DNA of 64,000 nt from Sphingopyxis macrogoltabida (GTDB lineage: Bacteria > Pseudomonadota > Alphaproteobacteria > Sphingomonadales > Sphingomonadaceae). The notes beneath the pieces are model-generated. The model worked only from the letters and a program-made list of their open reading frames with translations, was not told where the DNA came from and did no database searches. Positions 1 to 64,000 of this stretch are shown here, one piece after another; position 1 is the stretch's first letter; each line of letters starts with the position of its first letter. The position numbers and the translations under genes are program-made. The stretch lies in NCBI RefSeq assembly GCF_001314325.1, contig NZ_CP009430.1:1-64000 (forward strand), in the 5' to 3' direction.

Positions 1-1308
1 TCAATCCGCGCCGTTCGCCTCGCGCCTTTCCGCGTAACGCACTACGAAGGCTTCCCAGACGCGAAGCCACTCCGTGTCGGTGCGAAGTCTCTTGATATCC
101 GGAAAGCCCGCCCGAAAGGCTGCGGCCATCGTATCAACGGACCAGGGCTTCCCTTTCTCGACACCGACCGCCCGGAACCTTTTCTCACGGTCTCCGTAGC
201 TTAGCGATCCCGAGGGAAAGGGAAGCAGCGGCGCCGACTCGGCGGCTGGCTTCGGTTTTGCGCCAGCCACGTCCCTTGTCACCGATGATCTCGGAGCCGT
301 TTCTGCATCAGCCGAACCGACGAGTCGCAAATGCGGGCCCACAAGTTTGCGTTCGAGGGGCGCATGCGAGGGCTGGAGAATGACCTTGCGACCCGAAAGA
401 TCGACATTGGCGTTCGGATAGACGGCAGAGACGATCTGCATAGTCTCGCGGACGGTTTGCCTGAACCGCTTGCTGTCTGCCTCATTGCCAAGATGCTTGG
501 CGAGCTGATCCCAAGAAATCACCTGGCCCTTGTCGCTGGTGATCCGCGGCAGCCGATAGGCGAGGTAGGTATACAGATCGAGAGCGGTCGGTATGCCCTT
601 CAGCTCGCGGATCGCGACCTCGTTCAGTGGAACGGCGTGGTCGACGAGGTGGCTGTAGAAGGCCTCCGACATGCGGATTTCGCGCGCAAAGGCGCCATTT
701 TTGTCCAGTGAACCGGCATATTCGTTCGAGATTTTGACGTCTCGCACCGCAAACGCATTGTCGCCGGACTCCTGACCATCCCAACGGATCTGCCATTCGC
801 AGGCCAAAAGGCGGTCGACCTGTTCGCGCATGAGGTTGGCGGTGCCGCGCGGACCGTAGGATACCGTCTGATACCCGAGTCTGCGCATCCACTCGGTGAA
901 ATTGCGGCCGAGGTAGACGTCGCGGGACTGTTTCGTCACTGCTTGCGAGAGCAGGTAGATGAGCGCGACCCGGGGGTAGGACCCAAAGGGTACGCCGAGG
1001 CTTTTGAACACCGACTTCCCATCAACCGTCTGCAGCACCGGGCGCGGGTTGATCGCGAGCGCATATCGTCCGTCTTCGCGGATGATCGGCTGGGTATCGT
1101 CCTTGGGCCGCTTGGTGGGGAGTGACATGGCGCAGAGGGCCGAATGCAGAAACGCAGGAACTGGTTCTTCGTCCTGGACCCGAAGAAAGGCGTCCATGGT
1201 AAGTTGGGAGCCAGCGGCTAGTGCGACGGAACGGACTTTGGCCTCACCGCCATCGAGCATGGCTAGCGCATATTGATGCCCTATCGGCCTTGATGTGTCC
1301 CCGCTCAT
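1..1308 (-). CDS. repA: RepA_C-family plasmid replication initiator
   Basis: A 435-residue protein that should bind the neighbouring iterons and start plasmid replication. The central stretch beginning SLGVPFGSYPR, followed by the SRD-LGR-EWMRRLGY pattern, is the signature I know from the plasmid RepA_C (PF04796) initiators. The start was placed at the ATG at 1308 because AAGGGCG lies just upstream of it; an in-frame extension to 1425 has no better ribosome site. A short GC hairpin lies right before that site. The gene is transcribed away from the iterons and from parA. A perfect iteron copy lies inside its coding sequence at 281-298. The family call is confident; the incompatibility group is not determined. 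Confidence 0.88.
   Translation of the reverse strand: MSGDTSRPIGHQYALAMLDGGEAKVRSVALAAGSQLTMDAFLRVQDEEPVPAFLHSALCAMSLPTKRPKDDTQPIIREDGRYALAINPRPVLQTVDGKSVFKSLGVPFGSYPRVALIYLLSQAVTKQSRDVYLGRNFTEWMRRLGYQTVSYGPRGTANLMREQVDRLLACEWQIRWDGQESGDNAFAVRDVKISNEYAGSLDKNGAFAREIRMSEAFYSHLVDHAVPLNEVAIRELKGIPTALDLYTYLAYRLPRITSDKGQVISWDQLAKHLGNEADSKRFRQTVRETMQIVSAVYPNANVDLSGRKVILQPSHAPLERKLVGPHLRLVGSADAETAPRSSVTRDVAGAKPKPAAESAPLLPFPSGSLSYGDREKRFRAVGVEKGKPWSVDTMAAAFRAGFPDIKRLRTDTEWLRVWEAFVVRYAERREANGAD
281..298 (-). repeat. Perfect iteron copy inside repA
   Basis: On the minus strand this reads GGCTCCGAGATCATCGGT, matching base for base the iteron at 1711-1728 and lying near the 3' end of repA, more than 1.1 kb from the main array. 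It could be a secondary RepA binding site. Confidence 0.7.
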
Positions 1309-1321
1309 GTTTGTCGCCCTT

Positions 1322-1336
1322 CCCCGAATCTCGGGG
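1322..1336 (-). promoter_or_regulatory. Hairpin just upstream of the repA ribosome site
   Basis: CCCCGA-ATC-TCGGGG forms a perfect 6-bp stem with a 3-nt loop. In the repA mRNA it would fold directly 5' of the AAGGGCG ribosome site, so it could affect RepA translation. The structure is seen; the role is inferred. Confidence 0.4.
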
Positions 1337-1429
1337 CCTTTCATGAGCCCCGGTATCAACAGCTTTGGGCGACGAAAGCAAGCCTGTTGGCAGTTTCGCC
1401 CATATTCTGGGGGTAAAACCTCCAAACCG

Positions 1430-1781
1430 ACCGATGATGTCAGAGCGGTTCGGGCCGGTTAGCCCTTTTTTCCAATCAATCTTTCAAAAAGCGATTCGCG
1501 AATCGGATTTTTATAGGGATTCAGATACTATAGGTATGGGCTCCGAGATCATCGGTTGGAACCGCTCTGAGATCATCGGAAAAACGCACCGTAATCATCG
1601 GCTTAGCACCGAGATCATCGGTTGCTGGCGACGGGTCATATCGGCGCTCGCCGAGCCTGAAGGTGATGCTCGTCTCTGCCCTCCCCTCGCCTCTTCGATC
1701 CACACCAATCGGCTCCGAGATCATCGGTCCTGTGTCGAGCCCGGAGTCCTATTAGCTGAAAAAGGCTCGGAGATCATCGGT
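1430..1781. repeat. oriV: Iteron array and probable replication origin (oriV)
   Basis: Copies of an approximately 17-18-bp repeat with the core GAGATCATCGG occur at 1540-1556, 1564-1580, 1607-1622, 1711-1728 and 1764-1781. A degenerate copy lies at 1588-1602, and an inverted copy (GCTCTGACATCATCGGT on the minus strand) at 1430-1446. Between the inverted copy and the first direct copy lies an AT-rich stretch (about 1465-1540) containing the palindrome GATTCGCGAATC at 1493-1504, a natural candidate for origin melting. This layout next to repA is typical of iteron-regulated origins. Copy number control through these sites is inferred. Confidence 0.85.
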
Positions 1782-1857
1782 GAAGTTGTAGGATTGGTGG
1801 ACAATTATTGCTCGAAACTGCCAACACCGCTAAAAGGCGTCTTCGATCTCACAAGAA

Positions 1858-3072
1858 ATGGCGGACATGGCGACAGAACCAACAATGGATGTGCAGGCGG
1901 ACGATCTCCTCAGCGATGATCTCGGTACCTTACATCGGAAGGCGCTCACGATCCTGAAAAGGATTCGGGATGGCGCACTCGATCCGGAGACCGGTACGAA
2001 AAGGGGCCCCACCTACCCTATCTCCAAGGCCGCAGCCTTGGTCGGTCGGACGGCATCGGCCATTCGAGAGGCGGAGCGGGATGGACGGCTGCCGGAGCGA
2101 GGACGGACGGGTTCGGGGCACCGGGTGCATTACTCGCTCGAAGAACTCGACCAGATGCGCGAGGTGTTCGGCACGCGTCCTTGGAGGTCGCCGACCGATA
2201 CGCCAGCGATCATCTCGATCTCGAACTTCAAAGGCGGCGTCGCGAAGACGACGATCGCTTTGCATATGGCCCAGCATTTTGCGATCCGTGGTTACCGCGT
2301 GCTGTTGATCGACTGCGACAGCCAGGCGAGTACCACGATGATGTTCGGCTATCGACCGGACGTGGACCTGGGGGAAGATGACACCCTGTACGGGCATTTC
2401 CACAATCCGGAGCTGCTTGGGGTGCGCAAGATCATCCGCAAGACCCACTTCCATGGTCTCGACCTGATTCCGGCGAACCTGAAGCTCTACAATCTCGAAT
2501 ATGAGATTGCAGGCTATCTGGCGCAGAACCAGAGCTTCGATATCATCGACATGATTGCGCATGCGATCGACGAGGTGGTGGACGATTATGACGTCGTCAT
2601 CATGGATCCGCCGCCGGCGCTCGGCATGGTGTCGATGGCCGTTCTCCAGGCCGCAAATGCAATGGTTATTCCGATGCCGCCGAGCGTCATCGATTTCGCC
2701 TCGACGGTCTCCTTCATCGACATGGCGCGCACGACGATGGCGCAGCTGGAGAAGCTGGGGGGGAGGTCAAAGCCTGCCTATAATTTCATCAAGATTGTCG
2801 GGAGCCGCGTCGACGACAGCAAGTCGATGCATCGCGAAATCCTCACGATGATGCGCCAGGTGTTTGGGGGCTCGATGATAAATTCGGTTCTCAGGACCAG
2901 CGCAGAGATCGATAATGCGAGCTCGCGGATGAAGACGGTATTCGAGCTCGATCGCCCGGTGACGTCGCATGAGGTTCACAACCGCAGCGTGCGTCTCTTG
3001 ACCGATGTTTGCCAGGATATTGAGGCGGAAGTACTGCGCACTTGGTCCAGCAGGGCAGGGGCGTTGCGGTGA
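1858..3072 (+). CDS. parA: ParA partition ATPase with N-terminal DNA-binding domain
   Basis: A 404-residue type Ia-like partition ATPase. The deviant Walker A box FKGGVAKTT is at about residues 124-132, followed by the LLIDCDSQAS switch region at about 149-158 and a VVIMDPPPALG box near 244. The first 110 residues contain a MerR/winged-helix-like segment (ISKAAALVGRTASAIREAE), which in this class binds the par promoter for autoregulation. A second ATG at 1867 is an alternative start, and neither has a strong ribosome site. parS sites and parB follow directly. An iteron-like sequence overlaps codons near 1912-1929. Confidence 0.93.
   Translation: MADMATEPTMDVQADDLLSDDLGTLHRKALTILKRIRDGALDPETGTKRGPTYPISKAAALVGRTASAIREAERDGRLPERGRTGSGHRVHYSLEELDQMREVFGTRPWRSPTDTPAIISISNFKGGVAKTTIALHMAQHFAIRGYRVLLIDCDSQASTTMMFGYRPDVDLGEDDTLYGHFHNPELLGVRKIIRKTHFHGLDLIPANLKLYNLEYEIAGYLAQNQSFDIIDMIAHAIDEVVDDYDVVIMDPPPALGMVSMAVLQAANAMVIPMPPSVIDFASTVSFIDMARTTMAQLEKLGGRSKPAYNFIKIVGSRVDDSKSMHREILTMMRQVFGGSMINSVLRTSAEIDNASSRMKTVFELDRPVTSHEVHNRSVRLLTDVCQDIEAEVLRTWSSRAGALR
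1912..1929 (-). repeat. Iteron-like sequence inside parA 5' end
   Basis: The plus strand reads AGCGATGATCTCGGTACC. This differs from the reverse iteron ACCGATGATCTCGGAGCC at three or four positions. It lies 130 bp past the last good iteron and may be a weak RepA contact or coincidence. Confidence 0.4.
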
Positions 3073-3075
3073 CCA

Positions 3076-3091
3076 GTTGCCACGTGGCAAC
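3076..3091. promoter_or_regulatory. parS: parS site 1
   Basis: GTTGCCACGTGGCAAC is a perfect 16-bp palindrome, located three bases after the parA stop codon. It fits the GTTNNCNNNNGNNAAC pattern of repABC-type centromeres and shares the central CACGTG of chromosomal parS, so it should be bound by the ParB encoded 200 bp downstream. Confidence 0.85.
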
Positions 3092-3187
3092 GTCGAACAA
3101 AAAGCAAATAGAAACAATAAGATAATCGTGTTTTCCGACTAAGCTTGGTGCGGCGGATTGTTGAAAGAAATGGCTCGAAACCCTTGC

Positions 3188-3205
3188 AGTTGCCACGTGG
3201 CAACT
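3188..3205. promoter_or_regulatory. parS: parS site 2
   Basis: Second identical copy of the 16-bp palindrome, here extended by one base on each side to an 18-bp perfect palindrome. The core is 3189-3204. Confidence 0.85.
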
Positions 3206-3243
3206 AGGGTTCAAAAACTGGCCTTGAACGGCCGCCGAAGTAG

Positions 3244-3263
3244 CAGTTGCCACGTGGCAACTG
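3244..3263. promoter_or_regulatory. parS: parS site 3
   Basis: Third identical copy (core 3246-3261), extended to a 20-bp perfect palindrome, ending 36 bp before the parB start codon. It may also serve in control of parB expression. The spacing to site 2 is 57 bp and from site 1 to site 2 is 113 bp, almost exactly double. Confidence 0.85.
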
Positions 3264-3299
3264 TGGGGGAAATGGCGGGACGAAACGGAAAGATTGAGT

Positions 3300-4283
3300 A
3301 TGGCAAAGGGTAATCGCGGATTTGGAAGCAGCCTCACCGAAGGGCTGGAAGAAGCGGAGGCGCTCGACGATGTCGCGCCGGCAGAAGGCATCATGGCGAG
3401 CCGCAGCCAGACCCTCGCACGTATCGCATCCGGAAAGATGGTGACCGATCGTACCGAATGGGTTGATCCCGCGCGATGCCGCCCCTGGCGCCTGCACAAC
3501 CGCGACATCGACCACCTCACTGAAGAGAGTTGCCGCGATCTGATCGACGCGTTCCTCTCAGCAAAGAAGCAGCGCATCCCGGCAATCGTTCGCCGCCTGA
3601 AGGATGACCCGAATCACGATTTTGAAATCATCGCCGGTGTCAGGCGCTGGTGGACCGTTCAGTGGCTGCGCGATCACCATCATCCGGAATATGAGTATCT
3701 GGTCACTATTCAGAAGGTGGATGACGAGGAGGCGTTCCGCGTCTCCGACATCGAGAACCGCTCACGCAAGGACATCACGGACTGGGAGCGGGGTGTCGAA
3801 TATTCGCGCGCGCTCACCGAGTTCTACAACGGCTCGCAGAATGAGATGGCGGAGCATCTGAACATCTCGCGGTCCTGGCTCAGCCGCCTGCTCGACGTCG
3901 TCCGGCTGCCCGAGGCGATCATCGCCGCATTCTCCGATCGCCACGACATTACCGTCCGGGTGGCTCGCGACATCAAGCCGCTGACCGGCGAACAACGCGC
4001 ATTGGAGACCATGACCAAGGAAGCCGCGAAAATTATCGCGGAACGCGATGATCTGGGTGTGCGGCTCAGCGGGCCGGAAGTTGCGAAGCGGCTCGTGAAA
4101 TCGACACTGTCCCAGAAGGCGAGCGCGGACAGCGAGATCGAGGTCCAGGGCAAGGGCGGAAAGGCCATATTGCGCTACACCCGGACTGCGCGGGGCGGTT
4201 TGACTCTCAAGGTGCTCCCCAAAACCGGCGCATCGAACGAAGAGCTGTTGAGCGTCATCGAGGGAATTCTCGAAGCGCGCTAA
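3300..4283 (+). CDS. parB: ParB centromere-binding protein
   Basis: A 327-residue ParB that would bind the three parS palindromes upstream and stimulate ParA. Visible features are a GVRRW element in the position of the ParB CTP-binding GERR box, the IENRSRKDIT segment that follows it, and a helix-turn-helix (NEMAEHLNISRSWLSRLLDVV). The start was set at the ATG at 3300, seven bases after GGAAAG; a TTG two codons earlier is possible. It is separated from parA only by the centromere region, so the two probably form one partition locus. Confidence 0.93.
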   Translation: MAKGNRGFGSSLTEGLEEAEALDDVAPAEGIMASRSQTLARIASGKMVTDRTEWVDPARCRPWRLHNRDIDHLTEESCRDLIDAFLSAKKQRIPAIVRRLKDDPNHDFEIIAGVRRWWTVQWLRDHHHPEYEYLVTIQKVDDEEAFRVSDIENRSRKDITDWERGVEYSRALTEFYNGSQNEMAEHLNISRSWLSRLLDVVRLPEAIIAAFSDRHDITVRVARDIKPLTGEQRALETMTKEAAKIIAERDDLGVRLSGPEVAKRLVKSTLSQKASADSEIEVQGKGGKAILRYTRTARGGLTLKVLPKTGASNEELLSVIEGILEAR

Positions 4284-4285
4284 TA

Positions 4286-5317
4286 CTACGGGCTCGCGGG
4301 CGTGCCAGTATGATGACCGAGCAGCGCGTCGATCTCCGCCATCTGTCGGTCGAAATCGTCGAAGACCTCGGCGATAGCGCGATCTGCGGGCAGGGGAGGG
4401 GGCTCCGATCGCGGTCGCCCTCTCTTGGGCTGAGCGAAGCCGAATGCAACTGCGAGATCCGCGGACAGGAAGAGGCGCCAGCTCCGGCGCTCGACGATCT
4501 CGACGAGCAGGCCAATGTTTGCCGCGCGCTCGAGGAGCTTGCTGGCGCCGGCGACACTCAGGCCCAGCCGATCGGCCACGGATTGCGGGCCGAGCAGGGG
4601 CTGGAAGCAGGTAAGCGCAAGGAGCCGGGGAAGTGCCCCTGGCCTGTACTCGGCGACAATGGCGCGCTGAGCGTCGCGATAGACGCGCTCCAGATCGTGC
4701 AGGCGCTCCAGACCTGTCCGCGCGGCTGATTCGAGCGAATTGAGAACCGCGGCCCAATCGGATTGCTCGGCTGTCTTGCGAAGGCGAAAGCCTTTCACGC
4801 CGCCGGCGAGACAGGGGAGGGGGGTCGCGCAGGCCCCTGCATCGCGCAAGGCAAAGGGAAGACCTAGCCAGGGAATGATCGAGCGGTCGAGCCGGCAATC
4901 GCGCCGAAGCTGTTCGAGCGCGCGCACAAGGACCGGATGATCGGCTGCTCCCGCGGGCTCCGACGATGCGATCGGCCTCGCGTCGCGCCAGGCGAATGGA
5001 TCGGGGTCATTGAGGGCGATTTGCCACGGGAGAAAGTCTTCGAACGGATTGAGCGTCGAGGATAGCGATGGCCTTCCGGGTATTTTGAGCCCGCAAATCC
5101 AGGAAAAAACATCGATTTCGTCAATCTCGACGGATTGGAGCTGGAGCGCTTTGGCGTAGCCCGCCCAAGCTGCGCGGCGGCGCCATGCCGGAGCGACAGA
5201 ACTGACGAGAATCCGGGCATCCAGACGGGATATGGCGCTGGCGCAGGCGGCAACGGAGGTGGCAAGCCGCGGGCTATATTCGGGGCCAAATTGGCCGCGC
5301 GGTGCAGTGATCGCCAT
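4286..5317 (-). CDS. DUF1612 / helix-turn-helix protein
   Basis: A 343-residue protein of the type often annotated as RHE_PE00001-like, with a DUF1612 N-terminal part and a C-terminal HTH (QSVADRLGLSVAGASKLLERA near residues 255-275) followed by a basic tail with KRGRPRSE. Such genes are common on alphaproteobacterial plasmids, but no function is established. The ATG at 5317 is preferred over a TTG at 5350; the ribosome site is weak either way. It converges on parB with only two bases between the stop codons. Confidence 0.7.
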   Translation of the reverse strand: MAITAPRGQFGPEYSPRLATSVAACASAISRLDARILVSSVAPAWRRRAAWAGYAKALQLQSVEIDEIDVFSWICGLKIPGRPSLSSTLNPFEDFLPWQIALNDPDPFAWRDARPIASSEPAGAADHPVLVRALEQLRRDCRLDRSIIPWLGLPFALRDAGACATPLPCLAGGVKGFRLRKTAEQSDWAAVLNSLESAARTGLERLHDLERVYRDAQRAIVAEYRPGALPRLLALTCFQPLLGPQSVADRLGLSVAGASKLLERAANIGLLVEIVERRSWRLFLSADLAVAFGFAQPKRGRPRSEPPPLPADRAIAEVFDDFDRQMAEIDALLGHHTGTPASP

Positions 5318-5371
5318 GTATTCTTTTAACTTAAATCGGGTTTTAGTCAAATATGCTCTTACACCTAGTAG

Positions 5372-5390
5372 TGATAATGAACGGTTATCA
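5372..5390. promoter_or_regulatory. Inverted repeat between divergent genes
   Basis: TGATAA-tgaacgg-TTATCA has perfect 6-bp arms. It lies in the 116-bp AT-rich divergent interval between the DUF1612 gene and the recombinase, a position suited to an operator for either one. Confidence 0.4.
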
Positions 5391-5433
5391 TGACTCTATC
5401 ATATAAGGCTGTTTCGCGCTAAACCGCGCGGCG

Positions 5434-6576
5434 ATGGCGACCACGGCTCTCTCTCGCATCGTTTCCGCGTCGCCGGCGCGCCTCGACGAGGTCGTCGGAG
5501 AGGTTCGGCAGCTCTCTCCGGAACGCCAACTTGTCGACCCGCAGCTGGTCGAAGCCGCGGCGCGGGCCTGGTCGCCCAACACCATTCGCGCCTTCCTGTC
5601 GGATCTGAAGCTTTGGGACACATGGTGCCGCCGATTGCGCGTGCGGGCAGGGGAGGCGTCGGCCGAGACGGTGGCGGCCTATGTTCGCGCCCTGTCCGGC
5701 CAGGACCGTGAGAGCGCGGCTGCGAAGGCGACGCCGCCGCGTGCGGCGGCAACGATCGCCCGCTATCTGGTCAATATTGGCTGGGCCTACCGGATGGCTG
5801 GCCGCGGAGATCCGACGGCCGCGCCGCTTGTCCGGTTCGAGCATAAGGCGGCGCGCAAGCTCCTCGGCACCCGCCAGCGTCAGGCCCGCGCGATCCGGTT
5901 CAAGGGGGATATCAGCGATTTCGATAGCCCGGCTATGGGGATTTGCCTTTCCACGCTCCTCAAGGCCACCCGTCGCGACCTCCTGGGCGTTCGCGACCGG
6001 GCTCTCCTGCTTGTCGCCTATGACACGGGATGCAGGCGGTCAGAGCTTGCCGCGATGATGGTCCACGATATCGAGGAGGCCGACGATGGCGGTGCCGGGA
6101 TTGTCGAAATTGGCCGAAGCAAGACGGACCAGGAAGGGCAGGGGGCTCTGGCCTATCTGTCGCCCATGACCATGCGCGCCGTCGAGGCATGGCGCACAGC
6201 GGCGCGGATCGAGCGGGGCGCCCTCTTTCGGCGCGTCGAGACCTATTTTGACGGGTCGGTCCGGGGTGTCGGAGACAGCGCTCTTCATCCCGGCTCGATC
6301 ACGCTGATCTACAAGCGGCTGATCCGGCAGGCGTTCGACAAGAAGCTGCTGGGTGCGATGACGGAAGCGGACGTCGCGCGGGCGATCGCCGCGGTGTCGA
6401 GTCATTCCATTCGGGTGGGCGTCGCGCAGGACAATTTTGCCGCAGGTGAGAGCTTGCCGGCGATCATGCAGGCGTACCGGTGGCGCGATGCCAAGACGGT
6501 GATGCGTTACGGAGAGAAGCTCGCGGCAAGAAGCGGTGCCAGTGCTCGCATGGCGGCGCGGTTCAGGGAAGAATGA
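5434..6576 (+). CDS. Tyrosine recombinase / integrase
   Basis: A 380-residue phage-integrase-family recombinase. The catalytic set is visible: R201 in TGCRRSE, K230 in RSKTD, H324 and R327 in SHSIR, W350 in YRWRD (the usual His/Trp III position) and Y359 in VMRYGE, nine residues later. The N-terminal 130 residues contain a SAM-like core-binding domain (SPNTIRAFLSDLKLWDTWC). On a plasmid close to the par genes it may resolve multimers, or it may be the remnant of an integrated element; no att or res repeats were recognised next to it. No clear ribosome site precedes the ATG. Confidence 0.88.
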   Translation: MATTALSRIVSASPARLDEVVGEVRQLSPERQLVDPQLVEAAARAWSPNTIRAFLSDLKLWDTWCRRLRVRAGEASAETVAAYVRALSGQDRESAAAKATPPRAAATIARYLVNIGWAYRMAGRGDPTAAPLVRFEHKAARKLLGTRQRQARAIRFKGDISDFDSPAMGICLSTLLKATRRDLLGVRDRALLLVAYDTGCRRSELAAMMVHDIEEADDGGAGIVEIGRSKTDQEGQGALAYLSPMTMRAVEAWRTAARIERGALFRRVETYFDGSVRGVGDSALHPGSITLIYKRLIRQAFDKKLLGAMTEADVARAIAAVSSHSIRVGVAQDNFAAGESLPAIMQAYRWRDAKTVMRYGEKLAARSGASARMAARFREE

Positions 6577-6681
6577 TGCTGGCCGGCCGGCCCGCCGGGT
6601 CACTGGAGGAGGGGGCAGTTCTCGAACCGTGGGCGTTGGGGGATGGGTCTCGCTCTTCAGAGAAGCCATATTGATGCGCGC

Positions 6682-7272
6682 CTAGGCGCGCGAAAAGGCG
6701 ATGAGATGGTCGTAGTCGCCAGTATCGGCGGCTTTGAGCGCAGCGATATATTCCTTTCGCGTCTTGGACGGATCGACCAGATTGACCCGGCCCCATGTGA
6801 AGCGTGGCTGGCCGAGCTGAATAGCGAGCAAATCAGCTATCAGGCGCGAGAAACGCCCGTTGCCGTTCGGATAGGGATGAATAGCCACAACGCGGTGGCT
6901 GAACCGCACTGCGATTTCGTCGGGCGGGAAAGCGGTATGCTCGACCCAGTATTTGGCGTCGTCGATCACCTGATGCAGTTCGACCGCGATGCGATAGGCG
7001 TCGATCCCGATGTTCCGCGGCGTCGTCCGGTACCTGCCGGCCCACTTCCAGACGTCGCCGAACATGCGCTTGTGCAGCGTGTTCAGAAAGTCTCGATCGA
7101 GAATGTCGCGCTTGCGCGAGCCCAGCCAGCGAACCGCGTCGGCAATGTTCGCGAGTTCCGCTTCATTCAGTTCGGCGCGGGTCGTGATATAGGACGGAAT
7201 GAGCTGTTCGCGTTCGTCCGCTTCGAGCGGTGTGTTCGCGTCGTCATCCCCTTCGAAAAGAGGATCGCTCAT
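6682..7272 (-). CDS. Fic-domain protein, 'mobile mystery protein B' type
   Basis: A 196-residue Fic protein. The catalytic motif HPYPNGNGR is at about residues 132-140, with the Fic histidine and anion loop intact, so AMPylation or a related nucleotidyl transfer is likely. The start at 7272 overlaps the stop of the upstream HTH gene as ATGA, indicating translational coupling; an ATG four codons earlier is possible. The partner order HTH then Fic, the sizes and the sequence match the pair known as mobile mystery proteins A and B, found on mobile elements and thought to act as a toxin-antitoxin-like module. The target is unknown. Confidence 0.85.
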   Translation of the reverse strand: MSDPLFEGDDDANTPLEADEREQLIPSYITTRAELNEAELANIADAVRWLGSRKRDILDRDFLNTLHKRMFGDVWKWAGRYRTTPRNIGIDAYRIAVELHQVIDDAKYWVEHTAFPPDEIAVRFSHRVVAIHPYPNGNGRFSRLIADLLAIQLGQPRFTWGRVNLVDPSKTRKEYIAALKAADTGDYDHLIAFSRA

Positions 7273-7733
7273 TCCGTGTCCCATAAGCGACGATTGAGCG
7301 TCGTCAGATACGCGCCGATCAGCCGGCGCTCCTCATCGTTGAGATCGCTTGGCGTCACCGCCTGATTTTCGAGGCGCATCGTATGATTGAGATGCATCAT
7401 CTCGTTGCGGACCTTGCGGGCCGCCTGATCGTGGAGAAGCTCGTCGAGCGGCTTGGTCGGGACGAAGGCATAGACCAGCTGGCATTCGAGGGCGGCTGCG
7501 GTATCCCGAAGGGTCTTCATCGTGACGGCCCCGGTGGTTTCAGCCTTCTCGATCGCGCTCACACGGCTTGGAGCCACGTTCATCCGCGCGGCGAGCTGGC
7601 GCGTGGTCATGCCGAGCGATTCCCGAATTGCTTTCGTCCAGCCGCGTGGCGGCGTGACGATCCGCTCATCGCGGAGCGGTTTCAGCTTTTTATCGAGGCT
7701 TTTACGGGCGAGTTTGGCTTGACTTTCGCTCAT
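7269..7733 (-). CDS. HTH regulator, 'mobile mystery protein A' type
   Basis: A 154-residue protein with a central XRE-type helix-turn-helix (GMTTRQLAARMNVAPSRVSA), followed by a C-terminal helical tail. It is the usual upstream partner of the Fic protein and probably the antitoxin and autorepressor. The ATG at 7733 is preferred: the in-frame ATG at 7766 has no ribosome site. Each of these two ATGs lies within one of two identical AT-rich palindromes, which would make sense if the protein controls its own promoter. Confidence 0.82.
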   Translation of the reverse strand: MSESQAKLARKSLDKKLKPLRDERIVTPPRGWTKAIRESLGMTTRQLAARMNVAPSRVSAIEKAETTGAVTMKTLRDTAAALECQLVYAFVPTKPLDELLHDQAARKVRNEMMHLNHTMRLENQAVTPSDLNDEERRLIGAYLTTLNRRLWDTE

Positions 7734-7775
7734 ATATATATGTCCATTTCGGGAGATAGATAACATATATATATG
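7731..7775. promoter_or_regulatory. Paired 12-bp palindromes at mobile-mystery operon start
   Basis: CATATATATATG occurs at 7731-7742 and again at 7764-7775, exactly 33 bp apart (about three helical turns). The pair brackets the probable start region of the HTH/Fic operon and is a good candidate for the autoregulatory operator. The role is inferred. Confidence 0.5.
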
Positions 7776-7908
7776 AGCATATCAATATTGGAGGAACACT
7801 CCAGTATGAGCAAGAATTTGGACTTTGCTTATGAATGAGTGAGCGGAATTTGGTGGTAGCGCGCGGGGTGCCTGGAAATGCCTTATGGCAGATAGTCGGA
7901 GGAACGCA

Positions 7909-8242
7909 CTAGTGACCTGCGGATTTAGCTGCGGCGTTCGTCCAGCGAATCAGATTCCGATATCCGTCATCGAGCTTCCAGTCATAGCGGGCGGTACCGG
8001 TATCGAGCGGCATGACGAAGCCTAGAGAAGGCCTTTGCAACCACCGCGGCCAGCGCGTTGAACCCAGCCAGCGAAAATCCCGTGCGCGGGCATTCACATT
8101 TGTCGATATGGACCGCAACGAGGCCATTCCCCCGCGCGAGACTGCGCGAGATCTCGTAGCGGACCCATTCGCGGGACCAGGTCTCGGTGCCGACGAGCAC
8201 GCAGGTAGCCGACGGTGATCGCGGCATAGAAGGGCGGCTTTT
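7909..8242 (-). pseudogene. Frameshifted remnant of a TIR-like (MTH538 / ThsB-type) gene
   Basis: Two minus-strand frames together carry the C-terminal half of a TIR-like domain of the family found in Thoeris ThsB proteins. One frame (to about 8206) has TCVLVGTETWSREWVRYEI and SLARGNGLVAVHID. The other frame ends at 7909 with LGFVMPLDTGTARYDW, LDDGYRNLIRW and AAKSAGH, a typical ending for this family. The switch of frame falls near 8030-8060. The usual N-terminal FISYHYDD-like beginning is not found upstream, so the gene is truncated as well as frameshifted. It probably once acted in defence or signalling. Confidence 0.7.
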
Positions 8243-8365
8243 CAGTTTTACTCCCTGAGAGCAGACCGACTGCAATCGGCCATCGAACGAAATCTGTTTC
8301 CTCAATGAAGCCGTAACGCTCGGAAAAAAATTCCAATCCTTCCTTCGGCGGGCTACCGTAGCTCA

Positions 8366-8947
8366 ATGCAGTTGGATCAAAAGGACGCAGTAGAGCGGAA
8401 GCCGTCTACCGCCGACGCGACACGCGCTCGGATTTTGACCTCAGCTCAGCACGCGTTTTCCTCACGAGGCTATAAGGATGTTGGCCTACGAGCGATCGCC
8501 GCGATCGCCGAATGCGATACAACCCTCATTCAACGCTATTTTGGACCGAAAGAGCGCCTGTTTGAGCGTGCGCTGGCAGAAACACTGGACGTGAGCCCAC
8601 TCCTGGACGGATCTCGCGAAACTTTCGGAGCACGAGCCGCAGCATTTTTTTCGCGTGAGAGCGGCAGGGAGGTTCAACCCGTCCAGATGCTGATATTTGC
8701 AACGTCCGACCCCACTTCGCGAGCCATCGCTCTTCGCCTGATGGAACAGCAGGTTGTCAAGCCAATCGCTGATTGGTTGGGCTGTACTGACGCGAGGAAA
8801 CTGGCGGTGCGCATATCGATGATATGTAGTGGATACTTCTTGTACAGCCGAATACTCGATCTCAAAGCCGACTCCGACACAGACTCCGACACAACGGTTC
8901 AATGGCTAGCCGAGCAATTGCAACAGGTAGTGGATCGCACCCCCTAG
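8366..8947 (+). CDS. TetR-family transcriptional regulator
   Basis: A 193-residue TetR-type repressor. The N-terminal HTH spans about residues 18-65 (ARILTSAQHAFSSRGYKDVG, then TTLIQRYFGPKERLFERAL), and the C-terminal ligand-binding part is short. It is followed by an alpha/beta hydrolase in the same direction, with a perfect inverted repeat between them, so it likely controls that gene. There is no convincing ribosome site before the ATG. The ligand is unknown. Confidence 0.85.
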   Translation: MQLDQKDAVERKPSTADATRARILTSAQHAFSSRGYKDVGLRAIAAIAECDTTLIQRYFGPKERLFERALAETLDVSPLLDGSRETFGARAAAFFSRESGREVQPVQMLIFATSDPTSRAIALRLMEQQVVKPIADWLGCTDARKLAVRISMICSGYFLYSRILDLKADSDTDSDTTVQWLAEQLQQVVDRTP

Positions 8948-8969
8948 CCACACTCCCAACATGAGGCTA

Positions 8970-8987
8970 TGTCCACACCTGTGGACA
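8970..8987. promoter_or_regulatory. Inverted repeat, candidate TetR operator
   Basis: TGTCCACA-CC-TGTGGACA has perfect 8-bp arms around a 2-bp centre. It lies 22 bp after the tetR stop and 38 bp before the hydrolase start, where a TetR dimer would block the hydrolase promoter. Confidence 0.55.
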
Positions 8988-9024
8988 CGATTCGTGTGGC
9001 GAAAAAATAGGGGAGAATGCGCAA

Positions 9025-10125
9025 ATGCGAGCCATCGACATGAAGATCGATGTGACGGCTGCTGCCGAACTTGGGCAGGACGCGCACGTCGCCGTAACTA
9101 TCACGCTGCCCGATCCGTCTACAATGCCGTCCGCGCCCATCGTTTGTTTTGCGAAACCGGGCGGCGGTTATTCCCGCGGTTATTACACGGTCGATCTGCC
9201 CGGCCCCGCCCGCGGAGCGCAGGCGGATTGGCACGCACAGCGCGGCTGGATTTTTGTCTCGGTCGATCATCTCGGCGTCGGCGATTCGAGCATCCACGAC
9301 GCTGCAATACTCGACTATACGACGACGGCGGCCGCCAATATGGCAGCGGAGGCTGAAGTGTTACGTCTTCTAGCGGAGGGCGCATTAGTCGAGGGATTCC
9401 CAAAGATTGTCGATCCGGTCAAAATCGGTATCGGCCAATCGATGGGAGGTTGTCTCACTATCATCCAGCAGGGACGCTACCACTGCTACGATGGCGTTGC
9501 GGTGCTCGGCTATTCGGCAGTGCATACCCATCCTCCCGTGCGCCCCGGGACTGAGCCGATCGTCGCGCCATGGCTTCCACGCGACACCCTGCTTCACGGC
9601 GCAGTTCCTGTTGTGGTAAACGCTGGTGCCGTCGAAAACTTCAAAAGCAAGATGGCAATGCGCGACCCCACGTCGGGGACGGCCGAGCATCCGATGCTTT
9701 GGGGATTTCATTTCGCCGACGATTATGATGCCGAAATGAAAGAAATGGCCCTGATCGATCTTGCGCGTTTCTTTCACATCCATGACCCTGCTAAACAGGT
9801 CGGCGTCGTCTGCCAACCGTGGGGCTCATTAACGACACCCGGCGCCGTAGCTCAGAGCTGTCTAACGCCAGGAGCGGTGGCGCCCGAAGCGGCCGCAATC
9901 ACTGTTCCGGTACTCGTGGGGATGGGTGAACGAGACACGACAGCTGATGTGCCTGGAGAGCCTCGCGCATATCGCTCGGCGCCCTCTGTCGACATCTTTG
10001 TCTGTCCACGGATGAGTCACATGCATAACTTTGCGGCGACGCGCGGCCTCTTTTGGGAGCGAATCGCTCGATTTGCCGATTGGGCCGCCTGCTATAGAGC
10101 GAGCAGGCAAAACCCCTGTCAGTAA
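9025..10125 (+). CDS. Alpha/beta hydrolase
   Basis: A 366-residue alpha/beta-hydrolase-fold enzyme. The nucleophile elbow is GQSMGG near residues 138-143; a GERDTTAD segment and a late SHMHNF histidine are plausible Asp and His of the triad. A PGGGYSRGYY segment near residues 45-54 could form the oxyanion region. No signal peptide is evident, so it is probably cytoplasmic. The start is well supported by GGGGAG nine bases upstream. Together with the preceding TetR gene and operator it looks like a self-contained inducible detoxification or degradation unit. The substrate cannot be told. Confidence 0.75.
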   Translation: MRAIDMKIDVTAAAELGQDAHVAVTITLPDPSTMPSAPIVCFAKPGGGYSRGYYTVDLPGPARGAQADWHAQRGWIFVSVDHLGVGDSSIHDAAILDYTTTAAANMAAEAEVLRLLAEGALVEGFPKIVDPVKIGIGQSMGGCLTIIQQGRYHCYDGVAVLGYSAVHTHPPVRPGTEPIVAPWLPRDTLLHGAVPVVVNAGAVENFKSKMAMRDPTSGTAEHPMLWGFHFADDYDAEMKEMALIDLARFFHIHDPAKQVGVVCQPWGSLTTPGAVAQSCLTPGAVAPEAAAITVPVLVGMGERDTTADVPGEPRAYRSAPSVDIFVCPRMSHMHNFAATRGLFWERIARFADWAACYRASRQNPCQ

Positions 10126-10508
10126 ACGTGGTCATCACAAAACGCCGTTTAACGTCTGTAACCGGTCGCTATTTGCCATAGCAGACTGATTGGCGAACGT
10201 GGTCTGCTCTTCGCGATTTTCGCCCAAAAGTGGGCCGTCCGCGATCGGCCAGGTCCCGTCATAAATCAGGGGCTAGCGAACCCGGCTTTCGGAAAGCCTC
10301 TTCGTCACTTCGCGGCTAGCATAGTGCATCGACGTCAAGGAACCATATTTGGGAAAATTCAAATATTGCAGCGAGTTCGGCGTCGAGCGGGACGCGGCCT
10401 ATACCTGCTTCGTCGACCGCGTGGTTGCGGGTAGATCGTCTGAAGATTAAAGATTCAGCTACGCGGCGCATCCACAAAGATTTCTTGAAACTTCCGAATT
10501 TTGGAAGT
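10126..10508. other. Intergenic stretch with inverted repeats, no gene recognised
   Basis: I see no convincing coding sequence in this 380-bp stretch. It contains an inverted repeat ATATTTG/CAAATAT (10345-10351 and 10360-10366) and, at its right end, the nested repeats in front of the abiE operon. An open TTG frame entering from 10425 continues into abiEi but has no ribosome site. Confidence 0.5.
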
Positions 10509-10525
10509 ATGTGGAACTTTGTGGA
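10471..10525. promoter_or_regulatory. Nested inverted repeats at the abiE operon start
   Basis: Outer arms TCCACAAAG (10471-10479) and CTTTGTGGA (10517-10525) are perfect 9-bp complements. Inside them lie ACTTCC (10490-10495) and GGAAGT (10503-10508). The structure overlaps the probable abiEi start codon. AbiEi antitoxins are known to repress their operon by binding inverted repeats, so this is a likely operator. Confidence 0.5.
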
Positions 10526-11189
10526 TACGCTTTCTACCATGGTGACGAAGGCCGGGCTGGCCAATCGGATCTTTAGCGATCGGCAACTGGAAGACGTGCT
10601 CGGGGGAAGCGACGCTCGTCGCTACGGTTTGGTGAACCGCGCCCTGAAGGAGGGGGCGCTTCATCGGCTCAAGCGCGGGAGCTATGTGCTCGACAGGCGC
10701 TATCGAAGCGAGTTGATCCATCCGTTTGTCGTTGCCCAGGCGCTTCGGCCTGGCAGCTATGTTTCGTTCGAGACGGCGCTTTCGCATCATGGCTGGATCC
10801 CGGAGGGTGTTTTTACCACGGCAAGTGTCTCGCCAGGTCGCAAGACGATCTCCTACGACGTGCCGATCTTCGGCCATTTCGGTTTCCACCCGCTCGCGCT
10901 TCAGGATTACCAGTTTCTGGTCGATGTAAAACGGGCCGCTATGGGAAGCCGGCCCGCGCTCGTTGCCAATCCACTGCGCGCGCTGATGGATCTGGTCGCT
11001 TTGCGCAAGGAGCGGTGGTCGGGTTTGGGATGGATTCTTGACGGCATGCGGATCGACGAGGCGCAATTGCGAACCCTGCGCTCCAGGGATTTCACCGCTC
11101 TCGAGCTCGTCTACAAACATAAGGCGGTCATCGCCTTTCTGGATCATCTTAGGAGCGCGGTCTTGTCTATGAAGGCAGAACTCCATTGA
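10509..11189 (+). CDS. abiEi: AbiEi-family antitoxin / transcriptional repressor
   Basis: A protein of about 226 residues with the N-terminal winged-helix of AbiEi antitoxins; the diagnostic part is RALKEGALHRLKRGSYVLDRRY. The C-terminal domain (RPGSYVSFETALSHHGWIPE onward) also fits the family. It is directly followed by the AbiEii nucleotidyltransferase with a TTGA overlap, forming the standard AbiE type IV toxin-antitoxin order. The start is uncertain: an ATG at 10509 was chosen, but an open frame extends to a TTG at 10425 and another ATG lies at 10539. Confidence 0.82.
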   Translation: MWNFVDTLSTMVTKAGLANRIFSDRQLEDVLGGSDARRYGLVNRALKEGALHRLKRGSYVLDRRYRSELIHPFVVAQALRPGSYVSFETALSHHGWIPEGVFTTASVSPGRKTISYDVPIFGHFGFHPLALQDYQFLVDVKRAAMGSRPALVANPLRALMDLVALRKERWSGLGWILDGMRIDEAQLRTLRSRDFTALELVYKHKAVIAFLDHLRSAVLSMKAELH

Positions 11190-12046
11190 TCGAGCTCATC
11201 CGGGAAAAGCTGGATCAAGCCAACACCGAAACACCTGTCGGCCGCGAGAACGCGCTCAAGCAAATTCTTCAGGAAATCGCGCTTTACGCGCTCTGGCGAG
11301 CGGACTTCTTCGATGTTGCTCTCTTCCAGGGCGGTACGAGCCTGAGAATCCTGCACGGGTTGCCGCGCTTCTCCGAAGATCTGGATTTCATCCTGAGGGA
11401 ACCCGATTCCGCCTTCGATTGGTCGCCCTATTTGAAGGTATTGGCGGATGTCTTCGACGAGTATGGTCTCGATCTGGAAGTGAAGCCTCGGGACCGAATG
11501 GATACCGCCATCCGCGAGGCAGTCCTCAAAGATAATTCGATCGCCCGTCAACTGGACCTCAAATTCGTCGATCGCGGCCTGAGCCCGGCAATCAAGATCA
11601 AGCTCGAGATCGACACGAACCCGCCTTCGGGGTCCGGTGAAGCGACGAGCTTCCTCGATTTCCCACTGGATTATCTGGTGAGGCATCAGGATCTCGAGTC
11701 CAATTTTGCCCTCAAGGTCCATGCGCTTCTCTGCCGAGGGTTCCTGAAGGGGAGGGATTGGTTCGATTTTTCCTGGTACGTCTCCAAGGGGGTCACACCT
11801 AATCTACCGCTCCTCCAATCGGCATTGATGCAAACGGGGCCATGGGTGGGGGAGGGCAGTCTTGCCGTCGACATGCGATGGCTGCGCGAAGTGTTGCGTT
11901 CGGCGATCATGACAATCGACTGGGGACTCGCCTTTGAGGACGTACGCCGATTCCTGCGCCCCGAAGAATCTAAGATGGCCGAACTTTGGAGCGAGGACTT
12001 CTTTTTGGCGAAAGTCGACAAGCTAAAGGACGACTTCGCCAACTAA
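11186..12046 (+). CDS. abiEii: AbiEii/AbiGii-family nucleotidyltransferase toxin
   Basis: A 286-residue DNA-polymerase-beta-like nucleotidyltransferase. The core motif GGTSLRILHG followed by SEDLDFIL supplies the metal-binding acidic residues, and DRGLSPAIKIKLEID provides the third acidic strand. The GTP-specific NTase toxins of AbiE systems give abortive infection or plasmid stabilisation. The start is a TTG whose last two bases overlap the antitoxin stop (TTGA), implying coupled translation. It appears intact. Confidence 0.87.
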   Translation: MIELIREKLDQANTETPVGRENALKQILQEIALYALWRADFFDVALFQGGTSLRILHGLPRFSEDLDFILREPDSAFDWSPYLKVLADVFDEYGLDLEVKPRDRMDTAIREAVLKDNSIARQLDLKFVDRGLSPAIKIKLEIDTNPPSGSGEATSFLDFPLDYLVRHQDLESNFALKVHALLCRGFLKGRDWFDFSWYVSKGVTPNLPLLQSALMQTGPWVGEGSLAVDMRWLREVLRSAIMTIDWGLAFEDVRRFLRPEESKMAELWSEDFFLAKVDKLKDDFAN

Positions 12047-12265
12047 CTGCAGCGGAGACGGGTTCCCCTGACAGGTCAGTTCTGCATATTCAGGGCTCAG
12101 GAACGAGCGATAGCTTGGGGCATTGCTCTGTTCCGATGAAACACAATGGAACGCCGACAGAGGAATTTTTGGCGCTTTCGTCCAATATCGGATCGCGCGG
12201 CAGCGCTAACCGCGCTGTGCGACCCAGAAGAGTTCTCCCTCTGACGAGGACAGAAATCTTCATCT
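12047..12265. other. Non-coding stretch downstream of abiE, possible small RNA
   Basis: No gene is seen. A hairpin CAGCGC-taacc-GCGCTG lies at 12201-12217, followed by a strong terminator. The combination would suit either the abiE transcript end or an independent small RNA, but no promoter was identified. Confidence 0.3.
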
Positions 12266-12304
12266 GGCGCCCGTCCGATGCGAATCTGGCGGGCGCCTTT
12301 TTTT
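12266..12304 (+). terminator. Rho-independent terminator
   Basis: GGCGCCCG (12266-12273) pairs perfectly with CGGGCGCC (12290-12297), followed by seven T residues. The orientation suits transcripts from the abiE operon or from the non-coding stretch before it. Confidence 0.75.
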
Positions 12305-12432
12305 GGAATGGGAGAGGAGCTGCCTAGCGATCATCGGCGACGGGGCAAGGCCGGTTAATCGAATATCCGGCATTATGTTTATAATCACTGAGCAGAAAAT
12401 ATAGGTAAAATTCCTGGATGAGCGCGCGGGCG

Positions 12433-13728
12433 CTAAATAGCCAAAATGCAGCGGGCGATTTCGCGGATGCGGCCGCCCTCAAGGTCTTCCGAGTGAACGA
12501 GAGCAAGAGGGGCAATTTGCGCCATTCGGGGGTGCGTGACGGATTTGGATGCAAGATAGTCCGGGTCGTTCGTCCCCATCGCCTCGACGATGATGCGCCG
12601 CATTTCCCCGCTACGCCGATCGCGTGCCTCGAGGATGAAGTCGGGCCGGCAGGATCCCAGCGGCGTCAGCGTGTCGAATAGCGGTTTCTCGATAGCGAGG
12701 TCCCAGCCCGCACGATCTAGGTCCCGCCGAAGGGTCAGAAGCTCGCCAAGGACAAGACGCTCGAATTCGGAATCGACGGGCACCAACCGATTGCCCTTGA
12801 AGATCGGCTGGGCATATCCGCGCAGCGCGGCATAGCCTTGGGCCTCGGGATATTGGCCTGCGACAACGAGCACCAGATAGGGGCCCTTGATCCGGTTACC
12901 GCGGATCGACGGCGATTGCACCCGATTGGCGAGGACGACCGGATCGCCGTCGGCAACCTCGATGGTCGAGCCGCGGACGTTTTGCGCATAGAGCGCCAGA
13001 AAGGCTTGGGGGGCGTGGCCGCGTGGCCATCTCGGCGCGAGCGCGCGGAGCGCGGCATAGACGCGCTTGCTGTGCAGCGGCTGGGGATGCGTCCAGAAGG
13101 CGCGGCCGAGCGCGATGCCCGGCGCGATCTCGACGCGGGCCGCGGCGAACGCGAGTTGCTGAAACTCGCGCGTGATCGAACGCTCAGGGGACTCCTCGCA
13201 CAGCGATGGGCAATAATTGAGCCCGGACAAGGCCTGCAGCCGCCAGAGCAGGCGCGCGAGGCGAGGGATCGATCCCTGGCGCGTCCTATCGTCGGTCGTG
13301 TCCGTGTCCGGACGCTGAGCCAGATGCTCCGGTGCCGGACGCAGAACTTCGAAATATCCGATCGGGGGTTCGGCCGGGCTGTCCTGGGTCCGCACCTCGG
13401 ACAGGCGATTGGTCGCCTGTTCGCGAAAAAAGGGACAGTCCATAAGGTGTTCGGGCCGCTTGGCGCTCGTCAATCGGCGCAGATAGTAGGTGTCGGCCTC
13501 GGACAAGAAGGCGGGCGTTAGGATCGGCGGCGCTTCGCCATCGGCCAGGCAATCACAGGCGATCCACCGTTCACCGACCCGGGCCTGCTGGACGAGCATG
13601 ATACCGGCGTCTTCATCGGCGCGCGAACCGGTGCCGACATACCATCGCACAAGCGCCTCCCGAACGAGCGCGGGGAGGGCTATTCTACCGCCTCTACAGC
13701 CATCGCTGTTTCTCGGGATCAGCCACAT
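12433..13728 (-). CDS. DUF1173-like hypothetical protein
   Basis: A 431-residue protein. The Cys-rich start (CDCLADG near residue 60, then YYLRRLTSAKRPEHLMDCPFF near residues 81-101) resembles DUF1173 proteins, often carried beside conjugation genes. The C-terminal part contains RPDFILEA followed by RRIIVEAMG, an arrangement reminiscent of a PD-(D/E)XK nuclease fold, but the usual lysine is absent. The start at 13728 is supported by AGAGG six bases upstream; a GTG further up is unlikely. It is divergent from the lytic transglycosylase. Function unknown. Confidence 0.6.
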   Translation of the reverse strand: MWLIPRNSDGCRGGRIALPALVREALVRWYVGTGSRADEDAGIMLVQQARVGERWIACDCLADGEAPPILTPAFLSEADTYYLRRLTSAKRPEHLMDCPFFREQATNRLSEVRTQDSPAEPPIGYFEVLRPAPEHLAQRPDTDTTDDRTRQGSIPRLARLLWRLQALSGLNYCPSLCEESPERSITREFQQLAFAAARVEIAPGIALGRAFWTHPQPLHSKRVYAALRALAPRWPRGHAPQAFLALYAQNVRGSTIEVADGDPVVLANRVQSPSIRGNRIKGPYLVLVVAGQYPEAQGYAALRGYAQPIFKGNRLVPVDSEFERLVLGELLTLRRDLDRAGWDLAIEKPLFDTLTPLGSCRPDFILEARDRRSGEMRRIIVEAMGTNDPDYLASKSVTHPRMAQIAPLALVHSEDLEGGRIREIARCILAI

Positions 13729-13838
13729 CGGCGGCCTCTTGGGACCTCGTCCCGCTCTGCGGGGGCCTGTCCCCGCCGGATTGACAGACCGCCGCGCCCT
13801 GATCTCCACTTTGTGACTGGCAGATGGGAGGCCGCGTC

Positions 13839-14768
13839 ATGCGAGCAACAATTATTGGTTTGATGGGCCTCGCGACATGCTGGGCCGGGGCTGTCCACGC
13901 GGAGGAGGGCCAACCACGGACTGCGCGGCGCGCGGAGCTGATCCTGATGGGCGACACAGCCGGCGCATCGCGCGGGCGCGGCGCGTCCGGCGCTGCGGTG
14001 GACAATGCGACGCCGAGGGTCGGGGCCGAGGTGCTGGCCTATCGGCCGAAAGCAGGATTGATCGAACAGATGCAGGCCAGATTGCGGGCGCTGCCTGGCG
14101 GCCAGTTTGCCGAGGCGATCGCTGCGGAGCCGGAATGGCCCGCGCTTGTGGCGCCCGTGTCCGCCATCTCCGTGCCCCTGTGGATGCGGCCCGGTTCGGT
14201 GCTCTCGGGCGAGACGTGGGGCTTCGTTCCGGGCTGCACCTCGCCAGGCTATCGGCCGACCGGATTTCTGGGGTCCGACGCGGAGCTGCGCCGCGCATCC
14301 TATTATGGGATGATGAGCCGAATCGCGTGCGAATATGGCATCCCGGTCGGGCTGTTCGACGCGATGATCATTCGCGAAAGCCGGTATCACCCGACCATCG
14401 TTTCTCCCAAGAACGCTTTCGGCCTGACGCAGCTGATGCCCGCGACGGCGGCGGGTCTCGGGGTGGATCGGTACAGTGTCGAAGGCAATTTGCGGGGCGG
14501 CGCGAGCTATTTGCGCCAGCAGCTCGACAGGTTCGGCCAATATCACCTCGCACTCGCTGCCTACAATGCGGGGCCGGGGCGAGTTCGCGGTGGCCTCGTC
14601 CCCCGCATTCGCGAGACGCAGGATTATGTTGTCAACGTCCTCTCGAACTGGGGGCGCCTGAGCGGTGTTCAGCGTCAGGTGGCCATTCTTCCGGCGGACG
14701 GCAATGTGCCGAGGGAATCGATCGTGCCTGAGATCAGGCAGCGAACCGCCGCGGTCTGGACCTATTGA
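13839..14768 (+). CDS. Lytic transglycosylase, conjugation-associated
   Basis: A 309-residue secreted enzyme with an N-terminal signal peptide (MRATIIGLMGLATCWAGAVHA) and a C-terminal SLT domain. The catalytic glutamate is in IIRESRYHP near residue 180, followed by AFGLTQLMPATA and LAAYNAGPGRV, the standard family blocks. It would open peptidoglycan for the transfer apparatus, like F-plasmid Orf169 or VirB1. An ATG five codons upstream at 13824 is an alternative start. It precedes the tra operon but is separated from it by two minus-strand genes. Confidence 0.9.
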   Translation: MRATIIGLMGLATCWAGAVHAEEGQPRTARRAELILMGDTAGASRGRGASGAAVDNATPRVGAEVLAYRPKAGLIEQMQARLRALPGGQFAEAIAAEPEWPALVAPVSAISVPLWMRPGSVLSGETWGFVPGCTSPGYRPTGFLGSDAELRRASYYGMMSRIACEYGIPVGLFDAMIIRESRYHPTIVSPKNAFGLTQLMPATAAGLGVDRYSVEGNLRGGASYLRQQLDRFGQYHLALAAYNAGPGRVRGGLVPRIRETQDYVVNVLSNWGRLSGVQRQVAILPADGNVPRESIVPEIRQRTAAVWTY

Positions 14769-14808
14769 GGTCAGCCGATCGCCGCCCATGCGCCGCGCGG
14801 TCCGGCGG

Positions 14809-15303
14809 CTAGAGTTCGAAATCATCGCCGTCGGTGAGTCGCGCGCGTCGTTCGCGGATCTTCACCACCTCTTCGGCGACCTTCTTCACGACGGCGCGCT
14901 GAAGCGGCGCCCCCCAGTCCCGCTTCACCTCGGATCCGTCGATACCGTTGATCCCGTCGAGCGCCTCGATGATCTTGCGCGGCAGATCGGCGAACATGTC
15001 GCAAAGCATGGAGATGATCGTCGAGTAGCGTTGACGATCGAGGAGATCGAGACCCTCGAAGGTTTCGAGGCAGGTATAGGCCTGCAGGATGTTCGTCCCC
15101 AGCGCATGCAGGATCTTTTCGAGTTCGGGCTGGGTCATGACGGACCGCTTGGCGGGATCGCGGTGAAGGAGGAGGCCGAGCCTGGTCTTGTTGATCCCGG
15201 TCTTCTGCGCGAGCGCGCGCTGCGCCGTTTCCTGCGCAGCCATGGATTCGAGGATCAACGGAACATAGTCGCGGAGCGGATTCCCGCTTTCCCCGGCGTC
15301 CAC
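14809..15303 (-). CDS. Small HTH-containing protein of unknown role
   Basis: A 164-residue protein with a probable Cro/C1-like helix-turn-helix in its first half (AQRALAQKTGINKTRLGLLL), followed by a helical, charged C-terminal part. The start is a GTG at 15303 with a weak upstream GAGG; the next Met is 20 codons inside. Its position between the transglycosylase and the tra operon suggests a regulator of transfer. I do not recognise a named family. Confidence 0.55.
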   Translation of the reverse strand: MDAGESGNPLRDYVPLILESMAAQETAQRALAQKTGINKTRLGLLLHRDPAKRSVMTQPELEKILHALGTNILQAYTCLETFEGLDLLDRQRYSTIISMLCDMFADLPRKIIEALDGINGIDGSEVKRDWGAPLQRAVVKKVAEEVVKIRERRARLTDGDDFEL

Positions 15304-15446
15304 GATCTACGCCTCAATCCAGGCAAGAGATGACATTTCGACCCCCAATGCCGCTCCGTTAACCTTAGACAATCACAGCAAAATTGGCTTGGCAAGCGCG
15401 GTTTGGGCCAGATTGGCACTCGCGGCGGGCGTCGATGGCCTGCCTG

Positions 15447-15887
15447 TCAGTGCGAGAAGAGGGCGTCGCCGCCGCGGTGTTCCAGGCCGTCGCATGCGCC
15501 GAAACCGAGCGTCTCGAGCACGCGCGCCGCCTTTTGTTCGACCACATAGTCGAAGAGCAAAAGGGACAGTACGGCCTCGGATGCGAGCGCATGGCCGATC
15601 CTTGGCTCGAGGCCGGTCCGCATCGCCTCGAGCCGGTCCACGCAGCTCGGAGGCAAGGAGAGGCTTATGCAGATGTCGCCTGCCGCCGGTATGAGTTTCA
15701 GATGCTGGCGAAGGACGTCGGTGTCGTGCGCCGCCATGTCGCGGTTCGCGCTCGCGAGGTACAGCGTCAGGTTTGAAAGGCTCTCATATGAGCGGGTCTC
15801 GTTGGAGCGCAGGCGAAGGCTCTCCGTGGTGAGCCGGAAGAGGAGCTCAGAGATTTCGAGCATATAGTCTCGTGCGTCAGCGGTCAT
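15447..15887 (-). CDS. Hypothetical protein upstream of tra operon
   Basis: A protein of about 146 residues, helical, with no motif I recognise. It is transcribed in the same direction as the small HTH gene and divergently from traA. The ATG at 15887 was chosen; a GTG three codons upstream (15896) has a closer GGGA. Its reading frame has codon use similar to the neighbouring tra genes, which supports it being real. Confidence 0.5.
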   Translation of the reverse strand: MTADARDYMLEISELLFRLTTESLRLRSNETRSYESLSNLTLYLASANRDMAAHDTDVLRQHLKLIPAAGDICISLSLPPSCVDRLEAMRTGLEPRIGHALASEAVLSLLLFDYVVEQKAARVLETLGFGACDGLEHRGGDALFSH

Positions 15888-16262
15888 AAACGCCACGTTC
15901 CCATTTGACCCTGTTTACCAGCACGCCCCCCGGCAAGCGTCGGCCTCGATCGCGCTTTGTTGAACGCCAAATGGTTAACAAAACCCGAGTCTGCGTCCGC
16001 GAATCTACCCTGATGGTCGTCTGTCCGCAATTGCGGGGCATGGCGCCCCGGATAGGCGGCCACCTCGCCCCATCCCGAGGGGTAATCCGCCCCTTATTGC
16101 GGGGCAAAGCGCCCCGAATTCTGCCTCTTGAGAAAGAAAAATCACAATCGCGGCCGTCGATTCGAGTTGCCGGCCCGAGGACCGCTTGTCGCGATGGGGA
16201 ACGATTGGTGAGCTTCTTCATGGGCGCGGTTCGGTCGCGTCTTGATGTGAAGGAAATCCACC
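15888..16262. other. Non-coding leader region upstream of traA
   Basis: No gene is seen in this 375-bp interval. It should hold the tra operon promoter, and it contains the cluster of GC hairpins listed separately. traA has a good ribosome site, AAGGA, just before 16263. Confidence 0.5.
16031..16116. repeat. Repeated GC hairpins upstream of traA
   Basis: Two near-identical 20-bp units, TTGCGGGGCATGGCGCCCCG (16031-16050) and TTGCGGGGCAAAGCGCCCCG (16097-16116), lie 66 bp apart, and each can fold through CGGGGC/GCCCCG arms. Between them AGGGG (16078-16082) pairs with CCCCT (16090-16094). They may be a regulator-binding region for the tra operon or part of a transfer origin; neither is proven. 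Confidence 0.55.
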
Positions 16263-16583
16263 ATGCAATTTGTCCGAAACAAGGTTGGACAGCTGGAGCT
16301 GGGGTTCGCCCTTGCTCTGCTTGTCCTGTTTCTCCTCGTCTGGACTGCCGGCCCTGCCTTCGCGGGCGCCGACACGACGTTCGACACGGCCCTCAACACG
16401 TTCACCGACTTCCTCGAAGGCTCGGGCGGCAAGATCATCACCGTCCTTTCGCTGGCAGGCGGCATTGTCGCGCTCGCCTCGGGGCGCTTCTCGATGGGGC
16501 AAATCGCGATCCCCGTCGGCGTCGGCGTCGGCGCCGGCACGGGAATCCCGATCGTCACCTCGACGGTGACGGCAACGATCTGA
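16263..16583 (+). CDS. traA: TraA-like conjugative pilin
   Basis: A 106-residue prepilin with a long N-terminal leader ending in a signal-peptidase-like AFA site (near residue 34), followed by a short hydrophilic stretch and two hydrophobic segments (IITVLSLAGGIVALASG and AIPVGVGVGAGTGIP). This is the pattern of F-type and VirB2-type pilins. It is the first gene of the tra operon, directly before traL. Sequence identity to F TraA is not evident; the assignment rests on size, topology and position. Confidence 0.75.
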   Translation: MQFVRNKVGQLELGFALALLVLFLLVWTAGPAFAGADTTFDTALNTFTDFLEGSGGKIITVLSLAGGIVALASGRFSMGQIAIPVGVGVGAGTGIPIVTSTVTATI

Positions 16584-16641
16584 AAGGTCCCGCGACCGGT
16601 CGAGGTGGCAGCTTCGACCGATCCAAGGAGAGGGTGGTGCA

Positions 16642-16932
16642 ATGGCCGCGGACAAGTACGTCATTCCGACTCATCTGGACGATCCCGAGCTGATCGGGCT
16701 GTGGACGCTGGATGAGTTCCTCGCGATGGTCATCCCCTTCGCATGGGGGGTCCTGTCTCAGCATATCCTTATCGGCATGTTTCTTTCGGGTGCAGGCTGG
16801 TGGGGTCTCAGGAAAGCTAAGGCAGGCCGGGCGACGTCATGGCTTCTGCATCTGGCCTATTGGCATTTTCCGTCCGGTTTCACCGGTCTGAGAGCCACGC
16901 CACCCTCATATCTGCGTCTGATGGCGGGCTGA
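16642..16932 (+). CDS. traL: TraL, F-type T4SS protein
   Basis: A 96-residue protein with the TraL pattern: an N-terminal PTHLDDPELIGLWTLDEF segment, two membrane helices, and a C-terminal FPSGFTGLRATPPSYLRLM. F-type TraL proteins sit in the envelope and are required for pilus assembly. Its stop is one base before the traE start. Confidence 0.9.
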   Translation: MAADKYVIPTHLDDPELIGLWTLDEFLAMVIPFAWGVLSQHILIGMFLSGAGWWGLRKAKAGRATSWLLHLAYWHFPSGFTGLRATPPSYLRLMAG

Positions 16933-16933
16933 C

Positions 16934-17500
16934 ATGGAACTTTCCTTCAGCCATGCGCACAGCCAGCGTATCCTCCGGCAGCGCAACTTGCTGGCTCTCG
17001 CCGCGGCCGTGCTTGCCGTCATCACAGTCGGACTGTTTCTGGTCGCCGTTTCCCGCGACCGCGAAGTCGTGCTCCAGCCGATCCTGCGCTCGCCGCTGAC
17101 GGTCAGCTCCGCCGGGGTCAGCCGCGAGTATCTCGAGATGATCACGCGCGACACCGTCGTACTGACGCTCGATCGGAGCCCGCAGAACCTCGAATATTGG
17201 ATGAACGAGGTTCTCGAGATCACTGCCCCGCGGATGCAGGGCCGGGTCAAGGCCGAGCTCCTGAAGATCGTCAGCGAGCAGCGCGGATCGTCGATCGCGC
17301 AATTCTTCACGATCGAAAAGATGGAAATCGACACGGCGAACCTGCGCTCCGAGGTGACGGGCGAACTGCACACGATTGTCGGGAACAAGGTCATTTCGAG
17401 CGAGAACCGGACCTTCCGGTACGATTGGGAATATTCCGGGCTGTCGCTGAAGCTCATCGGCTTCGGGATGGTGACGCCCGTCAAGGGGAGGGACATATGA
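16934..17500 (+). CDS. traE: TraE, F-type T4SS inner-membrane protein
   Basis: A 188-residue VirB5/TraE-type pilus assembly protein. A single N-terminal membrane helix (NLLALAAAVLAVITVGLFLV) precedes a periplasmic domain containing SREYLEMITRDTVVLTLDRSP, typical of TraE. It overlaps traK by four bases (ATGA), so translation is likely coupled. Confidence 0.9.
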   Translation: MELSFSHAHSQRILRQRNLLALAAAVLAVITVGLFLVAVSRDREVVLQPILRSPLTVSSAGVSREYLEMITRDTVVLTLDRSPQNLEYWMNEVLEITAPRMQGRVKAELLKIVSEQRGSSIAQFFTIEKMEIDTANLRSEVTGELHTIVGNKVISSENRTFRYDWEYSGLSLKLIGFGMVTPVKGRDI

Positions 17501-18297
17501 TCTCGCTGATCGCCATCGGCAGCGTCGCGACCGGCGCCCTCCTCCTCTCGCGCGTCCAGTGCCATCTCAGCCGGTATGCCGGTGCCGGCCTCGTGGCCGC
17601 GGCCGTATTGGTCTCTGCTGCGCCCGCCTGGGCCGATCAGACGGTGATGGCGTCCGACAGCAGCCAGGTCGATTGCACGGCGTCGGCGCGCGACCTCACC
17701 CGAATTAGCCTGGTCGAAGACGAGTTTGCATCGGTCTCGAAAATCTCGACCGGTAATCCGGCGGATGATTTCTCGGTCGTCAACGAGCCGGTGCGCGGCG
17801 ATATCTATCTGTCGGTACCCGACGGCTTCGCGCGACCGGCGCTCTCGTTCTTCGCGACCAGCAAGCGCGGATATGTCTATAAATTCGTCTGCCGGATCGA
17901 TGGCGACCAGGCGGTCCAGGTCTTCATTTCCAATCCCGCGATCGCGAAGGAGCGTCTGGCCGAAACAGGGCCTGCGAAATCGCGTGGCCTGCAGGACGCG
18001 GCCATCGAGCTGGTCCAGGCGATGTACGCGGGGGCGATCGTCGACGGTTACGAGATGCGCCAGCGCAGTCTGACGCCCGTGAATGTCGGACCGCTCAAGG
18101 TTCAGCTCGTGGCCGAGTATCGCGGAGCGGACCTCTCGGGGAAGGTTCTCCGTATCGAGAACAAGAGCGATCGGGCCGTCGAACTGACCGAGGCGATGGT
18201 GGCGCCGGCCAGCGCGCTTGCGGTTTCGGTCGCCGAGAAGACGTTGCCGCCCGGAAAGGCGACCACCGCCTACCTCGTTTCCCAGACTGGAAGGTGA
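17497..18297 (+). CDS. traK: TraK, secretin-like outer-membrane core protein
   Basis: A 266-residue periplasmic protein with an N-terminal hydrophobic leader (cleavage probably after APAWA). It has the TraK blocks DDFSVVNEPVRGDIYLSVPDGF and SFFATSKRGYVYKF. TraK, TraB and TraV form the outer-membrane core channel of F-type systems, equivalent to VirB9, VirB10 and VirB7. The start at 17497 overlaps the traE stop and has AGGGGAGG upstream. Confidence 0.9.
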   Translation: MISLIAIGSVATGALLLSRVQCHLSRYAGAGLVAAAVLVSAAPAWADQTVMASDSSQVDCTASARDLTRISLVEDEFASVSKISTGNPADDFSVVNEPVRGDIYLSVPDGFARPALSFFATSKRGYVYKFVCRIDGDQAVQVFISNPAIAKERLAETGPAKSRGLQDAAIELVQAMYAGAIVDGYEMRQRSLTPVNVGPLKVQLVAEYRGADLSGKVLRIENKSDRAVELTEAMVAPASALAVSVAEKTLPPGKATTAYLVSQTGR

Positions 18298-18301
18298 GCC
18301 C

Positions 18302-19627
18302 ATGCCCCTTGCTGATTTATTGAAGCGCAAACGCCAACCGCTCGACGAGACGGTCGAAGAGGGCGTGTCGCCGCTCACGGGCGATCTCGCCGGCAATGAG
18401 GCCATTCGCCGACGGCAGCGGCTTCTCCTGGCCGGCGCCGGCGGCGCCGGGCTCCTCCTGTCGTCCATCTGGATCTTTTCGGGCGATGAAGCGGAAGTGG
18501 CCGCAAAGGACGACGATACGACCGAGGTCGCCGTGTCGACCAAGGACATGGTCAACCGCAATCTCTCGCAGCAGGAGTGGATGGCGCTCTCCGAAAACCG
18601 GTTCCAGTCGACCGAGAACCGCCTCAGGTCGATAGACGGGCAGAACCGAAGGCTGGAGCAGCTGACCGCGCAGGTCGAGGCGCTCAAGGGCCAGAACCAG
18701 GCGATGCAGGCCGATGGTCAGCGCGTGCTCTCCGCCTATCAGTCGGAGAACGAACAGTTGCGCCGACAAGTCAATGAGCGGCGGACGCCGGCGCCCGCTC
18801 CCGGTCCGGGTGCGCTTTATGGGCCCACCGGTCCCCAGTCTTATCAGCGCCCCGATGACACGCCGAATGCGGAAAAAGCCGTCGCCGGTTTCGGCGGGCC
18901 GCCGGAGGTCAAGCTCGTCAGCTTCGCCAGCACCCCGGGCGGAACGGCGTCGCGGGTCGAGAAGGGCAACACGCTTTACACCGACAGCATCAACTATCTC
19001 CCGCCGAACAGCTTTGCGCGGGCAAAGGTCATCGTCGGAGTGGACGCGAGTGCAGGGGTCAACAGCCAGACCGACCCGCTCCCCGTGGTCCTTCGCGTGA
19101 CGGGGCCGGCGCGCTCGGTGCTTCAGAACGGGCGTGTGCTTACGACGCGGATCGAGGGTTGCCTCGTGAACGGGGCGGCACGCGGCGACCTGTCGGCCGA
19201 GAAGGTCTATGTGAAGCTCCAGAAGATGACCTGCCCGCAGCCGGGCGGCCGGTACGCGGTATCCGAGGTCAAGGGCTTCCTCGCCTTCGGCGGCAAGACC
19301 GGTGTGCGGGGCAGGGTGGTCTCGCGCGAAGGCTCGCTGGTGACCCAGGCTTTCCTCGCGGGGCTCGCGGGCGGCTTCGGCCGAGGCTTTTCGGCGAATG
19401 CGAACAGCGTCTTTCAGGGCACCAACATCTCGACCGAGGGCAAGCGCGACAGGCTCTCGACCGGGGAAATCCTCGAAGGCGGGTTCGGCGAGGGCGTCGC
19501 GCAGAGCGGCGACATGGTCTCGAAATATCTGATCGAGCGCGCCGAGCAATATCAGCCGGTGATCGAGATGCCGACGGGCATCGATGTCGAGATCGTTTTT
19601 CTGGAGGGTGTCTATGTCCGGAACTGA
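18302..19627 (+). CDS. traB: TraB, VirB10-like core-complex scaffold
   Basis: A 441-residue protein with one N-terminal membrane helix (RLLLAGAGGAGLLLSSIWIF), a coiled-coil region (NRRLEQLTAQVEALKGQNQA onward), a proline-rich segment and a C-terminal TrbI/VirB10 domain with SINYLPPNSFARAKVIVGVD. It bridges the inner and outer membranes. The start at 18302 has an AAGGTGAG ribosome site made from the end of traK. It overlaps the following dsbC-like gene by 14 bases. Confidence 0.92.
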   Translation: MPLADLLKRKRQPLDETVEEGVSPLTGDLAGNEAIRRRQRLLLAGAGGAGLLLSSIWIFSGDEAEVAAKDDDTTEVAVSTKDMVNRNLSQQEWMALSENRFQSTENRLRSIDGQNRRLEQLTAQVEALKGQNQAMQADGQRVLSAYQSENEQLRRQVNERRTPAPAPGPGALYGPTGPQSYQRPDDTPNAEKAVAGFGGPPEVKLVSFASTPGGTASRVEKGNTLYTDSINYLPPNSFARAKVIVGVDASAGVNSQTDPLPVVLRVTGPARSVLQNGRVLTTRIEGCLVNGAARGDLSAEKVYVKLQKMTCPQPGGRYAVSEVKGFLAFGGKTGVRGRVVSREGSLVTQAFLAGLAGGFGRGFSANANSVFQGTNISTEGKRDRLSTGEILEGGFGEGVAQSGDMVSKYLIERAEQYQPVIEMPTGIDVEIVFLEGVYVRN

Positions 19628-20483
19628 ACGCTGGCGCGGCCTCGCGCGCCCTTCGCGGCTGCTGGCCGCGGCGCTCGTGGCGCTCGGCGCCGCGGGGATC
19701 GCGCTCGCGGCGGATGCCGCCGTCAGCGAGGGCAAGGTCCGCGCGCTGCTCAAGGAGCGGCTCCCCAGGACGGCCATCGGCTCGGTCGACTGCGCGACCA
19801 TCGGAGGACTGTGCGAGGTCGTTGCGGGCGACAATCTCTTCTATGTGGACGCCGGCGCGCGCTATCTCATGATCGGACGGGTTTACGACATGGAGACCCG
19901 CCAGGACATCACCGCGGCGCGTCTGCTCGAGATGAACCCGGATTTGCTCGTCGGCGCGGCGGCGCGGGCCAACAACGGTGTCGGTGCAGACGAGGTGGCC
20001 GGCAGCCAGGGCGTCGCGGTGCCCGGCCCGGCGAAGCGCGGTCTTGCGGCCGGGCAGAGCCGCACGCTCTCGCTGGCCGGATTGCCGAAAGAGGGTGCCA
20101 TCGTCTGGGGCAATCCTTCCGGCGAGACGGTCACCGTCTTCACCGATTTTCGCTGCGGTTATTGCCGTGCCCTCGCGCAGGTCCTTCGCGATATGAAGCT
20201 GCGCGTGGTGGAGAGGCCGATATCGGTGCTCGGGAGCCGCGACGTCGCCGATCGCGTCTATTGCGCTAAAGACCGCGAAGCCGCGCTCCACGCCGTCTAT
20301 GCCGGCGAGACTTTGAAGGCCGCGCCCGCGTGCAACACCTCGGGCCTCGATGCCAATGAGGCCTTTGCCGAGCGCAATGACCTGCGCGGCACGCCGGTGA
20401 TCGTGCGTCGCGACGGTGCGATGCTCGAAGGCTATCGTCCGCGTGCCTTCCTCGAACAATGGTTGAAGGGAGCGAAGTCGTGA
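19614..20483 (+). CDS. DsbC-like periplasmic thiol-disulfide protein
   Basis: A 289-residue secreted thioredoxin-fold protein with an N-terminal leader ending near ALAADA, a DsbC-like dimerisation region and the active site FRCGYCRAL near residue 182. F-type operons of this group commonly carry such a DsbC family protein (TrbB-like role), which would fold the Cys-rich TraU, TraN and TraH. The cis-Pro motif appears as RGTPVIV near the end. GGAGGG precedes the start inside traB. Confidence 0.85.
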   Translation: MSGTERWRGLARPSRLLAAALVALGAAGIALAADAAVSEGKVRALLKERLPRTAIGSVDCATIGGLCEVVAGDNLFYVDAGARYLMIGRVYDMETRQDITAARLLEMNPDLLVGAAARANNGVGADEVAGSQGVAVPGPAKRGLAAGQSRTLSLAGLPKEGAIVWGNPSGETVTVFTDFRCGYCRALAQVLRDMKLRVVERPISVLGSRDVADRVYCAKDREAALHAVYAGETLKAAPACNTSGLDANEAFAERNDLRGTPVIVRRDGAMLEGYRPRAFLEQWLKGAKS

Positions 20484-21277
20484 GAGCGCCTCGCCGGCGG
20501 CTCCGCCGCGCCCCTGCTATCCTCCTCGGCACGGGCGGTCTCCTTCTCCTGGGGAGCTGCGCCAGCCTCGGCGGAAATGTTCGGGGAAGCTTTTCCTGCT
20601 CCGCTCCCGATGGCGTGTGCGCGCCGAGCGGCACGATCGATGACCGGGCGCTCGCGTCGATCGCCGGCGGAGAAGAGGGGGGCGACTTCGTTCCAGCGGC
20701 GAGCGAGCCCGGCCTCGGTGAATCGGTTGCCACCCGCGTTGCTCGAGCGCAGCCCGTGAGACCGGCACCTGGCGATCCTGCGCGCACCCGCGAACGGGTC
20801 CTCCGTATCGTCTTCCAACCCTATATCGACGACAGGGGCCGGCTTCACGAAGCGACGGCGGTGCATGCGGTCGTTGCGACCGGCGACTGGCAGCAGGCCG
20901 TCGTACCCATGCAAGCGAATGCGCGGGCGTCGGGAGGCATCATGGGATTTGTCTCTCTCGCCGACGCGGTGGACCAGGCGGATCCACCGCAAGCCGGCGA
21001 CGCGCGGCCAAGCAATAGCCTCCCGTCGGCCGACGCGGTGGCGGCCGCCCGCGCCCGCAAGACCGACCCCCTCGGCGCCATCAAGGCGGATGTCTCGGAT
21101 CGCCTGGCTCCCGCGGCGACCCGGGCGCCCGCCGCCGCCGCGCGCGCCAAGCCCGACCCGCTGGCGCGCGCGGCGATGGACTCGGTCGCGCGCGGCGCCG
21201 CGGAGGCTGGGGCGCGACCGGGTAAGCAAGGCGCCAGCGCACCTGGTTTTCCGGCCAGCGTCGAGAAGGACGACTGA
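20480..21277 (+). CDS. traV: TraV, outer-membrane lipoprotein of the core complex
   Basis: A 265-residue protein with a lipobox LLLGSC near residues 24-29 and nearby cysteines (FSCSAPDGVCAPSG) typical of TraV. The rest is Ala/Pro/Arg-rich and long for the family. The GTG at 20480 overlaps the previous stop as GTGA and has GGGAG upstream. As in F, it would anchor TraK and TraB in the outer membrane. It lacks a strongly conserved C-terminus, which is usual for TraV. Confidence 0.8.
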   Translation: MRAPRRRLRRAPAILLGTGGLLLLGSCASLGGNVRGSFSCSAPDGVCAPSGTIDDRALASIAGGEEGGDFVPAASEPGLGESVATRVARAQPVRPAPGDPARTRERVLRIVFQPYIDDRGRLHEATAVHAVVATGDWQQAVVPMQANARASGGIMGFVSLADAVDQADPPQAGDARPSNSLPSADAVAAARARKTDPLGAIKADVSDRLAPAATRAPAAAARAKPDPLARAAMDSVARGAAEAGARPGKQGASAPGFPASVEKDD

Positions 21278-21278
21278 C

Positions 21279-23867
21279 ATGGCGGACCGCGGTCTCTTCG
21301 AACGATTGGTTGCAGGCATTCTCGGCGATACCGCGCGGCCCGATGCCGAACGGCCAAGGCTAGGTGTCCCGATGCTTGCCGACTGGCTTCCCTATCGGAG
21401 CCACGACCCCAAGACCGGGATTTTCTACAACAGCGCTTCGCGCGGCTTCGTCATAGAGGCGAGCCCGCTCATCGGCGCGAATGAGCGCACGGGCGAAATC
21501 CTCACGCAATTTCTCTCGGAGGCCATCCCGACACCGGGCTGCCTGCAGTTTCACCAATGGATGAGCCCACGGATCGGCGAACGGCTGTCACGCTGGTATC
21601 TGCCGCGTTACGCCGCGCGCGGCGTCTATGAGCGGATGGCGAAGCATCGTGTCGACTTCCTGACCGCGGGCGTCTGGCAATCGCTGTCCTCCGACGCCCC
21701 GTTCAGTTTGCGCAACCATCGCGTCGCCATCTCCTACTCGACGCCGGAAAGCTCGAGCGTGACAAGCGAGGAAATCGTTGCCGTGATGGAGGGGCTGATC
21801 TCGGCCCTGGCATCGATCAACGTCTCGGCGCGGACGATGGAGCCTGCCGACCTCATCGCGTGGATCGACGACATCACATCGCCGACGACCGCGGCCGGCG
21901 AGGACGTGGTCAACTACAATCCGTTCGACCCCATCGCCGACCAGGCCATCCGGCGCGATGTCGAATTCCGCATCGAGGCGGATCGGATGCTGCTGCGAAC
22001 CGAACGGTTTCGGCCGACGGGAAAGACGGTCGATGAGGCGCCCGAGATCGGCGAGATACTCCCCGACATATTCGACGTCCGGAGCTTTTCGGTCCGGAAT
22101 CTTCCGACGCGGTGGGCGCCCTGGGATGTGGCGCGCCTCATCGGCGATATGTTCACCGACAAGCTGCGGATGCCTTGTCCGGTATCGACGAACCTCTGCA
22201 TCGAGTTTCCCGATTCCCAGGCGCTGAGTAACAAGGCGAGCTTCAAGTTCATGCGCACGACGAGCCTCGCGGATTCGAAATCGGCCCGGTTCCTGCCCCA
22301 GTTGCGCGAACAGTCCCAGGAATGGCGGTTCGTAAACGACGAGGTGCGCCAGGGGCGAAAGCTCGTTCGCGTCTTCTTCAGCGTCACCTCCTTTTCCCCA
22401 AAGGGGCGGGGGGACGCCAACGAGAGGGTCTTGAAGTCTGTTTATCGCGCGGCGGGCTGGGATCTGCTCGACGATCGCTACCTGCAGGTGATGGGCCTGC
22501 TGTGCGCGATGCCGATGACGATGGCCAATGGCCTCGCGCGCGACCTTGACCGGATGAAGCGGCTGCGCACTTTGCTCACGACGACGGCAGCCAACCTCGC
22601 GCCGATCCAGGGCGAGTATCTGGGCGGGCCGGTGCCGCATCTGATGCTGATCGGTCGCCGCGGCCAGCCCTTTTTCTGGAGCCCGTTCGAGAATGCCGCC
22701 GGCAATCACAACGTCGCTGTCGTCGGCAAGTCCGGTTCGGGCAAATCGGTCACGCTCCAGGAGCTTTGTGCGTCGCTTTGCGGCGCGGGGGCGAGGGTGG
22801 TCGTGATCGACGACGGTCGATCGTTCGAGCATTCCGCCAAGCTCCAGGGCGGGGCCTTTGTCGAATTCACGATCGCGTCGGGCTTTTGCCTCAACCCGTT
22901 CAGCATGATCGACGAGGAGCTCGCGAACGGCAACGAAGACTATCTGCTCGATTGCATGTCGATGCTGAAGGCGATCGTTAGCCAGATGGCGCGCCATATC
23001 GACCGCCTCAACGATACCGAGCGCGGGCTGATCGACGGGGCTGTGAACAGCGTCTGGCAGGCGAAGGGCCGGATCGGCGCGATCGACGACGTGATCGCGG
23101 CACTGGAGGCGACGGGCAATGCGCTCGCGATGGATCTGGGTATCGCCATGCGGCCCTTTTCGTCCGGCGGGACCTATGGCCGCTTCTTCGAGGGTGAGGC
23201 CTCGTTCGAGCTCTCCGCTCAATTCACTGTCTTTGAATTGTCTGATCTGTCCTCGCGCGAGGAGCTGCGCAGCGTCGTGCTGACCGCGATCATGTTCATG
23301 TCGCAGCAGATGATGCGCAAGGTCGACCGTTCGATCCCCAAGGCCCTGCTCCTGGACGAGGCCTGGCAGATGCTTCGTGGCGGAGCGACGGCGGACTTTA
23401 TCGAAACCTACGCGCGAACCTGCCGCAAATATGGGGGCGCGCTCGTCACGGCGACCCAGTCGCTGAACGATTACTACAAGTCGCCCGGCTCGATCGCGGC
23501 GCTCGAAAATTCGGACTGGTTCGTCATCCTCGAGCAAAAGCCGGAGACGATCGCGGATTTCAAGAACCACGACCGTTTCGAGATGGACGACTATACCGAC
23601 GCGCTGTTGCGCTCGCTCAAGATCAACGGGCGCGAATATTCCGACATCCTGATCAAGGGGCCGGAGATGCTCGCGGTCGGGAGGCTCGTTCTCGACCCCT
23701 TTTCCGCGACCGTCTATTCGTCGAGCCCTGCGGTTTACGCCGCCATCGAGGCGCTGGTCGCGCAGGGTCTGGGCATGGACGAAGCGATCGAGCGCGTTGC
23801 GTTCCCGGCGGCTCATGGAAGAGGGGCCGCGCCGCGGGATCCCGATTTCGCGGAAGCGGCGGAATAG
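21279..23867 (+). CDS. traC: TraC, VirB4-type ATPase
   Basis: An 862-residue cytoplasmic ATPase driving pilus assembly and substrate handling. The N-terminal TraC_F_IV domain contains DWLPYRSHDPKTGIFYN. Walker A is VVGKSGSGKSVTLQ near residue 485 and Walker B is ALLLDEAWQML near residue 690, followed by the ATQSLNDYYKSPG segment typical of VirB4/TraC. The true start is the ATG at 21279, one base past the traV stop. A long antisense open frame across this gene is a codon-bias shadow. Confidence 0.95.
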   Translation: MADRGLFERLVAGILGDTARPDAERPRLGVPMLADWLPYRSHDPKTGIFYNSASRGFVIEASPLIGANERTGEILTQFLSEAIPTPGCLQFHQWMSPRIGERLSRWYLPRYAARGVYERMAKHRVDFLTAGVWQSLSSDAPFSLRNHRVAISYSTPESSSVTSEEIVAVMEGLISALASINVSARTMEPADLIAWIDDITSPTTAAGEDVVNYNPFDPIADQAIRRDVEFRIEADRMLLRTERFRPTGKTVDEAPEIGEILPDIFDVRSFSVRNLPTRWAPWDVARLIGDMFTDKLRMPCPVSTNLCIEFPDSQALSNKASFKFMRTTSLADSKSARFLPQLREQSQEWRFVNDEVRQGRKLVRVFFSVTSFSPKGRGDANERVLKSVYRAAGWDLLDDRYLQVMGLLCAMPMTMANGLARDLDRMKRLRTLLTTTAANLAPIQGEYLGGPVPHLMLIGRRGQPFFWSPFENAAGNHNVAVVGKSGSGKSVTLQELCASLCGAGARVVVIDDGRSFEHSAKLQGGAFVEFTIASGFCLNPFSMIDEELANGNEDYLLDCMSMLKAIVSQMARHIDRLNDTERGLIDGAVNSVWQAKGRIGAIDDVIAALEATGNALAMDLGIAMRPFSSGGTYGRFFEGEASFELSAQFTVFELSDLSSREELRSVVLTAIMFMSQQMMRKVDRSIPKALLLDEAWQMLRGGATADFIETYARTCRKYGGALVTATQSLNDYYKSPGSIAALENSDWFVILEQKPETIADFKNHDRFEMDDYTDALLRSLKINGREYSDILIKGPEMLAVGRLVLDPFSATVYSSSPAVYAAIEALVAQGLGMDEAIERVAFPAAHGRGAAPRDPDFAEAAE

Positions 23868-23870
23868 TCG

Positions 23871-24230
23871 ATGAGCGGCGCCACCTCCGCACCACCCGCC
23901 AGGCCGCGCCGCGCCGCAAGATTGCCCGATGGACGCACGGCGCTCGTCTTCGGCCTGCACTTCTCGCGGTTCCTTCTGTCGACGATGCTGCTGAGCTGGG
24001 GCGTCTTCGCCCTCGCGTTCCTTCTCCTTGGTGGTGGGTCGCTCGACGGGCTGATGCACCAGCTGAACAATCTCGTCCGCCGATATGTCGAGGCGGACGC
24101 AGCGCGGGTCCAGTCGTTCCGGGACATTTTCCTCGCGGCGCACCTCGCCGTCACCATCCTCCTGATCGTCCTGCGCCGGGATCGCATCTTGCCCGCGCAA
24201 TTGCCGGAAAGGATCTGCGACCATGACTGA
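23871..24230 (+). CDS. Small two-helix membrane protein in tra operon
   Basis: A 119-residue protein with two predicted membrane helices (FLLSTMLLSWGVFALAFLLL and FLAAHLAVTILLIVLRRD) separated by a periplasmic-size loop. It sits between traC and trbI, overlapping trbI by eight bases, so it belongs to the transfer operon. I do not recognise it as a named Tra protein. Confidence 0.6.
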   Translation: MSGATSAPPARPRRAARLPDGRTALVFGLHFSRFLLSTMLLSWGVFALAFLLLGGGSLDGLMHQLNNLVRRYVEADAARVQSFRDIFLAAHLAVTILLIVLRRDRILPAQLPERICDHD

Positions 24231-24867
24231 CCAGACCGAGCCCGAACTCCCGCTCCCGGCTGCACCGCACGCCCCCCTGCGGCCGCGGCCGGCCTTCGCG
24301 GGATTTAGCCGGGTCCAGATCCTCGCGGGACTGCTGATGCTCGGCCTGATGATCTGGGGCATGTGGGTCACGCGCGAGCTGGTGAAGCCGCGGCAGGACC
24401 GGATCGTCGCCGTGCGCCTGTCGGCGATCGTCGGAGACTATGTCCAGGCCCAGGCGCGATCGGCGTCGCCGCCGGCGCAGGTCGAGGCGGAAATGCGCAA
24501 GTTCATGGAGTCGCTCGATACCGAGCTCGCGCAGCGCGCCCGCAAGGGAGAGGTCGTCCTCGTGGGCGAGGCGGTGCTCACCAAGAATGTACCCGATATC
24601 ACCGATAGTCTTCGCGATGCTGTCTATGCCTCGGGCATTGCGCGGCCAAGGCAGGCCTCGGCGGCAGAGCTGCAGCACTTGCAGGATCAGGCCATCGCGG
24701 GCGCGGGGCAGGCTGCGCCGCCGCCGGCCATGATGCCGATGGACTATCCGGGGCCTCTTTCACCGGGCGATATGCAGGGGCCACCCGGCGCGCGGGGTCC
24801 GCAATATGGGCCGCCGGCGCCAACCGTTTCGACGTTCGACGGGAGCGGCGGCTATGCCGGGCAGTAA
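24223..24867 (+). CDS. trbI: TrbI (F-type), pilus retraction-related inner-membrane protein
   Basis: A 214-residue protein. One membrane helix (ILAGLLMLGLMIWGMWV) is followed by a region matching F TrbI in layout: DRIVAVRLSAIVGDYVQ, LDTELAQRARKGEVVLVGEA, then NVPDIT. F TrbI is about 128 residues and influences pilus length. This one carries an extra Pro/Gly-rich tail of about 60 residues. The order traC-trbI-traW is the F order with insertions. Confidence 0.75.
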   Translation: MTDQTEPELPLPAAPHAPLRPRPAFAGFSRVQILAGLLMLGLMIWGMWVTRELVKPRQDRIVAVRLSAIVGDYVQAQARSASPPAQVEAEMRKFMESLDTELAQRARKGEVVLVGEAVLTKNVPDITDSLRDAVYASGIARPRQASAAELQHLQDQAIAGAGQAAPPPAMMPMDYPGPLSPGDMQGPPGARGPQYGPPAPTVSTFDGSGGYAGQ

Positions 24868-25384
24868 AGCATTGGCGCTGCGATCGCACGCGCGCTGGCG
24901 CGTCTGGCTCTTGCCCCTGTCGGTCGTCGCTGGCGCTGCCGCGCTCGGCGAGCTTGGAGACTGGCGGGACCATCATCTGTTCCTCGTGAACACGACGGAC
25001 TCGCTTCCCAACTGGGCCTTTCTCGTCGATCGGAGCCGCGTGCCCGAGAAGGGCGATTATGTGTTCTTTGCGCCGCCGCGCTCGCCGCTGCTGCGCCGCC
25101 ACTTCGGCGAGCGGGCGAAGCCTTTCGGAAAGATCGTCTATGGGGTCGCGGGCGATGTCGTCGCGCACCGGCAGGATGTTGTCACGATCAACGGCAAGGC
25201 CGTCGCGCGGATGAAGGCCCGGACCCGGCTCGGCGAACCGCTCACCCGTGGCGCCACCGGCCCGATTCCCGCTGGATGTTTTTTCGCGGCGACACCGCAC
25301 CGCGACGGGTTCGACAGCCGCTATGCCGATATCGGGTTCGTTTGCGCGCATCAGCTCGTCGGAACGGGAGTCCCGATACTATGA
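24854..25384 (+). CDS. traF: TraF-type S26 signal peptidase
   Basis: A 176-residue S26-family peptidase of the conjugative TraF/TrhF type. A membrane helix comes first, then the serine region NTTDSLPNWAFLVDR near residue 45 and the lysine region GKIVYGVAGD near residue 92; the C-terminal box HRDGFDSRYADIGFV also fits. Such peptidases process or cyclise pilins, as in RP4 TraF and TrhF, which may be relevant to the TraA-like pilin here. It overlaps trbI by 14 bases and traW by four bases. Confidence 0.82.
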   Translation: MPGSKALALRSHARWRVWLLPLSVVAGAAALGELGDWRDHHLFLVNTTDSLPNWAFLVDRSRVPEKGDYVFFAPPRSPLLRRHFGERAKPFGKIVYGVAGDVVAHRQDVVTINGKAVARMKARTRLGEPLTRGATGPIPAGCFFAATPHRDGFDSRYADIGFVCAHQLVGTGVPIL

Positions 25385-26037
25385 AGCGGGCTGGATCCAT
25401 GATGCTCGGCGCTCTCGGCCTGGTTGCTGCCGGACTTCTGGCGGGACCGATGCGGAGCGAAGCGCGGGACTTCGGCGTCGAGGGGCAAACATTTCCGATC
25501 GTCGAGCCCGATTTGCTGGCTACGATCGAGAGCCGCTTGCGCCGCGCCGAAGCCAGCGGCGAGCTTGCACGGATGAACGAGGTCTTCGCGCGGCGGGTCG
25601 AAGCAAAGGTCCGCCGCCCCGATCCCGTCGGCGGCATTACGCCCGCGCGCGCCCCGCGCAGCTGGACCTACGACCCCACGGCCGTGATCGAGCAGGACAT
25701 TCGCGATCAGAAGGGAAATCTCGTCGCCGCGGCGGGGCAGCGGATCAATCCGCTGGACTTCGTGACCATCAGGCAGGATCTGGTTTTCGTCGACGGTGAC
25801 GATCCGGGCGAGCTCGATTGGGCGTTGGGTCGGTACGCGGATCCCCGCGCGAAGATCATCTTCGTCAAAGGGTCGCCGATCGACGAGATGACGGCAAGGA
25901 AACGGCGCTTCTACTTCGATCAGGAAGGCCGGCTCACCGGGACTTTCGGCATTAAGCACACGCCCGCGGTGGTCAGCCAGAACGGTCGCACCATGCGGGT
26001 CTCCGAGATCGCATTGAAGCCTCGGGGGCGAAGCTGA
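25381..26037 (+). CDS. traW: TraW, periplasmic pilus-assembly protein
   Basis: A 218-residue secreted protein with a leader ending near RSEA and TraW blocks (RDFGVEGQTFPIVEPDLL, DPTAVIEQDIRDQKGNLV, RINPLDFV). F TraW works with TrbC and TraU in pilus biogenesis. It starts with an ATGA overlap with the peptidase gene and ends in a TGATG junction with the next small gene. Confidence 0.92.
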   Translation: MKRAGSMMLGALGLVAAGLLAGPMRSEARDFGVEGQTFPIVEPDLLATIESRLRRAEASGELARMNEVFARRVEAKVRRPDPVGGITPARAPRSWTYDPTAVIEQDIRDQKGNLVAAAGQRINPLDFVTIRQDLVFVDGDDPGELDWALGRYADPRAKIIFVKGSPIDEMTARKRRFYFDQEGRLTGTFGIKHTPAVVSQNGRTMRVSEIALKPRGRS

Positions 26038-26306
26038 TGCCGATCTGGCTCGATTTCCTGACGACACCGATGGCGGCGCCCGAAACGCGTGGACTTCGCC
26101 GCCTCCGATATGGGTGGCAGGCGCTGTGCCTGACATTGGCCGGGAGTATCGTCGCGCAAGGTCCGCTGCGAGAGTTCGCTGGCCGGGTTGCGCCTGCTGC
26201 GACCGGGCTGCTGCTCGTCGCCGCAGTGGTGACGACGATCGTCTATCTCGGCGCCAAGCATCGCGCCGACACGGCCTTTCTCACCATGCCGCGGGAGAGC
26301 GACTGA
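26037..26306 (+). CDS. Small membrane protein between traW and traU
   Basis: An 89-residue protein with two hydrophobic stretches (ALCLTLAGSIVAQG and AATGLLLVAAVVTTIVYLG). It is coupled by TGATG junctions on both sides to traW and traU. I know no named homologue; its position says it is translated with the transfer operon. Confidence 0.55.
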   Translation: MPIWLDFLTTPMAAPETRGLRRLRYGWQALCLTLAGSIVAQGPLREFAGRVAPAATGLLLVAAVVTTIVYLGAKHRADTAFLTMPRESD

Positions 26307-27325
26307 TGCGCTCGCTCCGCAAGATCGTCCGCACGCTGATTGCAGTGCTCGCCATTCTTGTTGTCACGCCTGCGGTCGAGGCGGCCGGTCCACCCTGCAA
26401 TGGAAAATTCGTCAATCCCGTGACGGATGTGTGCTGGTCGTGTCTTTTTCCGTTGTCGGTGGGCGGCCTGAAGATTTGGCCAAGCGGACGACCCGATCCG
26501 AACAATCCAGCATCTCCCGTCTGCGCATGTGCGGATCCGATACCACGCATCGGTATCTCGGTGGGGTTCTGGGAGCCCGCCCGTCTCGCCGACGTGACGA
26601 TGAAGCCATGGTGCTTTCCAAACCTCGGCGGCGTGCGGATCGCGCCGGGCTTCGACATCGGCCAGGGATATCTGGCCGGACCGTCGATGGTCGGCGGCCG
26701 GTCGCAAAGCACCGCGAAATGGCATGTCCACTGGTATATCTATCCGCTCCTCTACTGGATGGAGATTCTGACCGATTTCGCCTGCTTCGAGCAGGCGAGC
26801 TTCGATATCGCATACATGACCGAGGTCGACCCTCTCTGGCAGGACGATGCTCTCGCTGCGCTTATCAATCCGGAAGCCGTCATCTTTGCGAACCCGATCG
26901 CAAAGGCGGCCTGCGCGGGCGATTGTGTCGCCGCCACCAGCAATCTGCCGCTCGACCAGCTCTTCTGGTGCGCGGGCTGCCAGGGCTCGATGTATCCGCT
27001 CAACGGCAACATCCCGGCATCGATCGGCCATGTTCAGTCGTCACGGCTCGCCCTCTCCCGCTTCGCCTACAAGATGCACCGCCAAGCGCTCGCCTGGGGA
27101 ACGATGGGCTCCAAGGGCCTGTGCAAGAAATATCTGATGCCCATCATGCGCAAGCAGCAATATCGATTCCAGATGACCAACCCGATCCCCACGGTGAACG
27201 GCCGGTTTGCCTGTTCGGCGATCGGCGCTTCCACCATGCCACCCGATGCCGGGCGTGCCTATCCCGCCGGCGGCGAAGACATGGGCTATCTGGTCTGGCG
27301 GAAGCGCAACTGCTGTGTGCTCTAG
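26306..27325 (+). CDS. traU: TraU, mating-pair formation protein
   Basis: A 339-residue Cys-rich secreted protein with a leader ending near VEAA. The family blocks are clear: NGKFVNPVTDVCWSCLFPLS, CACADPIPRIGISVGFWEP, then DFACFEQASFDIAYMTEVDP. TraU is needed for DNA transfer more than for pilus formation in F. Its many disulfides would depend on the DsbC-like protein in the operon. The true start is 26306, in a TGATG overlap. Confidence 0.95.
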   Translation: MRSLRKIVRTLIAVLAILVVTPAVEAAGPPCNGKFVNPVTDVCWSCLFPLSVGGLKIWPSGRPDPNNPASPVCACADPIPRIGISVGFWEPARLADVTMKPWCFPNLGGVRIAPGFDIGQGYLAGPSMVGGRSQSTAKWHVHWYIYPLLYWMEILTDFACFEQASFDIAYMTEVDPLWQDDALAALINPEAVIFANPIAKAACAGDCVAATSNLPLDQLFWCAGCQGSMYPLNGNIPASIGHVQSSRLALSRFAYKMHRQALAWGTMGSKGLCKKYLMPIMRKQQYRFQMTNPIPTVNGRFACSAIGASTMPPDAGRAYPAGGEDMGYLVWRKRNCCVL

Positions 27326-27334
27326 GAGGCGCGG

Positions 27335-28081
27335 ATGCGAAAGCTGATCCTGATAGGGGGTGTGCTGCTTGCGACAGCAAGCGTCACCGCGCTCCTCGCG
27401 CAAACCGTCGACGGCCTCGACCTGGAGGCGGTTCGCAAGAGATCCGCCGACATGCAGGACGAGGCGACCGCTTTTGCCGAGCAGGTCAAGGATCGGGGCG
27501 ATGCCTTCCGCGACGAGGCGGCGTCGGTCCGGGCTGCGGGCACGCAGAATATGGAGCGTGTCGCGGCCGCGAGCTTGCCCAAGGGCCCCGGGGGTCCGAT
27601 CGATTTCGACGAGATCGTCTCGGGCGCGGCGGCGAACGTCGGGGTCGGTGCAGGCGAGGCTCCGCAACTGATCGTCTTTGTCAGCCTTTCCATGCCGGCC
27701 AAGGCGCTGCGTGCGATCATCGAAGACACGGCGCGGGCGGGAGGCGTCGTCGTATTTCGCGGCTTTCCCGACAATTCGATGCGCGCCTTTACCGAGCGGC
27801 TCGGAAAAGTGGTCGCACGCGAAGACAACTTGGCCAATATCGGCGTCGACCCGCGCCTCTTTCGGGCGTTCGACGTTGCTGCGGTACCGACCTACGTCGC
27901 GGTCTCGTCCGACTTCGACCTGTGCGCTGGGTTTGCCTGCCGCACCCAGGTTCCGGCGCATGACCGCATGGTAGGGAATGTGACGCTCGAATATGCGCTC
28001 ACGAGCTTTGCCGAGGCAAATGGTTCCGGCGCGCGGGTCGCGGCGGTCGGGCTGAAACGTCTCCAGGGGACGCCGCGATGA
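27335..28081 (+). CDS. trbC: TrbC (F-type), pilus assembly protein
   Basis: A 248-residue secreted protein with an N-terminal leader and a C-terminal TrbC_Ftype domain (QLIVFVSLSMPAKALRAIIE, then GGVVVFRGF and DPRLFRAFDVAAVPTYV), which resembles a thioredoxin fold without the active-site cysteines. It partners TraW. GGAGG precedes the start, and the stop overlaps traN as ATGA. Confidence 0.92.
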   Translation: MRKLILIGGVLLATASVTALLAQTVDGLDLEAVRKRSADMQDEATAFAEQVKDRGDAFRDEAASVRAAGTQNMERVAAASLPKGPGGPIDFDEIVSGAAANVGVGAGEAPQLIVFVSLSMPAKALRAIIEDTARAGGVVVFRGFPDNSMRAFTERLGKVVAREDNLANIGVDPRLFRAFDVAAVPTYVAVSSDFDLCAGFACRTQVPAHDRMVGNVTLEYALTSFAEANGSGARVAAVGLKRLQGTPR

Positions 28082-29910
28082 AGGCCTCGCGGGCTCTTGT
28101 CTGCCTGCTGGTCGCCCTGGCCGCGGTCTCGCCGGTGCTTGCGCAAACGACGGTCGAGGAGGCTCGGGAAGAAGGGCGAAAGCTCGGCAACGAAACCCGG
28201 CGAGACAGTTCGCTTGTCCCGACCGACAGCGCGAGGGCCGAGGCGGTTCCGGGATATGCGGGGACCGCCTTGCCCGAGGGGAATTTTTTCGACGATCCCG
28301 ATCGGCTCGAGGCGGCCGGCGCTTCGGCGAGACACCGCAGCGAGCCCTATCGGATCACGGTGGACGGTGACCGCACGCGCCCGGCTTTCAGCAATGACGA
28401 GATCCTGGCCACGACACGGCGCGCGACATCGATCGAAAACGACCCGTCGACCTATCTGGACGGTGAGGAAATGGGCGGCTCAGCCGGGGTTTGCACGCCG
28501 CTGCCGCCTGGCACGGACGCGACGGGCTATTATGAGGCGAGCTGCAACCGCGGCAGCCAGCTGACCGAAGAGACACGCAGTTGCACCCCCGTTATGGTCC
28601 CGCGCACGACGACGCGGCAGGCCTACAAATATTATGCCGCCGGCGACGGGGTCTATGGCGCTCCCTTCCCGCGGGAAGGTGATTTCGCGGGCGCTCTGGC
28701 GAACGGCAGTTGCTGGGCCAGCGGAGCCTCAATGGGCGGCTGCGCCGCCAGCGTCGCCGTCGGTTATCGAAGCGGGAACAAGTTCTGCGGGGACTATAGT
28801 GTGCGGGCGATCAGCTGCACCTCCGAGATCGTTTCGAACAGCCCCGAAATGCCGGCGACCGGAAAGCTCTGGTATGCCCGGACCAACGAACTATCGGTCA
28901 CGGTCGAGCGCAGCGATGCCAGCTGCCAGGCCTATGCCGGCGATGGTCAATGTGTCCCGTCTGGCCCAGACCAGTGCACGCAGGGCGAAGAGACGCGCCT
29001 GATCGACGGTGTGGCCATAACCCAGCCGTGCTGGGAGTGGCGACGCACCTATCAGTGCAATTTCGTGTCCCCGGCCAGCGATTGCAGCGAACTTGAAGCC
29101 AACAATGCGTGCAGCTTCGTGCGAACCGAATGCCTCGACGACGATCCGGACGGCGCGTGCCGTGTGGAGGAGCGTATCTATCGCTGCCCGGCGCCCGGCA
29201 GCAATGTCGGCGGGGCAACCCAGTATATTTGCGGCGACGACGTTTATTGCATCAATGGCGATTGTGAGCCGATCGTTCGCGAGGCGTCGACCGAGCTCAA
29301 GGACGCGCTGGTTGCGCTGCATGCGATCGACCAGGCCGGCAAGGAGTTCGACGAAGACGATCTCAGTCTATTCCGCGGCGCGCGCGAGACGTGTCACAAG
29401 CCGGTCTTCGGTCTTATCAACTGCTGCGCCGGCAAGGCCTCGGGGCTGCTTTCGGCCGGGGCCGGGGCTGCCGCCATTGCCGCCGGCCCTGCCGGCATCG
29501 CCGCGCTCGCGACGCCCTTCCTGACGCTCTTCGCCTGTTCGCAGGACGAGAAGAAGCTCGACATCAGGGATCGGATGGGTTTCTGTCACAAGGTCGGAAC
29601 CTATTGTTCCTCAAGCATCCTCGGCATCTGCAAGACCAAGCGCACTGCCTATTGCTGCTTCGAAAGCAAATTGAGCCGCGTCTTCCAGGAACAAGGCCGC
29701 ACGCAGCTCGGCAAACCCTGGGACAAGCCCAAGACGGAGCAATGCCTGGGATTTACGATCGACGAGTTTGCGCGGCTCGACCTGTCGGTGATGGATTTCA
29801 CCGAGGTTTACGCGGATTTCATGGACGCCGCGAAACTCCCTGACGAGGTCGAGGCCATGACGCAGATCCAGCAACGGATCGAGGGCTATTATGATCTCCA
29901 TGGCAAATGA
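28078..29910 (+). CDS. traN: TraN, outer-membrane mating-pair stabilisation adhesin
   Basis: A 610-residue secreted protein with more than 30 cysteines, a leader ending in VLAQ, and the TraN C-terminal blocks (CHKPVFGLINCCAGK, then IRDRMGFCHKVGTYCSS and KTAYCCFESKLSRVFQEQGR). TraN contacts recipient-cell outer-membrane proteins and influences host range. The variable central part (about residues 170-330) is where receptor specificity lies in F-like TraN; its receptor here cannot be predicted. Confidence 0.92.
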   Translation: MKASRALVCLLVALAAVSPVLAQTTVEEAREEGRKLGNETRRDSSLVPTDSARAEAVPGYAGTALPEGNFFDDPDRLEAAGASARHRSEPYRITVDGDRTRPAFSNDEILATTRRATSIENDPSTYLDGEEMGGSAGVCTPLPPGTDATGYYEASCNRGSQLTEETRSCTPVMVPRTTTRQAYKYYAAGDGVYGAPFPREGDFAGALANGSCWASGASMGGCAASVAVGYRSGNKFCGDYSVRAISCTSEIVSNSPEMPATGKLWYARTNELSVTVERSDASCQAYAGDGQCVPSGPDQCTQGEETRLIDGVAITQPCWEWRRTYQCNFVSPASDCSELEANNACSFVRTECLDDDPDGACRVEERIYRCPAPGSNVGGATQYICGDDVYCINGDCEPIVREASTELKDALVALHAIDQAGKEFDEDDLSLFRGARETCHKPVFGLINCCAGKASGLLSAGAGAAAIAAGPAGIAALATPFLTLFACSQDEKKLDIRDRMGFCHKVGTYCSSSILGICKTKRTAYCCFESKLSRVFQEQGRTQLGKPWDKPKTEQCLGFTIDEFARLDLSVMDFTEVYADFMDAAKLPDEVEAMTQIQQRIEGYYDLHGK

Positions 29911-30068
29911 CTGCGTCGGCGCGCCGCGCCCGAACGCCAGACTGTCTGCGCCAACTCCATGCGATCGGCGGACACAGCGGCGCCCAATAGCCGGTCGCTC
30001 TCACCCCATTCCTCCGCGCAAAGGTCCGGCAGGTCGCAGAGCTGCCTGGCGAAAAAGGGAGCTGGAAC

Positions 30069-30884
30069 ATGGCTGGTAGGATGATGGCGGCGGTTACGGC
30101 GCTTTGGGCTTTGAGCTTCGGAGCGCCTTCGCTGGCGCAAGACGGGAGCCAAATGGCCACGGATATCGAGCGCGCCGATGGCGACGATTTCTACTGCGGC
30201 GAGCGGCGGCTCGGACAATGGTTCTATTGCTCGAAACCGAATCGGCAGGAGGCGCAGGTTCCGCCGCCGCCAAAACGGAGTGCGGTGGAGCGTCTGGCAG
30301 CGATCACCCGTGAACTGGACGAACTCAAGGCCCGCGCGATCCTCGATCCGTCCGAGGCGAACGTCATCGCCTATGTTCGCTTCCAGCGCGAACAGCTCGA
30401 CCGCGCCTCGACGTTTTCGGATACCTGGCAGCGGGCACTGTGGCAGACGCCAGAGCTCGACTATACGCTTCAGCGGCCGGTTTCGAGCGTCGGTAAAAGA
30501 GCCTGGCTCGATAACCGCCGCGCCGATCGCGACGCGGTGCTCGCCAACCTTGGCCAGCGCTATGGGCTCTTCTATTTTTACGCACAGAGCTGCGGCGCGT
30601 GCGACATTTTCTCCCCCATCCTCCGCTCGGTCGCGGATAGCCACAACATCACGGTGATGGCCGTTTCGATGGACGGTGGGCCAAGCCGCGATTTCCCCGG
30701 ATATGTCGTCGATTCCGGGCAGCGCGCCCGCATGGGGATAAGCGGCAAGGAGACGCCGGCACTCGTGCTTTTCGACACGCTGACCAAGCGTACGATCCCG
30801 GTGGGCTACGGAATCTTGAGCGCCGACGAGATCATGGATCGCATCTTCGCACTGACCAACACCAAGGTAGGGAGTGATTATTGA
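30069..30884 (+). CDS. traF: TraF (F-type), periplasmic thioredoxin-like pilus assembly protein
   Basis: A 271-residue secreted protein with a thioredoxin-like domain. Unlike F TraF it keeps a CXXC pair, SCGACDIF near residue 176. The N-terminal region WFYCSKP also fits the family. It probably works with TraH and TraU. GGGAG lies nine bases before the ATG, and the gene is 158 bp after traN. The junction with traH is TGATG. Two genes in this operon carry the traF name by convention; this is the F-type one. Confidence 0.9.
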   Translation: MAGRMMAAVTALWALSFGAPSLAQDGSQMATDIERADGDDFYCGERRLGQWFYCSKPNRQEAQVPPPPKRSAVERLAAITRELDELKARAILDPSEANVIAYVRFQREQLDRASTFSDTWQRALWQTPELDYTLQRPVSSVGKRAWLDNRRADRDAVLANLGQRYGLFYFYAQSCGACDIFSPILRSVADSHNITVMAVSMDGGPSRDFPGYVVDSGQRARMGISGKETPALVLFDTLTKRTIPVGYGILSADEIMDRIFALTNTKVGSDY

Positions 30885-32350
30885 TGGTGGAGGATCGCCG
30901 TAGCGGCCTGTGGCGCCGCATCCTGCGCTCGACCTGCGCCTGGGCCGGACTCGCAGCGTCGGCGAACCTCGCGGTTTCGGGAACCGCGCGCGCCGATGTC
31001 GGAGCCGAGATGAATCGATTCTTCTCGGAGGCGGGCGGCGCGGCCAATGTGACGGGCCCGTCCGCCTTTGAAGGACAGTCCGCCGGCTATTATTCGCTCG
31101 GCAATGTCTGGACGCGCTTTCCGCAGAAGAGCGTGCAGCCGTTCAACCTCCAGCTTCCGAGCGCGCGCGCTGGTTGCGGCGGCATCGATCTCTTCAGCGG
31201 CAGCTTCTCGTTCATCAATGCGAGCGAGATCATCGCGATGCTGAAGGCGACCGCCAACAATGCGCTCGGCTTCGCGTTCAAGCTCGCGATCGATTCCGTC
31301 TCGCCGGAGATCGGCAAGGTGATGGATGAGTTCAGCCAGAAGGCGCAGCTCCTCAACCAGATGAACATTTCAAGCTGTGAGACGGCGCAGGCGCTTGTCG
31401 GCGGCATCTGGCCGCAGATGGAAACGACGCGGGCGACGATTTGCGAGGCAGTGGGAAACAGCCAGGGCGTGTTCTCCGACTGGGCGGCAGCGCGGCAGGG
31501 CTGCAACAACGGAAACCGCCGCGATGCGACGATCGCGGGCAACAACGATGCGGCGATGAAGGACCAGCTCGTGGGCGAGCCGCACAACTATACCTGGGAG
31601 GCCCTCCAGAAATCCGCGAAGTTCGGGGCTTTCGACAAGGGCTTCTCCGAATATGTCATGACACTGGTGGGCACGGTTGTGACGACACCATCGTCCGATC
31701 CGAGCATCGGCGGCAAGGTCGTCATGTTCGGACCAGCCGAGGAAGCGGTCGTGACCGCGCTCCTCGACGGGACGGCCGACGCGCCGCCGGTCAAGATTCT
31801 GCGCTGCAATGACACCAATTGCTACGATGTCGGGGAGCAGACGCTGTCGGTGTCGGCTTCGGCGGCGCTCAGGCCGCGCATCGAGGGGATGATCCGTTCA
31901 ATGAGCGACAAGATTCGCTCGGATACGCCGCTCGACGCGGCGGAGAAGCAGCTCCTGAACCTTGCAACGATCCCGCTCTACAAGATCCTCGCAGTGCAGG
32001 CCTATGCCCACTACGCGCTAACGCAGGGCGAAATTCAGACGCTATCGGAGATCGTCGCGGTCGATCTCCTGTCGGCGATGCTCGACAATATGCTCGACCG
32101 GGTCGAGCAGGCGAAGGTTCACTACCAGACCTTCGATCAGGAGACCGCAGCGCAGTGGCGACAACAGATCGCGGCGACGCGCGCGAAGTTCGGACAGCGC
32201 GACGTCAAGCTGAGCAACAAGCTGCAGGTCACGATGCAGATTATCGACCGGAGCATCATGCTGGAGTCGACGCTCCAGAATTCGATGACGCCCGGGATGA
32301 CCGCCGCGCTGAATTTCTCGCGCGGCCTCTCTGCGCAGGGCCTCCACTAG
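30884..32350 (+). CDS. traH: TraH, pilus assembly protein
   Basis: A 488-residue secreted protein. The TraH blocks are clear: YYSLGNVWTRFPQKSVQPFN, then GCGGIDLFSGSFSFINASE and the central SCETAQALVGGIWPQ. C-terminal coiled-coil stretches are present. TraH interacts with TraF, TraU and TrbI in F. The ATG at 30884 shares a base with the traF stop, and AGGGAG lies upstream. Confidence 0.95.
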   Translation: MVEDRRSGLWRRILRSTCAWAGLAASANLAVSGTARADVGAEMNRFFSEAGGAANVTGPSAFEGQSAGYYSLGNVWTRFPQKSVQPFNLQLPSARAGCGGIDLFSGSFSFINASEIIAMLKATANNALGFAFKLAIDSVSPEIGKVMDEFSQKAQLLNQMNISSCETAQALVGGIWPQMETTRATICEAVGNSQGVFSDWAAARQGCNNGNRRDATIAGNNDAAMKDQLVGEPHNYTWEALQKSAKFGAFDKGFSEYVMTLVGTVVTTPSSDPSIGGKVVMFGPAEEAVVTALLDGTADAPPVKILRCNDTNCYDVGEQTLSVSASAALRPRIEGMIRSMSDKIRSDTPLDAAEKQLLNLATIPLYKILAVQAYAHYALTQGEIQTLSEIVAVDLLSAMLDNMLDRVEQAKVHYQTFDQETAAQWRQQIAATRAKFGQRDVKLSNKLQVTMQIIDRSIMLESTLQNSMTPGMTAALNFSRGLSAQGLH

Positions 32351-32367
32351 CCGCGAAAGGGAGTGCG

Positions 32368-35151
32368 ATGCTCGAGGTCTTCACGGTTGGCGGCGGCGAG
32401 TATCTCGTCAACACCTTCAACGCGGTCGCGGCCTGGTCGGGGGGAGGGGGTTACAAGTCCCTGATCCGCGTCGTGATGGTCATGGGGCTCATTTATTCGC
32501 TGCTCGTCGTGACCTTCACCCTGAACTATCGCGCCTGGCTCAACTGGTTCCTCCAGGCGACCGCCATCTATCTCTGCCTGATGGTGCCGACGGTCGACAT
32601 CAAGGTGACCGATCGCATCAATCCCGCCCTCGCACCCGCAACGGTCGACAATGTCCCGATGGGTCTCGGCATTCTCGCCAGCCTGACGACACAGATTGGA
32701 GACTGGCTTACACGCACTGCGGAGACGGTGTTCGTCATGCCGAACGAGCTCAACTACAGCAGCAACGGCATGGTCTATGGCGCGCGGCTCTACGACGCGA
32801 CGCGCAATTTCGTCGTTCGCGACGCGGAGTTTTCGACGAACCTCGAAAATCACTTCAAGAACTGCCTGTTCGGCGATGTGATGCTCTACCAGAAGTCGCT
32901 AACAGAGCTCGCGAAGGCGACCGATCTCTGGGCGGCCGTCGGCCCCGGCTCGGAAGCCAGGTCGCAGCAATGGCTCGAACGCCAGGGCAATGGCACGGTC
33001 CAAAGCTACATACTGACATGCCGCCAGGCCTACCAGGCGCTCGATGCGCAATGGGGGCCGATGATCGAGGCGAATGCGCCGCTCTGGGGACGGGAGGCCT
33101 ATCCCCGGCTGAGCAACGCGCTGGCGGCCGACAAGCTGAAACATGATGTGCCGATCGTCAGTGCCGCCTTCACGGGCGCTGGCGGAAGCTTTGCGGAGGT
33201 CATGCGCCAGAACACCGCAATCAATGCCTTCACCGCGGCGCGCAACAGCATGTCGGGCAGCACCGGTGCCGCGGCGATCGATACGTTCGCCCAGACCCGC
33301 GCCGACATCCAGGCCCGCAACACTTACGGTTCGATCGCGCAGCAGGCGATGGCCTGGGTGCCGATCCTCAACATCGTGCTCACAGTCGTGTTCTTCGCGA
33401 TGTTCCCGGTCATCTTTCCGCTTTTTCTGATGCCGCAGACCGGGGTTCCGGCGCTCAAGGGCTATGTGACCGGCTTCTTCTATCTCGCGGCCTGGGGCCC
33501 GCTCTATGTCATTCTCCACATGATCTGTATGACACGCGCGACGTCTGCGGCGAACGGCGTTGCCGGTGGCGGCGTGACGTTGGGGAGCTATGCCGGGATC
33601 GGCGCGGTCAACGCCGAGACGGCGACGATTGCCGGATTCATGTTGATGAGCGTGCCGTTCCTCGCCGCTGGGCTCGCACGCGGCGCGATGTCGATAGCAG
33701 GGCATTCGATGTCGATGCTGGCGCCCGCGCAGAATGCCGCCGAGGCCGCAGCGCTGGAGCAGACGACGGGCAATTATTCCTACGGCAATGTGAGTTGGGC
33801 AAACTCCACGGCCAACATGCGCCAGGCCGATCAATGGACCACCGCACCCAGCTATATGGGCGGTGCGCCGAGTGTTGGATGGCGGCAGGACAATGGCGCG
33901 ATGATCAGCGGGTTCGGTAATGGCCAGGAAGTGTTCGACACGGGCGCTGCAATCTCGCACCTCGGGTTCTCGCCCACGCTGACTAGCGGCTTCGTTTCCG
34001 AGCGCCGCGAACTCGCGAGCTGGGCGCATCGTCAGGCCCAGGCTTATGAGAATGCGGCGGCTGAAGTGCTGACCGCAACGCATGCGAACAGGAGCACGGT
34101 CGGAACGTCCACCGAAAGAAGCTCGGGCTGGGATGCAGGCAGCGGATGGCAGAGCCAGAGCGGGATCGAGCAATTCGATCGCCGCAGCACGTCGAGTTCG
34201 GAGGGGACCGGTGAGAGCACCAATATTACTCAGCGTAAGGGCATCACGCAGGGCCACGATCGACAAGCGCAAATCTCGGACCAGGTCAGCGGCTCAATCT
34301 CGGCGGCGCTCGGTGGTGGCGGACGCGGTGGAAGGATAACCTCCGGAATTGGCGGGAGCGTCACCAAGTCCGGGACGCAATCAGACAGCCTCGGCCACGG
34401 AACGTCCGAAACACGATCGATCGATTCCGGAAGTTCATCGTCGAGCGGGGTCAACAGCGAACACGGAAATGGGTCGAATGCGATGATTTCCGACTCCCAA
34501 TATGAGAGGGGTGGCACCTTCTCCCGGGCATCGGTCACAAGTTCGTCGTCGCAGAGCACCGACGACTCGCTTGCGCTTGCCAAGTCCTATTCCGAACAGG
34601 CCCGGCGGCTCGAGGAACTCTCGCAGCAGCTTTCGCGCGACGCGAGCTATGCCGAAACCCACGGGATGCAGCTCAGTGAGAATTTGAGCCAGGATCTCGC
34701 GCAATGGTATCGTCAGCAGCAGGTCAATAATCCCGGCCTCGATGCGCCAGAGCTTTGGGCCACCGATCTTTCCGCTCAGCCGAGGGCAGTCCGCAACGAA
34801 ATGATCGGGCGCTGGATGAGCGAATCCCAGCAGTCGATTAGAGCCGAGATCGCGGAGAGCTTGCACACGCCTGATATGGTCAATGTGCATCGTCCGGCGA
34901 TCGACAGTGCCGAAGATGTACGTGCGGCGTACCATCCGCGCGGGGTTGGCGGACTTCCCGCCGCCCCCGGAAGGCGAGACCCGAACCCGGCCTCGAGAAT
35001 TATCGAGGAAGGTCGTTCCGAGCTGGAAGGCCGGAAAGCCACTGGCCAGGCTATGCGCGGCCAATATGTCGAAGGGGCGTCCGACCTAGGCCAGGAAATC
35101 GGACGGGATCACAATCGCGGCTTCTTCCAGGATCCCAAGCTTCGGGAGTGA
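32368..35151 (+). CDS. traG: TraG, mating-pair stabilisation and entry-exclusion partner
   Basis: A 927-residue protein. The N-terminal half is the TraG_N membrane domain, with helices at VVMVMGLIYSLLVVTF, WFLQATAIYLCLMVP, ILNIVLTVVFFAMFPVIFPL and YLAAWGPLYVILHMI. The C-terminal half (from about residue 560) is a long Ser/Gly-rich periplasmic region with coiled-coil character (QARRLEELSQQLSRDA). In F this half is implicated in mating-pair stabilisation and in recognition by TraS. It is the last gene of the operon, preceded by AAAGGGAG. Confidence 0.93.
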   Translation: MLEVFTVGGGEYLVNTFNAVAAWSGGGGYKSLIRVVMVMGLIYSLLVVTFTLNYRAWLNWFLQATAIYLCLMVPTVDIKVTDRINPALAPATVDNVPMGLGILASLTTQIGDWLTRTAETVFVMPNELNYSSNGMVYGARLYDATRNFVVRDAEFSTNLENHFKNCLFGDVMLYQKSLTELAKATDLWAAVGPGSEARSQQWLERQGNGTVQSYILTCRQAYQALDAQWGPMIEANAPLWGREAYPRLSNALAADKLKHDVPIVSAAFTGAGGSFAEVMRQNTAINAFTAARNSMSGSTGAAAIDTFAQTRADIQARNTYGSIAQQAMAWVPILNIVLTVVFFAMFPVIFPLFLMPQTGVPALKGYVTGFFYLAAWGPLYVILHMICMTRATSAANGVAGGGVTLGSYAGIGAVNAETATIAGFMLMSVPFLAAGLARGAMSIAGHSMSMLAPAQNAAEAAALEQTTGNYSYGNVSWANSTANMRQADQWTTAPSYMGGAPSVGWRQDNGAMISGFGNGQEVFDTGAAISHLGFSPTLTSGFVSERRELASWAHRQAQAYENAAAEVLTATHANRSTVGTSTERSSGWDAGSGWQSQSGIEQFDRRSTSSSEGTGESTNITQRKGITQGHDRQAQISDQVSGSISAALGGGGRGGRITSGIGGSVTKSGTQSDSLGHGTSETRSIDSGSSSSSGVNSEHGNGSNAMISDSQYERGGTFSRASVTSSSSQSTDDSLALAKSYSEQARRLEELSQQLSRDASYAETHGMQLSENLSQDLAQWYRQQQVNNPGLDAPELWATDLSAQPRAVRNEMIGRWMSESQQSIRAEIAESLHTPDMVNVHRPAIDSAEDVRAAYHPRGVGGLPAAPGRRDPNPASRIIEEGRSELEGRKATGQAMRGQYVEGASDLGQEIGRDHNRGFFQDPKLRE

Positions 35152-35154
35152 GGG

Positions 35155-35496
35155 CTAAAGTGCCCAGAATATATAGGCGACGAGTGCGACGATCAGGCCG
35201 CCGGCGATCAGGCTGGTGGGGTTGTTGGGGTCGATGCTTTCCCGGTGTTCGTCAATCGGCAAGGTCGGTACAATCGGCTGTATCGGACGAGGACTTCTTT
35301 CCTCATCGTCAAACCGGGTATCGCGATACAGACTTAGAGGATGTCCTGGATACCAATCCGGATCTGTAGGATCCAGGAATAACGGCTTCTGCTCGATCGA
35401 CGGATCGTAGGACTTGAATTCATACTGTTCGAAAATGCTCGGGCGGTGACCCGATCGGAAGAGATCGTCGTCGGACATAGCAATGTAATCTAACAC
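35155..35496 (-). CDS. Small tail-anchored membrane protein
   Basis: A 113-residue protein, acidic and proline-rich for about 90 residues, with a single C-terminal membrane helix (SLIAGGLIVALVAYIFWAL). It would be tail-anchored with its bulk in the cytoplasm. The GTG at 35496 has AGGAAA five bases upstream; the internal ATG at 35478 has no ribosome site. It converges on traG with three bases between stops. No family is recognised; an exclusion or regulatory role is only a guess. Confidence 0.55.
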   Translation of the reverse strand: MLDYIAMSDDDLFRSGHRPSIFEQYEFKSYDPSIEQKPLFLDPTDPDWYPGHPLSLYRDTRFDDEERSPRPIQPIVPTLPIDEHRESIDPNNPTSLIAGGLIVALVAYIFWAL

Positions 35497-35567
35497 CGAT
35501 TTCCTGTGATCTCAACGCCAGCGCACAGCTCTATTGGCCCGCGAGTCCCTGTCTGTTATGCGAGTCC

Positions 35568-35793
35568 TGCGCTGCGCAAACGGTGGCGCCGGGACTGGTA
35601 ATCCCGCCAACTACGTAACTCGGAAAGCTCATTTTCCGGGGTGCCGTCGCGTATGTACAGGCTCTCGGGCTAAAGGCGGCGGCGCATGTCGTTGGCATGT
35701 TACCAGCTCCGGCGGCTCCCGCGCCCAGTGCGCGGGAGTTCGGGTCTTATCGCATCCATCCTACCTCCCACGTTGCAGCAGGATGCGAGGAAG
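35568..35793 (+). promoter_or_regulatory. Highly structured leader upstream of a hypothetical gene
   Basis: This non-coding stretch can form several hairpins in a row: TGCGC-T-GCGCA (35568-35578), CGGGA/TCCCG (35590-35606), CGGAAA/TTTCCG (35621-35638), and a 9-bp stem CTCCCGCGC/GCGCGGGAG (35716-35738). A 7-bp stem CGCATCC/GGATGCG (35751-35787) ends at the GAGGAAG ribosome site of the next gene. GCCAAC (35606-35611) can pair with GTTGGC (35691-35696) to close a multi-branched fold. No known riboswitch class was matched. Confidence 0.4.
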
Positions 35794-36390
35794 ATGATGA
35801 TGAGGTCACCTCATTTCGACAACCCAGCGCCCCCACCCATTTCCGCGATCCCTGCACGAGGCCCGGCCCAGGAAGGCAGTGCCTCGTGCCTGGCCGCGCT
35901 GCATAATCAATATGGCGATGCAGCCGCCTTACTTCGCCGCAGCGACGAGGGCAGGGGACTCAGCCGGGTCCGCTACCGCGACGCGGCTGGAGCGCTTTCA
36001 ATGCTTGGGGTCGAGGCGCGTGCAACCGAGGTGTTGCTGTACCGGGCCGGCGTCATTGCACAGCTCGGGCTTAGCGCGCATTTGCTCGATGTCGGGTTCG
36101 ACGATCAATGGTGCGCGAAGCATATCCGACAGGACATCGCGAAAGCGCTTGCTTATGCCAATGCCAGTGGATTGGACTGGGAGCGCGCTGAAATGCTGCG
36201 GCTGGCCGACACGCTCTCGCCTTACTGGAAATGGAACCGCATCGCGATCTGGCATCGTGGACGGCCCGACGATGGCGGCTTCGCACTGGAGGAGGTGACG
36301 ATCCTGCTGCTTGCGCTGCTCGATCAGGTGCGCGCGGTGACCGGACATCGCGTTTATCGATCAGATCGGTGCCGAGCTGAATCCGGTTAA
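35794..36390 (+). CDS. Hypothetical protein
   Basis: A protein of about 198 residues, mostly helical, with Trp-rich segments (YWKWNRIAIWHRG, LDWERAEMLRLADTL). No family is recognised. The start region has three consecutive ATGs (35794, 35797, 35800); GAGGAAG at 35787-35793 favours one of the later two. It is preceded by an unusually structured leader and ends in a convergent overlap (TTAA) with higA. Confidence 0.5.
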   Translation: MMMRSPHFDNPAPPPISAIPARGPAQEGSASCLAALHNQYGDAAALLRRSDEGRGLSRVRYRDAAGALSMLGVEARATEVLLYRAGVIAQLGLSAHLLDVGFDDQWCAKHIRQDIAKALAYANASGLDWERAEMLRLADTLSPYWKWNRIAIWHRGRPDDGGFALEEVTILLLALLDQVRAVTGHRVYRSDRCRAESG

Positions 36391-36755
36391 GCGCTCAGTT
36401 CATACTCCTGGACGAGCCGCTCAGCTGGAATATGCCAAGCTTTGTTGAGCTTCCGGATCATACCGAGTGTCAGAGGACGCTTGCGACGAAGAATTTCGGT
36501 CGCGCGGCTCTTGCCGATCAGAGCCGCAAGATCCGATTGGTTCAGCCCTTCCGCTTCCATGGCCGCCTCGATTGCCTGCACAGGATCGAGATGCTTGCCG
36601 ATTGGCCAACGATGCTCTTCATAATCATGGACGAGCGTGATCATGATCGCCAGCCGATCATAATCTTGAGACCCTTCGGCCGCGTTCCAAAGGCCCTTCA
36701 TTTCCTCCAACGCTTCAGCATGATCTTCGTCGTTCTTGATGGGACGAATATCCAT
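36387..36755 (-). CDS. higA: HigA-type antitoxin
   Basis: A 122-residue protein with a C-terminal XRE helix-turn-helix (LNQSDLAALIGKSRATEILR, then KRPLTLGMIRKLNKAWHIP), the standard HigA antitoxin form. It follows the HigB-type toxin by 12 bases, toxin first, as in higBA operons. The ATG at 36755 has GAGAGG eight bases upstream. It probably represses the operon through the repeats at 37087-37127. Confidence 0.88.
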   Translation of the reverse strand: MDIRPIKNDEDHAEALEEMKGLWNAAEGSQDYDRLAIMITLVHDYEEHRWPIGKHLDPVQAIEAAMEAEGLNQSDLAALIGKSRATEILRRKRPLTLGMIRKLNKAWHIPAERLVQEYELSA

Positions 36756-36767
36756 TTCCAATACCTC

Positions 36768-37070
36768 TCAAAATTGATCGACGCTCAGGGCATCGATGCG
36801 ATCATATTCAGCATGAGTGCCGATGAATTTTATCCAGCCAGTTTTCAGGCCGTAGTGGAATGATACGATTAAACGATAATCGCCACCCGCGACCTCAAAC
36901 CGAACCCTTTCCCCATTCAAAACTTTGGCCTTCGCGAACGAGGCCATGACCTCATTTCCATTCGCCCACTCCGATGCATTGGTGATCGAGTACCAATGTT
37001 CGAGGGATGCCTTGGTCTCCGGGTGCTTGGCCCAAAACGCTACAAGCGTGTTCCGTGCAATGATCCTCAT
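36768..37070 (-). CDS. higB: HigB-type mRNA interferase toxin
   Basis: A 100-residue toxin of the HigB_toxin family (PF09907), with the characteristic blocks AFWAKHPETKASLEHWY, NGERVRFEVAGGDYRLIVSF and the ending WIKFIGTHAEYDRID. It should cleave ribosome-bound mRNA when the antitoxin is lost. It is immediately upstream of higA. Confidence 0.9.
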   Translation of the reverse strand: MRIIARNTLVAFWAKHPETKASLEHWYSITNASEWANGNEVMASFAKAKVLNGERVRFEVAGGDYRLIVSFHYGLKTGWIKFIGTHAEYDRIDALSVDQF

Positions 37071-37082
37071 CTGAAGCCTATA

Positions 37083-37217
37083 TCAGTTCCCAAATCGGGA
37101 ATCAATAACAAATTCCCAAATCGGGAACTCGCTGAAGCTGAGATCGTCGGCGTCGGCGGAGACAATCCGGCCGACCGGCAGGCCAAACGCCTCGAGCCAT
37201 ACATCGAGTTCGGTCAC
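37083..37217 (-). pseudogene. hipA: Truncated hipA fragment
   Basis: A 44-codon frame beginning with GTG at 37217, overlapping the hipB stop as GTGA. It starts TELDVWLEAFGLPVGRIVSA and DADDLSFS, which fits the N-terminal hipA-coupling domain (PF13657), then diverges into WEFVIDSRFGN and stops inside the first higBA operator. The kinase domain is missing. The junction near 37130-37140 coincides with the start of the higBA operator region, suggesting replacement of hipA by the higBA module. Confidence 0.7.
37087..37127. promoter_or_regulatory. Twin operators upstream of higBA
   Basis: The 15-mer TTCCCAAATCGGGAA (arms TTCCC and GGGAA, 5-bp centre) occurs identically at 37087-37101 and 37113-37127, 26 bp apart and just upstream of the higB start. 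This is a typical antitoxin operator arrangement. Confidence 0.65.
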
Positions 37218-37576
37218 TGCGCCCGCAGCTCTGCGAAAATGTCGATGCCGGCGGCGGCACAGCAGCGCAGGACGCGAGCAGCCTCGAGCGTGGGCTTTCC
37301 ACTTTCGAGCTCGGAAACGAAGCGGCGTCCCACTCCGGCCAGATCTGCGAAGCGTTGCTGGGTAAGTCCGAGTTGCAGTCGCGCCGTGCGGACGAGCGCG
37401 CCAAGGTCTGCGACGCTGGCGAGGCGAATCCTTTTGGGTTGGCGCGGGGGCAGCGGCGCGGTTGCGCTGGCCGCGGCGTTTGGCGATCCGCGGCTAGTGC
37501 CGACCTTCAGCGTTGAGCGGTTTCCCGCAAGGATCTCCAAGATCGCCGATTGACCGGACACGCGGCCGCGCAGCAA
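37214..37576 (-). CDS. hipB: HipB-like antitoxin / HTH regulator
   Basis: A protein of up to 120 residues with a HipB-type XRE domain at the C-terminal end (LGLTQQRFADLAGVGRRFVS, then ELESGKPTLEAARVLRCC). The start is uncertain within the first 50 codons. Its partner hipA is only a fragment, so this is an orphan antitoxin, perhaps retained as a regulator. Confidence 0.75.
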   Translation of the reverse strand: MLRGRVSGQSAILEILAGNRSTLKVGTSRGSPNAAASATAPLPPRQPKRIRLASVADLGALVRTARLQLGLTQQRFADLAGVGRRFVSELESGKPTLEAARVLRCCAAAGIDIFAELRAQ

Positions 37577-37848
37577 CGCGGCTTCACCGGCTGCAGCCTT
37601 TTCGACGGCGGACTTGTTCTCACTTGCGCGAGGTTCCGTCGCCGGTCTTCATGTAAATCTGGTCGAAGTCTCGCAACGGGCGCGGTCAACTCTGGACGAT
37701 GTTCGAGACCTTGTTGATCGCATCTCATCGGTCGAGTGTATCATTGGCAACTTTCTCCCGTGCCCCGCGACCGGCGAGAATTCGGACGGTCCTGCTGCGC
37801 ATCGTCAATTCGGCAAGTCTGCCGCGCTGTGGCGCGAGCAGCGTTGCG

Positions 37849-39201
37849 TCACGCCGCTTTATCTAGGTTTCGGCCGTAAACACGCCGTGCTGCTTCCACA
37901 TAAGGGGGAATCGCGGATACGACGAAGGCGAATGTTACCGGAATGGAGATGGCTGTAACAGTGATTAGAGAATATCCGAGACCGGTCTTGGCGCCAAAGA
38001 CATGATCCGAAAACAGCGCGACGAGCAGCGAGCCCAAGGTTAAACCCACCACATTGAGAGCAATATAATTGAGCGATGTGACGCGCGCGCGAATTCCGCT
38101 TGGCGCCATCATGGCAATCGCCACGACCGGTAACGGTGTGACGCAGCCGAGTAGCGCAAATCCGATGATTGCACAGATTAGTGTCAGCGTGAGGTCGGTC
38201 TGAAGCAATGACAACAAATAGAGCGCACCGCCCAAGCTGATACCGACCAGATATGTATAGATCAGGACGGAGGGATAACCGCGGCGCGCGACCTTTCCGA
38301 CCGCGATGGGAGAGACGACCGCTAGGGCGGTCGACAGCAGCACCGCAAATCCGAAATAATAGGCCGCACGCGCCGGGGACAAGTCGAAAGTTCGGACGAG
38401 ATAGGTCGGGAACCACACGACGGCGCTATAGGTGACAACTGCCTTGAAGGCATGGCCCGTCAGAAAACATGAATAGAAACGGACGGCCACGGACGGTGAC
38501 CGGAAAGCACCCTCGCTCTCCAGCGCCCTTACTGCCGCTGTCCCAAGCACGCCGCGAGCGGGCTCACGCGTTGTGAGCAGAAGCAGCGCCGCAAGGAGCA
38601 TTCCTGGGATACCGACCAGGATCAGGGTCGATCGCCAGATCGGCAAGGATGCCATTCCGGGAACAATGTCGAATGCGCCGCCCTCGAGCAAAGCGATGAT
38701 CGCTCCTCCCACGAAATAGGTCGAAGCGGTTCCCATATGACCACCGGCCAAGAAGACCGCCGTCGGCGTCGTTCGCTGGACCGGGAGGAAGCGGTCGCCA
38801 ATCAACGAAATCGCTGCGGGTGCGAGAGCGGCTTCGCCAATCGCAAGGACCGCACGGAGAATTACGAGGGCGGTAAAATTCTCGGCGAAAGCCGATCCAA
38901 TCGTTGCCGCGCTCCAGACAAAAACAGCCGTGCAAAGGATGACGATACGATTGCCGCGGTCGATCAGAAACGCGATCGGGAAAGCCGCAAGCGAGTAAAG
39001 TATCGCGAAGGAGGGACCGAGCAAGACCGAGACGGCGGTGTCGCTGATATTCAGATCTTGCTTGAGCGGCTCAATCAGCAGCGTCAAGACCAGACGGTCG
39101 ATGAGCGCGAGAATATAGAGAAGCGTCAGAATGATGACTACGTACCAGCCGCCAATGAGCCATCCGCGCTCAGGCGATAGCCGCCACTTCTTACCAGCCA
39201 T
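37849..39201 (-). CDS. MFS transporter, Spinster-like
   Basis: A 450-residue 12-helix major facilitator. The N-terminal helix ends in ALIDRLVLTLLIEPLKQDL, followed by SFAILYSLAAFPIAFLIDRGNR, the pattern of the Spinster-like MFS group frequent in sphingomonad degradation clusters. It likely imports a catabolic substrate or exports an intermediate. It lies at the left edge of the catabolic island and is read towards the plasmid backbone; its upstream interval also holds one copy of the island operator. Confidence 0.88.
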   Translation of the reverse strand: MAGKKWRLSPERGWLIGGWYVVIILTLLYILALIDRLVLTLLIEPLKQDLNISDTAVSVLLGPSFAILYSLAAFPIAFLIDRGNRIVILCTAVFVWSAATIGSAFAENFTALVILRAVLAIGEAALAPAAISLIGDRFLPVQRTTPTAVFLAGGHMGTASTYFVGGAIIALLEGGAFDIVPGMASLPIWRSTLILVGIPGMLLAALLLLTTREPARGVLGTAAVRALESEGAFRSPSVAVRFYSCFLTGHAFKAVVTYSAVVWFPTYLVRTFDLSPARAAYYFGFAVLLSTALAVVSPIAVGKVARRGYPSVLIYTYLVGISLGGALYLLSLLQTDLTLTLICAIIGFALLGCVTPLPVVAIAMMAPSGIRARVTSLNYIALNVVGLTLGSLLVALFSDHVFGAKTGLGYSLITVTAISIPVTFAFVVSAIPPYVEAARRVYGRNLDKAA

Positions 39202-39490
39202 TGCATGATTTCCTCATTCCGGCGCTCCCGCGCATCGCATTCATTGTTCGCATGGCCAGAAAACTTTCCGAGCGTAGCTTGCAACGAACCTGGATGCCGG
39301 CCGAGAATTTGCAGGAGGGCGCGCGCGGCGGCCCAATCGTCTGGAGCACGACCGCATCGAATTCCATAAATCGCCGTGCAGCCTCACATCGACTCCCCCC
39401 TCCGCCAGTCGAATGTTCGGTTGAATTATCCGACAATCAGACTAAAGACAATCGAAAGCGATACGATAATTTCTGGAGGGGGGACCAGTC
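39202..39490. other. Divergent promoter interval with one regulon operator
   Basis: No gene is seen in this interval. It separates the MFS gene from the wrecked TonB receptor and carries the operator copy at 39425-39437. Confidence 0.5.
39425..39437. promoter_or_regulatory. Catabolic-regulon operator copy a
   Basis: ATTATCCGACAAT matches 12 of 13 bases of the island palindrome ATTGTCCGACAAT. It lies 53 bp upstream of the decayed TonB-receptor start codon, close to the spacing seen at the intact receptor (36 bp). No good -35 box was seen at the expected distance. Confidence 0.6.
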
Positions 39491-39802
39491 ATGTCATAGC
39501 GTGCGCGCATTCTATGTTTGGCGGCTTTATTGGTGGAAATGCTGGCGCCCGCACCGGCATTTGCGAAGCAGGCCGTCAATTCAATCGCGATTTCTTCCGC
39601 CGAAACGCAAGCGCCCCAGCCAGCGGTGACACCGAAATTCCGCAGGACGATTCCGCGGACATTGTTGTGACCGGGTCGCTAATCTCTGAACCCCAACCTG
39701 ATTTCGGCAGCGCCGGTCACGCAAGTCGAGCGTGAACTCTTCATCGAATATTTTGGCGCGCTTGATGCTGCGGGGATTAATCCTGGGCTCCTGAACGACT
39801 GA
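39491..39802 (+). pseudogene. TonB-dependent receptor fragment, nonsense and frameshift mutations
   Basis: A strong ribosome site (GGAGGGGGG) precedes ATG at 39491, but the third codon is TAG. The frame then gives a signal peptide (CLAALLVEMLAPAPAFA) and AETQAPQPAVTP. After a frame change it reads DSADIVVTGSLIS, a TonB-box and plug start, and after a second change NPNLISAAPVTQVER, running to a stop near 39800. Only the N-terminal plug beginning survives. The sequence type differs from the intact receptor downstream, so it is not simply a duplicate. Confidence 0.75.
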
Positions 39803-39888
39803 ATTCGTTTGTCGCACCGCGGTCGCGCTGACGGCCACTTCGCACCGTGGCGCGCAACGTCTGCCGCCGCCAGAGGTCTCGCGGGCGC

Positions 39889-40566
39889 TTAGCTGCTGGC
39901 CGGAAGCAGAGGCTCGAAGGCCGCCCTGAGCGCCGCGATCAGCAGCCCGGGCTGTTCGAGCGGAATCAGGTGACCGCTATGCTCAATGACGGTCAACAGC
40001 GAACCCGGAATATGCTCGTGCAAGGTGCGGCTCTCATCGATCGTGCGCAATTCGTCCTGTGCAGCGGCCACTACGAGTGTAGGGCAGGTGATTTCTCCGA
40101 GACGCGCCGTATCGTCGTCGCGGTGAAATTGTGTTTGCCGGGCGAATACCTCACCGCCGAGGCGCCGGCTCATATCCTGTACCCGGACGATCAGCGCTTC
40201 GCTGCGGTGGTCGGGATGGAGTGAGCGAGCGACCGCTGCTCGGCTGAGTTCGCGAAAGGTACCGGGCCGAAGGGGCGGGGAAGGCAATGACTCGCTGCCG
40301 CGCGATGAGGTTGCAACCAGTGCCAGGCCGCAGATACGGTGCGGGGCCTTATAGGCGATCTGCCGCGCGACATAGCCCCCCATCGAGAAGCCGATAACGA
40401 GTGCGGGTCCGTTCGTCACGCGCAGGGCGCGTGCGGCGATGCCATCGATCGTGCTGTCCATCGCCGTGTCGATGTCGATCGCGCGCCCGAAATCCGCCAA
40501 GGCGGCGCGCATCTCGCTCCACAGATCGGCGTCGAGCATGAAGCCGGGGATCAGAAGAATATCCAT
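39889..40566 (-). CDS. Alpha/beta hydrolase, small
   Basis: A 225-residue alpha/beta-hydrolase. The opening MDILLIPGFMLDADLWSEM, nucleophile elbow GFSMGGYVAR, the AAAQDELRT acid region and the late EHSGHLIPLEQP histidine make a complete triad. It resembles the MhpC/esterase-like group. It lies divergent to the TonB receptor, sharing the interval with operator copy b. It may hydrolyse an ester, lactone or C-C bond in the degradation route; this is inference. Confidence 0.8.
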   Translation of the reverse strand: MDILLIPGFMLDADLWSEMRAALADFGRAIDIDTAMDSTIDGIAARALRVTNGPALVIGFSMGGYVARQIAYKAPHRICGLALVATSSRGSESLPSPPLRPGTFRELSRAAVARSLHPDHRSEALIVRVQDMSRRLGGEVFARQTQFHRDDDTARLGEITCPTLVVAAAQDELRTIDESRTLHEHIPGSLLTVIEHSGHLIPLEQPGLLIAALRAAFEPLLPASS

Positions 40567-40649
40567 GCCGCATCTTGGCACGACCCTTGACAGGGGTCAC
40601 CTGGCAGATGCGTACCGCGGCTTCCACCAGGCCGCGCGCCGATCTTTCG

Positions 40650-40685
40650 TTGACTCATTCTCCTACTATCGTATTGTCGGACAAT
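40650..40685 (+). promoter_or_regulatory. Receptor promoter with regulon operator copy b
   Basis: TTGACT (40650-40655) and TATTGT (40672-40677) lie 16 bp apart, and the perfect palindrome ATTGTCGGACAAT (40673-40685) covers the -10. This should drive the TonB receptor and perhaps the following MFS gene. Confidence 0.65.
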
Positions 40686-40721
40686 CAGGCGATAGACTTG
40701 ACGACAAATGGGAGGTTCGAA

Positions 40722-43115
40722 ATGAAGCCGAGTCATTGGACATATGCGATCTCTACCGTCTGTCTCGCGATGAGCGCCAAGCCTGCAAATGCGCAGGATG
40801 CGGCCGAAAAAATGAGCACAGCGGCGCAGGCCGAGCCCTACGGCGGCGACATCATTGTTACCGCGCGCAAGCGCGAGGAGACGTCGCTTTCTGTCCCGGT
40901 GATCATCAGTGCCATAGGGCAGCAGGAGATCGCGCGCCGGGGACTTTCGGAGATCGATACGATCGCACGGTCGATCCCGTCGCTGGTCGTCGGTGAGGGA
41001 GGTGGTACCATCCAGGGCGGAAATGTCGCCATTCGGGGTATTGGAGGCGCCGATTCCAATCCGTTGGGAGATCAGGCCGTCGCTTTCAATATCGATGGCG
41101 TTGCAATCGCACGGGCGTCGGTTCGGCGATTGTCGCAAATGGACATTCAGCAGATAGAGGTGCTGAAAGGTCCGCAGGCGCTTTTCTTCGGGAAAAACAG
41201 TCCGGGCGGCGTCGTCTCTATCCGCAGCGCCGATCCGACCCGCGAATTCGCCGCGCAGGCTATGTTCGGCTTCGAAGGCGAGTCGCGCGAGTTTCGCGAG
41301 GAGGGCTATGTCTCCGGGCCCCTGTCCGACACGCTTGGCGCCCGGCTGGCGGTGTCGCGCACCGATTCACGGGGCTATGCTAAGAATTTGGTGCCGGCTT
41401 CGTCGCCTTTCGCGCCGCGCGAACGATGGTCGCCTGAAGTCCATGAAATCGCGGCGCGCGGAACCCTCAAATGGGAGCCGACGAGCCGCCTTGCGGTGAC
41501 GGCCAAGCTCGCATTCAGCAAGCTGCACGGGTCGGGGACCTATTCGAACCAGGAATATGTCGATTGCCCCTTCGGAGCGCCTCAACCGCTCAGCTCGGGC
41601 ATGGTCGATGACTGTACGGCTGATGGGCGCAACATCGTCGGCGAGCCCGGCGACGTGCTCGGAGCGATTCCGGGGTTCAATGGAGGGAAATCCTACGGCA
41701 AATTTTCGCAGGTCCTTGGCAGCCTCAACATCGACTATGATCTGACGGACAGCCTCACCCTGACGAGCGTGACCGGCTATTACCGATCGCACGCCGACAG
41801 CAAGAACAATTTCACTAACGCCTATTATGCGCCCACGGTGGGCATCTCCTACCTGGTTCTGAATATTCGCGAACTGTCCGAAGAGGTCCGCCTCACCAGC
41901 GACTTCGACGGGATGCTGAATTTTACGGTCGGCGGATATTATCAGGAAATGCGGGGCTACTTCCTCAACCGAAGCGCCTTCAACGTGGTCGCGCCGACGA
42001 TCAACACCCAGGCCCAATATCGCCAGGAAGGTTCGGCGTTTTCGGCCTTCGGGCAGTTGCGATTGGCCTTGAGCCCGACGCTCGAGCTTGCAGGTGGCGG
42101 ACGCTATTCGACCGAAAGAAAATATATTCCCTCGGCGATGATCGGCACCGCCGGACCGCTCGCGACCACCGGGAGCACCACGCTGATTCCGCGCACGATC
42201 CTGATCAACGGCGTGCCGAAGAACCGCGAACGCTGGAACGATTTTTCTCCCGAAGCGACGCTGACCTGGCGGCCGACCAATGCGCTGACGATCTTCGGGG
42301 CATACAAGACCGGCTTCCTGTCGGGAGGCTTCAACGTCGGCAATTCCAACAGCTTCACCGATATCGAATATGCGCCGGAAACGATCGAAGGTTTCGAAGC
42401 CGGGATCAAGACCAGGCTCTTCGATGGATCGCTCCGGCTTGACCTTTCGGCCTACACCTACAAGCTCGACGATCTGCAGGTGACCGTGCCGGTGGGACCC
42501 ACCAACGCAACCGAGCTCCGCAATGCTGCGGGCTCGCGGATCAAGGGTGTCGAGTTCGAGGCCAATTACCGCACACCGCTCGACGGGCTCTCGCTCAAGG
42601 GGGCCATCGCCTATACTCAGGCCCGCTACACCGATTATCTCTCGGCCTGTTACAGCGCACAGCCGGCGCCCGAATGTTCGGTCCGCTTCAATCCGGCGAC
42701 CGGTCAGTCGTCGCTGTCGCAGGACCTCTCGGGAACCCAGCTCGTGCGCGCGCCCGACTGGACGGGAAGCGCCGGTTTCCTCTACGAGGCGCCGATAGGC
42801 GGGAACCTGAAGTTTGGCCTGTCGGGCGACATGTCATTCAGCAGCAGCTTCTTCACCAGCTCGGACAATCGGCCGGCGGGGCGGCAGAGCGCCTACCAGC
42901 TCTACGATGCCGGCTTCTATGTCGCGGCGGACGACGACCGGTGGAAGGTCGCCTTCATCGGCCGCAACCTCGGCAACAGCTATTATTTTACCCGCAGCAT
43001 TGGCGTGACGCGTACAGGGGGTGCTGCCGGGGCCATCAACCCGGTTCCGGCCGACGTCGCCGGCGTGGTCAGTCGAGGGCGCGAGCTCTGGGCACGCTTC
43101 ACCGTCCAGTTCTAG
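40722..43115 (+). CDS. TonB-dependent outer-membrane receptor
   Basis: A 797-residue receptor. A signal peptide (cleavage near KPANA-QDA) is followed by the TonB box region GGDIIVTARKREE near residue 45, a plug domain (IARSIPSLVVGEGG, VAIRGIGG, IEVLKGPQALFFGKN) and a beta-barrel ending in LWARFTVQF with a terminal Phe. In sphingomonads such receptors import hydrophobic carbon sources as well as iron chelates; position and operator suggest uptake of the island's substrate. The ribosome site is GGGAGG. Confidence 0.93.
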   Translation: MKPSHWTYAISTVCLAMSAKPANAQDAAEKMSTAAQAEPYGGDIIVTARKREETSLSVPVIISAIGQQEIARRGLSEIDTIARSIPSLVVGEGGGTIQGGNVAIRGIGGADSNPLGDQAVAFNIDGVAIARASVRRLSQMDIQQIEVLKGPQALFFGKNSPGGVVSIRSADPTREFAAQAMFGFEGESREFREEGYVSGPLSDTLGARLAVSRTDSRGYAKNLVPASSPFAPRERWSPEVHEIAARGTLKWEPTSRLAVTAKLAFSKLHGSGTYSNQEYVDCPFGAPQPLSSGMVDDCTADGRNIVGEPGDVLGAIPGFNGGKSYGKFSQVLGSLNIDYDLTDSLTLTSVTGYYRSHADSKNNFTNAYYAPTVGISYLVLNIRELSEEVRLTSDFDGMLNFTVGGYYQEMRGYFLNRSAFNVVAPTINTQAQYRQEGSAFSAFGQLRLALSPTLELAGGGRYSTERKYIPSAMIGTAGPLATTGSTTLIPRTILINGVPKNRERWNDFSPEATLTWRPTNALTIFGAYKTGFLSGGFNVGNSNSFTDIEYAPETIEGFEAGIKTRLFDGSLRLDLSAYTYKLDDLQVTVPVGPTNATELRNAAGSRIKGVEFEANYRTPLDGLSLKGAIAYTQARYTDYLSACYSAQPAPECSVRFNPATGQSSLSQDLSGTQLVRAPDWTGSAGFLYEAPIGGNLKFGLSGDMSFSSSFFTSSDNRPAGRQSAYQLYDAGFYVAADDDRWKVAFIGRNLGNSYYFTRSIGVTRTGGAAGAINPVPADVAGVVSRGRELWARFTVQF

Positions 43116-43179
43116 ACCGGAGACCGGCGCGTCCCGGTAGCAGGCCGCCTCTGCCGCCTGATTGCAGCCGCCTTGAGGA

Positions 43180-44490
43180 ATGCACCATGGTATCGCGATG
43201 ATGAGCAAGCCCGAGGATGATGGTTCCGAAGCCGGTGCGAAGACCGCGTTGAAGCGGACTGCGCGGTCCGAATGGAAAGAAAGCTGGCGGGTCGTCTTCG
43301 TCTCGATGGTCGGCATCGGCATGGGCGGGATTCATATCTACAGCCTCGGTGCCTTCGTCATTCCGCTTTCCGAGGCGTTCGACTGGCCGCGCGCGCAAAT
43401 CACCTCCGGCCTCACTATCGTCTCGCTTTTCTCGATTCTCTGCTCGGCCTTTGTGGGCATGCTGATCGACCGGGTCGGACCGCGTCGAGTGGCGATCCCG
43501 GGCGTGATCGCCTTCGGACTATCGGTGGCCCTGCTGTCAACGACCGGACCCTCGATCTGGAACTGGTGGTTGCTGTGGATTCTCGTTGCGGCGTCGATCC
43601 AGTTCGCCAAAGCAACCGTATGGACCACGGCGGTCGCGGTCCGCTTCACGGCGAGCCGGGGCCTTACGATCGCGCTTGCGCTGAGCGGTGCCGGCCTTTC
43701 GGCTGCGCTGACCCCCTATCTGTCGAGCTATCTGATCGGCGCTTTCGGCTGGCGGCTTGCCTATATCATGCTCGCGCTGGGTTGGGGGCTTGTCACCCTG
43801 CCGCTCGCACTGGCATTTTTCCGCGATCGGCCGGCTTCTGTCCCGGACAGAGATCTGCGGCACGCACGCAAGCCGGTCGCGCCTGCCGCCAGACTTCGCG
43901 AGACTTATTTGTCGGTGCGCTTCTTCGGTCTCGGCATGGCGGCGTTCATGTCGGCAATCGTTTCGCTTGCCCTGCTCGTCCACTTCATCCCGATCATGGT
44001 CGATTCGGGGATCAGCAAGACCAGCGCGGCGGCCCTGGCGGGGGCTCTCGGCATCAGCTCGGCAGTCGGGCGGCTGGCCATAGGCTGGCTGTTCGACCGG
44101 TTTCCCGCGCGTATCGTGGGGAGCTTGGCTTTTGTCGTCCCGGCGCTTGCCTGTGCGCTCATCCTCTTTTTCAACGGATCGATGATCGAGGCGTTTATCA
44201 TCGCCTGCTGCATCGGCATCGCCATCGGTGCGGAAACCGACGTTGCCGCCTATCTGACCGCCAAATATTTCGACCTTCGTAACTATGGCGCGCTGTTCGG
44301 GATGCTGATGGGCATATTGAGCGGTGCGACGGGCGTGGGCCCGCTGCTGGCGGGATTGGCCTTCGACAATCAAGGCTCCTATGCGGTCTTCCTCTGGGCG
44401 GGCATCCCGGCATCGCTCGTCGCCGCTTCGCTCATCCTCGCCTTGGAGCGCATGCCGGGCGCGAGGGGTGACAGGACCGCGTCCGCTTGA
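43180..44490 (+). CDS. MFS transporter, OFA/monocarboxylate-like
   Basis: A 436-residue 12-helix major facilitator of the oxalate/formate-antiporter and monocarboxylate-transporter type (SEAFDWPRAQITSGLTIVSL, then MLIDRVGPRRVAIPGV). It follows the TonB receptor by 64 bp, so it is probably the inner-membrane step of the same uptake route. The start is unsettled: ATG at 43180 abuts its GAGG, while ATGs at 43198 and 43201 have no site. Confidence 0.85.
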   Translation: MHHGIAMMSKPEDDGSEAGAKTALKRTARSEWKESWRVVFVSMVGIGMGGIHIYSLGAFVIPLSEAFDWPRAQITSGLTIVSLFSILCSAFVGMLIDRVGPRRVAIPGVIAFGLSVALLSTTGPSIWNWWLLWILVAASIQFAKATVWTTAVAVRFTASRGLTIALALSGAGLSAALTPYLSSYLIGAFGWRLAYIMLALGWGLVTLPLALAFFRDRPASVPDRDLRHARKPVAPAARLRETYLSVRFFGLGMAAFMSAIVSLALLVHFIPIMVDSGISKTSAAALAGALGISSAVGRLAIGWLFDRFPARIVGSLAFVVPALACALILFFNGSMIEAFIIACCIGIAIGAETDVAAYLTAKYFDLRNYGALFGMLMGILSGATGVGPLLAGLAFDNQGSYAVFLWAGIPASLVAASLILALERMPGARGDRTASA

Positions 44491-44515
44491 TCGGCGCCGT
44501 CCGCGGCGCGGGCGT

Positions 44516-45307
44516 TCAGGAGAATTTCGGCGTGCGTTTCTCGACAAACGCGCGGACCGCTTCATGATGGTCCGGAGAGAGATGAGCGATGGCCTGGTAG
44601 CCCGCCGATATTTCGAGAAGCGAGTCGAGCGTCGAGCCCATGCCCTCGCGCAGCAGTCGCTTGGTCATGCGCAGCACGCCCCCAGGATTCGATGCGATCT
44701 GCGTAGCCAGCGCCATCGCCTCGGCGAGGAGATCGTCGTGTGCGACAACACGTGACACGAGGCCGCAGGCCAACGCCTCGTCGGCCGTCAGCGCCGCGCC
44801 CGTGAAGGCCATTTCCGAGGCCTTCGACATGCCGACGACGCGGGGCAACAGCCATGCACCGCCGTCGCCCGGCACGATGCCGACCTTCACGAAACTCTCG
44901 GCAAAGGTGGCGCGCTCGGACGCGATGCGGATGTCACACATGCAGCCGAGGTCGAGCCCCGCGCCGATTGCGGGACCATTTATCGCGGCTATGACAGGGA
45001 CGTCGAGATTGTAGAGCGCGCGGGGAATGCGCTGGATCCCCTGGCGATATTCCTCCCGGATCGTATCGGGCGAGGGGGCGTCCTGCTCGTAGCGGAGCAT
45101 AGCTTTCACATTGCCCCCCGAGCTGAAGACCGGTCCCGCTCCGGTCAAGATCATTGCCCGGACGGTCGCGTCGGCGGTTACCCGCGCGCACAAGGCGACA
45201 AATTCTTCGACCGCGCTATTGCCGGTCAAGGCGTTGCGGGTCTCGGGCTGGTCCATCGTGACGGTCAGGACGGCGCCGTTCCGTGCCTCCGTGAGAAACT
45301 GGCTCAT
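44516..45307 (-). CDS. Crotonase-family protein, PaaG-like
   Basis: A 263-residue enoyl-CoA hydratase/isomerase family member. The oxyanion-hole segments FSSGGNVKAM and INGPAIGAGLDLG are present. In the active-site region FAESFVKVGIVPGDGG the position of the first hydratase glutamate is a Phe, while the second (ASEMAFTG) is kept; the Asp in PGDGG recalls PaaG-type isomerases. It is therefore more likely an isomerase or ring-acting crotonase than a plain hydratase. It overlaps the upstream acyl-CoA dehydrogenase by four bases and ends the operon started by the CoA-transferase. Confidence 0.85.
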   Translation of the reverse strand: MSQFLTEARNGAVLTVTMDQPETRNALTGNSAVEEFVALCARVTADATVRAMILTGAGPVFSSGGNVKAMLRYEQDAPSPDTIREEYRQGIQRIPRALYNLDVPVIAAINGPAIGAGLDLGCMCDIRIASERATFAESFVKVGIVPGDGGAWLLPRVVGMSKASEMAFTGAALTADEALACGLVSRVVAHDDLLAEAMALATQIASNPGGVLRMTKRLLREGMGSTLDSLLEISAGYQAIAHLSPDHHEAVRAFVEKRTPKFS

Positions 45308-46317
45308 CGTGCATCGCCTTCCTGTCGGGTAATCGCCTGAATCATATCGAGACAGGGGCCGTGCCACTCGGCGATGAGCGTCTTCCCGAGGCGGTCGTGC
45401 CAGAAGGATTCGGACCCGGCGGAGAGGCGTCCCGCGTGCAGGCGGCGCGTGAAGAGCTGCAGATCGAGTTCGGCAGTGAAGCCGATCGCGCCATGGACGG
45501 CGTGCGCAATCGTCGCAACCTCGAGCGCCGCTTCCGACGTTCGCGCCTTCGCGGCGGCGACTGCGAGCGCAAACCGTTCGTCGGAACTTGCCCGACAGCC
45601 GAGCTGCGCTGCCATGCGCGAGGCGAACACGAGTTCCGCCATGACGCTCAACTGATGCTGCACCGTCTGGAACTTGCCGATCGGACGCCCGAATTGCTGG
45701 CGGCCGTTGGCATAGTCGAGCGTCTGCTCGAAAATACGCGCCATCGCGCCCGCAAGCTGCGCCGATGCGAGACAGGCCTCGAGTTCGAGCAACGTGCCAC
45801 CGATCGGGAGCGCGGCCGCACCCGTTAGGGCTGCCGCCTGCCACGACAGGGACGCGTCGAGCGGGAAGACATGCCGGTCGCGGACCTCGACCCGAAGGAG
45901 GACCGCTGCATCGCCGAGCGCGACGAGCGCCCAGTCGGCGACTTGGCCGAACGATACCGCCGGGGCATGGATCGCGCCATAACCGTCCTGCGTGGCCCGG
46001 CCGATCGCGATGCTTCCAGGAGGAGGACTGACGCCGGCTGCCGCCAGCGCGGCGCGGGCAACCATCGTTTGCGCGAGCGGTACCGGGACCGCGTGGCGGC
46101 CGCAGAGCTCGAAGAGTGGATAGGTCTGTGCGAGGTCGAGACCGGCGCCTCCGTTTGTTTCCGGAAGCAGTGCATCGGCAAAGCCGCTCTCTTCTATCAA
46201 GCTCCAGAGAGTCTCTGCCGGTTCACCCGCTTCGATTTCGCGAATGCGGCGGCCGGTGCAATGCTCGTCCAGCAAGCGATCGAGCGTCTCGGCGAGCAGT
46301 TGTGCGATATCGTCCAT
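45304..46317 (-). CDS. Short acyl-CoA dehydrogenase-like subunit
   Basis: A 337-residue acyl-CoA dehydrogenase family protein, shorter than the usual 380 and divergent in its middle domain. The C-terminal helical domain keeps DYANGRQQFGRPIGKFQTVQ and AVHGAIGFTAE. It is adjacent to a larger family member with only one base between them. This matches the paired subunits of alpha2-beta2 dehydrogenases for bulky substrates such as steroid side chains, so the two probably form one enzyme; that is inferred. Confidence 0.85.
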   Translation of the reverse strand: MDDIAQLLAETLDRLLDEHCTGRRIREIEAGEPAETLWSLIEESGFADALLPETNGGAGLDLAQTYPLFELCGRHAVPVPLAQTMVARAALAAAGVSPPPGSIAIGRATQDGYGAIHAPAVSFGQVADWALVALGDAAVLLRVEVRDRHVFPLDASLSWQAAALTGAAALPIGGTLLELEACLASAQLAGAMARIFEQTLDYANGRQQFGRPIGKFQTVQHQLSVMAELVFASRMAAQLGCRASSDERFALAVAAAKARTSEAALEVATIAHAVHGAIGFTAELDLQLFTRRLHAGRLSAGSESFWHDRLGKTLIAEWHGPCLDMIQAITRQEGDAR

Positions 46318-46318
46318 C

Positions 46319-47476
46319 TCAGCGCAGCCCCAGACCGCGAGCGATCATCCCGCGCAAAATCTCGCGCGTCCCTCCGCGCAGCGAGTAGGAAGGCGACGAT
46401 TGCGTTGCATAGGCCAGCGTTTGCCACAGTTCCATCGGTACGAGCTCTGGCGCGCGGCTGCCCAGATCGTCGGCAATGACCGCGGGGACCATTTGCTCGA
46501 AACTCGTTCCAAGGTCCTTGACCAGCGCAGCCTCGACGACAGGGCTTTCTCCCCGCGACAGTTTTTCCGTCACAGCGATCGACAGCGCGCGAAGCGGCGC
46601 GAGATGGGCGGCAAGCCGGCCCGCCAACCGCGTCGACGCAGGCGAACCGCCCATCTTGGTGCGGACGAACGCCAGCCATTCGTCGAGAAGGACCATGCTC
46701 GAATAGATCCGCTCCGGTCCGCTCCGCTCGAACGCCAGTTCGGCGGTCACCTGTTCCCACCCCTGGCCCTCGGTGCCGATCAGCGCGTCCGGCCGCAGCC
46801 GGACATTCTCGAAGAAAACTTCGCAAAAATGGGAATCGCCGGACAGATCCTCGATCGGCCGGACGGTCACCCCCGGCAAAGACAGGTCGATGATGACCTG
46901 CGACAGGCCCTTCTGACGGTCGGACGTGCTTCCGGATGTGCGCACGAGCGCGATCATGAAGTGCGAGCCATGCGCGTTGGTCGTCCAGATCTTCTGTCCG
47001 TTCAGGACCCATTGGTCGCCTTCGCGTTCGGCGCGGGTGGCGATGCTTGCGAGGTCCGAACCTGCGTTGGGTTCGCTCATGCCGATGCAGAAAAAGGCCT
47101 CGCCCCGGCAGATGCGCGGAAGGTAGAAACGTTTCTGGTCTTCGGTGCCATATTTGAGGATGAGGGGTCCGCTCTGGCGGTCCGCGATCCAGTGCGATCC
47201 GACCGGTGCCCCGGCGTTGAGCATCTCTTCGGCGATGACAAAGCGCGCGAACGAAGACCGGCCACCCCCGCCATATTCGGGAGGAAGCGTCAAGCCGAGC
47301 CATCCCCGCCTTGCCAGCTCGCGGCTGAACGCGGGATCATAACCGCTCCAAGAGCGTGCCCGCCGATCGGCCGGACGGCTGCAAACCGCTTCCTCGAGAA
47401 AGGCGCGCACAGCCGGGCGAAGTGCTTCATCTTCGTCCGGGATCGCCGCCAGGTCGAGCGAGGCGAGACCGGTCAT
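46319..47476 (-). CDS. Acyl-CoA dehydrogenase, larger subunit
   Basis: A 385-residue flavoprotein dehydrogenase with FAD- and substrate-binding blocks (CIGMSEPNAGSDLASIATRA, WVLNGQKIWTTNAH). The C-terminal segment reads SLRGGTREILRGMIARGLG, so the place of the MCAD-type catalytic Glu (in YEGT) is Gly; the base, if any, must lie elsewhere, as in several actinobacterial FadE proteins. ATGA overlap with the CoA-transferase indicates coupled translation. Confidence 0.9.
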   Translation of the reverse strand: MTGLASLDLAAIPDEDEALRPAVRAFLEEAVCSRPADRRARSWSGYDPAFSRELARRGWLGLTLPPEYGGGGRSSFARFVIAEEMLNAGAPVGSHWIADRQSGPLILKYGTEDQKRFYLPRICRGEAFFCIGMSEPNAGSDLASIATRAEREGDQWVLNGQKIWTTNAHGSHFMIALVRTSGSTSDRQKGLSQVIIDLSLPGVTVRPIEDLSGDSHFCEVFFENVRLRPDALIGTEGQGWEQVTAELAFERSGPERIYSSMVLLDEWLAFVRTKMGGSPASTRLAGRLAAHLAPLRALSIAVTEKLSRGESPVVEAALVKDLGTSFEQMVPAVIADDLGSRAPELVPMELWQTLAYATQSSPSYSLRGGTREILRGMIARGLGLR

Positions 47477-48714
47477 GCGATGACCCCGCTCGCGATCAGG
47501 CGGGCTATTTCGGCGTCGTCCATTCCGAGGTGGCTTTCGAGGATTTCCCGCGAATCCTGGCCGAGCGTCGGCGGGGCGCGGTCGTAGGCGACGGGCGTGT
47601 CGGAAAGCCGGATCGGGTTGGCGACAAGCGGGATCTCTCGTCCGTTCGCGTGGGTGAGCGCGATCTGGTCGCCGCGCGCGACAACCTGGGGATCGGCAAA
47701 GACGTCGGCGACCGAATTGATCGGCCCGCAGGGTACCCCCAAGGGCTCGAACAGGGCCATCCACTCGCGGGTCGTGCGGGTGAGCAGGACGCCGCGGATG
47801 ATCGGAAGCAGCGTGTCGCGATGCGCGAGCCGGCTCCGATTGTCGCGGTAGTCGGGATCGGTCGCGAGGTCGGGGCGGCCCAACGCTTCGCACAGACGCT
47901 GGAACTGCCGATCGTTACCGACGGCAATGATCATATGGCCGTCGGCGGTCGGAAAATCCTGATAGGGGACGGTATTGGGGTGGCCATTGCCGAGGCGGCG
48001 GGGCGTGCCGCCGTAGAGATGGTTCATGGCCTGATTGGCGAGGCAGGCGACCTGGACGTCGAGCAGCCCGAGATCGATGTGCTGGCCCTGGCCCGTGACC
48101 TCGCGCGCGCGCAGCGCAGCTAGGATCGCGATATCGGCATAAAGGCCGGTCAGGATATCGGTTAGCGCAACGCCGACCTTCATCGGACCGCCGCCCGGCG
48201 CGTCATCAGGCAAGCCCGTGATGCTCATCAGGCCGCCCATGCCCTGCATGAGGAAGTCGTAACCGGCCCGATGTGCATAGGGGCCGTCCTGGCCGAAACC
48301 GGTGATCGAGCAATAGATGAGCCGCGGATTGAGGGCCTTGAGCGCCGCATAGTCGAGACCATAGGCATTGAGTCCGCCGACCTTGAAATTCTCGACGAGG
48401 ACGTCGCTCGTCACTGCGAGGCGGCGAATGATCGCCTGGCCTTCAGCTTGGGTGAAATCCACCGCGAGCGATCGCTTGTTGCGGTTGGCACAAAGAAAAT
48501 AGGCCGAATCGGAGGTCGCCACATCCTCCATGTCGGCAAGGAAGGGTGGCCCCCATTGCCGCGTATCGTCACCGAGGCCAGGGCGCTCGACCTTGATGAT
48601 CTCAGCGCCGAGGTCGCCGAGCGTTTGCGTCGCCCATGGACCAGCGAGGATGCGCGACAGATCGAGGACGCGAATGCCGTCCAGTGATCGTTGCCCGTCG
48701 GTGCGCTCAACCAT
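47473..48714 (-). CDS. CaiB/BaiF-family CoA-transferase
   Basis: A 413-residue class III CoA-transferase. The N-terminal LDGIRVLDLSRILAGPWATQ and the catalytic aspartate D153 in AGYDFLMQGMGG are typical. It transfers CoA between acyl-CoAs and a free acid, here probably the pathway acid or an intermediate. It is the first gene of a four-gene minus-strand operon driven from the operator-bearing promoter at 48810-48846. Confidence 0.92.
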   Translation of the reverse strand: MVERTDGQRSLDGIRVLDLSRILAGPWATQTLGDLGAEIIKVERPGLGDDTRQWGPPFLADMEDVATSDSAYFLCANRNKRSLAVDFTQAEGQAIIRRLAVTSDVLVENFKVGGLNAYGLDYAALKALNPRLIYCSITGFGQDGPYAHRAGYDFLMQGMGGLMSITGLPDDAPGGGPMKVGVALTDILTGLYADIAILAALRAREVTGQGQHIDLGLLDVQVACLANQAMNHLYGGTPRRLGNGHPNTVPYQDFPTADGHMIIAVGNDRQFQRLCEALGRPDLATDPDYRDNRSRLAHRDTLLPIIRGVLLTRTTREWMALFEPLGVPCGPINSVADVFADPQVVARGDQIALTHANGREIPLVANPIRLSDTPVAYDRAPPTLGQDSREILESHLGMDDAEIARLIASGVIA

Positions 48715-48948
48715 GACCCGCCTCGGCAGGGTTAGACGGGAAAGATGCGACCAGCGGACCGTGGCCGATAGACGATGCGTACAAAACTGGCTTCCTCTTG
48801 AGCGGGCTTATTGTCCGACAATCGGTCATTGGTGCGCAACTGTCAAGTTCGCGGTCTTGCATTTGTGTCGGACAATACTACAATGGGGCAAATGGGCGAC
48901 TGGGTCGCTGCGGTTTGCGACCGGTTTGAATGACGAGGGGAGCGGTGG
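48715..48948. promoter_or_regulatory. Divergent promoter region with regulon operators c and d
   Basis: Minus-strand promoter: TTGACA (48841-48846), 17-bp spacer and GATTGT (48818-48823), overlapped by the perfect palindrome ATTGTCCGACAAT at 48810-48822. A second, 11-of-13 copy at 48864-48876 faces the plus-strand acyl-CoA dehydrogenase gene, starting 54 bp from the first. Confidence 0.7.
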
Positions 48949-50811
48949 GTGCCGAGAGCGACATTGGACTTTTTCCTGTTCGATTGGCTGTTGGCTGCCG
49001 ACTTGAGCGCCTACCCGCGCTACTCCGACCATTCACGGGAGACATTCGATGCGGTCCTCGACACTGCCGAGCGCATCGCGGACGAGCGCTTCGCGCCGTT
49101 TAACCGGCTGGTCGACGTGTCCGAACCGACCTTCGACGGCGAGCATGTGCATTTACCCGAGGCGACCGCTGCGGCGGTAGAGGCGCACGCCGCTGCCGGC
49201 CTCATCGCGGCCGGGCACGACTATGATCTTGGGGGCATGCAGCTGCCCTATCTTGTCGAAATGGCGGCCAACAGTTTTTTCCACATGGCAAGCATCGGAC
49301 TCAGCGCCTACGGCATGCTGACGGCGGCGAACGCCAACCTGTTGATGGCGCACGGGACCCCCGCGCAGCGCCAAGCCTTCGCGCATCCGCAGCTCTGCGG
49401 GGCTGCCCTTGGAACCATGTGTCTGAGCGAGCCGCAGGCCGGTTCGAGCCTCGCCGACATCGTCACGCGCGCTGTCGCCGACGGCGACGATTTCGAAGCG
49501 GATCCGCTTGGGCCGCGATACCGGATCCGCGGGAACAAGATGTGGATATCCGGCGGCGAGCACGACCTCGCCGGCAATATCGTCCACCTGGTGCTCGCGA
49601 AAATCGCCGCGCGCGATGGTTCGACAGGTCCCGGCGTGCGCGGCATCTCGCTCTTTGTCGTTCCCAGGACAATGGTCGATCGGGCGGGAGAGCCCGTCGG
49701 CCCCCGCAACGACATCGCGCTTGCGGGTCTCAACCACAAAATGGGCTATCGCGGCACCGTCAACACCTTGCTGAACTTCGGCGAAGGCATGCGGCCGCTT
49801 GCGTCGACCGACGCTGGCACGCCGAGCGCTGGTGCCATCGGCTACCGCATCGGCGAGCCGGGCCGGGGCCTCGCATATATGTTCCACATGATGAACGAGG
49901 CCCGGATCAACGTCGGGTTGGGAGCGACGATGCTGGGCTTCGCGGGCTATGCGGCATCGCTCGGCTACGCCCGCGAGCGCCCGCAAGGACGGCCCCGCCG
50001 CGAGGGCGGCAAGGATGCGACGGCGCCGCAGGTGCCGATTATCGAACATGCCGATGTGAAGCGAATGCTGCTCGCGCAGAAGGCCTATGCCGAAGGCGGC
50101 CTCGCCCTTGGGCTCTATTGCGGAAAGCTCGTCGATGCGGTCCGCCACGATCCCGATCCGGTCACGGTTGCGCGCGCCACAACCCTTCTCGAAATCCTTA
50201 CCCCTATCGCCAAGAGCTGGCCGAGCGAATGGTGCCTTGAGGGGAATAATCTCGCGATCCAGATCTTCGGTGGCTATGGCTACACGCGCGATTTTCCGGT
50301 CGAGCAATTTTGGCGCGATAACCGCCTGAATATGATTCACGAAGGCACGCACGGAATTCAGGGGCTCGACCTGCTCGGCCGCAAGGCGATCATGGACGAC
50401 GGCGCCGCGCTGAAGCTCTGGCGCGAGACGATCCGCGACGCCTGCTTCAAGGCGGGGCGGTTCCAGCTCCTCGCCGACCACGCTGCCGCCGTCGATGCCG
50501 CTGCGGATCGGGTGGTGCGCGCGACGCAGGACGCCTGGATCGACGACGATCCGCAGTCCGCGCTCGCGAACGCTACGCCCTACCTTCAGGCCTTCGGCCA
50601 TGTCACCATGGCCTGGATCTGGCTCGATGTCGCGCGGGCTGCGCTTGCGGGCCTGCCCGATGCGGCCGCCGACCGGGCCGACCTCCTTCGCGGCAAGCTT
50701 CAGGCAGCGCGCTATTTCTTCGGCTTCGAGCTGCCGAAGGTCGATGCCTGGCTGGACGTGGTTGCAACGCGCAACCCCGCCGCGCTCGAGATGCGCGACG
50801 CCTGGTTCTGA
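48949..50811 (+). CDS. Acyl-CoA dehydrogenase, large (about 600-residue) type
   Basis: A 620-residue acyl-CoA dehydrogenase with the extra N-terminal and C-terminal domains of the long bacterial group. The blocks TMCLSEPQAGSSLADIVTRA and RGNKMWISGGEHDL bind FAD and substrate. The catalytic glutamate is E465 in MIHEGTHGIQGLDLLGRK. The start is a GTG with GAGGGGAGC upstream. It heads the plus-strand operon with the FadB-like protein and two SDRs. Confidence 0.93.
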   Translation: MPRATLDFFLFDWLLAADLSAYPRYSDHSRETFDAVLDTAERIADERFAPFNRLVDVSEPTFDGEHVHLPEATAAAVEAHAAAGLIAAGHDYDLGGMQLPYLVEMAANSFFHMASIGLSAYGMLTAANANLLMAHGTPAQRQAFAHPQLCGAALGTMCLSEPQAGSSLADIVTRAVADGDDFEADPLGPRYRIRGNKMWISGGEHDLAGNIVHLVLAKIAARDGSTGPGVRGISLFVVPRTMVDRAGEPVGPRNDIALAGLNHKMGYRGTVNTLLNFGEGMRPLASTDAGTPSAGAIGYRIGEPGRGLAYMFHMMNEARINVGLGATMLGFAGYAASLGYARERPQGRPRREGGKDATAPQVPIIEHADVKRMLLAQKAYAEGGLALGLYCGKLVDAVRHDPDPVTVARATTLLEILTPIAKSWPSEWCLEGNNLAIQIFGGYGYTRDFPVEQFWRDNRLNMIHEGTHGIQGLDLLGRKAIMDDGAALKLWRETIRDACFKAGRFQLLADHAAAVDAAADRVVRATQDAWIDDDPQSALANATPYLQAFGHVTMAWIWLDVARAALAGLPDAAADRADLLRGKLQAARYFFGFELPKVDAWLDVVATRNPAALEMRDAWF

Positions 50812-50854
50812 CTCGTTCTTCTTTCCACCCATTTCCAGCTGCAGGACAAGCTTC

Positions 50855-52948
50855 ATGCCGAAAATCGTAAGCTATCGCAGGGAAGGCCCGGCGCTCATCG
50901 TCGAGATCGACAATCCGCCGCTCAACGTCTCGTCGCAGGCGGTGCGTGCAGGCCTCGTCGAAGCGTTCGAAGCGGCTGCGCGGTCCGATGCGATGGCCAT
51001 CATTCTTCGCGGCGCCGGCCGCGCTTTCATGGCCGGTGCGGACATCGCCGAATTTGATCTCGATGCGCTGCCGCGGCCCGACCCGAACGCAGTCCACGCG
51101 CTTATCGAGCAATCGCACATTCCGGTGGTGGCGCTTCTGCACGGGGCGGTGCTCGGGGGAGGGCTCGAACTCGCGCTTGCCTGCCACGGCCGCGTTGCCG
51201 ATCCTGCGGCAAGACTGGGCCTGCCCGAAGTCAAACTCGGCGTTATCCCGGGCTCGGGCGGCACGCAGCGGCTCCCGCGTCTGATCGGACCGGCGCCCGC
51301 GCTTGACATGATGCTGAGCGGCCGCGCAGTTGATGCCACCGAGGCGCTTGCGCTCGGTCTCGTCGACCGGCTTGCGGATGCGGACGCGACGCACGCCGCC
51401 TTCATGCTGGCGTGCGATCTCGCCCGTGCCGGCGCGCCTTGGCCGCAGGCGGCGCGCATGGCTATGGCCGACGATACCGGAGAGGTGGCCGCGGCGCGAC
51501 GCGCAAATCTGCCCGACCCGGCGCGTGGCGGGATGGCCGCCCACGCGATTGTCGATTGTGTCGAAGCCGGAGCCCGGCAGTCGTTCGAGGCGGCGCTGGA
51601 CTTCGAACGCGATGCCTTCGAACGGTGCAAGGCGTCGGCCGCGTCGCGGGCGCTCCGGCACCTCTTCTTTGCCGAGCGCGAAGCCGCGCGCATTCCCGGC
51701 CTGCCGCCTCATGTTCAGGCGCGCGCAATCGAATCGGTCGGTATCATCGGTGCCGGAACCATGGGCAGCGGCATTGCGATGTGCTTCGCCGATGCGGGAA
51801 TCCCGGTGACGATGGTCGATGCCGCCGCAGCGGGGCTCGATCGCGGGCTCGATCTGGTCGCGCGTCATTATGCCGCCGCCGCGGCGAAGGGCAGGATTGC
51901 GCCCGCCGAGGCGGAGGCGCGCCGCGACCGGATCGTGGGCACCCTGGACGATCGCGACATCGCCGACTGCGACCTCGTGATCGAAGCTGCGTTCGAGGAT
52001 ATGGACGTGAAACGGGCGATCTGCGCACGGCTCGGCGAAATCTGCAAGCCCGAGGCGATCGTCGCGACCAATACTTCCTCGCTCGACGTCAACCTGCTCG
52101 CGGAGGCGTCGGGCAGGGCCGGTAGCTTTGTCGGGATGCACTTCTTCAGCCCCGCAAACATCATGAAGCTGCTCGAAATCGTGCGCGGCGATGATACCGA
52201 TCCCAACGTTCTCGCAACGGTTCTGGCGCTCGCCAAGCGGATCGGAAAGGTGCCGGTGGTTTCGGGTGTCTGCTTCGGTTTCATCGGCAACCGGATGCTC
52301 GAGGGCTATTTGCGCGAAACCGAAGCCTTATTACTGGAAGGCGCGTCGCCCGCACAGATCGACAAGGCGGTCGAAGCTGCCGGCATGGCAATGGGGCCTT
52401 GCAGGATGATCGATCTCGCCGGCGTGGATGTCGCGGCGAAGGTCGTCCTCGAGCAGGAGAAATCGGGCATATTGCCTCCCGATCCCGATTACCGCATGGT
52501 CGTGCGTAGGCTGTTCGATCTCGGACGGCTCGGACAGAAGAGCGGCTCGGGCTATTATCACTACGATGGTCGCGTGCCCGTCGAGGACCCCGCGGTCGCC
52601 GAGATATCCCGGCAACTTGCCGCGGATCATAACATCACCCAGCGCACGGATATCGCCGACGCCGAGATCGTTGAGCGGTGCCTTTTGCCGCTTGTCAACG
52701 AAGGCGCGCGCATTCTCGACGAGGGCATCGCCTATCGGCCGGGCGATGTCGATCTCGTCTGGGTCAATGGCTACGGCTTTCCCTCCTACCTCGGCGGCCC
52801 GATGCATATGGCGGAGGCGATGGGGCACGACCGGATCGTCGACCGGCTCTCCCACTATGCAGCGGCTCGCGGCAACCGCTTCGGTTATTGGACGCCGAGC
52901 GGCTGGTTCAATCTACAGGCAATCGATGCCGACCCGGCCCTCAATTGA
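50855..52948 (+). CDS. fadB: FadB-like enoyl-CoA hydratase / 3-hydroxyacyl-CoA dehydrogenase
   Basis: A 697-residue bifunctional protein. The N-terminal crotonase domain has [28 protein letters not shown] and [20 protein letters not shown], with the first catalytic Glu present and the second replaced by Asp (ALDMMLSG). The 3-hydroxyacyl-CoA dehydrogenase part has the NAD motif [18 protein letters not shown] near residue 290 and [19 protein letters not shown] with its catalytic His. It would perform hydration and oxidation in beta-oxidation. Confidence 0.93.
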
Positions 52949-52982
52949 GGGCCGGCGATTTCCCGAGCGAGAGGATCATGAG

Positions 52983-53777
52983 GTGCAGGACTTGAAAACA
53001 AAACCGGCGATTGCGGCACTTTTCGATTTAAGCGGCAAGGCTGCATTCGTATCGGGCGCCTCGAGCGGCATTGGTTTGCACACCGCGCAGCGTCTTGCCG
53101 AGGCCGGTGCCGCCGTCACCCTCGCCGCGCGCCGGGTCGACCGACTGCATTCTGAAGTGGGTCGACTTCGCAAGGCTGGCTATACCGCGAATGCGGTCGC
53201 GCTGGATGTCACGCGGCCCGAGACTATCGCCGAGGCGATGGACTGGGCCGAGTCCCAGCTTGGCCAGCCGATCGACATATTGTTCAACAATGCGGGCATT
53301 CTCTATGCCGAGCGTTTCGTCGCGCAGAAGGCCGCCGAGGTCGCGCGCATCATCGACACCAATCTCACCGGCGCCTTTCTCGTGGCGCAGGAGGGCGCCA
53401 AGCGAATGGCGGCGCGGCGGTCGGGGTCCATCATCAATGTCGCCTCGACCTCCGGCTTGCGCGCAGGCGGCCAGCTATCAAGCTACGGCGCGTCCAAGGC
53501 CGGCCTGATCCACCTTACGCGCATCATGGCGCTCGAGCTCGCCCATCGCGGAGTCAGGGTGAACGCCCTTTGCCCCGGCAATATCCGGACCGAAATGCAC
53601 CAGACGTTCGAGGAAAAGGGGTTCGAGGAGAGCCTGTTGAAGCGCATTCCGATGCGGGCGATCGGCGAGGTCGAGCAACTTGACGGGGCCACGCTGCTGC
53701 TTGCCTCCGATGCCAGCAGCTATATGACCGGTGCGGTCATACCGGTGGATGGCGGCCAGCTATTGAGCTGGATGTGA
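52983..53777 (+). CDS. Short-chain dehydrogenase/reductase
   Basis: A 264-residue classical SDR. The cofactor motif is SGASSGIGL, followed by NNAG, and the catalytic set is S in VASTS with YGASK. The preferred start is GTG at 52983, eight bases after GAGG; an upstream open frame is only FadB overlap. It probably oxidises a hydroxyacyl-CoA or alcohol intermediate. It is the third gene of the operon. Confidence 0.88.
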   Translation: MQDLKTKPAIAALFDLSGKAAFVSGASSGIGLHTAQRLAEAGAAVTLAARRVDRLHSEVGRLRKAGYTANAVALDVTRPETIAEAMDWAESQLGQPIDILFNNAGILYAERFVAQKAAEVARIIDTNLTGAFLVAQEGAKRMAARRSGSIINVASTSGLRAGGQLSSYGASKAGLIHLTRIMALELAHRGVRVNALCPGNIRTEMHQTFEEKGFEESLLKRIPMRAIGEVEQLDGATLLLASDASSYMTGAVIPVDGGQLLSWM

Positions 53778-53802
53778 CGATGAAACGAGCGGAGATGCAA
53801 AG

Positions 53803-54591
53803 ATGAGCGACCTGTCGGGGCGCACGGGCGAAGGTCATCCGCGTCGCCATGCCGTCATCACCGGTGCCGGACAAGGAATTGGAGCGGCGATCGCCCGCCG
53901 GCTGGCCGGGCAGGGAATGCGGGTCACCCTGATGGGCCGCCAGCTGGCACCGCTAGCCGAGCTAGCGAGCGATCTGCCCGATGCCCGGCCGGTCACGGTC
54001 GATGTCTCCGATGTCGATGCTGTCCGCGATGCGTTCGAGACGGCCGTCTCGGCGCATGGACCCGTGGATATCCTCGTCAGCAACGCCGGCCAGGCCGGCA
54101 GCTCTCCATTTGCCCAGACCAGCCCCGATCTGTGGAAGCGTATGCTCGACGTCAACCTGTCGGGCCCCTTCTATTGTGCGCAGCAAGTCGTGCCGCAAAT
54201 GCAATCGGCCGGCTGGGGCCGGATCATCACCATCGCGAGCACCGCGGGGCAGCGTGGCTATCCGTTCGTGGCGGGCTATGTGGCGGCCAAACACGGGGTC
54301 GTCGGAATGACCCGCTCGCTTGCGCTCGAAGTCGCTCGGCAAGGTGTCACCGTCAACGCGGTTTGCCCTGGTTATACCGAGACCGAAATGGTTCAGCAGG
54401 GGATAGCCGACGTCGTTGCGCGGACAGGCCGCAGCGAAGTGGAGGCGCGCGCCACCTTCGAGAAATTCAGCCCGCAACAGCGGTTAATCCAGCCGGCAGA
54501 AGTGGCCGCGACGGTAGCTTGGCTCTGCACCGAGGATGCGAGGGGAATCACCGGCCAGTGCCTAGCGGTTTCGGGCGGCGAGGTCATGTAA
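53803..54591 (+). CDS. Short-chain dehydrogenase/reductase, 3-hydroxyacyl type
   Basis: A 262-residue classical SDR with ITGAGQGIGAA, SNAGQAG and the YVAAK catalytic pair. Its C-terminal pattern (NAVCPGYTETEMVQQGIADV, then FSPQQRLIQPAEVA) resembles 3-hydroxybutyrate- and 3-hydroxyacyl-CoA-dehydrogenase-like SDRs. It closes the four-gene operon, 25 bp after the previous SDR. Confidence 0.88.
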   Translation: MSDLSGRTGEGHPRRHAVITGAGQGIGAAIARRLAGQGMRVTLMGRQLAPLAELASDLPDARPVTVDVSDVDAVRDAFETAVSAHGPVDILVSNAGQAGSSPFAQTSPDLWKRMLDVNLSGPFYCAQQVVPQMQSAGWGRIITIASTAGQRGYPFVAGYVAAKHGVVGMTRSLALEVARQGVTVNAVCPGYTETEMVQQGIADVVARTGRSEVEARATFEKFSPQQRLIQPAEVAATVAWLCTEDARGITGQCLAVSGGEVM

Positions 54592-54629
54592 AAGGGGCCG
54601 GCAAGGCCTGCCCGCCGCTGCGATGGCGG

Positions 54630-54668
54630 TTGACAAATTTTGGTAGGTCAGTAGGAATGTCCGACAAT
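54630..54668 (+). promoter_or_regulatory. P450 operon promoter with regulon operator e
   Basis: TTGACA (54630-54635) is followed by AGGAAT at 17-bp spacing, and the 12-of-13 palindrome AATGTCCGACAAT (54656-54668) covers the -10 and start region. It is 43 bp before the P450 start codon. Confidence 0.65.
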
Positions 54669-54711
54669 AAAATTTGGCTAGGCCAAGCAAGCCAAACCGA
54701 AGAGGGATGAG

Positions 54712-55929
54712 ATGAGCAACACCGCAACCGAGCTTCCATATTTTCCGATGCCGCGCGATTCAAAGTGTCCGTTCAGCCCGCCGCCGGAGCTCAAGCGGAT
54801 TCAGCAAGAGACGCCGGTGTCGAAAGTACGCATCTGGGATGGCCGCGAAGCCTGGCTCGTGACCCGTTATGACGATGTGCGCTTCGTACTTCGCGATCAG
54901 CGGTTCAGCGTTAATCCCCACCATCCGGGCTGGCCGCCGATGAGCGCAGGGCAGGGGGCAACGCGCCGCGACCTCAAACCCAATATCTTCGCACTCGACA
55001 ACCCTGTTCACAATGAGCTGCGGCGGATGCAGAGCGCCGATTTTCGCATCGCGCAGATCGAGGGTTGGCGGCCGCGCGTTCAGCAACTGGTCGACGAGGC
55101 CATCGACGCGATGCTCGAAATGCCCAAGCCCGTCGATCTTTGGGAAGCCTTTGCCCTCAAGATTCCGTCGATCGTGATCTGCGAACTGCTTGGAGTCGCT
55201 TATGAGGATTCGGAGTTTTTCCAGCACCATAGCGACCGGCTGGTGAAGACGGGTTCGACATCAGAGGAAATCGGCGAGTCGATGGATGCGCTGCGCGGAT
55301 TCCTCCGCGACCTGGTCGAAAAGAAGGTCGTTACGCCAACCGAGGACATTCTGAGCCGGATGGCGACGCAGCAGGTCAAGGAAGGCCTTCTGACCGCGTC
55401 GGAAGTCGCCGACCTGTGCGTCATGTTGTTGATCGCAGGGCATGACACCACGTCAAACACGATTTGCCTCGCGACGATCCTGCTGCTGCAACATCCCGAT
55501 CAGCTTGAGAAATTTCGCAACGGCGATGACGAAGTGGTCGCTAAGGGCGTCGAGGAAATATTGCGTTTCCTCGACGTGCCGCACCTCGGTCGCCGGAGGG
55601 TGGCCTTGGAGGATGTCGAGGTCGGCGGCCAGCTCATTCGCGCCGGTGAAGGGGTCATCGCCGCGCAAATGATTGCCGATCGCGATGAGACAGCATTCGA
55701 AGACCCCGACAAGTTCGATATCGACCGCGACGCGCGCCATCATCTCGGCTTCGGTTTCGGCACGCACCAGTGCCTCGGCCAGCCACTGGTCCGGGTCGAA
55801 GTGCAGATAGCACTGGCGACGCTCTTTCGCCGGATCCCGACGCTCCAACTGGCCGTGCCGATGGAAGAGATCCGCTTCGATTATGATGCGCTGGTCTATG
55901 GTGTCCACGAACTGCCGATGACCTGGTGA
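54712..55929 (+). CDS. Cytochrome P450 monooxygenase
   Basis: A 405-residue soluble bacterial P450. The I-helix has AGHDTT at residues 242-247, with the acid-alcohol pair intact; ExxR is E282-R285; and the heme loop FGFGTHQCLGQPL carries the ligand C354. It is followed at 10-bp spacing by a ferredoxin and a reductase, so it likely performs the first hydroxylation of the island's substrate. It resembles the CYP105/107-like group in layout, but I would not assign a CYP family. Confidence 0.95.
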   Translation: MSNTATELPYFPMPRDSKCPFSPPPELKRIQQETPVSKVRIWDGREAWLVTRYDDVRFVLRDQRFSVNPHHPGWPPMSAGQGATRRDLKPNIFALDNPVHNELRRMQSADFRIAQIEGWRPRVQQLVDEAIDAMLEMPKPVDLWEAFALKIPSIVICELLGVAYEDSEFFQHHSDRLVKTGSTSEEIGESMDALRGFLRDLVEKKVVTPTEDILSRMATQQVKEGLLTASEVADLCVMLLIAGHDTTSNTICLATILLLQHPDQLEKFRNGDDEVVAKGVEEILRFLDVPHLGRRRVALEDVEVGGQLIRAGEGVIAAQMIADRDETAFEDPDKFDIDRDARHHLGFGFGTHQCLGQPLVRVEVQIALATLFRRIPTLQLAVPMEEIRFDYDALVYGVHELPMTW

Positions 55930-55939
55930 GGAGAGCGAC

Positions 55940-56137
55940 ATGAAGATCAAGGTGGATCAGCATAATTGCATCGGAGCCGGCAACTGCGCGCAGCTCGCGC
56001 CCAAGGTTTTCAGCCAGCGCGAAGAGGACGGCGTCGTCATCCTCCTCGACGAGACGCCCGGGGATTCCGAAGCCGAAGATGTCGCCAAGGCGGTCAAAAT
56101 CTGTCCGGCTCAGGCGATCAGCGTTTCAGAAGGCTGA
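55940..56137 (+). CDS. [3Fe-4S] ferredoxin, P450 partner
   Basis: A 65-residue ferredoxin with cysteines C10, C16 and C55 (HNCIGAGNCAQLAP and ICPAQA). The second cysteine of a four-iron cluster is replaced (A13), which gives the [3Fe-4S] type known from actinobacterial P450 systems. It would pass electrons to the P450 encoded just upstream. Confidence 0.93.
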   Translation: MKIKVDQHNCIGAGNCAQLAPKVFSQREEDGVVILLDETPGDSEAEDVAKAVKICPAQAISVSEG

Positions 56138-56146
56138 CCGCGCTCC

Positions 56147-57109
56147 ATGTCCAGATTGATCGAAGTAGAGGTTCGGGCCGTCATCCGCGAGGCCGAGGGA
56201 ATTAATTCCTACGAACTGCGCCCGCGGCTTGGGGGCGAGCCGCTTCCACCGTTTACCGCAGGAGCGCATATCGACGTGCACCTGCCCAACGGGCTCGTGC
56301 GCAGTTATTCGCTGAGCAATCCGGAAGGGGAAACCACCCGCTACGTGATCACCGTTGCGAACGATGTGGCCTCGCGCGGCGGTTCGCGATTCATGCACGA
56401 AAAGCTGATGCCCGGCGATGCTTTTGCGATCAGCGAGCCACGCAACAATTTTCCGCTCGACGAAGCGGCTGCGCACAGCATTTTCATTGCTGGCGGCATC
56501 GGTGTTACACCGCTCTGGTGCATGGCGCAGCGGCTGCAATCGCTCGGACGATCCTGGCAGCTCGTTTATTGCGCGCGGACCCGTCGACAAGCGGCCTTTA
56601 TCGAAACTCTGGTCGACCTGAAGGAGAAGGTGAAAATGAACCTTCACTTCAACTTCGATGGCGAGCCCGGCGGAAAAATGCTCGACATCGCTCAGCTCGT
56701 GGCGGCAGCGCCGGCCGGAACCCATTTTTATTGCTGCGGCCCGCTGCCGATGCTGGCGGCCTTCGAGAGCGCGACGGCGCATCTTGCACCCGAACTTGTC
56801 CATGTCGAATATTTCACACCCAAGGAGGCGCCATCGACGGCCGGGGGCTTTACCGTCAAGCTCGAACGCTCCGGCATTGAATTCTTCGTTGAGGAGGGTA
56901 AGACGATCCTCGACATGGCGATTGAGGCGGGGGTCGATGTTCCCTTCTCTTGCATGGAGGGAACTTGCGGCGAGTGCGAGACCCGCATCATTTCCGGACT
57001 GCCCGACCATCACGATTCCTGCCTTACTCCGCGCGAGCGCGAAGCGAACAACAAGATGATGATCTGTTGTTCGGGATCCAATTCCGACACGCTCGTTCTG
57101 GATCTTTGA
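56147..57109 (+). CDS. Phthalate-dioxygenase-reductase-like FMN/[2Fe-2S] oxidoreductase
   Basis: A 320-residue reductase. The N-terminal flavin domain has RSYSLSNPEGE, and the NAD-binding domain has FIAGGIGVTPLWCMAQ and YCCGPLPML. The C-terminal plant-type [2Fe-2S] domain has CMEGTCGEC followed by a distant Cys in MMICC. This is the layout of phthalate and vanillate oxygenase reductases and of the reductase part of CYP116B. It probably reduces the [3Fe-4S] ferredoxin or the P450 directly. Confidence 0.92.
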   Translation: MSRLIEVEVRAVIREAEGINSYELRPRLGGEPLPPFTAGAHIDVHLPNGLVRSYSLSNPEGETTRYVITVANDVASRGGSRFMHEKLMPGDAFAISEPRNNFPLDEAAAHSIFIAGGIGVTPLWCMAQRLQSLGRSWQLVYCARTRRQAAFIETLVDLKEKVKMNLHFNFDGEPGGKMLDIAQLVAAAPAGTHFYCCGPLPMLAAFESATAHLAPELVHVEYFTPKEAPSTAGGFTVKLERSGIEFFVEEGKTILDMAIEAGVDVPFSCMEGTCGECETRIISGLPDHHDSCLTPREREANNKMMICCSGSNSDTLVLDL

Positions 57110-57124
57110 GGTGGACCTTCGGGC

Positions 57125-58084
57125 GTGAAGGCCTGGCATTTCCTCGGCCCGGGGCATCCGCTTGAACGCGTCGACATCGACGTCCCGGTCCCCGGCGAGG
57201 GCGAGGTACTCGTCGAAGTTAGAGCCGCGGGACTCTGCCACAGTGACGTCTCGATCATGAAGGGCGTCCTTGACGTGACGAGCAAGAGCCCGCTCGTCCT
57301 GGGCCACGAGATCGCCGGTGTCGTGCTACAAATCGGGCCGGGTGTTGAAGACGTCGCGATCGGAGATCCGGTCGGGCTGGCATTTGATCGCGCCGCCGCG
57401 ATGCGGGGGGAAATCGATACGCCCGGCGTCTCGCGCGACGGCGGCTTCGCTGGTTCGGTGATCGGCAAGACGGGTTTTCTGGTGCCCATCCCCAAGGGTG
57501 TGAGTTTCGCACAGGCCGCGGCGGGGACCGATGCCGGAATGACCGCCTATCACGCCGTCAAGGTCGCAGGCCGCGTCGGACCCGGCATGAAGGTCGGCAT
57601 TGTCGGTCTCGGTGGCCTCGGCCTGCTTGCGGCGCGGATCGCCATCATCCTCGGAGCCGAGGTCTACGCGGCCGAGCCGAAGGAAGCTTTGTGGCCGAAG
57701 GCACGATCGATCGGGATCTCAGATTGTTTCGCAGATGTGCTCGAGATGGCGCCGCTTCGCCTCGACGTGATCTGCGACTTCGCGGGCCGCGGGTCGACCA
57801 CGGCCGGCGCGATCGAAGCGGTTCGGTCCGAAGGCCGGGTGGTACAAGTCGGCCAAGCCGTTCGGGACGCAACCATCTCGATCCATGCATTGACGCTCAA
57901 GGCCGTCGAACTGGTGGGATCGCTCGGCGGCACGGGCGACGACATCGCCGCCGTCTATGCGCTGATTGCGTCGGGGCAGCTTAACCCGACGATCGAAACT
58001 ATCGGGTTCGACGATATTCCCGCCGGTCTCGATCGTCTCGCGCGCGGCGCTCTCGAAGGCCGCCTCGTGGCCGAATATCCCTGA
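57125..58084 (+). CDS. Zinc-type alcohol dehydrogenase family protein
   Basis: A 319-residue medium-chain dehydrogenase. Catalytic-zinc ligands are present in GLCHSDV (near C38) and GHEIAG (near H60/E61), and the NAD motif is GIVGLGGLGLLAA. The usual four-cysteine structural-zinc loop is absent: the region after FDRAAAMRGEIDTPG has no cysteines. The start is a GTG. It probably oxidises the alcohol made by the P450, being the last gene of that operon. Confidence 0.88.
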   Translation: MKAWHFLGPGHPLERVDIDVPVPGEGEVLVEVRAAGLCHSDVSIMKGVLDVTSKSPLVLGHEIAGVVLQIGPGVEDVAIGDPVGLAFDRAAAMRGEIDTPGVSRDGGFAGSVIGKTGFLVPIPKGVSFAQAAAGTDAGMTAYHAVKVAGRVGPGMKVGIVGLGGLGLLAARIAIILGAEVYAAEPKEALWPKARSIGISDCFADVLEMAPLRLDVICDFAGRGSTTAGAIEAVRSEGRVVQVGQAVRDATISIHALTLKAVELVGSLGGTGDDIAAVYALIASGQLNPTIETIGFDDIPAGLDRLARGALEGRLVAEYP

Positions 58085-58120
58085 ACGTCTTGTATCGGCA
58101 GCGACCGCCGCCGACTCCGG

Positions 58121-59758
58121 TCAGTTTTGCCGGTCGCGACCGAGAACCAAGGTCGCCAGTTCGGGCTTTTTGATCTTCCCGGTATCGGTCATCGGAAAGG
58201 CATCGAAGATCTCGACACGCGTGGGCAGCTTGTAGCCGGCAATGTCCAGCGCCTTCAGATGGTTTATTACCGACGCAAAATCGGTTCCGTCATCGTGCGT
58301 CACGATGCAGGCGCAGACAGACTCCCCCAGGCGCGCATCGGCCAGCCCAATGACGGCAGCCTTTTCGATCGCCGGGTGTTTAAGGAGCGATTCCTCGATT
58401 TCGCGCGGCGCGACATTCATTCCGCCGCGGATGATGATTTCCTTCTTTCTCCCCACGATCGTCAGGCAGCGATTGTCGTCGAGCACGCCGAGATCGCCGC
58501 TCCGGATCCAGCCGTCGTCGCTGATATTGCCCTGCGGCGAGCCATCGGGCGCGGGTGCGAAGCCGACGCAGCTTTGCGGGCTGCGCGAGAAGATTTCTCC
58601 GCCTTCGCGTCCGTCGACCACAGCGCCAGAGTCGTCGCGAAGCTGGATTTCGACACTGGGCATGACCTGGCCGTCGGTCTTCGCGCGAAGCGTTGCGGGC
58701 AAGTTCGGTGCACCCTTCGCGATAGGCAGGGCTTCGGTCGACCCATAACCGCGCAGGACCGTGATGCCGAATGCTTCGGCCTTTTCGACGACGCCGTCGG
58801 GAATCGGCGCGCCGGCGCAACCAAAATAGCGAAGCTGCGACAAGTCCTTGGGTGCATCGCCGAGGACGCCGAGCATGTCGAGCAGGTGCGTCGGCGAAAC
58901 CGCGGTCAGACTTGCGCCCTCCGCCAGGCACAGGTCGATTCCGGCTGCGGCGTCCCAGCGATCCTGAAGCAGGATCTTCAATCCGTGATGCAAAGCGAAA
59001 CGCACACCGAAATTGAAACCGGTCGAGTGACCGATCGGCATTGGCATCCAGACGACGTCTTCGGCATTCAGACCGAGGAATTTATACATCTCGCGCACCC
59101 CGCACCCCGTCGTCTGCTCGGTGTGAAGGATCGCCTTGGGCATCGATTCGGTGCCGGAGGTGAAGAGGAGCATCGACACATCTTCCGCGTGGCCGGTTGC
59201 CTTGAGCGCTAGCGGCTCCGTATCGCCGAGCAAGGATTCCAGGCCGCTGAAATCGTCGGTCGGGATGGGAACCTGGAGATGATGGACGCTGTGCTCCAGC
59301 CCGGCGGTCGCCTCTCGGATCCGCTCGGCGTAGGACGCCGAGCGATAATGCTCGGGTGTCACAACGACCTTGGTGCGTGCCACCCCGATCATATGGTTCA
59401 GCTCCTTGGCACCATAGGTCGGGATGAGCGGATTGAGGACCGCGCCGAGGCGCAAGGCCGCGAGATCGAAGACGATCGCTTCGTACCAATTCGGCATCTG
59501 TACCGCCACGACGTCGCCGCGAACAACGCCGAGCGTAGCTAGCAACGCTGCGGCGCGCGACGAATGATCGCGCAAGTCCGCATAGGTCGCACGGCGGCGG
59601 CCGAGCTGGTCGACGATCGCGGTGCGATCCGGAGCCGCGCTGGCCCAGTGCTCGATCTGGTCGGTCAGGGTGACCGCATCCCAGTAGCCGGCGGCGACAT
59701 AAGCCGCGCGGCGTTCCTCGGGGATGCGGACGTCGCGGGTCAACTGCGCGTAGGACAT
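58121..59758 (-). CDS. AMP-forming acyl-CoA ligase
   Basis: A 545-residue adenylate-forming ligase. Motifs in order are LLFTSGTESMPKAILHT (ATP loop), RGYGSTEALPI, SGDLGVLDD, GRKKEIIIRGGMNVAPREIE and the C-terminal catalytic lysine in TGKIKKPEL. It would activate the acid product with CoA. The ATG at 59758 has GGGGAGA upstream. It is the third gene of a minus-strand operon (SDR, crotonase, ligase) and converges on the alcohol dehydrogenase gene. Confidence 0.93.
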   Translation of the reverse strand: MSYAQLTRDVRIPEERRAAYVAAGYWDAVTLTDQIEHWASAAPDRTAIVDQLGRRRATYADLRDHSSRAAALLATLGVVRGDVVAVQMPNWYEAIVFDLAALRLGAVLNPLIPTYGAKELNHMIGVARTKVVVTPEHYRSASYAERIREATAGLEHSVHHLQVPIPTDDFSGLESLLGDTEPLALKATGHAEDVSMLLFTSGTESMPKAILHTEQTTGCGVREMYKFLGLNAEDVVWMPMPIGHSTGFNFGVRFALHHGLKILLQDRWDAAAGIDLCLAEGASLTAVSPTHLLDMLGVLGDAPKDLSQLRYFGCAGAPIPDGVVEKAEAFGITVLRGYGSTEALPIAKGAPNLPATLRAKTDGQVMPSVEIQLRDDSGAVVDGREGGEIFSRSPQSCVGFAPAPDGSPQGNISDDGWIRSGDLGVLDDNRCLTIVGRKKEIIIRGGMNVAPREIEESLLKHPAIEKAAVIGLADARLGESVCACIVTHDDGTDFASVINHLKALDIAGYKLPTRVEIFDAFPMTDTGKIKKPELATLVLGRDRQN

Positions 59759-59762
59759 GCCG

Positions 59763-60563
59763 TCATCTCCCCTTGAAGCTGGGCTTGCGCTTTTCAAGGA
59801 ACGCATTGGTAGCTTCTTGAAAATCATCGCTGAAAAGGGTGATTTGCTCGAGCGCCAGCGATGTATCCATCGCCAGATTGAACTGTTGCTGGATCATTTT
59901 GTTAAGCGCGTGTTTCGTCCAGCGGATCGCCAGCTTGGGTCCGCGCTGGAGACGCTTTGCGAGTTTCAGCGCTGCCTCATAGGCCTCTCCGTCTTCGACC
60001 AGTTCATTGATCAGGCCGATGCGCTCGGCCTTTTCGGCAGTCATCAGGTCGCCGGTCATCAGATATTGCTTCGCGAGATTGGGGCCCACTAGGAGTGGCC
60101 AAATGACACAGGCGCTGTCCCCTGCGACGACGCCCATGCGCACGTGGGGATCGCCGATCCGCGCCGAACGCACTGCGATCGAGACATCGCAAAGCAGGGC
60201 GATATTCGCCCCGAGGCCGACGGCATCGCCGTTGATGGCAGAAATGATGGGCGGTTCGACCTGCAGCATGTTGCTGATCGCGCGACGGGCGCCGCGAAAG
60301 CCGTTCTTCGACAGCGGGTCATAGTTTTTCGGGTTGTTGAGCGTCTGTGCGTCGCCGCCGACCGAAAATTTGTCACCGACGCCGGTCAGGATGATCGCAT
60401 CGACCTCGGGATCCGCGTCGATGTCGAGCCAGATGCGCTGGAATTCCTTGTTCATGGTCGGGTTCATCGCATTGCCCCGTTCGGGCCGATTGATCCAGAT
60501 GGTCAGGATCCCGTCGACTTTCTCGATCTTGAGCGTTTCATATCCGTCATAGGCCACGGCCAT
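59763..60563 (-). CDS. Crotonase-family protein lacking both hydratase glutamates
   Basis: A 266-residue enoyl-CoA hydratase/isomerase family protein with the oxyanion-hole regions FSVGGDAQTL and INGDAVGLGANIAL. In IGDPHVRMGVVAGDSA the first hydratase Glu position is His, and in AKQYLMTG the second is Gln. The Asp in VAGD may act instead. It is therefore unlikely to be a normal enoyl-CoA hydratase; ring cleavage, retro-aldol or isomerase activity is possible. Confidence 0.85.
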   Translation of the reverse strand: MAVAYDGYETLKIEKVDGILTIWINRPERGNAMNPTMNKEFQRIWLDIDADPEVDAIILTGVGDKFSVGGDAQTLNNPKNYDPLSKNGFRGARRAISNMLQVEPPIISAINGDAVGLGANIALLCDVSIAVRSARIGDPHVRMGVVAGDSACVIWPLLVGPNLAKQYLMTGDLMTAEKAERIGLINELVEDGEAYEAALKLAKRLQRGPKLAIRWTKHALNKMIQQQFNLAMDTSLALEQITLFSDDFQEATNAFLEKRKPSFKGR

Positions 60564-60587
60564 TTCCTCTCGTCTGATAGTGCAGAT

Positions 60588-61421
60588 TCAATCTTCGTCC
60601 TGATGTGTAGCGGCGTCGCGGACAGCTTCGGAGGGATCGACCAGGAGATAGCCGCCATCGACGGCGAGTGCCTGTCCGGTAATCCAGCTGGAATCGTCGG
60701 ATGCAAAGAATAGCGCCGCCTTTGCAACGTCCCACGCGCTGCCCTCGCGTTTGATCGGCGCTTCCGTGCGCCGCCGTTCGCGCAGCGCAGCAATCGCGGA
60801 AGCGTCGAGGTGGGCGTGTGCTCGTTCGGCCATCGGCGTCCACGGCCCGCCGACCACGAGGGCGTTCACGCGAATTCCCTTTGGCCCGAGATCGACGGCG
60901 CAGGTTCGGGTCAGGGCGATGATCGCGCCTTTCGATGTCGCGTAAGCGAAGGCATTCTTGAGGGGACGTTCGCCGCTGCGCGACGAGATGTTTATGACCG
61001 TTCCGCCGTCGGGCATGAGCGCGGCCGCAGCCCGCGTCATCATCATCGTTCCCTTGAGATTGACGTCGAGCACCGCGTCCCACCGATCGATATCAAGGTC
61101 GAGCAGGCCGGAGCGATCCGACACCGCGGCATTGTTCACCAATATATCGATGCGTTGATAGGTCGCTGCAGCAAGCTCAGCGACGCGCGTGCAATCGGCG
61201 GCCTTGCCGATATCCGCGGCCACAACGATGCACGCGCCTCCCTCCTCATCAATGAGCGCCGCAGTCCGGCGCGCGGGCTCGGGGTCACGATTGGCCAAGA
61301 CAATGCGGCATCCTTCTCTGGCGAGCGTTATGGCGGTCGCCGCGCCGACGCCGACGCCGTCTTTCGCCCCTGCGCCGGTTACTATCGCGACCTTGCCAAA
61401 TAGACGTCTTGAGACAGTCAC
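60588..61421 (-). CDS. Short-chain dehydrogenase/reductase
   Basis: A 277-residue SDR with VTGAGAKDGVGVGAA (an insertion in the usual glycine motif), NNAAVS and the YATSK catalytic pair. The GTG at 61421 was chosen because the operator-promoter f lies at 61480-61516, upstream of it; a longer open frame to 61556 would contain that promoter. It is the first gene of the SDR-crotonase-ligase operon. Confidence 0.87.
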   Translation of the reverse strand: MTVSRRLFGKVAIVTGAGAKDGVGVGAATAITLAREGCRIVLANRDPEPARRTAALIDEEGGACIVVAADIGKAADCTRVAELAAATYQRIDILVNNAAVSDRSGLLDLDIDRWDAVLDVNLKGTMMMTRAAAALMPDGGTVINISSRSGERPLKNAFAYATSKGAIIALTRTCAVDLGPKGIRVNALVVGGPWTPMAERAHAHLDASAIAALRERRRTEAPIKREGSAWDVAKAALFFASDDSSWITGQALAVDGGYLLVDPSEAVRDAATHQDED

Positions 61422-61680
61422 CTGCGCGCCAGCTCCCAGTTTCTCTTCACCGACTCCGGCATCGACGCTGCCGGTATCTTGGTCCGACAATCGTACAATA
61501 TCGAACGCCGTGTCAACTAGATTGAAGTGCAATCGGTCTTTTGTCGCCAGCGACATGGCGCGCGGCGGATTGCCCGGGTGCAGCTATCGCGACCGCGTCA
61601 GCGCGTCCGGAATCGAATGCCGTCCCGCGCGTCGGCGGCAGGTCTCTTGCTCAGGTGGCACGAGCCGGGAAGAGGGAGCT
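61422..61680. promoter_or_regulatory. Promoter with regulon operator f, and 3' end of the aldehyde dehydrogenase unit
   Basis: On the minus strand TTGACA (61511-61516), a 17-bp spacer and GATTGT (61488-61493) are overlapped by an 11-of-13 operator copy at 61480-61492. The rest of the interval up to 61680 holds no recognised gene. Confidence 0.65.
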
Positions 61681-63168
61681 TTAGAGTTTTATACGGACCG
61701 ATTTCGTCGCGAGATAGGCATCGATGCCTTCGGCGCCGAATTCGCGGCCCCAACCGCTTTCCTTAAAGCCGCCGAACGGAACCATCGGATGGAGCAGTCC
61801 GTAGCAATTCACCCATATGTTGCCGGCCTCGAGCCTTGCCGCGAGCCGGTGGGCCTGGCTGAGGTCGCTGGTATAGACGCCGGCGGCCAGGCCATAGCGG
61901 GTGTCATTGGCCTGCCGGACGGCATCGTCGAGGTCGTCGAAGGGCGTGACGACAAGAACCGGCCCGAAAACCTCTTCGCGCACGATCGTCATATCGCTGT
62001 CTACATTGGCGAAGACGGTCGGCTCGACAAAATGCCCGTCGCCCGCCGGCATCCCGCCGCCAGCCACGACTTCGGCGCCGGCGCTGCGCGCGCCCTCGAT
62101 ATAGCGACCGACCTGCGAAAGCTGCTTTTCCGAGATCAGCGGTCCGATCTGTGTCGCGGGGTCGAGCCCATTACCAATCGTCATGGCCTTGCCGATATCG
62201 GCGATGCCGGCAACAACCTGATCGAAGACCTTCCGGTGGGCGTAGAGCCGCGACCCGGCAATGCACATCTGACCGCTGTTCATGAAGATGCCCATCGAAG
62301 CGGCCTGGACGGCATTCGAAATGTCGGCGTCGCCGAGAATGATGCACGGCGACTTGCCGCCGAGCTCCAGCGTCACGCGTTTCAGGTTGGCGCTCGAAGC
62401 GGCAACGATACGCTTGCCGACCGCGGTCGAGCCAGTGAACGATATTTTCTCGACCAGGGGATGGTCGGCGAGTGCCTGTCCGGCGGTCGGTCCGTAACCG
62501 GGAACGATGTTCAACACGCCGGGCGGAACTCCGGCCTCGAGTGCGAGCGCGCCAAGGCGCAATGCCGAAAGCGGCGTCGCCTCGGCGGGCTTGACCACGC
62601 AGGAACAGCCGGCGGCAAGGGCGGTGCCGACCTTGAATACGAACGCTGGCGCAGGACCGTTCCAGGGCGTGATAAGGCCGACCACACCGATCGGTTCCCG
62701 GACCGTGTAGACATGATGCAGCGTGTCGCCGCCCGAAACGGAATCGGACAGGTTGGCGCCGCCAAGCGAAGTCGTCTGTCCCGCAAAATAGCGCAGAGCA
62801 TCGGAAGCGGCGGCAATTGTCGCATTGGCCATCCATTGCGGCATGCCGTTGTTGACGACATCGATCTGTGCGAGCTCCTCGGCATTTTCATCGATGAGCT
62901 CGGCAAAGCGCCACAGGATCGCGCGGCGCTGCTGCGGGAGCAGTCCGCGCCAGCTCCGCACCTCGAAGCTTCGTCGCGCGGCCAGTACGGCGAGGTCGAT
63001 GTCGGCGGCGTCGCCCTCTGCTACGGTGGCAATTCGGCTTCCGTTGGACGGATCGAATATATCGAACGTCTTGCCCGAAATCGCGTCGCGCCAGCCGCCG
63101 TCGATTAATAGCTGGTGCGGGGAGCCAAGGAAGGCCGAAACGGCCGCAATCGGTTTATGAACTGTCAC
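61681..63168 (-). CDS. Aldehyde dehydrogenase, NAD(P)-dependent
   Basis: A 495-residue aldehyde dehydrogenase superfamily enzyme. The catalytic glutamate is in VTLELGGKSP and the cysteine in NSGQMCIAGSR; the cofactor region FTGSTAVGKRI is present. The GTG at 63168 has AAGGAT seven bases upstream and gives the normal family length; the longer open frame is upstream DNA containing the promoter. It probably converts the aldehyde from the alcohol dehydrogenase step to the acid. Confidence 0.93.
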   Translation of the reverse strand: MTVHKPIAAVSAFLGSPHQLLIDGGWRDAISGKTFDIFDPSNGSRIATVAEGDAADIDLAVLAARRSFEVRSWRGLLPQQRRAILWRFAELIDENAEELAQIDVVNNGMPQWMANATIAAASDALRYFAGQTTSLGGANLSDSVSGGDTLHHVYTVREPIGVVGLITPWNGPAPAFVFKVGTALAAGCSCVVKPAEATPLSALRLGALALEAGVPPGVLNIVPGYGPTAGQALADHPLVEKISFTGSTAVGKRIVAASSANLKRVTLELGGKSPCIILGDADISNAVQAASMGIFMNSGQMCIAGSRLYAHRKVFDQVVAGIADIGKAMTIGNGLDPATQIGPLISEKQLSQVGRYIEGARSAGAEVVAGGGMPAGDGHFVEPTVFANVDSDMTIVREEVFGPVLVVTPFDDLDDAVRQANDTRYGLAAGVYTSDLSQAHRLAARLEAGNIWVNCYGLLHPMVPFGGFKESGWGREFGAEGIDAYLATKSVRIKL

Positions 63169-63469
63169 AGCATTGATCCTTGCGTAGGCCGATCCTTGCA
63201 GGTGCGGATGAACCAGTGGAAGATAACTGTCGTGGCCGTGTAGCGGCGGGTCGAGCTGCGCACGGGGCCAGAGAGGCGTGTGGCGCCAAATACTTCCTCC
63301 TACCAGCCAGAGCGTGAAAACTCCTGTTGTTTGTCCGACAATCCTACGCAATCGAACCGCTGTCAACCTGCTAAGCCGCCCTTCAAGTCCCTTGACGGTT
63401 CTACAATCCTAAAATACGATTGTCGGATAACAGAGAAGCGAAGCGTTTCAATCGAGGATGGGAGTCCCG
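63169..63469. promoter_or_regulatory. Divergent promoters with regulon operators g and h
   Basis: Minus strand: TTGACA (63361-63366), 17-bp spacer and GATTGT (63338-63343), with the 12-of-13 operator at 63330-63342, for the aldehyde dehydrogenase. Plus strand: TTGACG (63392-63397), 17-bp spacer and TACGAT (63415-63420), with the 11-of-13 operator ATTGTCGGATAAC at 63419-63431, for the second P450. Confidence 0.7.
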
Positions 63470-64000
63470 ATGCCGTCAGAAGTGAAAAGCAGCGAGCGAC
63501 AGTTCGAGGTGCAGTGGGATCCGCACGATCCCGCCGAGGCCAACACCTATCCGGAGGTTGTCGCCGCCATTCGGGAGCAATGCCCGGTGACATGGAGCAC
63601 AGGCCGGTGGAGCGTGCACGACAGCGGCTTCTGGCTGATGACGCGGTACAAGGATGTGCGCGCGGCGGGCCTCGACTGGAAGCTCTACAGCAGCGCTGGC
63701 GGTGCGGCTCCCTTACAGTTCGACCTCGAGGTCTTTCGCAACGGTTTCCTCGAGACCGACCCGCCCTTGCATACCAAGATGCGCGAAGCAGTGACGCCCT
63801 TCTTCCTTGCGCCCGCGCTCGAACAGCATGAAGACGGAATTCGCAAGATCATCGACGAGCTGATTGATGAGGCCGTTGCCGCGAGTCCGGTCGATTTCGT
63901 CGAAACCTATGCGCTTTCGCTTCCTTCGCGCATCTTCTTCGAGCTCTTTCTGCATGAGGATCCCGAGGAAATCCGCTTCACCATCGATATCGTGCGCGGA
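63470..64000 (+). CDS. Second cytochrome P450, cut by the window edge
   Basis: The first 177 codons of a P450, open to the end of the window. The N-terminal half shows the family features WLMTRYKDVRAA and ETDPPLHTKMREAVTPFF (the substrate-recognition and C-helix region), followed by VDFVETYALSLPSRIFFELF. The I-helix and heme loop lie beyond the window. It is read from its own operator-bearing promoter, so it probably belongs to the same pathway as the first P450. Confidence 0.88.
   Translation, partial: MPSEVKSSERQFEVQWDPHDPAEANTYPEVVAAIREQCPVTWSTGRWSVHDSGFWLMTRYKDVRAAGLDWKLYSSAGGAAPLQFDLEVFRNGFLETDPPLHTKMREAVTPFFLAPALEQHEDGIRKIIDELIDEAVAASPVDFVETYALSLPSRIFFELFLHEDPEEIRFTIDIVRG

Follow-up and report, generated by a model that had tools for sequence, protein, structure and literature searches.

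A short palindrome recurs in front of the catabolic genes carried by the first 64 kb of the 422-kb plasmid contig C2 (this whole stretch of 64,000 nucleotides being the window), which raises the question of whether these genes answer to one regulator and, if so, to which. The palindrome is predicted to be, very probably, the operator of a single GntR-type regulator. All eight copies reported by a first-pass annotation were found (Table 1), with the coordinate of one of them being corrected from 61480 to 61479. A search of both strands of the window with ATTGTCCGACAAT, allowing up to three mismatches, gave 30 matches, whereas 100 shuffles averaged 11.9 and never reached 30, and the 11-bp core TTGTCSGACAA, allowing up to two mismatches, gave 21 against 10.4, with one shuffle in 100 reaching 21. 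The earlier statement that the motif is absent from the other intervals inspected is correct at one mismatch and fails at two, such forms being present at 1793 and 53279 (both scoring 12-13 bits), the latter within an SDR gene.

Table 1. Features of the window and of plasmid C2 beyond it (C2 numbering is window numbering; rank refers to the scan of C2 with the homologue matrix).
Feature	Position	Strand	Remarks
Putative operator ATTATCCGACAAT	39425..39437	+	Before TonB-receptor remnant (+), 224 bp from MFS gene start (-); rank 6
Putative operator ATTGTCGGACAAT	40673..40685	+	TTGACT 17 bp upstream; ATG of TonB receptor 36 bp on; alpha/beta hydrolase gene diverges on other side; rank 4
TonB-dependent receptor	40722..43115	+	Pfam, RefSeq
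MFS transporter	43198..44490	+	RefSeq, Pfam; possibly co-transcribed with TonB receptor
Putative operon: CaiB/BaiF CoA-transferase, two acyl-CoA dehydrogenases, enoyl-CoA hydratase	44516..48714	-	RefSeq, Pfam
Putative operator	48810..48822	-	TTGACA 18 bp upstream on minus strand; rank 3
Putative operator TGTGTCGGACAAT	48864..48876	+	Would serve divergent plus-strand operon; rank 15
Putative operon: acyl-CoA dehydrogenase, FadJ-like fusion, two SDRs	48949..54591	+	RefSeq, Pfam
Putative operator AATGTCCGACAAT	54656..54668	+	TTGACA 20 bp upstream; rank 11
Cytochrome P450, ferredoxin, PDR/VanB reductase, zinc-binding dehydrogenase	54712..58084	+	RefSeq; P450 CYP105-like, best solved match 8swl (CYP105Q4)
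SDR (start re-read), enoyl-CoA hydratase, AMP-binding CoA ligase	58121..61421	-	
Putative operator ATTGTCGGACCAA (minus strand)	61479..61491	-	TTGACA 19 bp upstream; rank 12
Aldehyde dehydrogenase	61681..63168	-	RefSeq
Putative operator	63330..63342	-	TTGACA 18 bp upstream on minus strand; rank 1
Putative operator ATTGTCGGATAAC	63419..63431	+	RefSeq start of second P450 38 bp on; rank 14
Second cytochrome P450	63470..64000, runs on to 64678	+	No solved relative at 1e-50; followed by GMC oxidoreductase
Further strong sites past the window	72692, 75253, 87416, 87488, 95911, 100543, 160720		
ACAD11-type dehydrogenase	82608-83813	-	Best match ACAD11 8v3u (2.4e-149)
APH-type kinase	83847-84884	-	Best match 3dxp (7e-100), then ACAD11 kinase part (4.9e-73)
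GntR/FCD regulator, 245 aa	87663-88400	-	About 24 kb past the window, within the site cluster

A scan of the whole replicon, which had been proposed as a check of the regulon, bore it out, the sites being concentrated on C2. Fifteen strong sites were identified in 12 intergenic regions (11 at 39-101 kb and one at 160.7 kb), comprising the eight of the window, six at 72.7-100.5 kb and one at 160.7 kb. The ranks in Table 1 come from a matrix of 57 homologue sites, none of them from this plasmid, but chosen using the word itself; site 87488 scored 11.4 bits with this matrix (rank 21). With their columns permuted, matrices averaged 2.1 sites of at least 14 bits, but the maximum in 200 draws was 15, equal to the 15 observed; this is probably due to permutations that resemble the original matrix, and the control is given no weight here. 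Over the genome as a whole, ATTGTCSGACAAT was found at 20 places when one mismatch was allowed, namely 11 on C2 (0.42 Mb), eight on C1 (5.17 Mb) and one on C3, and at 102 when two were allowed, compared with 32 for the same pattern reversed. The 11-bp core, with one mismatch allowed, showed no genome-wide enrichment (119, and 126 for its reversed form), so the enrichment is confined to C2 and to the motif at its full length of 13 bp. Eleven chromosomal near-matches were inspected and each was overlapped by one or more open frames longer than 80 codons, which in GC-rich DNA is weak evidence against chromosomal members of the regulon, so that none is either proposed or rejected; C1:1081622 is inside a frame of 452 aa and C1:2895257 falls in the first residues of a 268-aa frame for a repressor-like protein, both being open frames only.

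The first-pass annotation had also suggested looking for a GntR/FadR gene beside another copy of the motif, and such a gene was found on C2 with sites 87416 and 87488 adjoining it. Its remark that the window holds no GntR gene is right for the FCD type, as none of the 11 FCD matches in the genome lies in C2:1-64000. The protein exceeds the Pfam cut-offs for both FCD (PF07729, 3.3e-24) and the GntR winged helix-turn-helix (PF00392, 2.6e-16), and its predicted model has an N-terminal GntR winged helix-turn-helix followed by a C-terminal, all-helical FCD domain (helices 77-227, with seven main FCD helices). None of the curated NCBIfam cut-offs was passed among the 25 families listed, the best being NanR (99 bits against 260). 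Residues R47, S48, T49, R51, E52 and G53 of the recognition helix were kept in 28 of 28 homologues.

To relate motif and regulator across organisms, 80 homologue loci were gathered by protein alignment alone, the motif not being used; a single-protein query against the genome contigs gave no matches. Within 1.5 kb, TTGTCSGACAA was present exactly in 49 of the 80 loci and with at most one mismatch in 62. The control loci, which belong to other FCD regulators (10 own-genome paralogues and 28 from other genomes, with locus L062 excluded), held it exactly in 0/38 and with one mismatch in 1/38 over the same distance. A motif-free census of palindromes in 76 non-redundant homologue promoters recovered TTGTCNGACAA in 56, as compared to 17 for the next palindrome with one central base and 19 for the most frequent palindrome, whatever its spacing, that is clearly different, and TTGTCNGACAA fell outside the top five at two shifted control positions. 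In 17 further genomes bearing a homologue, an exact WTTGTCSGACAAW was found within 10 kb of the gene in 14 (distances determined by hand), with 30 exact copies over all 17 genomes against five for the reversed control. The pairing has exceptions: seven of these 17 genomes had no site within 1.5 kb even when one mismatch was allowed, 23 of the 80 homologues had none at that stringency within 400 bp of their start, and four of the 80 loci lacked even a two-mismatch site throughout the stretch. Furthermore, of the 137 copies that the homologue loci contain when one mismatch is allowed, 41 sit within mechanically predicted open frames.

Comparison of promoters in orthologous clusters, also proposed earlier, covered the regulator and its conserved operon. 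The P450 at 54.7 kb went unmatched at E<=1e-100 among the 393 other genomes searched from the family, and promoters of window genes could therefore not be compared across species. Relatives of the TonB receptor on two plasmids (42% and 38%) had no copy nearer than two mismatches in stretches of 14.3 kb, and a Novosphingobium plasmid with the thiolase (69%) had no annotated GntR gene and no copy nearer than three mismatches in a 17-kb stretch. On a plasmid of Bosea F3-2 carrying both the thiolase (68%) and a GntR gene, a one-mismatch copy lies between dehydrogenase and thiolase. A metagenome contig of 90,008 bp seems to carry homologues of the regulator (P0047) and of the P450 (P0127) together.

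The replicon scan, the regulator gene and the homologue promoters support overall the earlier reading of the palindrome as an operator of the FadR subfamily of GntR regulators. Sites, regulator, homologue-wide pairing and conserved partner operon were all found by computation, and we put the probability at about 85% that the palindrome is the operator of one plasmid-borne regulator of this subfamily, which would repress many promoters over the -10 region until released by a ligand. A dimer is expected to bind TTGTC-S-GACAA in the 12 intergenic regions, at several promoters over the -10 position. When the ligand is absent, transcription of genes for outer-membrane receptors, transporters, three P450s and CoA-dependent breakdown enzymes would be blocked, and release would follow when a pathway metabolite, most likely a carboxylate held by a putative metal site, binds in the FCD domain.

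Among known regulators, the FadR of E. coli belongs to the same fold family and has an operator core, GTC-N-GAC, that is also contained in the C2 palindrome. The C2 protein does not reach the E. coli FadR cut-offs (NF003444, 39.4 bits against 189; TIGR02812, 35.4 against 249.2) and differs in its conserved putative FCD metal ligands, FadR of E. coli not being, to our knowledge, a metal-site member. The best profile match among solved structures (2e-25) was LldR/CGL2915 of Corynebacterium (2DI3), with which Asp and His positions are shared; identity by Foldseek is 26%, and the partners here are CoA enzymes and not lactate genes, lactate being the role of LldR. By sequence only, TTGT-CSG-ACAA fits TKGT-N3-ACMA, the operator consensus of the FadR subfamily in the available text of PMC4494728. 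GntR and FCD make-up, predicted fold and predicted palindromic operator are all shared with that subfamily.

The kind of ligand is where an alternative fares best. The inducer could be a CoA ester, as the first-pass annotation proposed and as for FadR of E. coli, instead of a free carboxylate; the conserved partners resemble enzymes of CoA esters, and acyl-CoA-bound FadR structures (recognized by title) are among the fold matches. Against this, D146, H150, H194 and H216, which are predicted to be FCD metal ligands, were invariant in 28 of 28 homologues and align with Asp/His residues of CGL2915. The available text of PMC7797058 describes the corresponding residues as a metal site in LldR, TM0439, PS5454 and Atu1419 (Asn replacing Asp in the last); the C2 protein carries the same set of three His and one Asp/Asn as putative ligands. 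Because one Asp and three His are invariant, release by CoA esters is not favoured; we lean towards a carboxylate, with the CoA ester being a serious contender but the less probable of the two. The same text also reports that a bound citrate contacts the metal in Atu1419, yet the effector is methylenetetrahydrofolate.

Promoter layout bears on the direction of control. The three minus-strand promoters had been described as identical in layout, but the distance from TTGACA to the palindrome is 18 bp at 48810(-) and 63330(-) and 19 bp at 61479(-); further values of 20 bp (54656) and 21 bp (75253) bring the spacing of exact TTGACA boxes to 18-21 bp. No TTGACA-like box (at most two mismatches, 14-22 bp away, either strand) was found at 39425, and no -35-like box at 87416 or 87488. 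The RefSeq SDR annotation (60588-61556) would enclose site 61479, although a GTG near 61421, read by eye, is the likelier start because the Rossmann motif begins well downstream, and with the GTG start the site precedes the gene. Such variable spacing, together with promoters that lack a good -35 box, could mean that the regulator is an activator at some promoters, or both activator and repressor, for which FadR of E. coli is a precedent, as it both represses and activates. At 40673, 48810, 61479 and 63330 the word lies over the place where the -10 box would be, an arrangement that usually implies steric repression, and repression by occupying the -10 box is consistent with the geometry of these four promoters; an activating role is accordingly improbable.

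It is more doubtful still that another regulator of the genome, either an FCD paralogue or the LysR gene at 96060, binds the palindrome, the adjoining GntR protein being a bystander. The genome offers candidates (three of its 11 FCD matches are on this plasmid), and the region upstream of the regulator on C2 has no strong site, only a weak one at 88340 (12.5 bits), just inside the gene, so that the upstream site usual in homologues is missing here. However, the 10 own-genome paralogue loci hold no exact copy and one one-mismatch form, all eight of these paralogues that aligned carry other recognition helices, and the word accompanies the GntR family of this regulator in other organisms. Another FCD paralogue as binder was rejected on the 38 control loci, L062, left out of that count, having neither form. 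This locus holds the nearest homologue in the family sample (genome G119, 37%), with a different helix and only two two-mismatch forms in 39.9 kb. A reading of the word as a promoter element common to these genes, in the form of a variant -10 region duplicated with its promoters, is very hard to credit. It does stand at the -10 place, with TTGACA at 18-19 bp in some promoters, but it is a near-perfect palindrome, 56 of the 76 promoters from distant homologues of one regulator have it, and the bases around it differ between the plasmid promoters (by eye).

The conserved partner genes of the regulator encode an enoyl-CoA hydratase, a thiolase of the Ltp2-like type (6ok1, 'Lipid-transfer protein', being its best solved match, 1.3e-72), a DUF35 protein and a kinase/dehydrogenase pair resembling ACAD11; on C2 they form a putative operon at 82.6-87.3 kb. 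The kinase and dehydrogenase genes are adjacent, as expected of the LvaA/LvaC - ACAD10/11 route, in which 4-hydroxyacyl-CoA is phosphorylated and an elimination follows. Their matches suggest a kinase and dehydrogenase of the 4-hydroxyacyl-CoA type in common with LvaA/LvaC of Pseudomonas putida and ACAD10/ACAD11, with the difference that here they are two separate genes joined with the Ltp2-like thiolase and the DUF35 protein. In P. putida, lva is under another type of regulator.

The predicted regulon would be a new one of an already known kind. Tentatively, and with more doubt than confidence, the regulator may belong to an undescribed, widespread subfamily (mainly of alpha- and betaproteobacteria) with WTTGTCSGACAAW as operator, whose ancestral target would be the operon of enoyl-CoA hydratase, Ltp2-like aldolase, DUF35 protein and ACAD11-type kinase-dehydrogenase, which would sense a 4-hydroxy or branched carboxylic acid of that route, and which on this sphingomonad plasmid would have spread over 12 intergenic regions, including those of uptake and P450 genes. 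A probable operator is assigned to a GntR group in which 'FadR family' is the most specific name given to any listed member, so that its targets become readable from genome sequence, and the group is connected with genes similar to those of the ACAD10/11-LvaC route, which handles 4-hydroxy acids. About 60 kb of plasmid genes would thereby be marked as one co-regulated pathway, the inducer of which could be screened for with a reporter.

A first-pass annotation had reported eight 13-bp palindromes in the window and read them as the regulon of a likely FadR-subfamily GntR repressor that would cover the -10 box and be released by CoA esters. All eight are present (39425, 40673, 48810, 48864, 54656, 61479, 63330 and 63419, with one shift, from 61480 to 61479), and the observation as a whole was confirmed with small corrections. 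The palindrome at up to three mismatches gave 30 matches where shuffled sequence averages 11.9 and none of 100 shuffles gets to 30, and its 11-bp core at up to two mismatches gave 21 against 10.4, a count equalled by one of 100 shuffles. At one mismatch or fewer, ATTGTCSGACAAT was found at 11 places on plasmid contig C2, eight on the chromosome and one on the third contig, a density of approximately 26 per Mb on C2 versus 1.5 per Mb of chromosome. The core at one mismatch showed no whole-genome enrichment (119 versus 126 for the reversed pattern used as control).

C2 (422,455 bp, window at 1-64000) is one of three contigs of a 5.75 Mb genome. The replicon scan proposed in the first pass, with a matrix from the eight sites, returned 15 sites of at least 15 bits on C2, compared to a mean of 1.8 in five first-order random sequences; high scores of the eight are expected, as they are the source of the matrix. 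The others were 72692, 75253, 87416, 87488, 95911, 100543 and 160720. A matrix from 57 sites near homologues of the regulator in other organisms avoids such circularity, though these sites were chosen using the word; with it, the eight ranked 1, 3, 4, 6, 11, 12, 14 and 15 on C2, while 87488 dropped to rank 21. Site 90767, weaker with the eight-site matrix (13.2 bits), reached 15.0 bits and rank 13; it faces an MFS gene, with TTGACA 18 bp upstream. The 15 strong sites represent 12 intergenic regions, given a re-read SDR start at 61.4 kb. The RefSeq start of this SDR (window 60588-61556) encloses promoter and operator and looks wrong. RefSeq names could be used for C2 36000-106000, since this stretch is identical (0 differences over 70,001 bp) to plasmid NZ_CP013345.1 of S. 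macrogoltabida 203N.

Genes behind the predicted operator sites on C2
Place	Genes
1st in plasmid order	TonB-receptor remnant and MFS gene
2nd	TonB receptor with MFS gene
3rd	CaiB, two acyl-CoA dehydrogenases, hydratase
4th	acyl-CoA dehydrogenase, FadJ-like protein, two SDRs
5th	P450, ferredoxin, reductase, dehydrogenase
6th	SDR, hydratase, CoA ligase
7th	aldehyde dehydrogenase
8th	P450 and GMC oxidoreductase
9th	GMC oxidoreductase against TIM-barrel protein
10th	MFS against TonB receptor, ferredoxin, P450, aldehyde dehydrogenase
11th	hydratase-thiolase-DUF35-kinase-dehydrogenase operon
12th	TonB receptor
13th	aldo/keto reductase against NTF2-like operon
C2:160720 (perfect 13-mer, 60 kb off cluster)	flanks: alpha-hydroxy-acid dehydrogenase-like gene, TauD-like gene (named from sequence)

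The cluster's left edge carries a HigB-type toxin-antitoxin pair (RefSeq, window 36387-37070). By eye, window 39457-39790, which separates site 39425 from the next gene, resembles a decayed TonB-receptor start with a plug-like DIVVTG stretch, so the site has perhaps lost its intact target gene in that direction. Beyond the window, the TonB-receptor gene at C2:92336-95855, with strong site 95911 in front, is split by an IS3-family transposase gene. The RefSeq start of one P450 (54712-54817) looks wrong, being 35 codons short of an ATG; the product from this upstream ATG aligns to CYP105Q4 from residue 3. This CYP105-like P450 (54712-55929) has a few metagenome relatives (57-91%), and the first named relatives among those listed are actinobacterial (approximately 55%), which suggests long-distance transfer of the gene. 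Metagenome homologues of the regulator (P0047, 60%) and of the P450 (P0127, 61%) share the same sources and are both given 90,008 bp as the length of their longest contig, which makes a second, independent form of the cluster probable.

Eleven FCD-domain matches were identified in the genome, with only one inside the cluster, a 245-residue GntR/FCD protein (C2:87663-88400, minus strand). A GntR/FadR gene beside another palindrome copy, as sought by the first pass, was thereby found: two sites follow directly after its 3' end and precede the hydratase operon. Relatives at E≤1e-50 were absent from the other 79 genomes of the genus, and the other 396 genomes searched in the family held one at 37% with the rest weaker. 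Across the class, 384 further genomes included 17 with a relative at E≤1e-45. With no close relatives in genus or family yet relatives elsewhere in the class, the regulator was likely imported with the plasmid.

Whether the word accompanies the regulator was investigated in the best 80 of 227 confirmed homologue loci, gathered with an alignment of 28 homologues and without use of the motif. With up to two mismatches, ATTGTCSGACAAT gave 129 matches spread over 76 of these loci, compared to 7 to 46 matches in 6 to 31 loci for six scrambled palindromes. At a distance of no more than 1.5 kb from the regulator, the core was found exactly in 49 loci and at one mismatch or fewer in 62 (four control palindromes: 7, 1, 10 and 0), while near other FCD regulators it was found exactly in 0 of 38 and at one mismatch in 1 of 38. 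A site preceded the regulator itself by at most 400 bp in 57 loci; 41 of 137 words at one mismatch or fewer lay inside mechanically predicted open frames. A palindrome census supplied with no motif was run on regions upstream of the homologues, 79 of which had sufficient length and 76 of these were non-redundant; it was won by TTGTCNGACAA with 56, against 17 for the runner-up with one central base and 19 for the best palindrome of any spacing that is not a frame-shifted reading of this site. Among 17 further genomes, some possibly overlapping the 80 loci in species, exact WTTGTCSGACAAW lay within 10 kb of the gene in 14 (30 occurrences in all, 17 near the gene; reversed control 5), and 10 had a site within 1.5 kb at one mismatch or fewer.

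Recognition-helix residues R47, S48, T49, R51, E52 and G53 were kept in all 28 aligned homologues (from 120 listed), and the eight of ten own-genome FCD paralogues that aligned have different recognition helices. The putative operator agrees with the FadR-subfamily consensus, as given in excerpts of PMC4494728. The predicted structure (mean pLDDT 86) matches FadR-subfamily proteins, but with TM-scores near 0.5. The first-pass interpretation of the palindrome as the operator of such a regulator is supported. A TTGAC(A/T) box precedes the word by 17-19 bp at 40673, 48810, 61479 and 63330; the word therefore covers the -10 position, which suggests that the regulator would repress sterically there. 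Compared to LldR-like FCD proteins, their metal-binding Asp and three His are invariant in the regulator family, which favours a carboxylate as inducer; this is a lean only, because in Atu1419 citrate sits on the FCD metal, yet the effector is a folate (PMC7797058, in part).

Conserved partners near homologues (at least 35% identity across at least 60% of the query) were the thiolase (19 of 80 loci), hydratase (16), acyl-CoA dehydrogenase (13), kinase (13) and DUF35 protein (8), so that most loci have no visible partners within reach. The 61 genes scanned behind sites there (of 71 candidates) included nine periplasmic binding proteins, nine hydratases, seven thiolases, five FCD regulators, four APH-type kinases and four dehydrogenases. 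The partner thiolase has as top match a lipid-transfer protein of the Ltp2 kind. ACAD11 is the top match of the dehydrogenase, and the kinase matches 3dxp, followed by the kinase part of ACAD11. LvaA/LvaC and ACAD10/11 pairs convert 4-hydroxyacyl-CoA to enoyl-CoA, according to excerpts of PMC11342911. Since the partners resemble these pairs, a 4-hydroxy or branched acid would be a reasonable guess, and no more, for the pathway intermediate.

Searches for operator spellings including TTGTCCGACAA, TTGTCGGACAA and TTGTCNGACAA, with subscription papers and RegPrecise outside their scope, returned no relevant paper (the single hits for TTGTCCGACAA and TTGTCGGACAA concerned olive-oil qPCR and VemP), nor did a literature search for the gene combination described above; titles and abstract openings on GntR with thiolase and acyl-CoA dehydrogenase described no such regulator. 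Regulon and operator are of a kind already known; the regulon itself is new, and its operator can probably be assigned to an unnamed group of GntR regulators.
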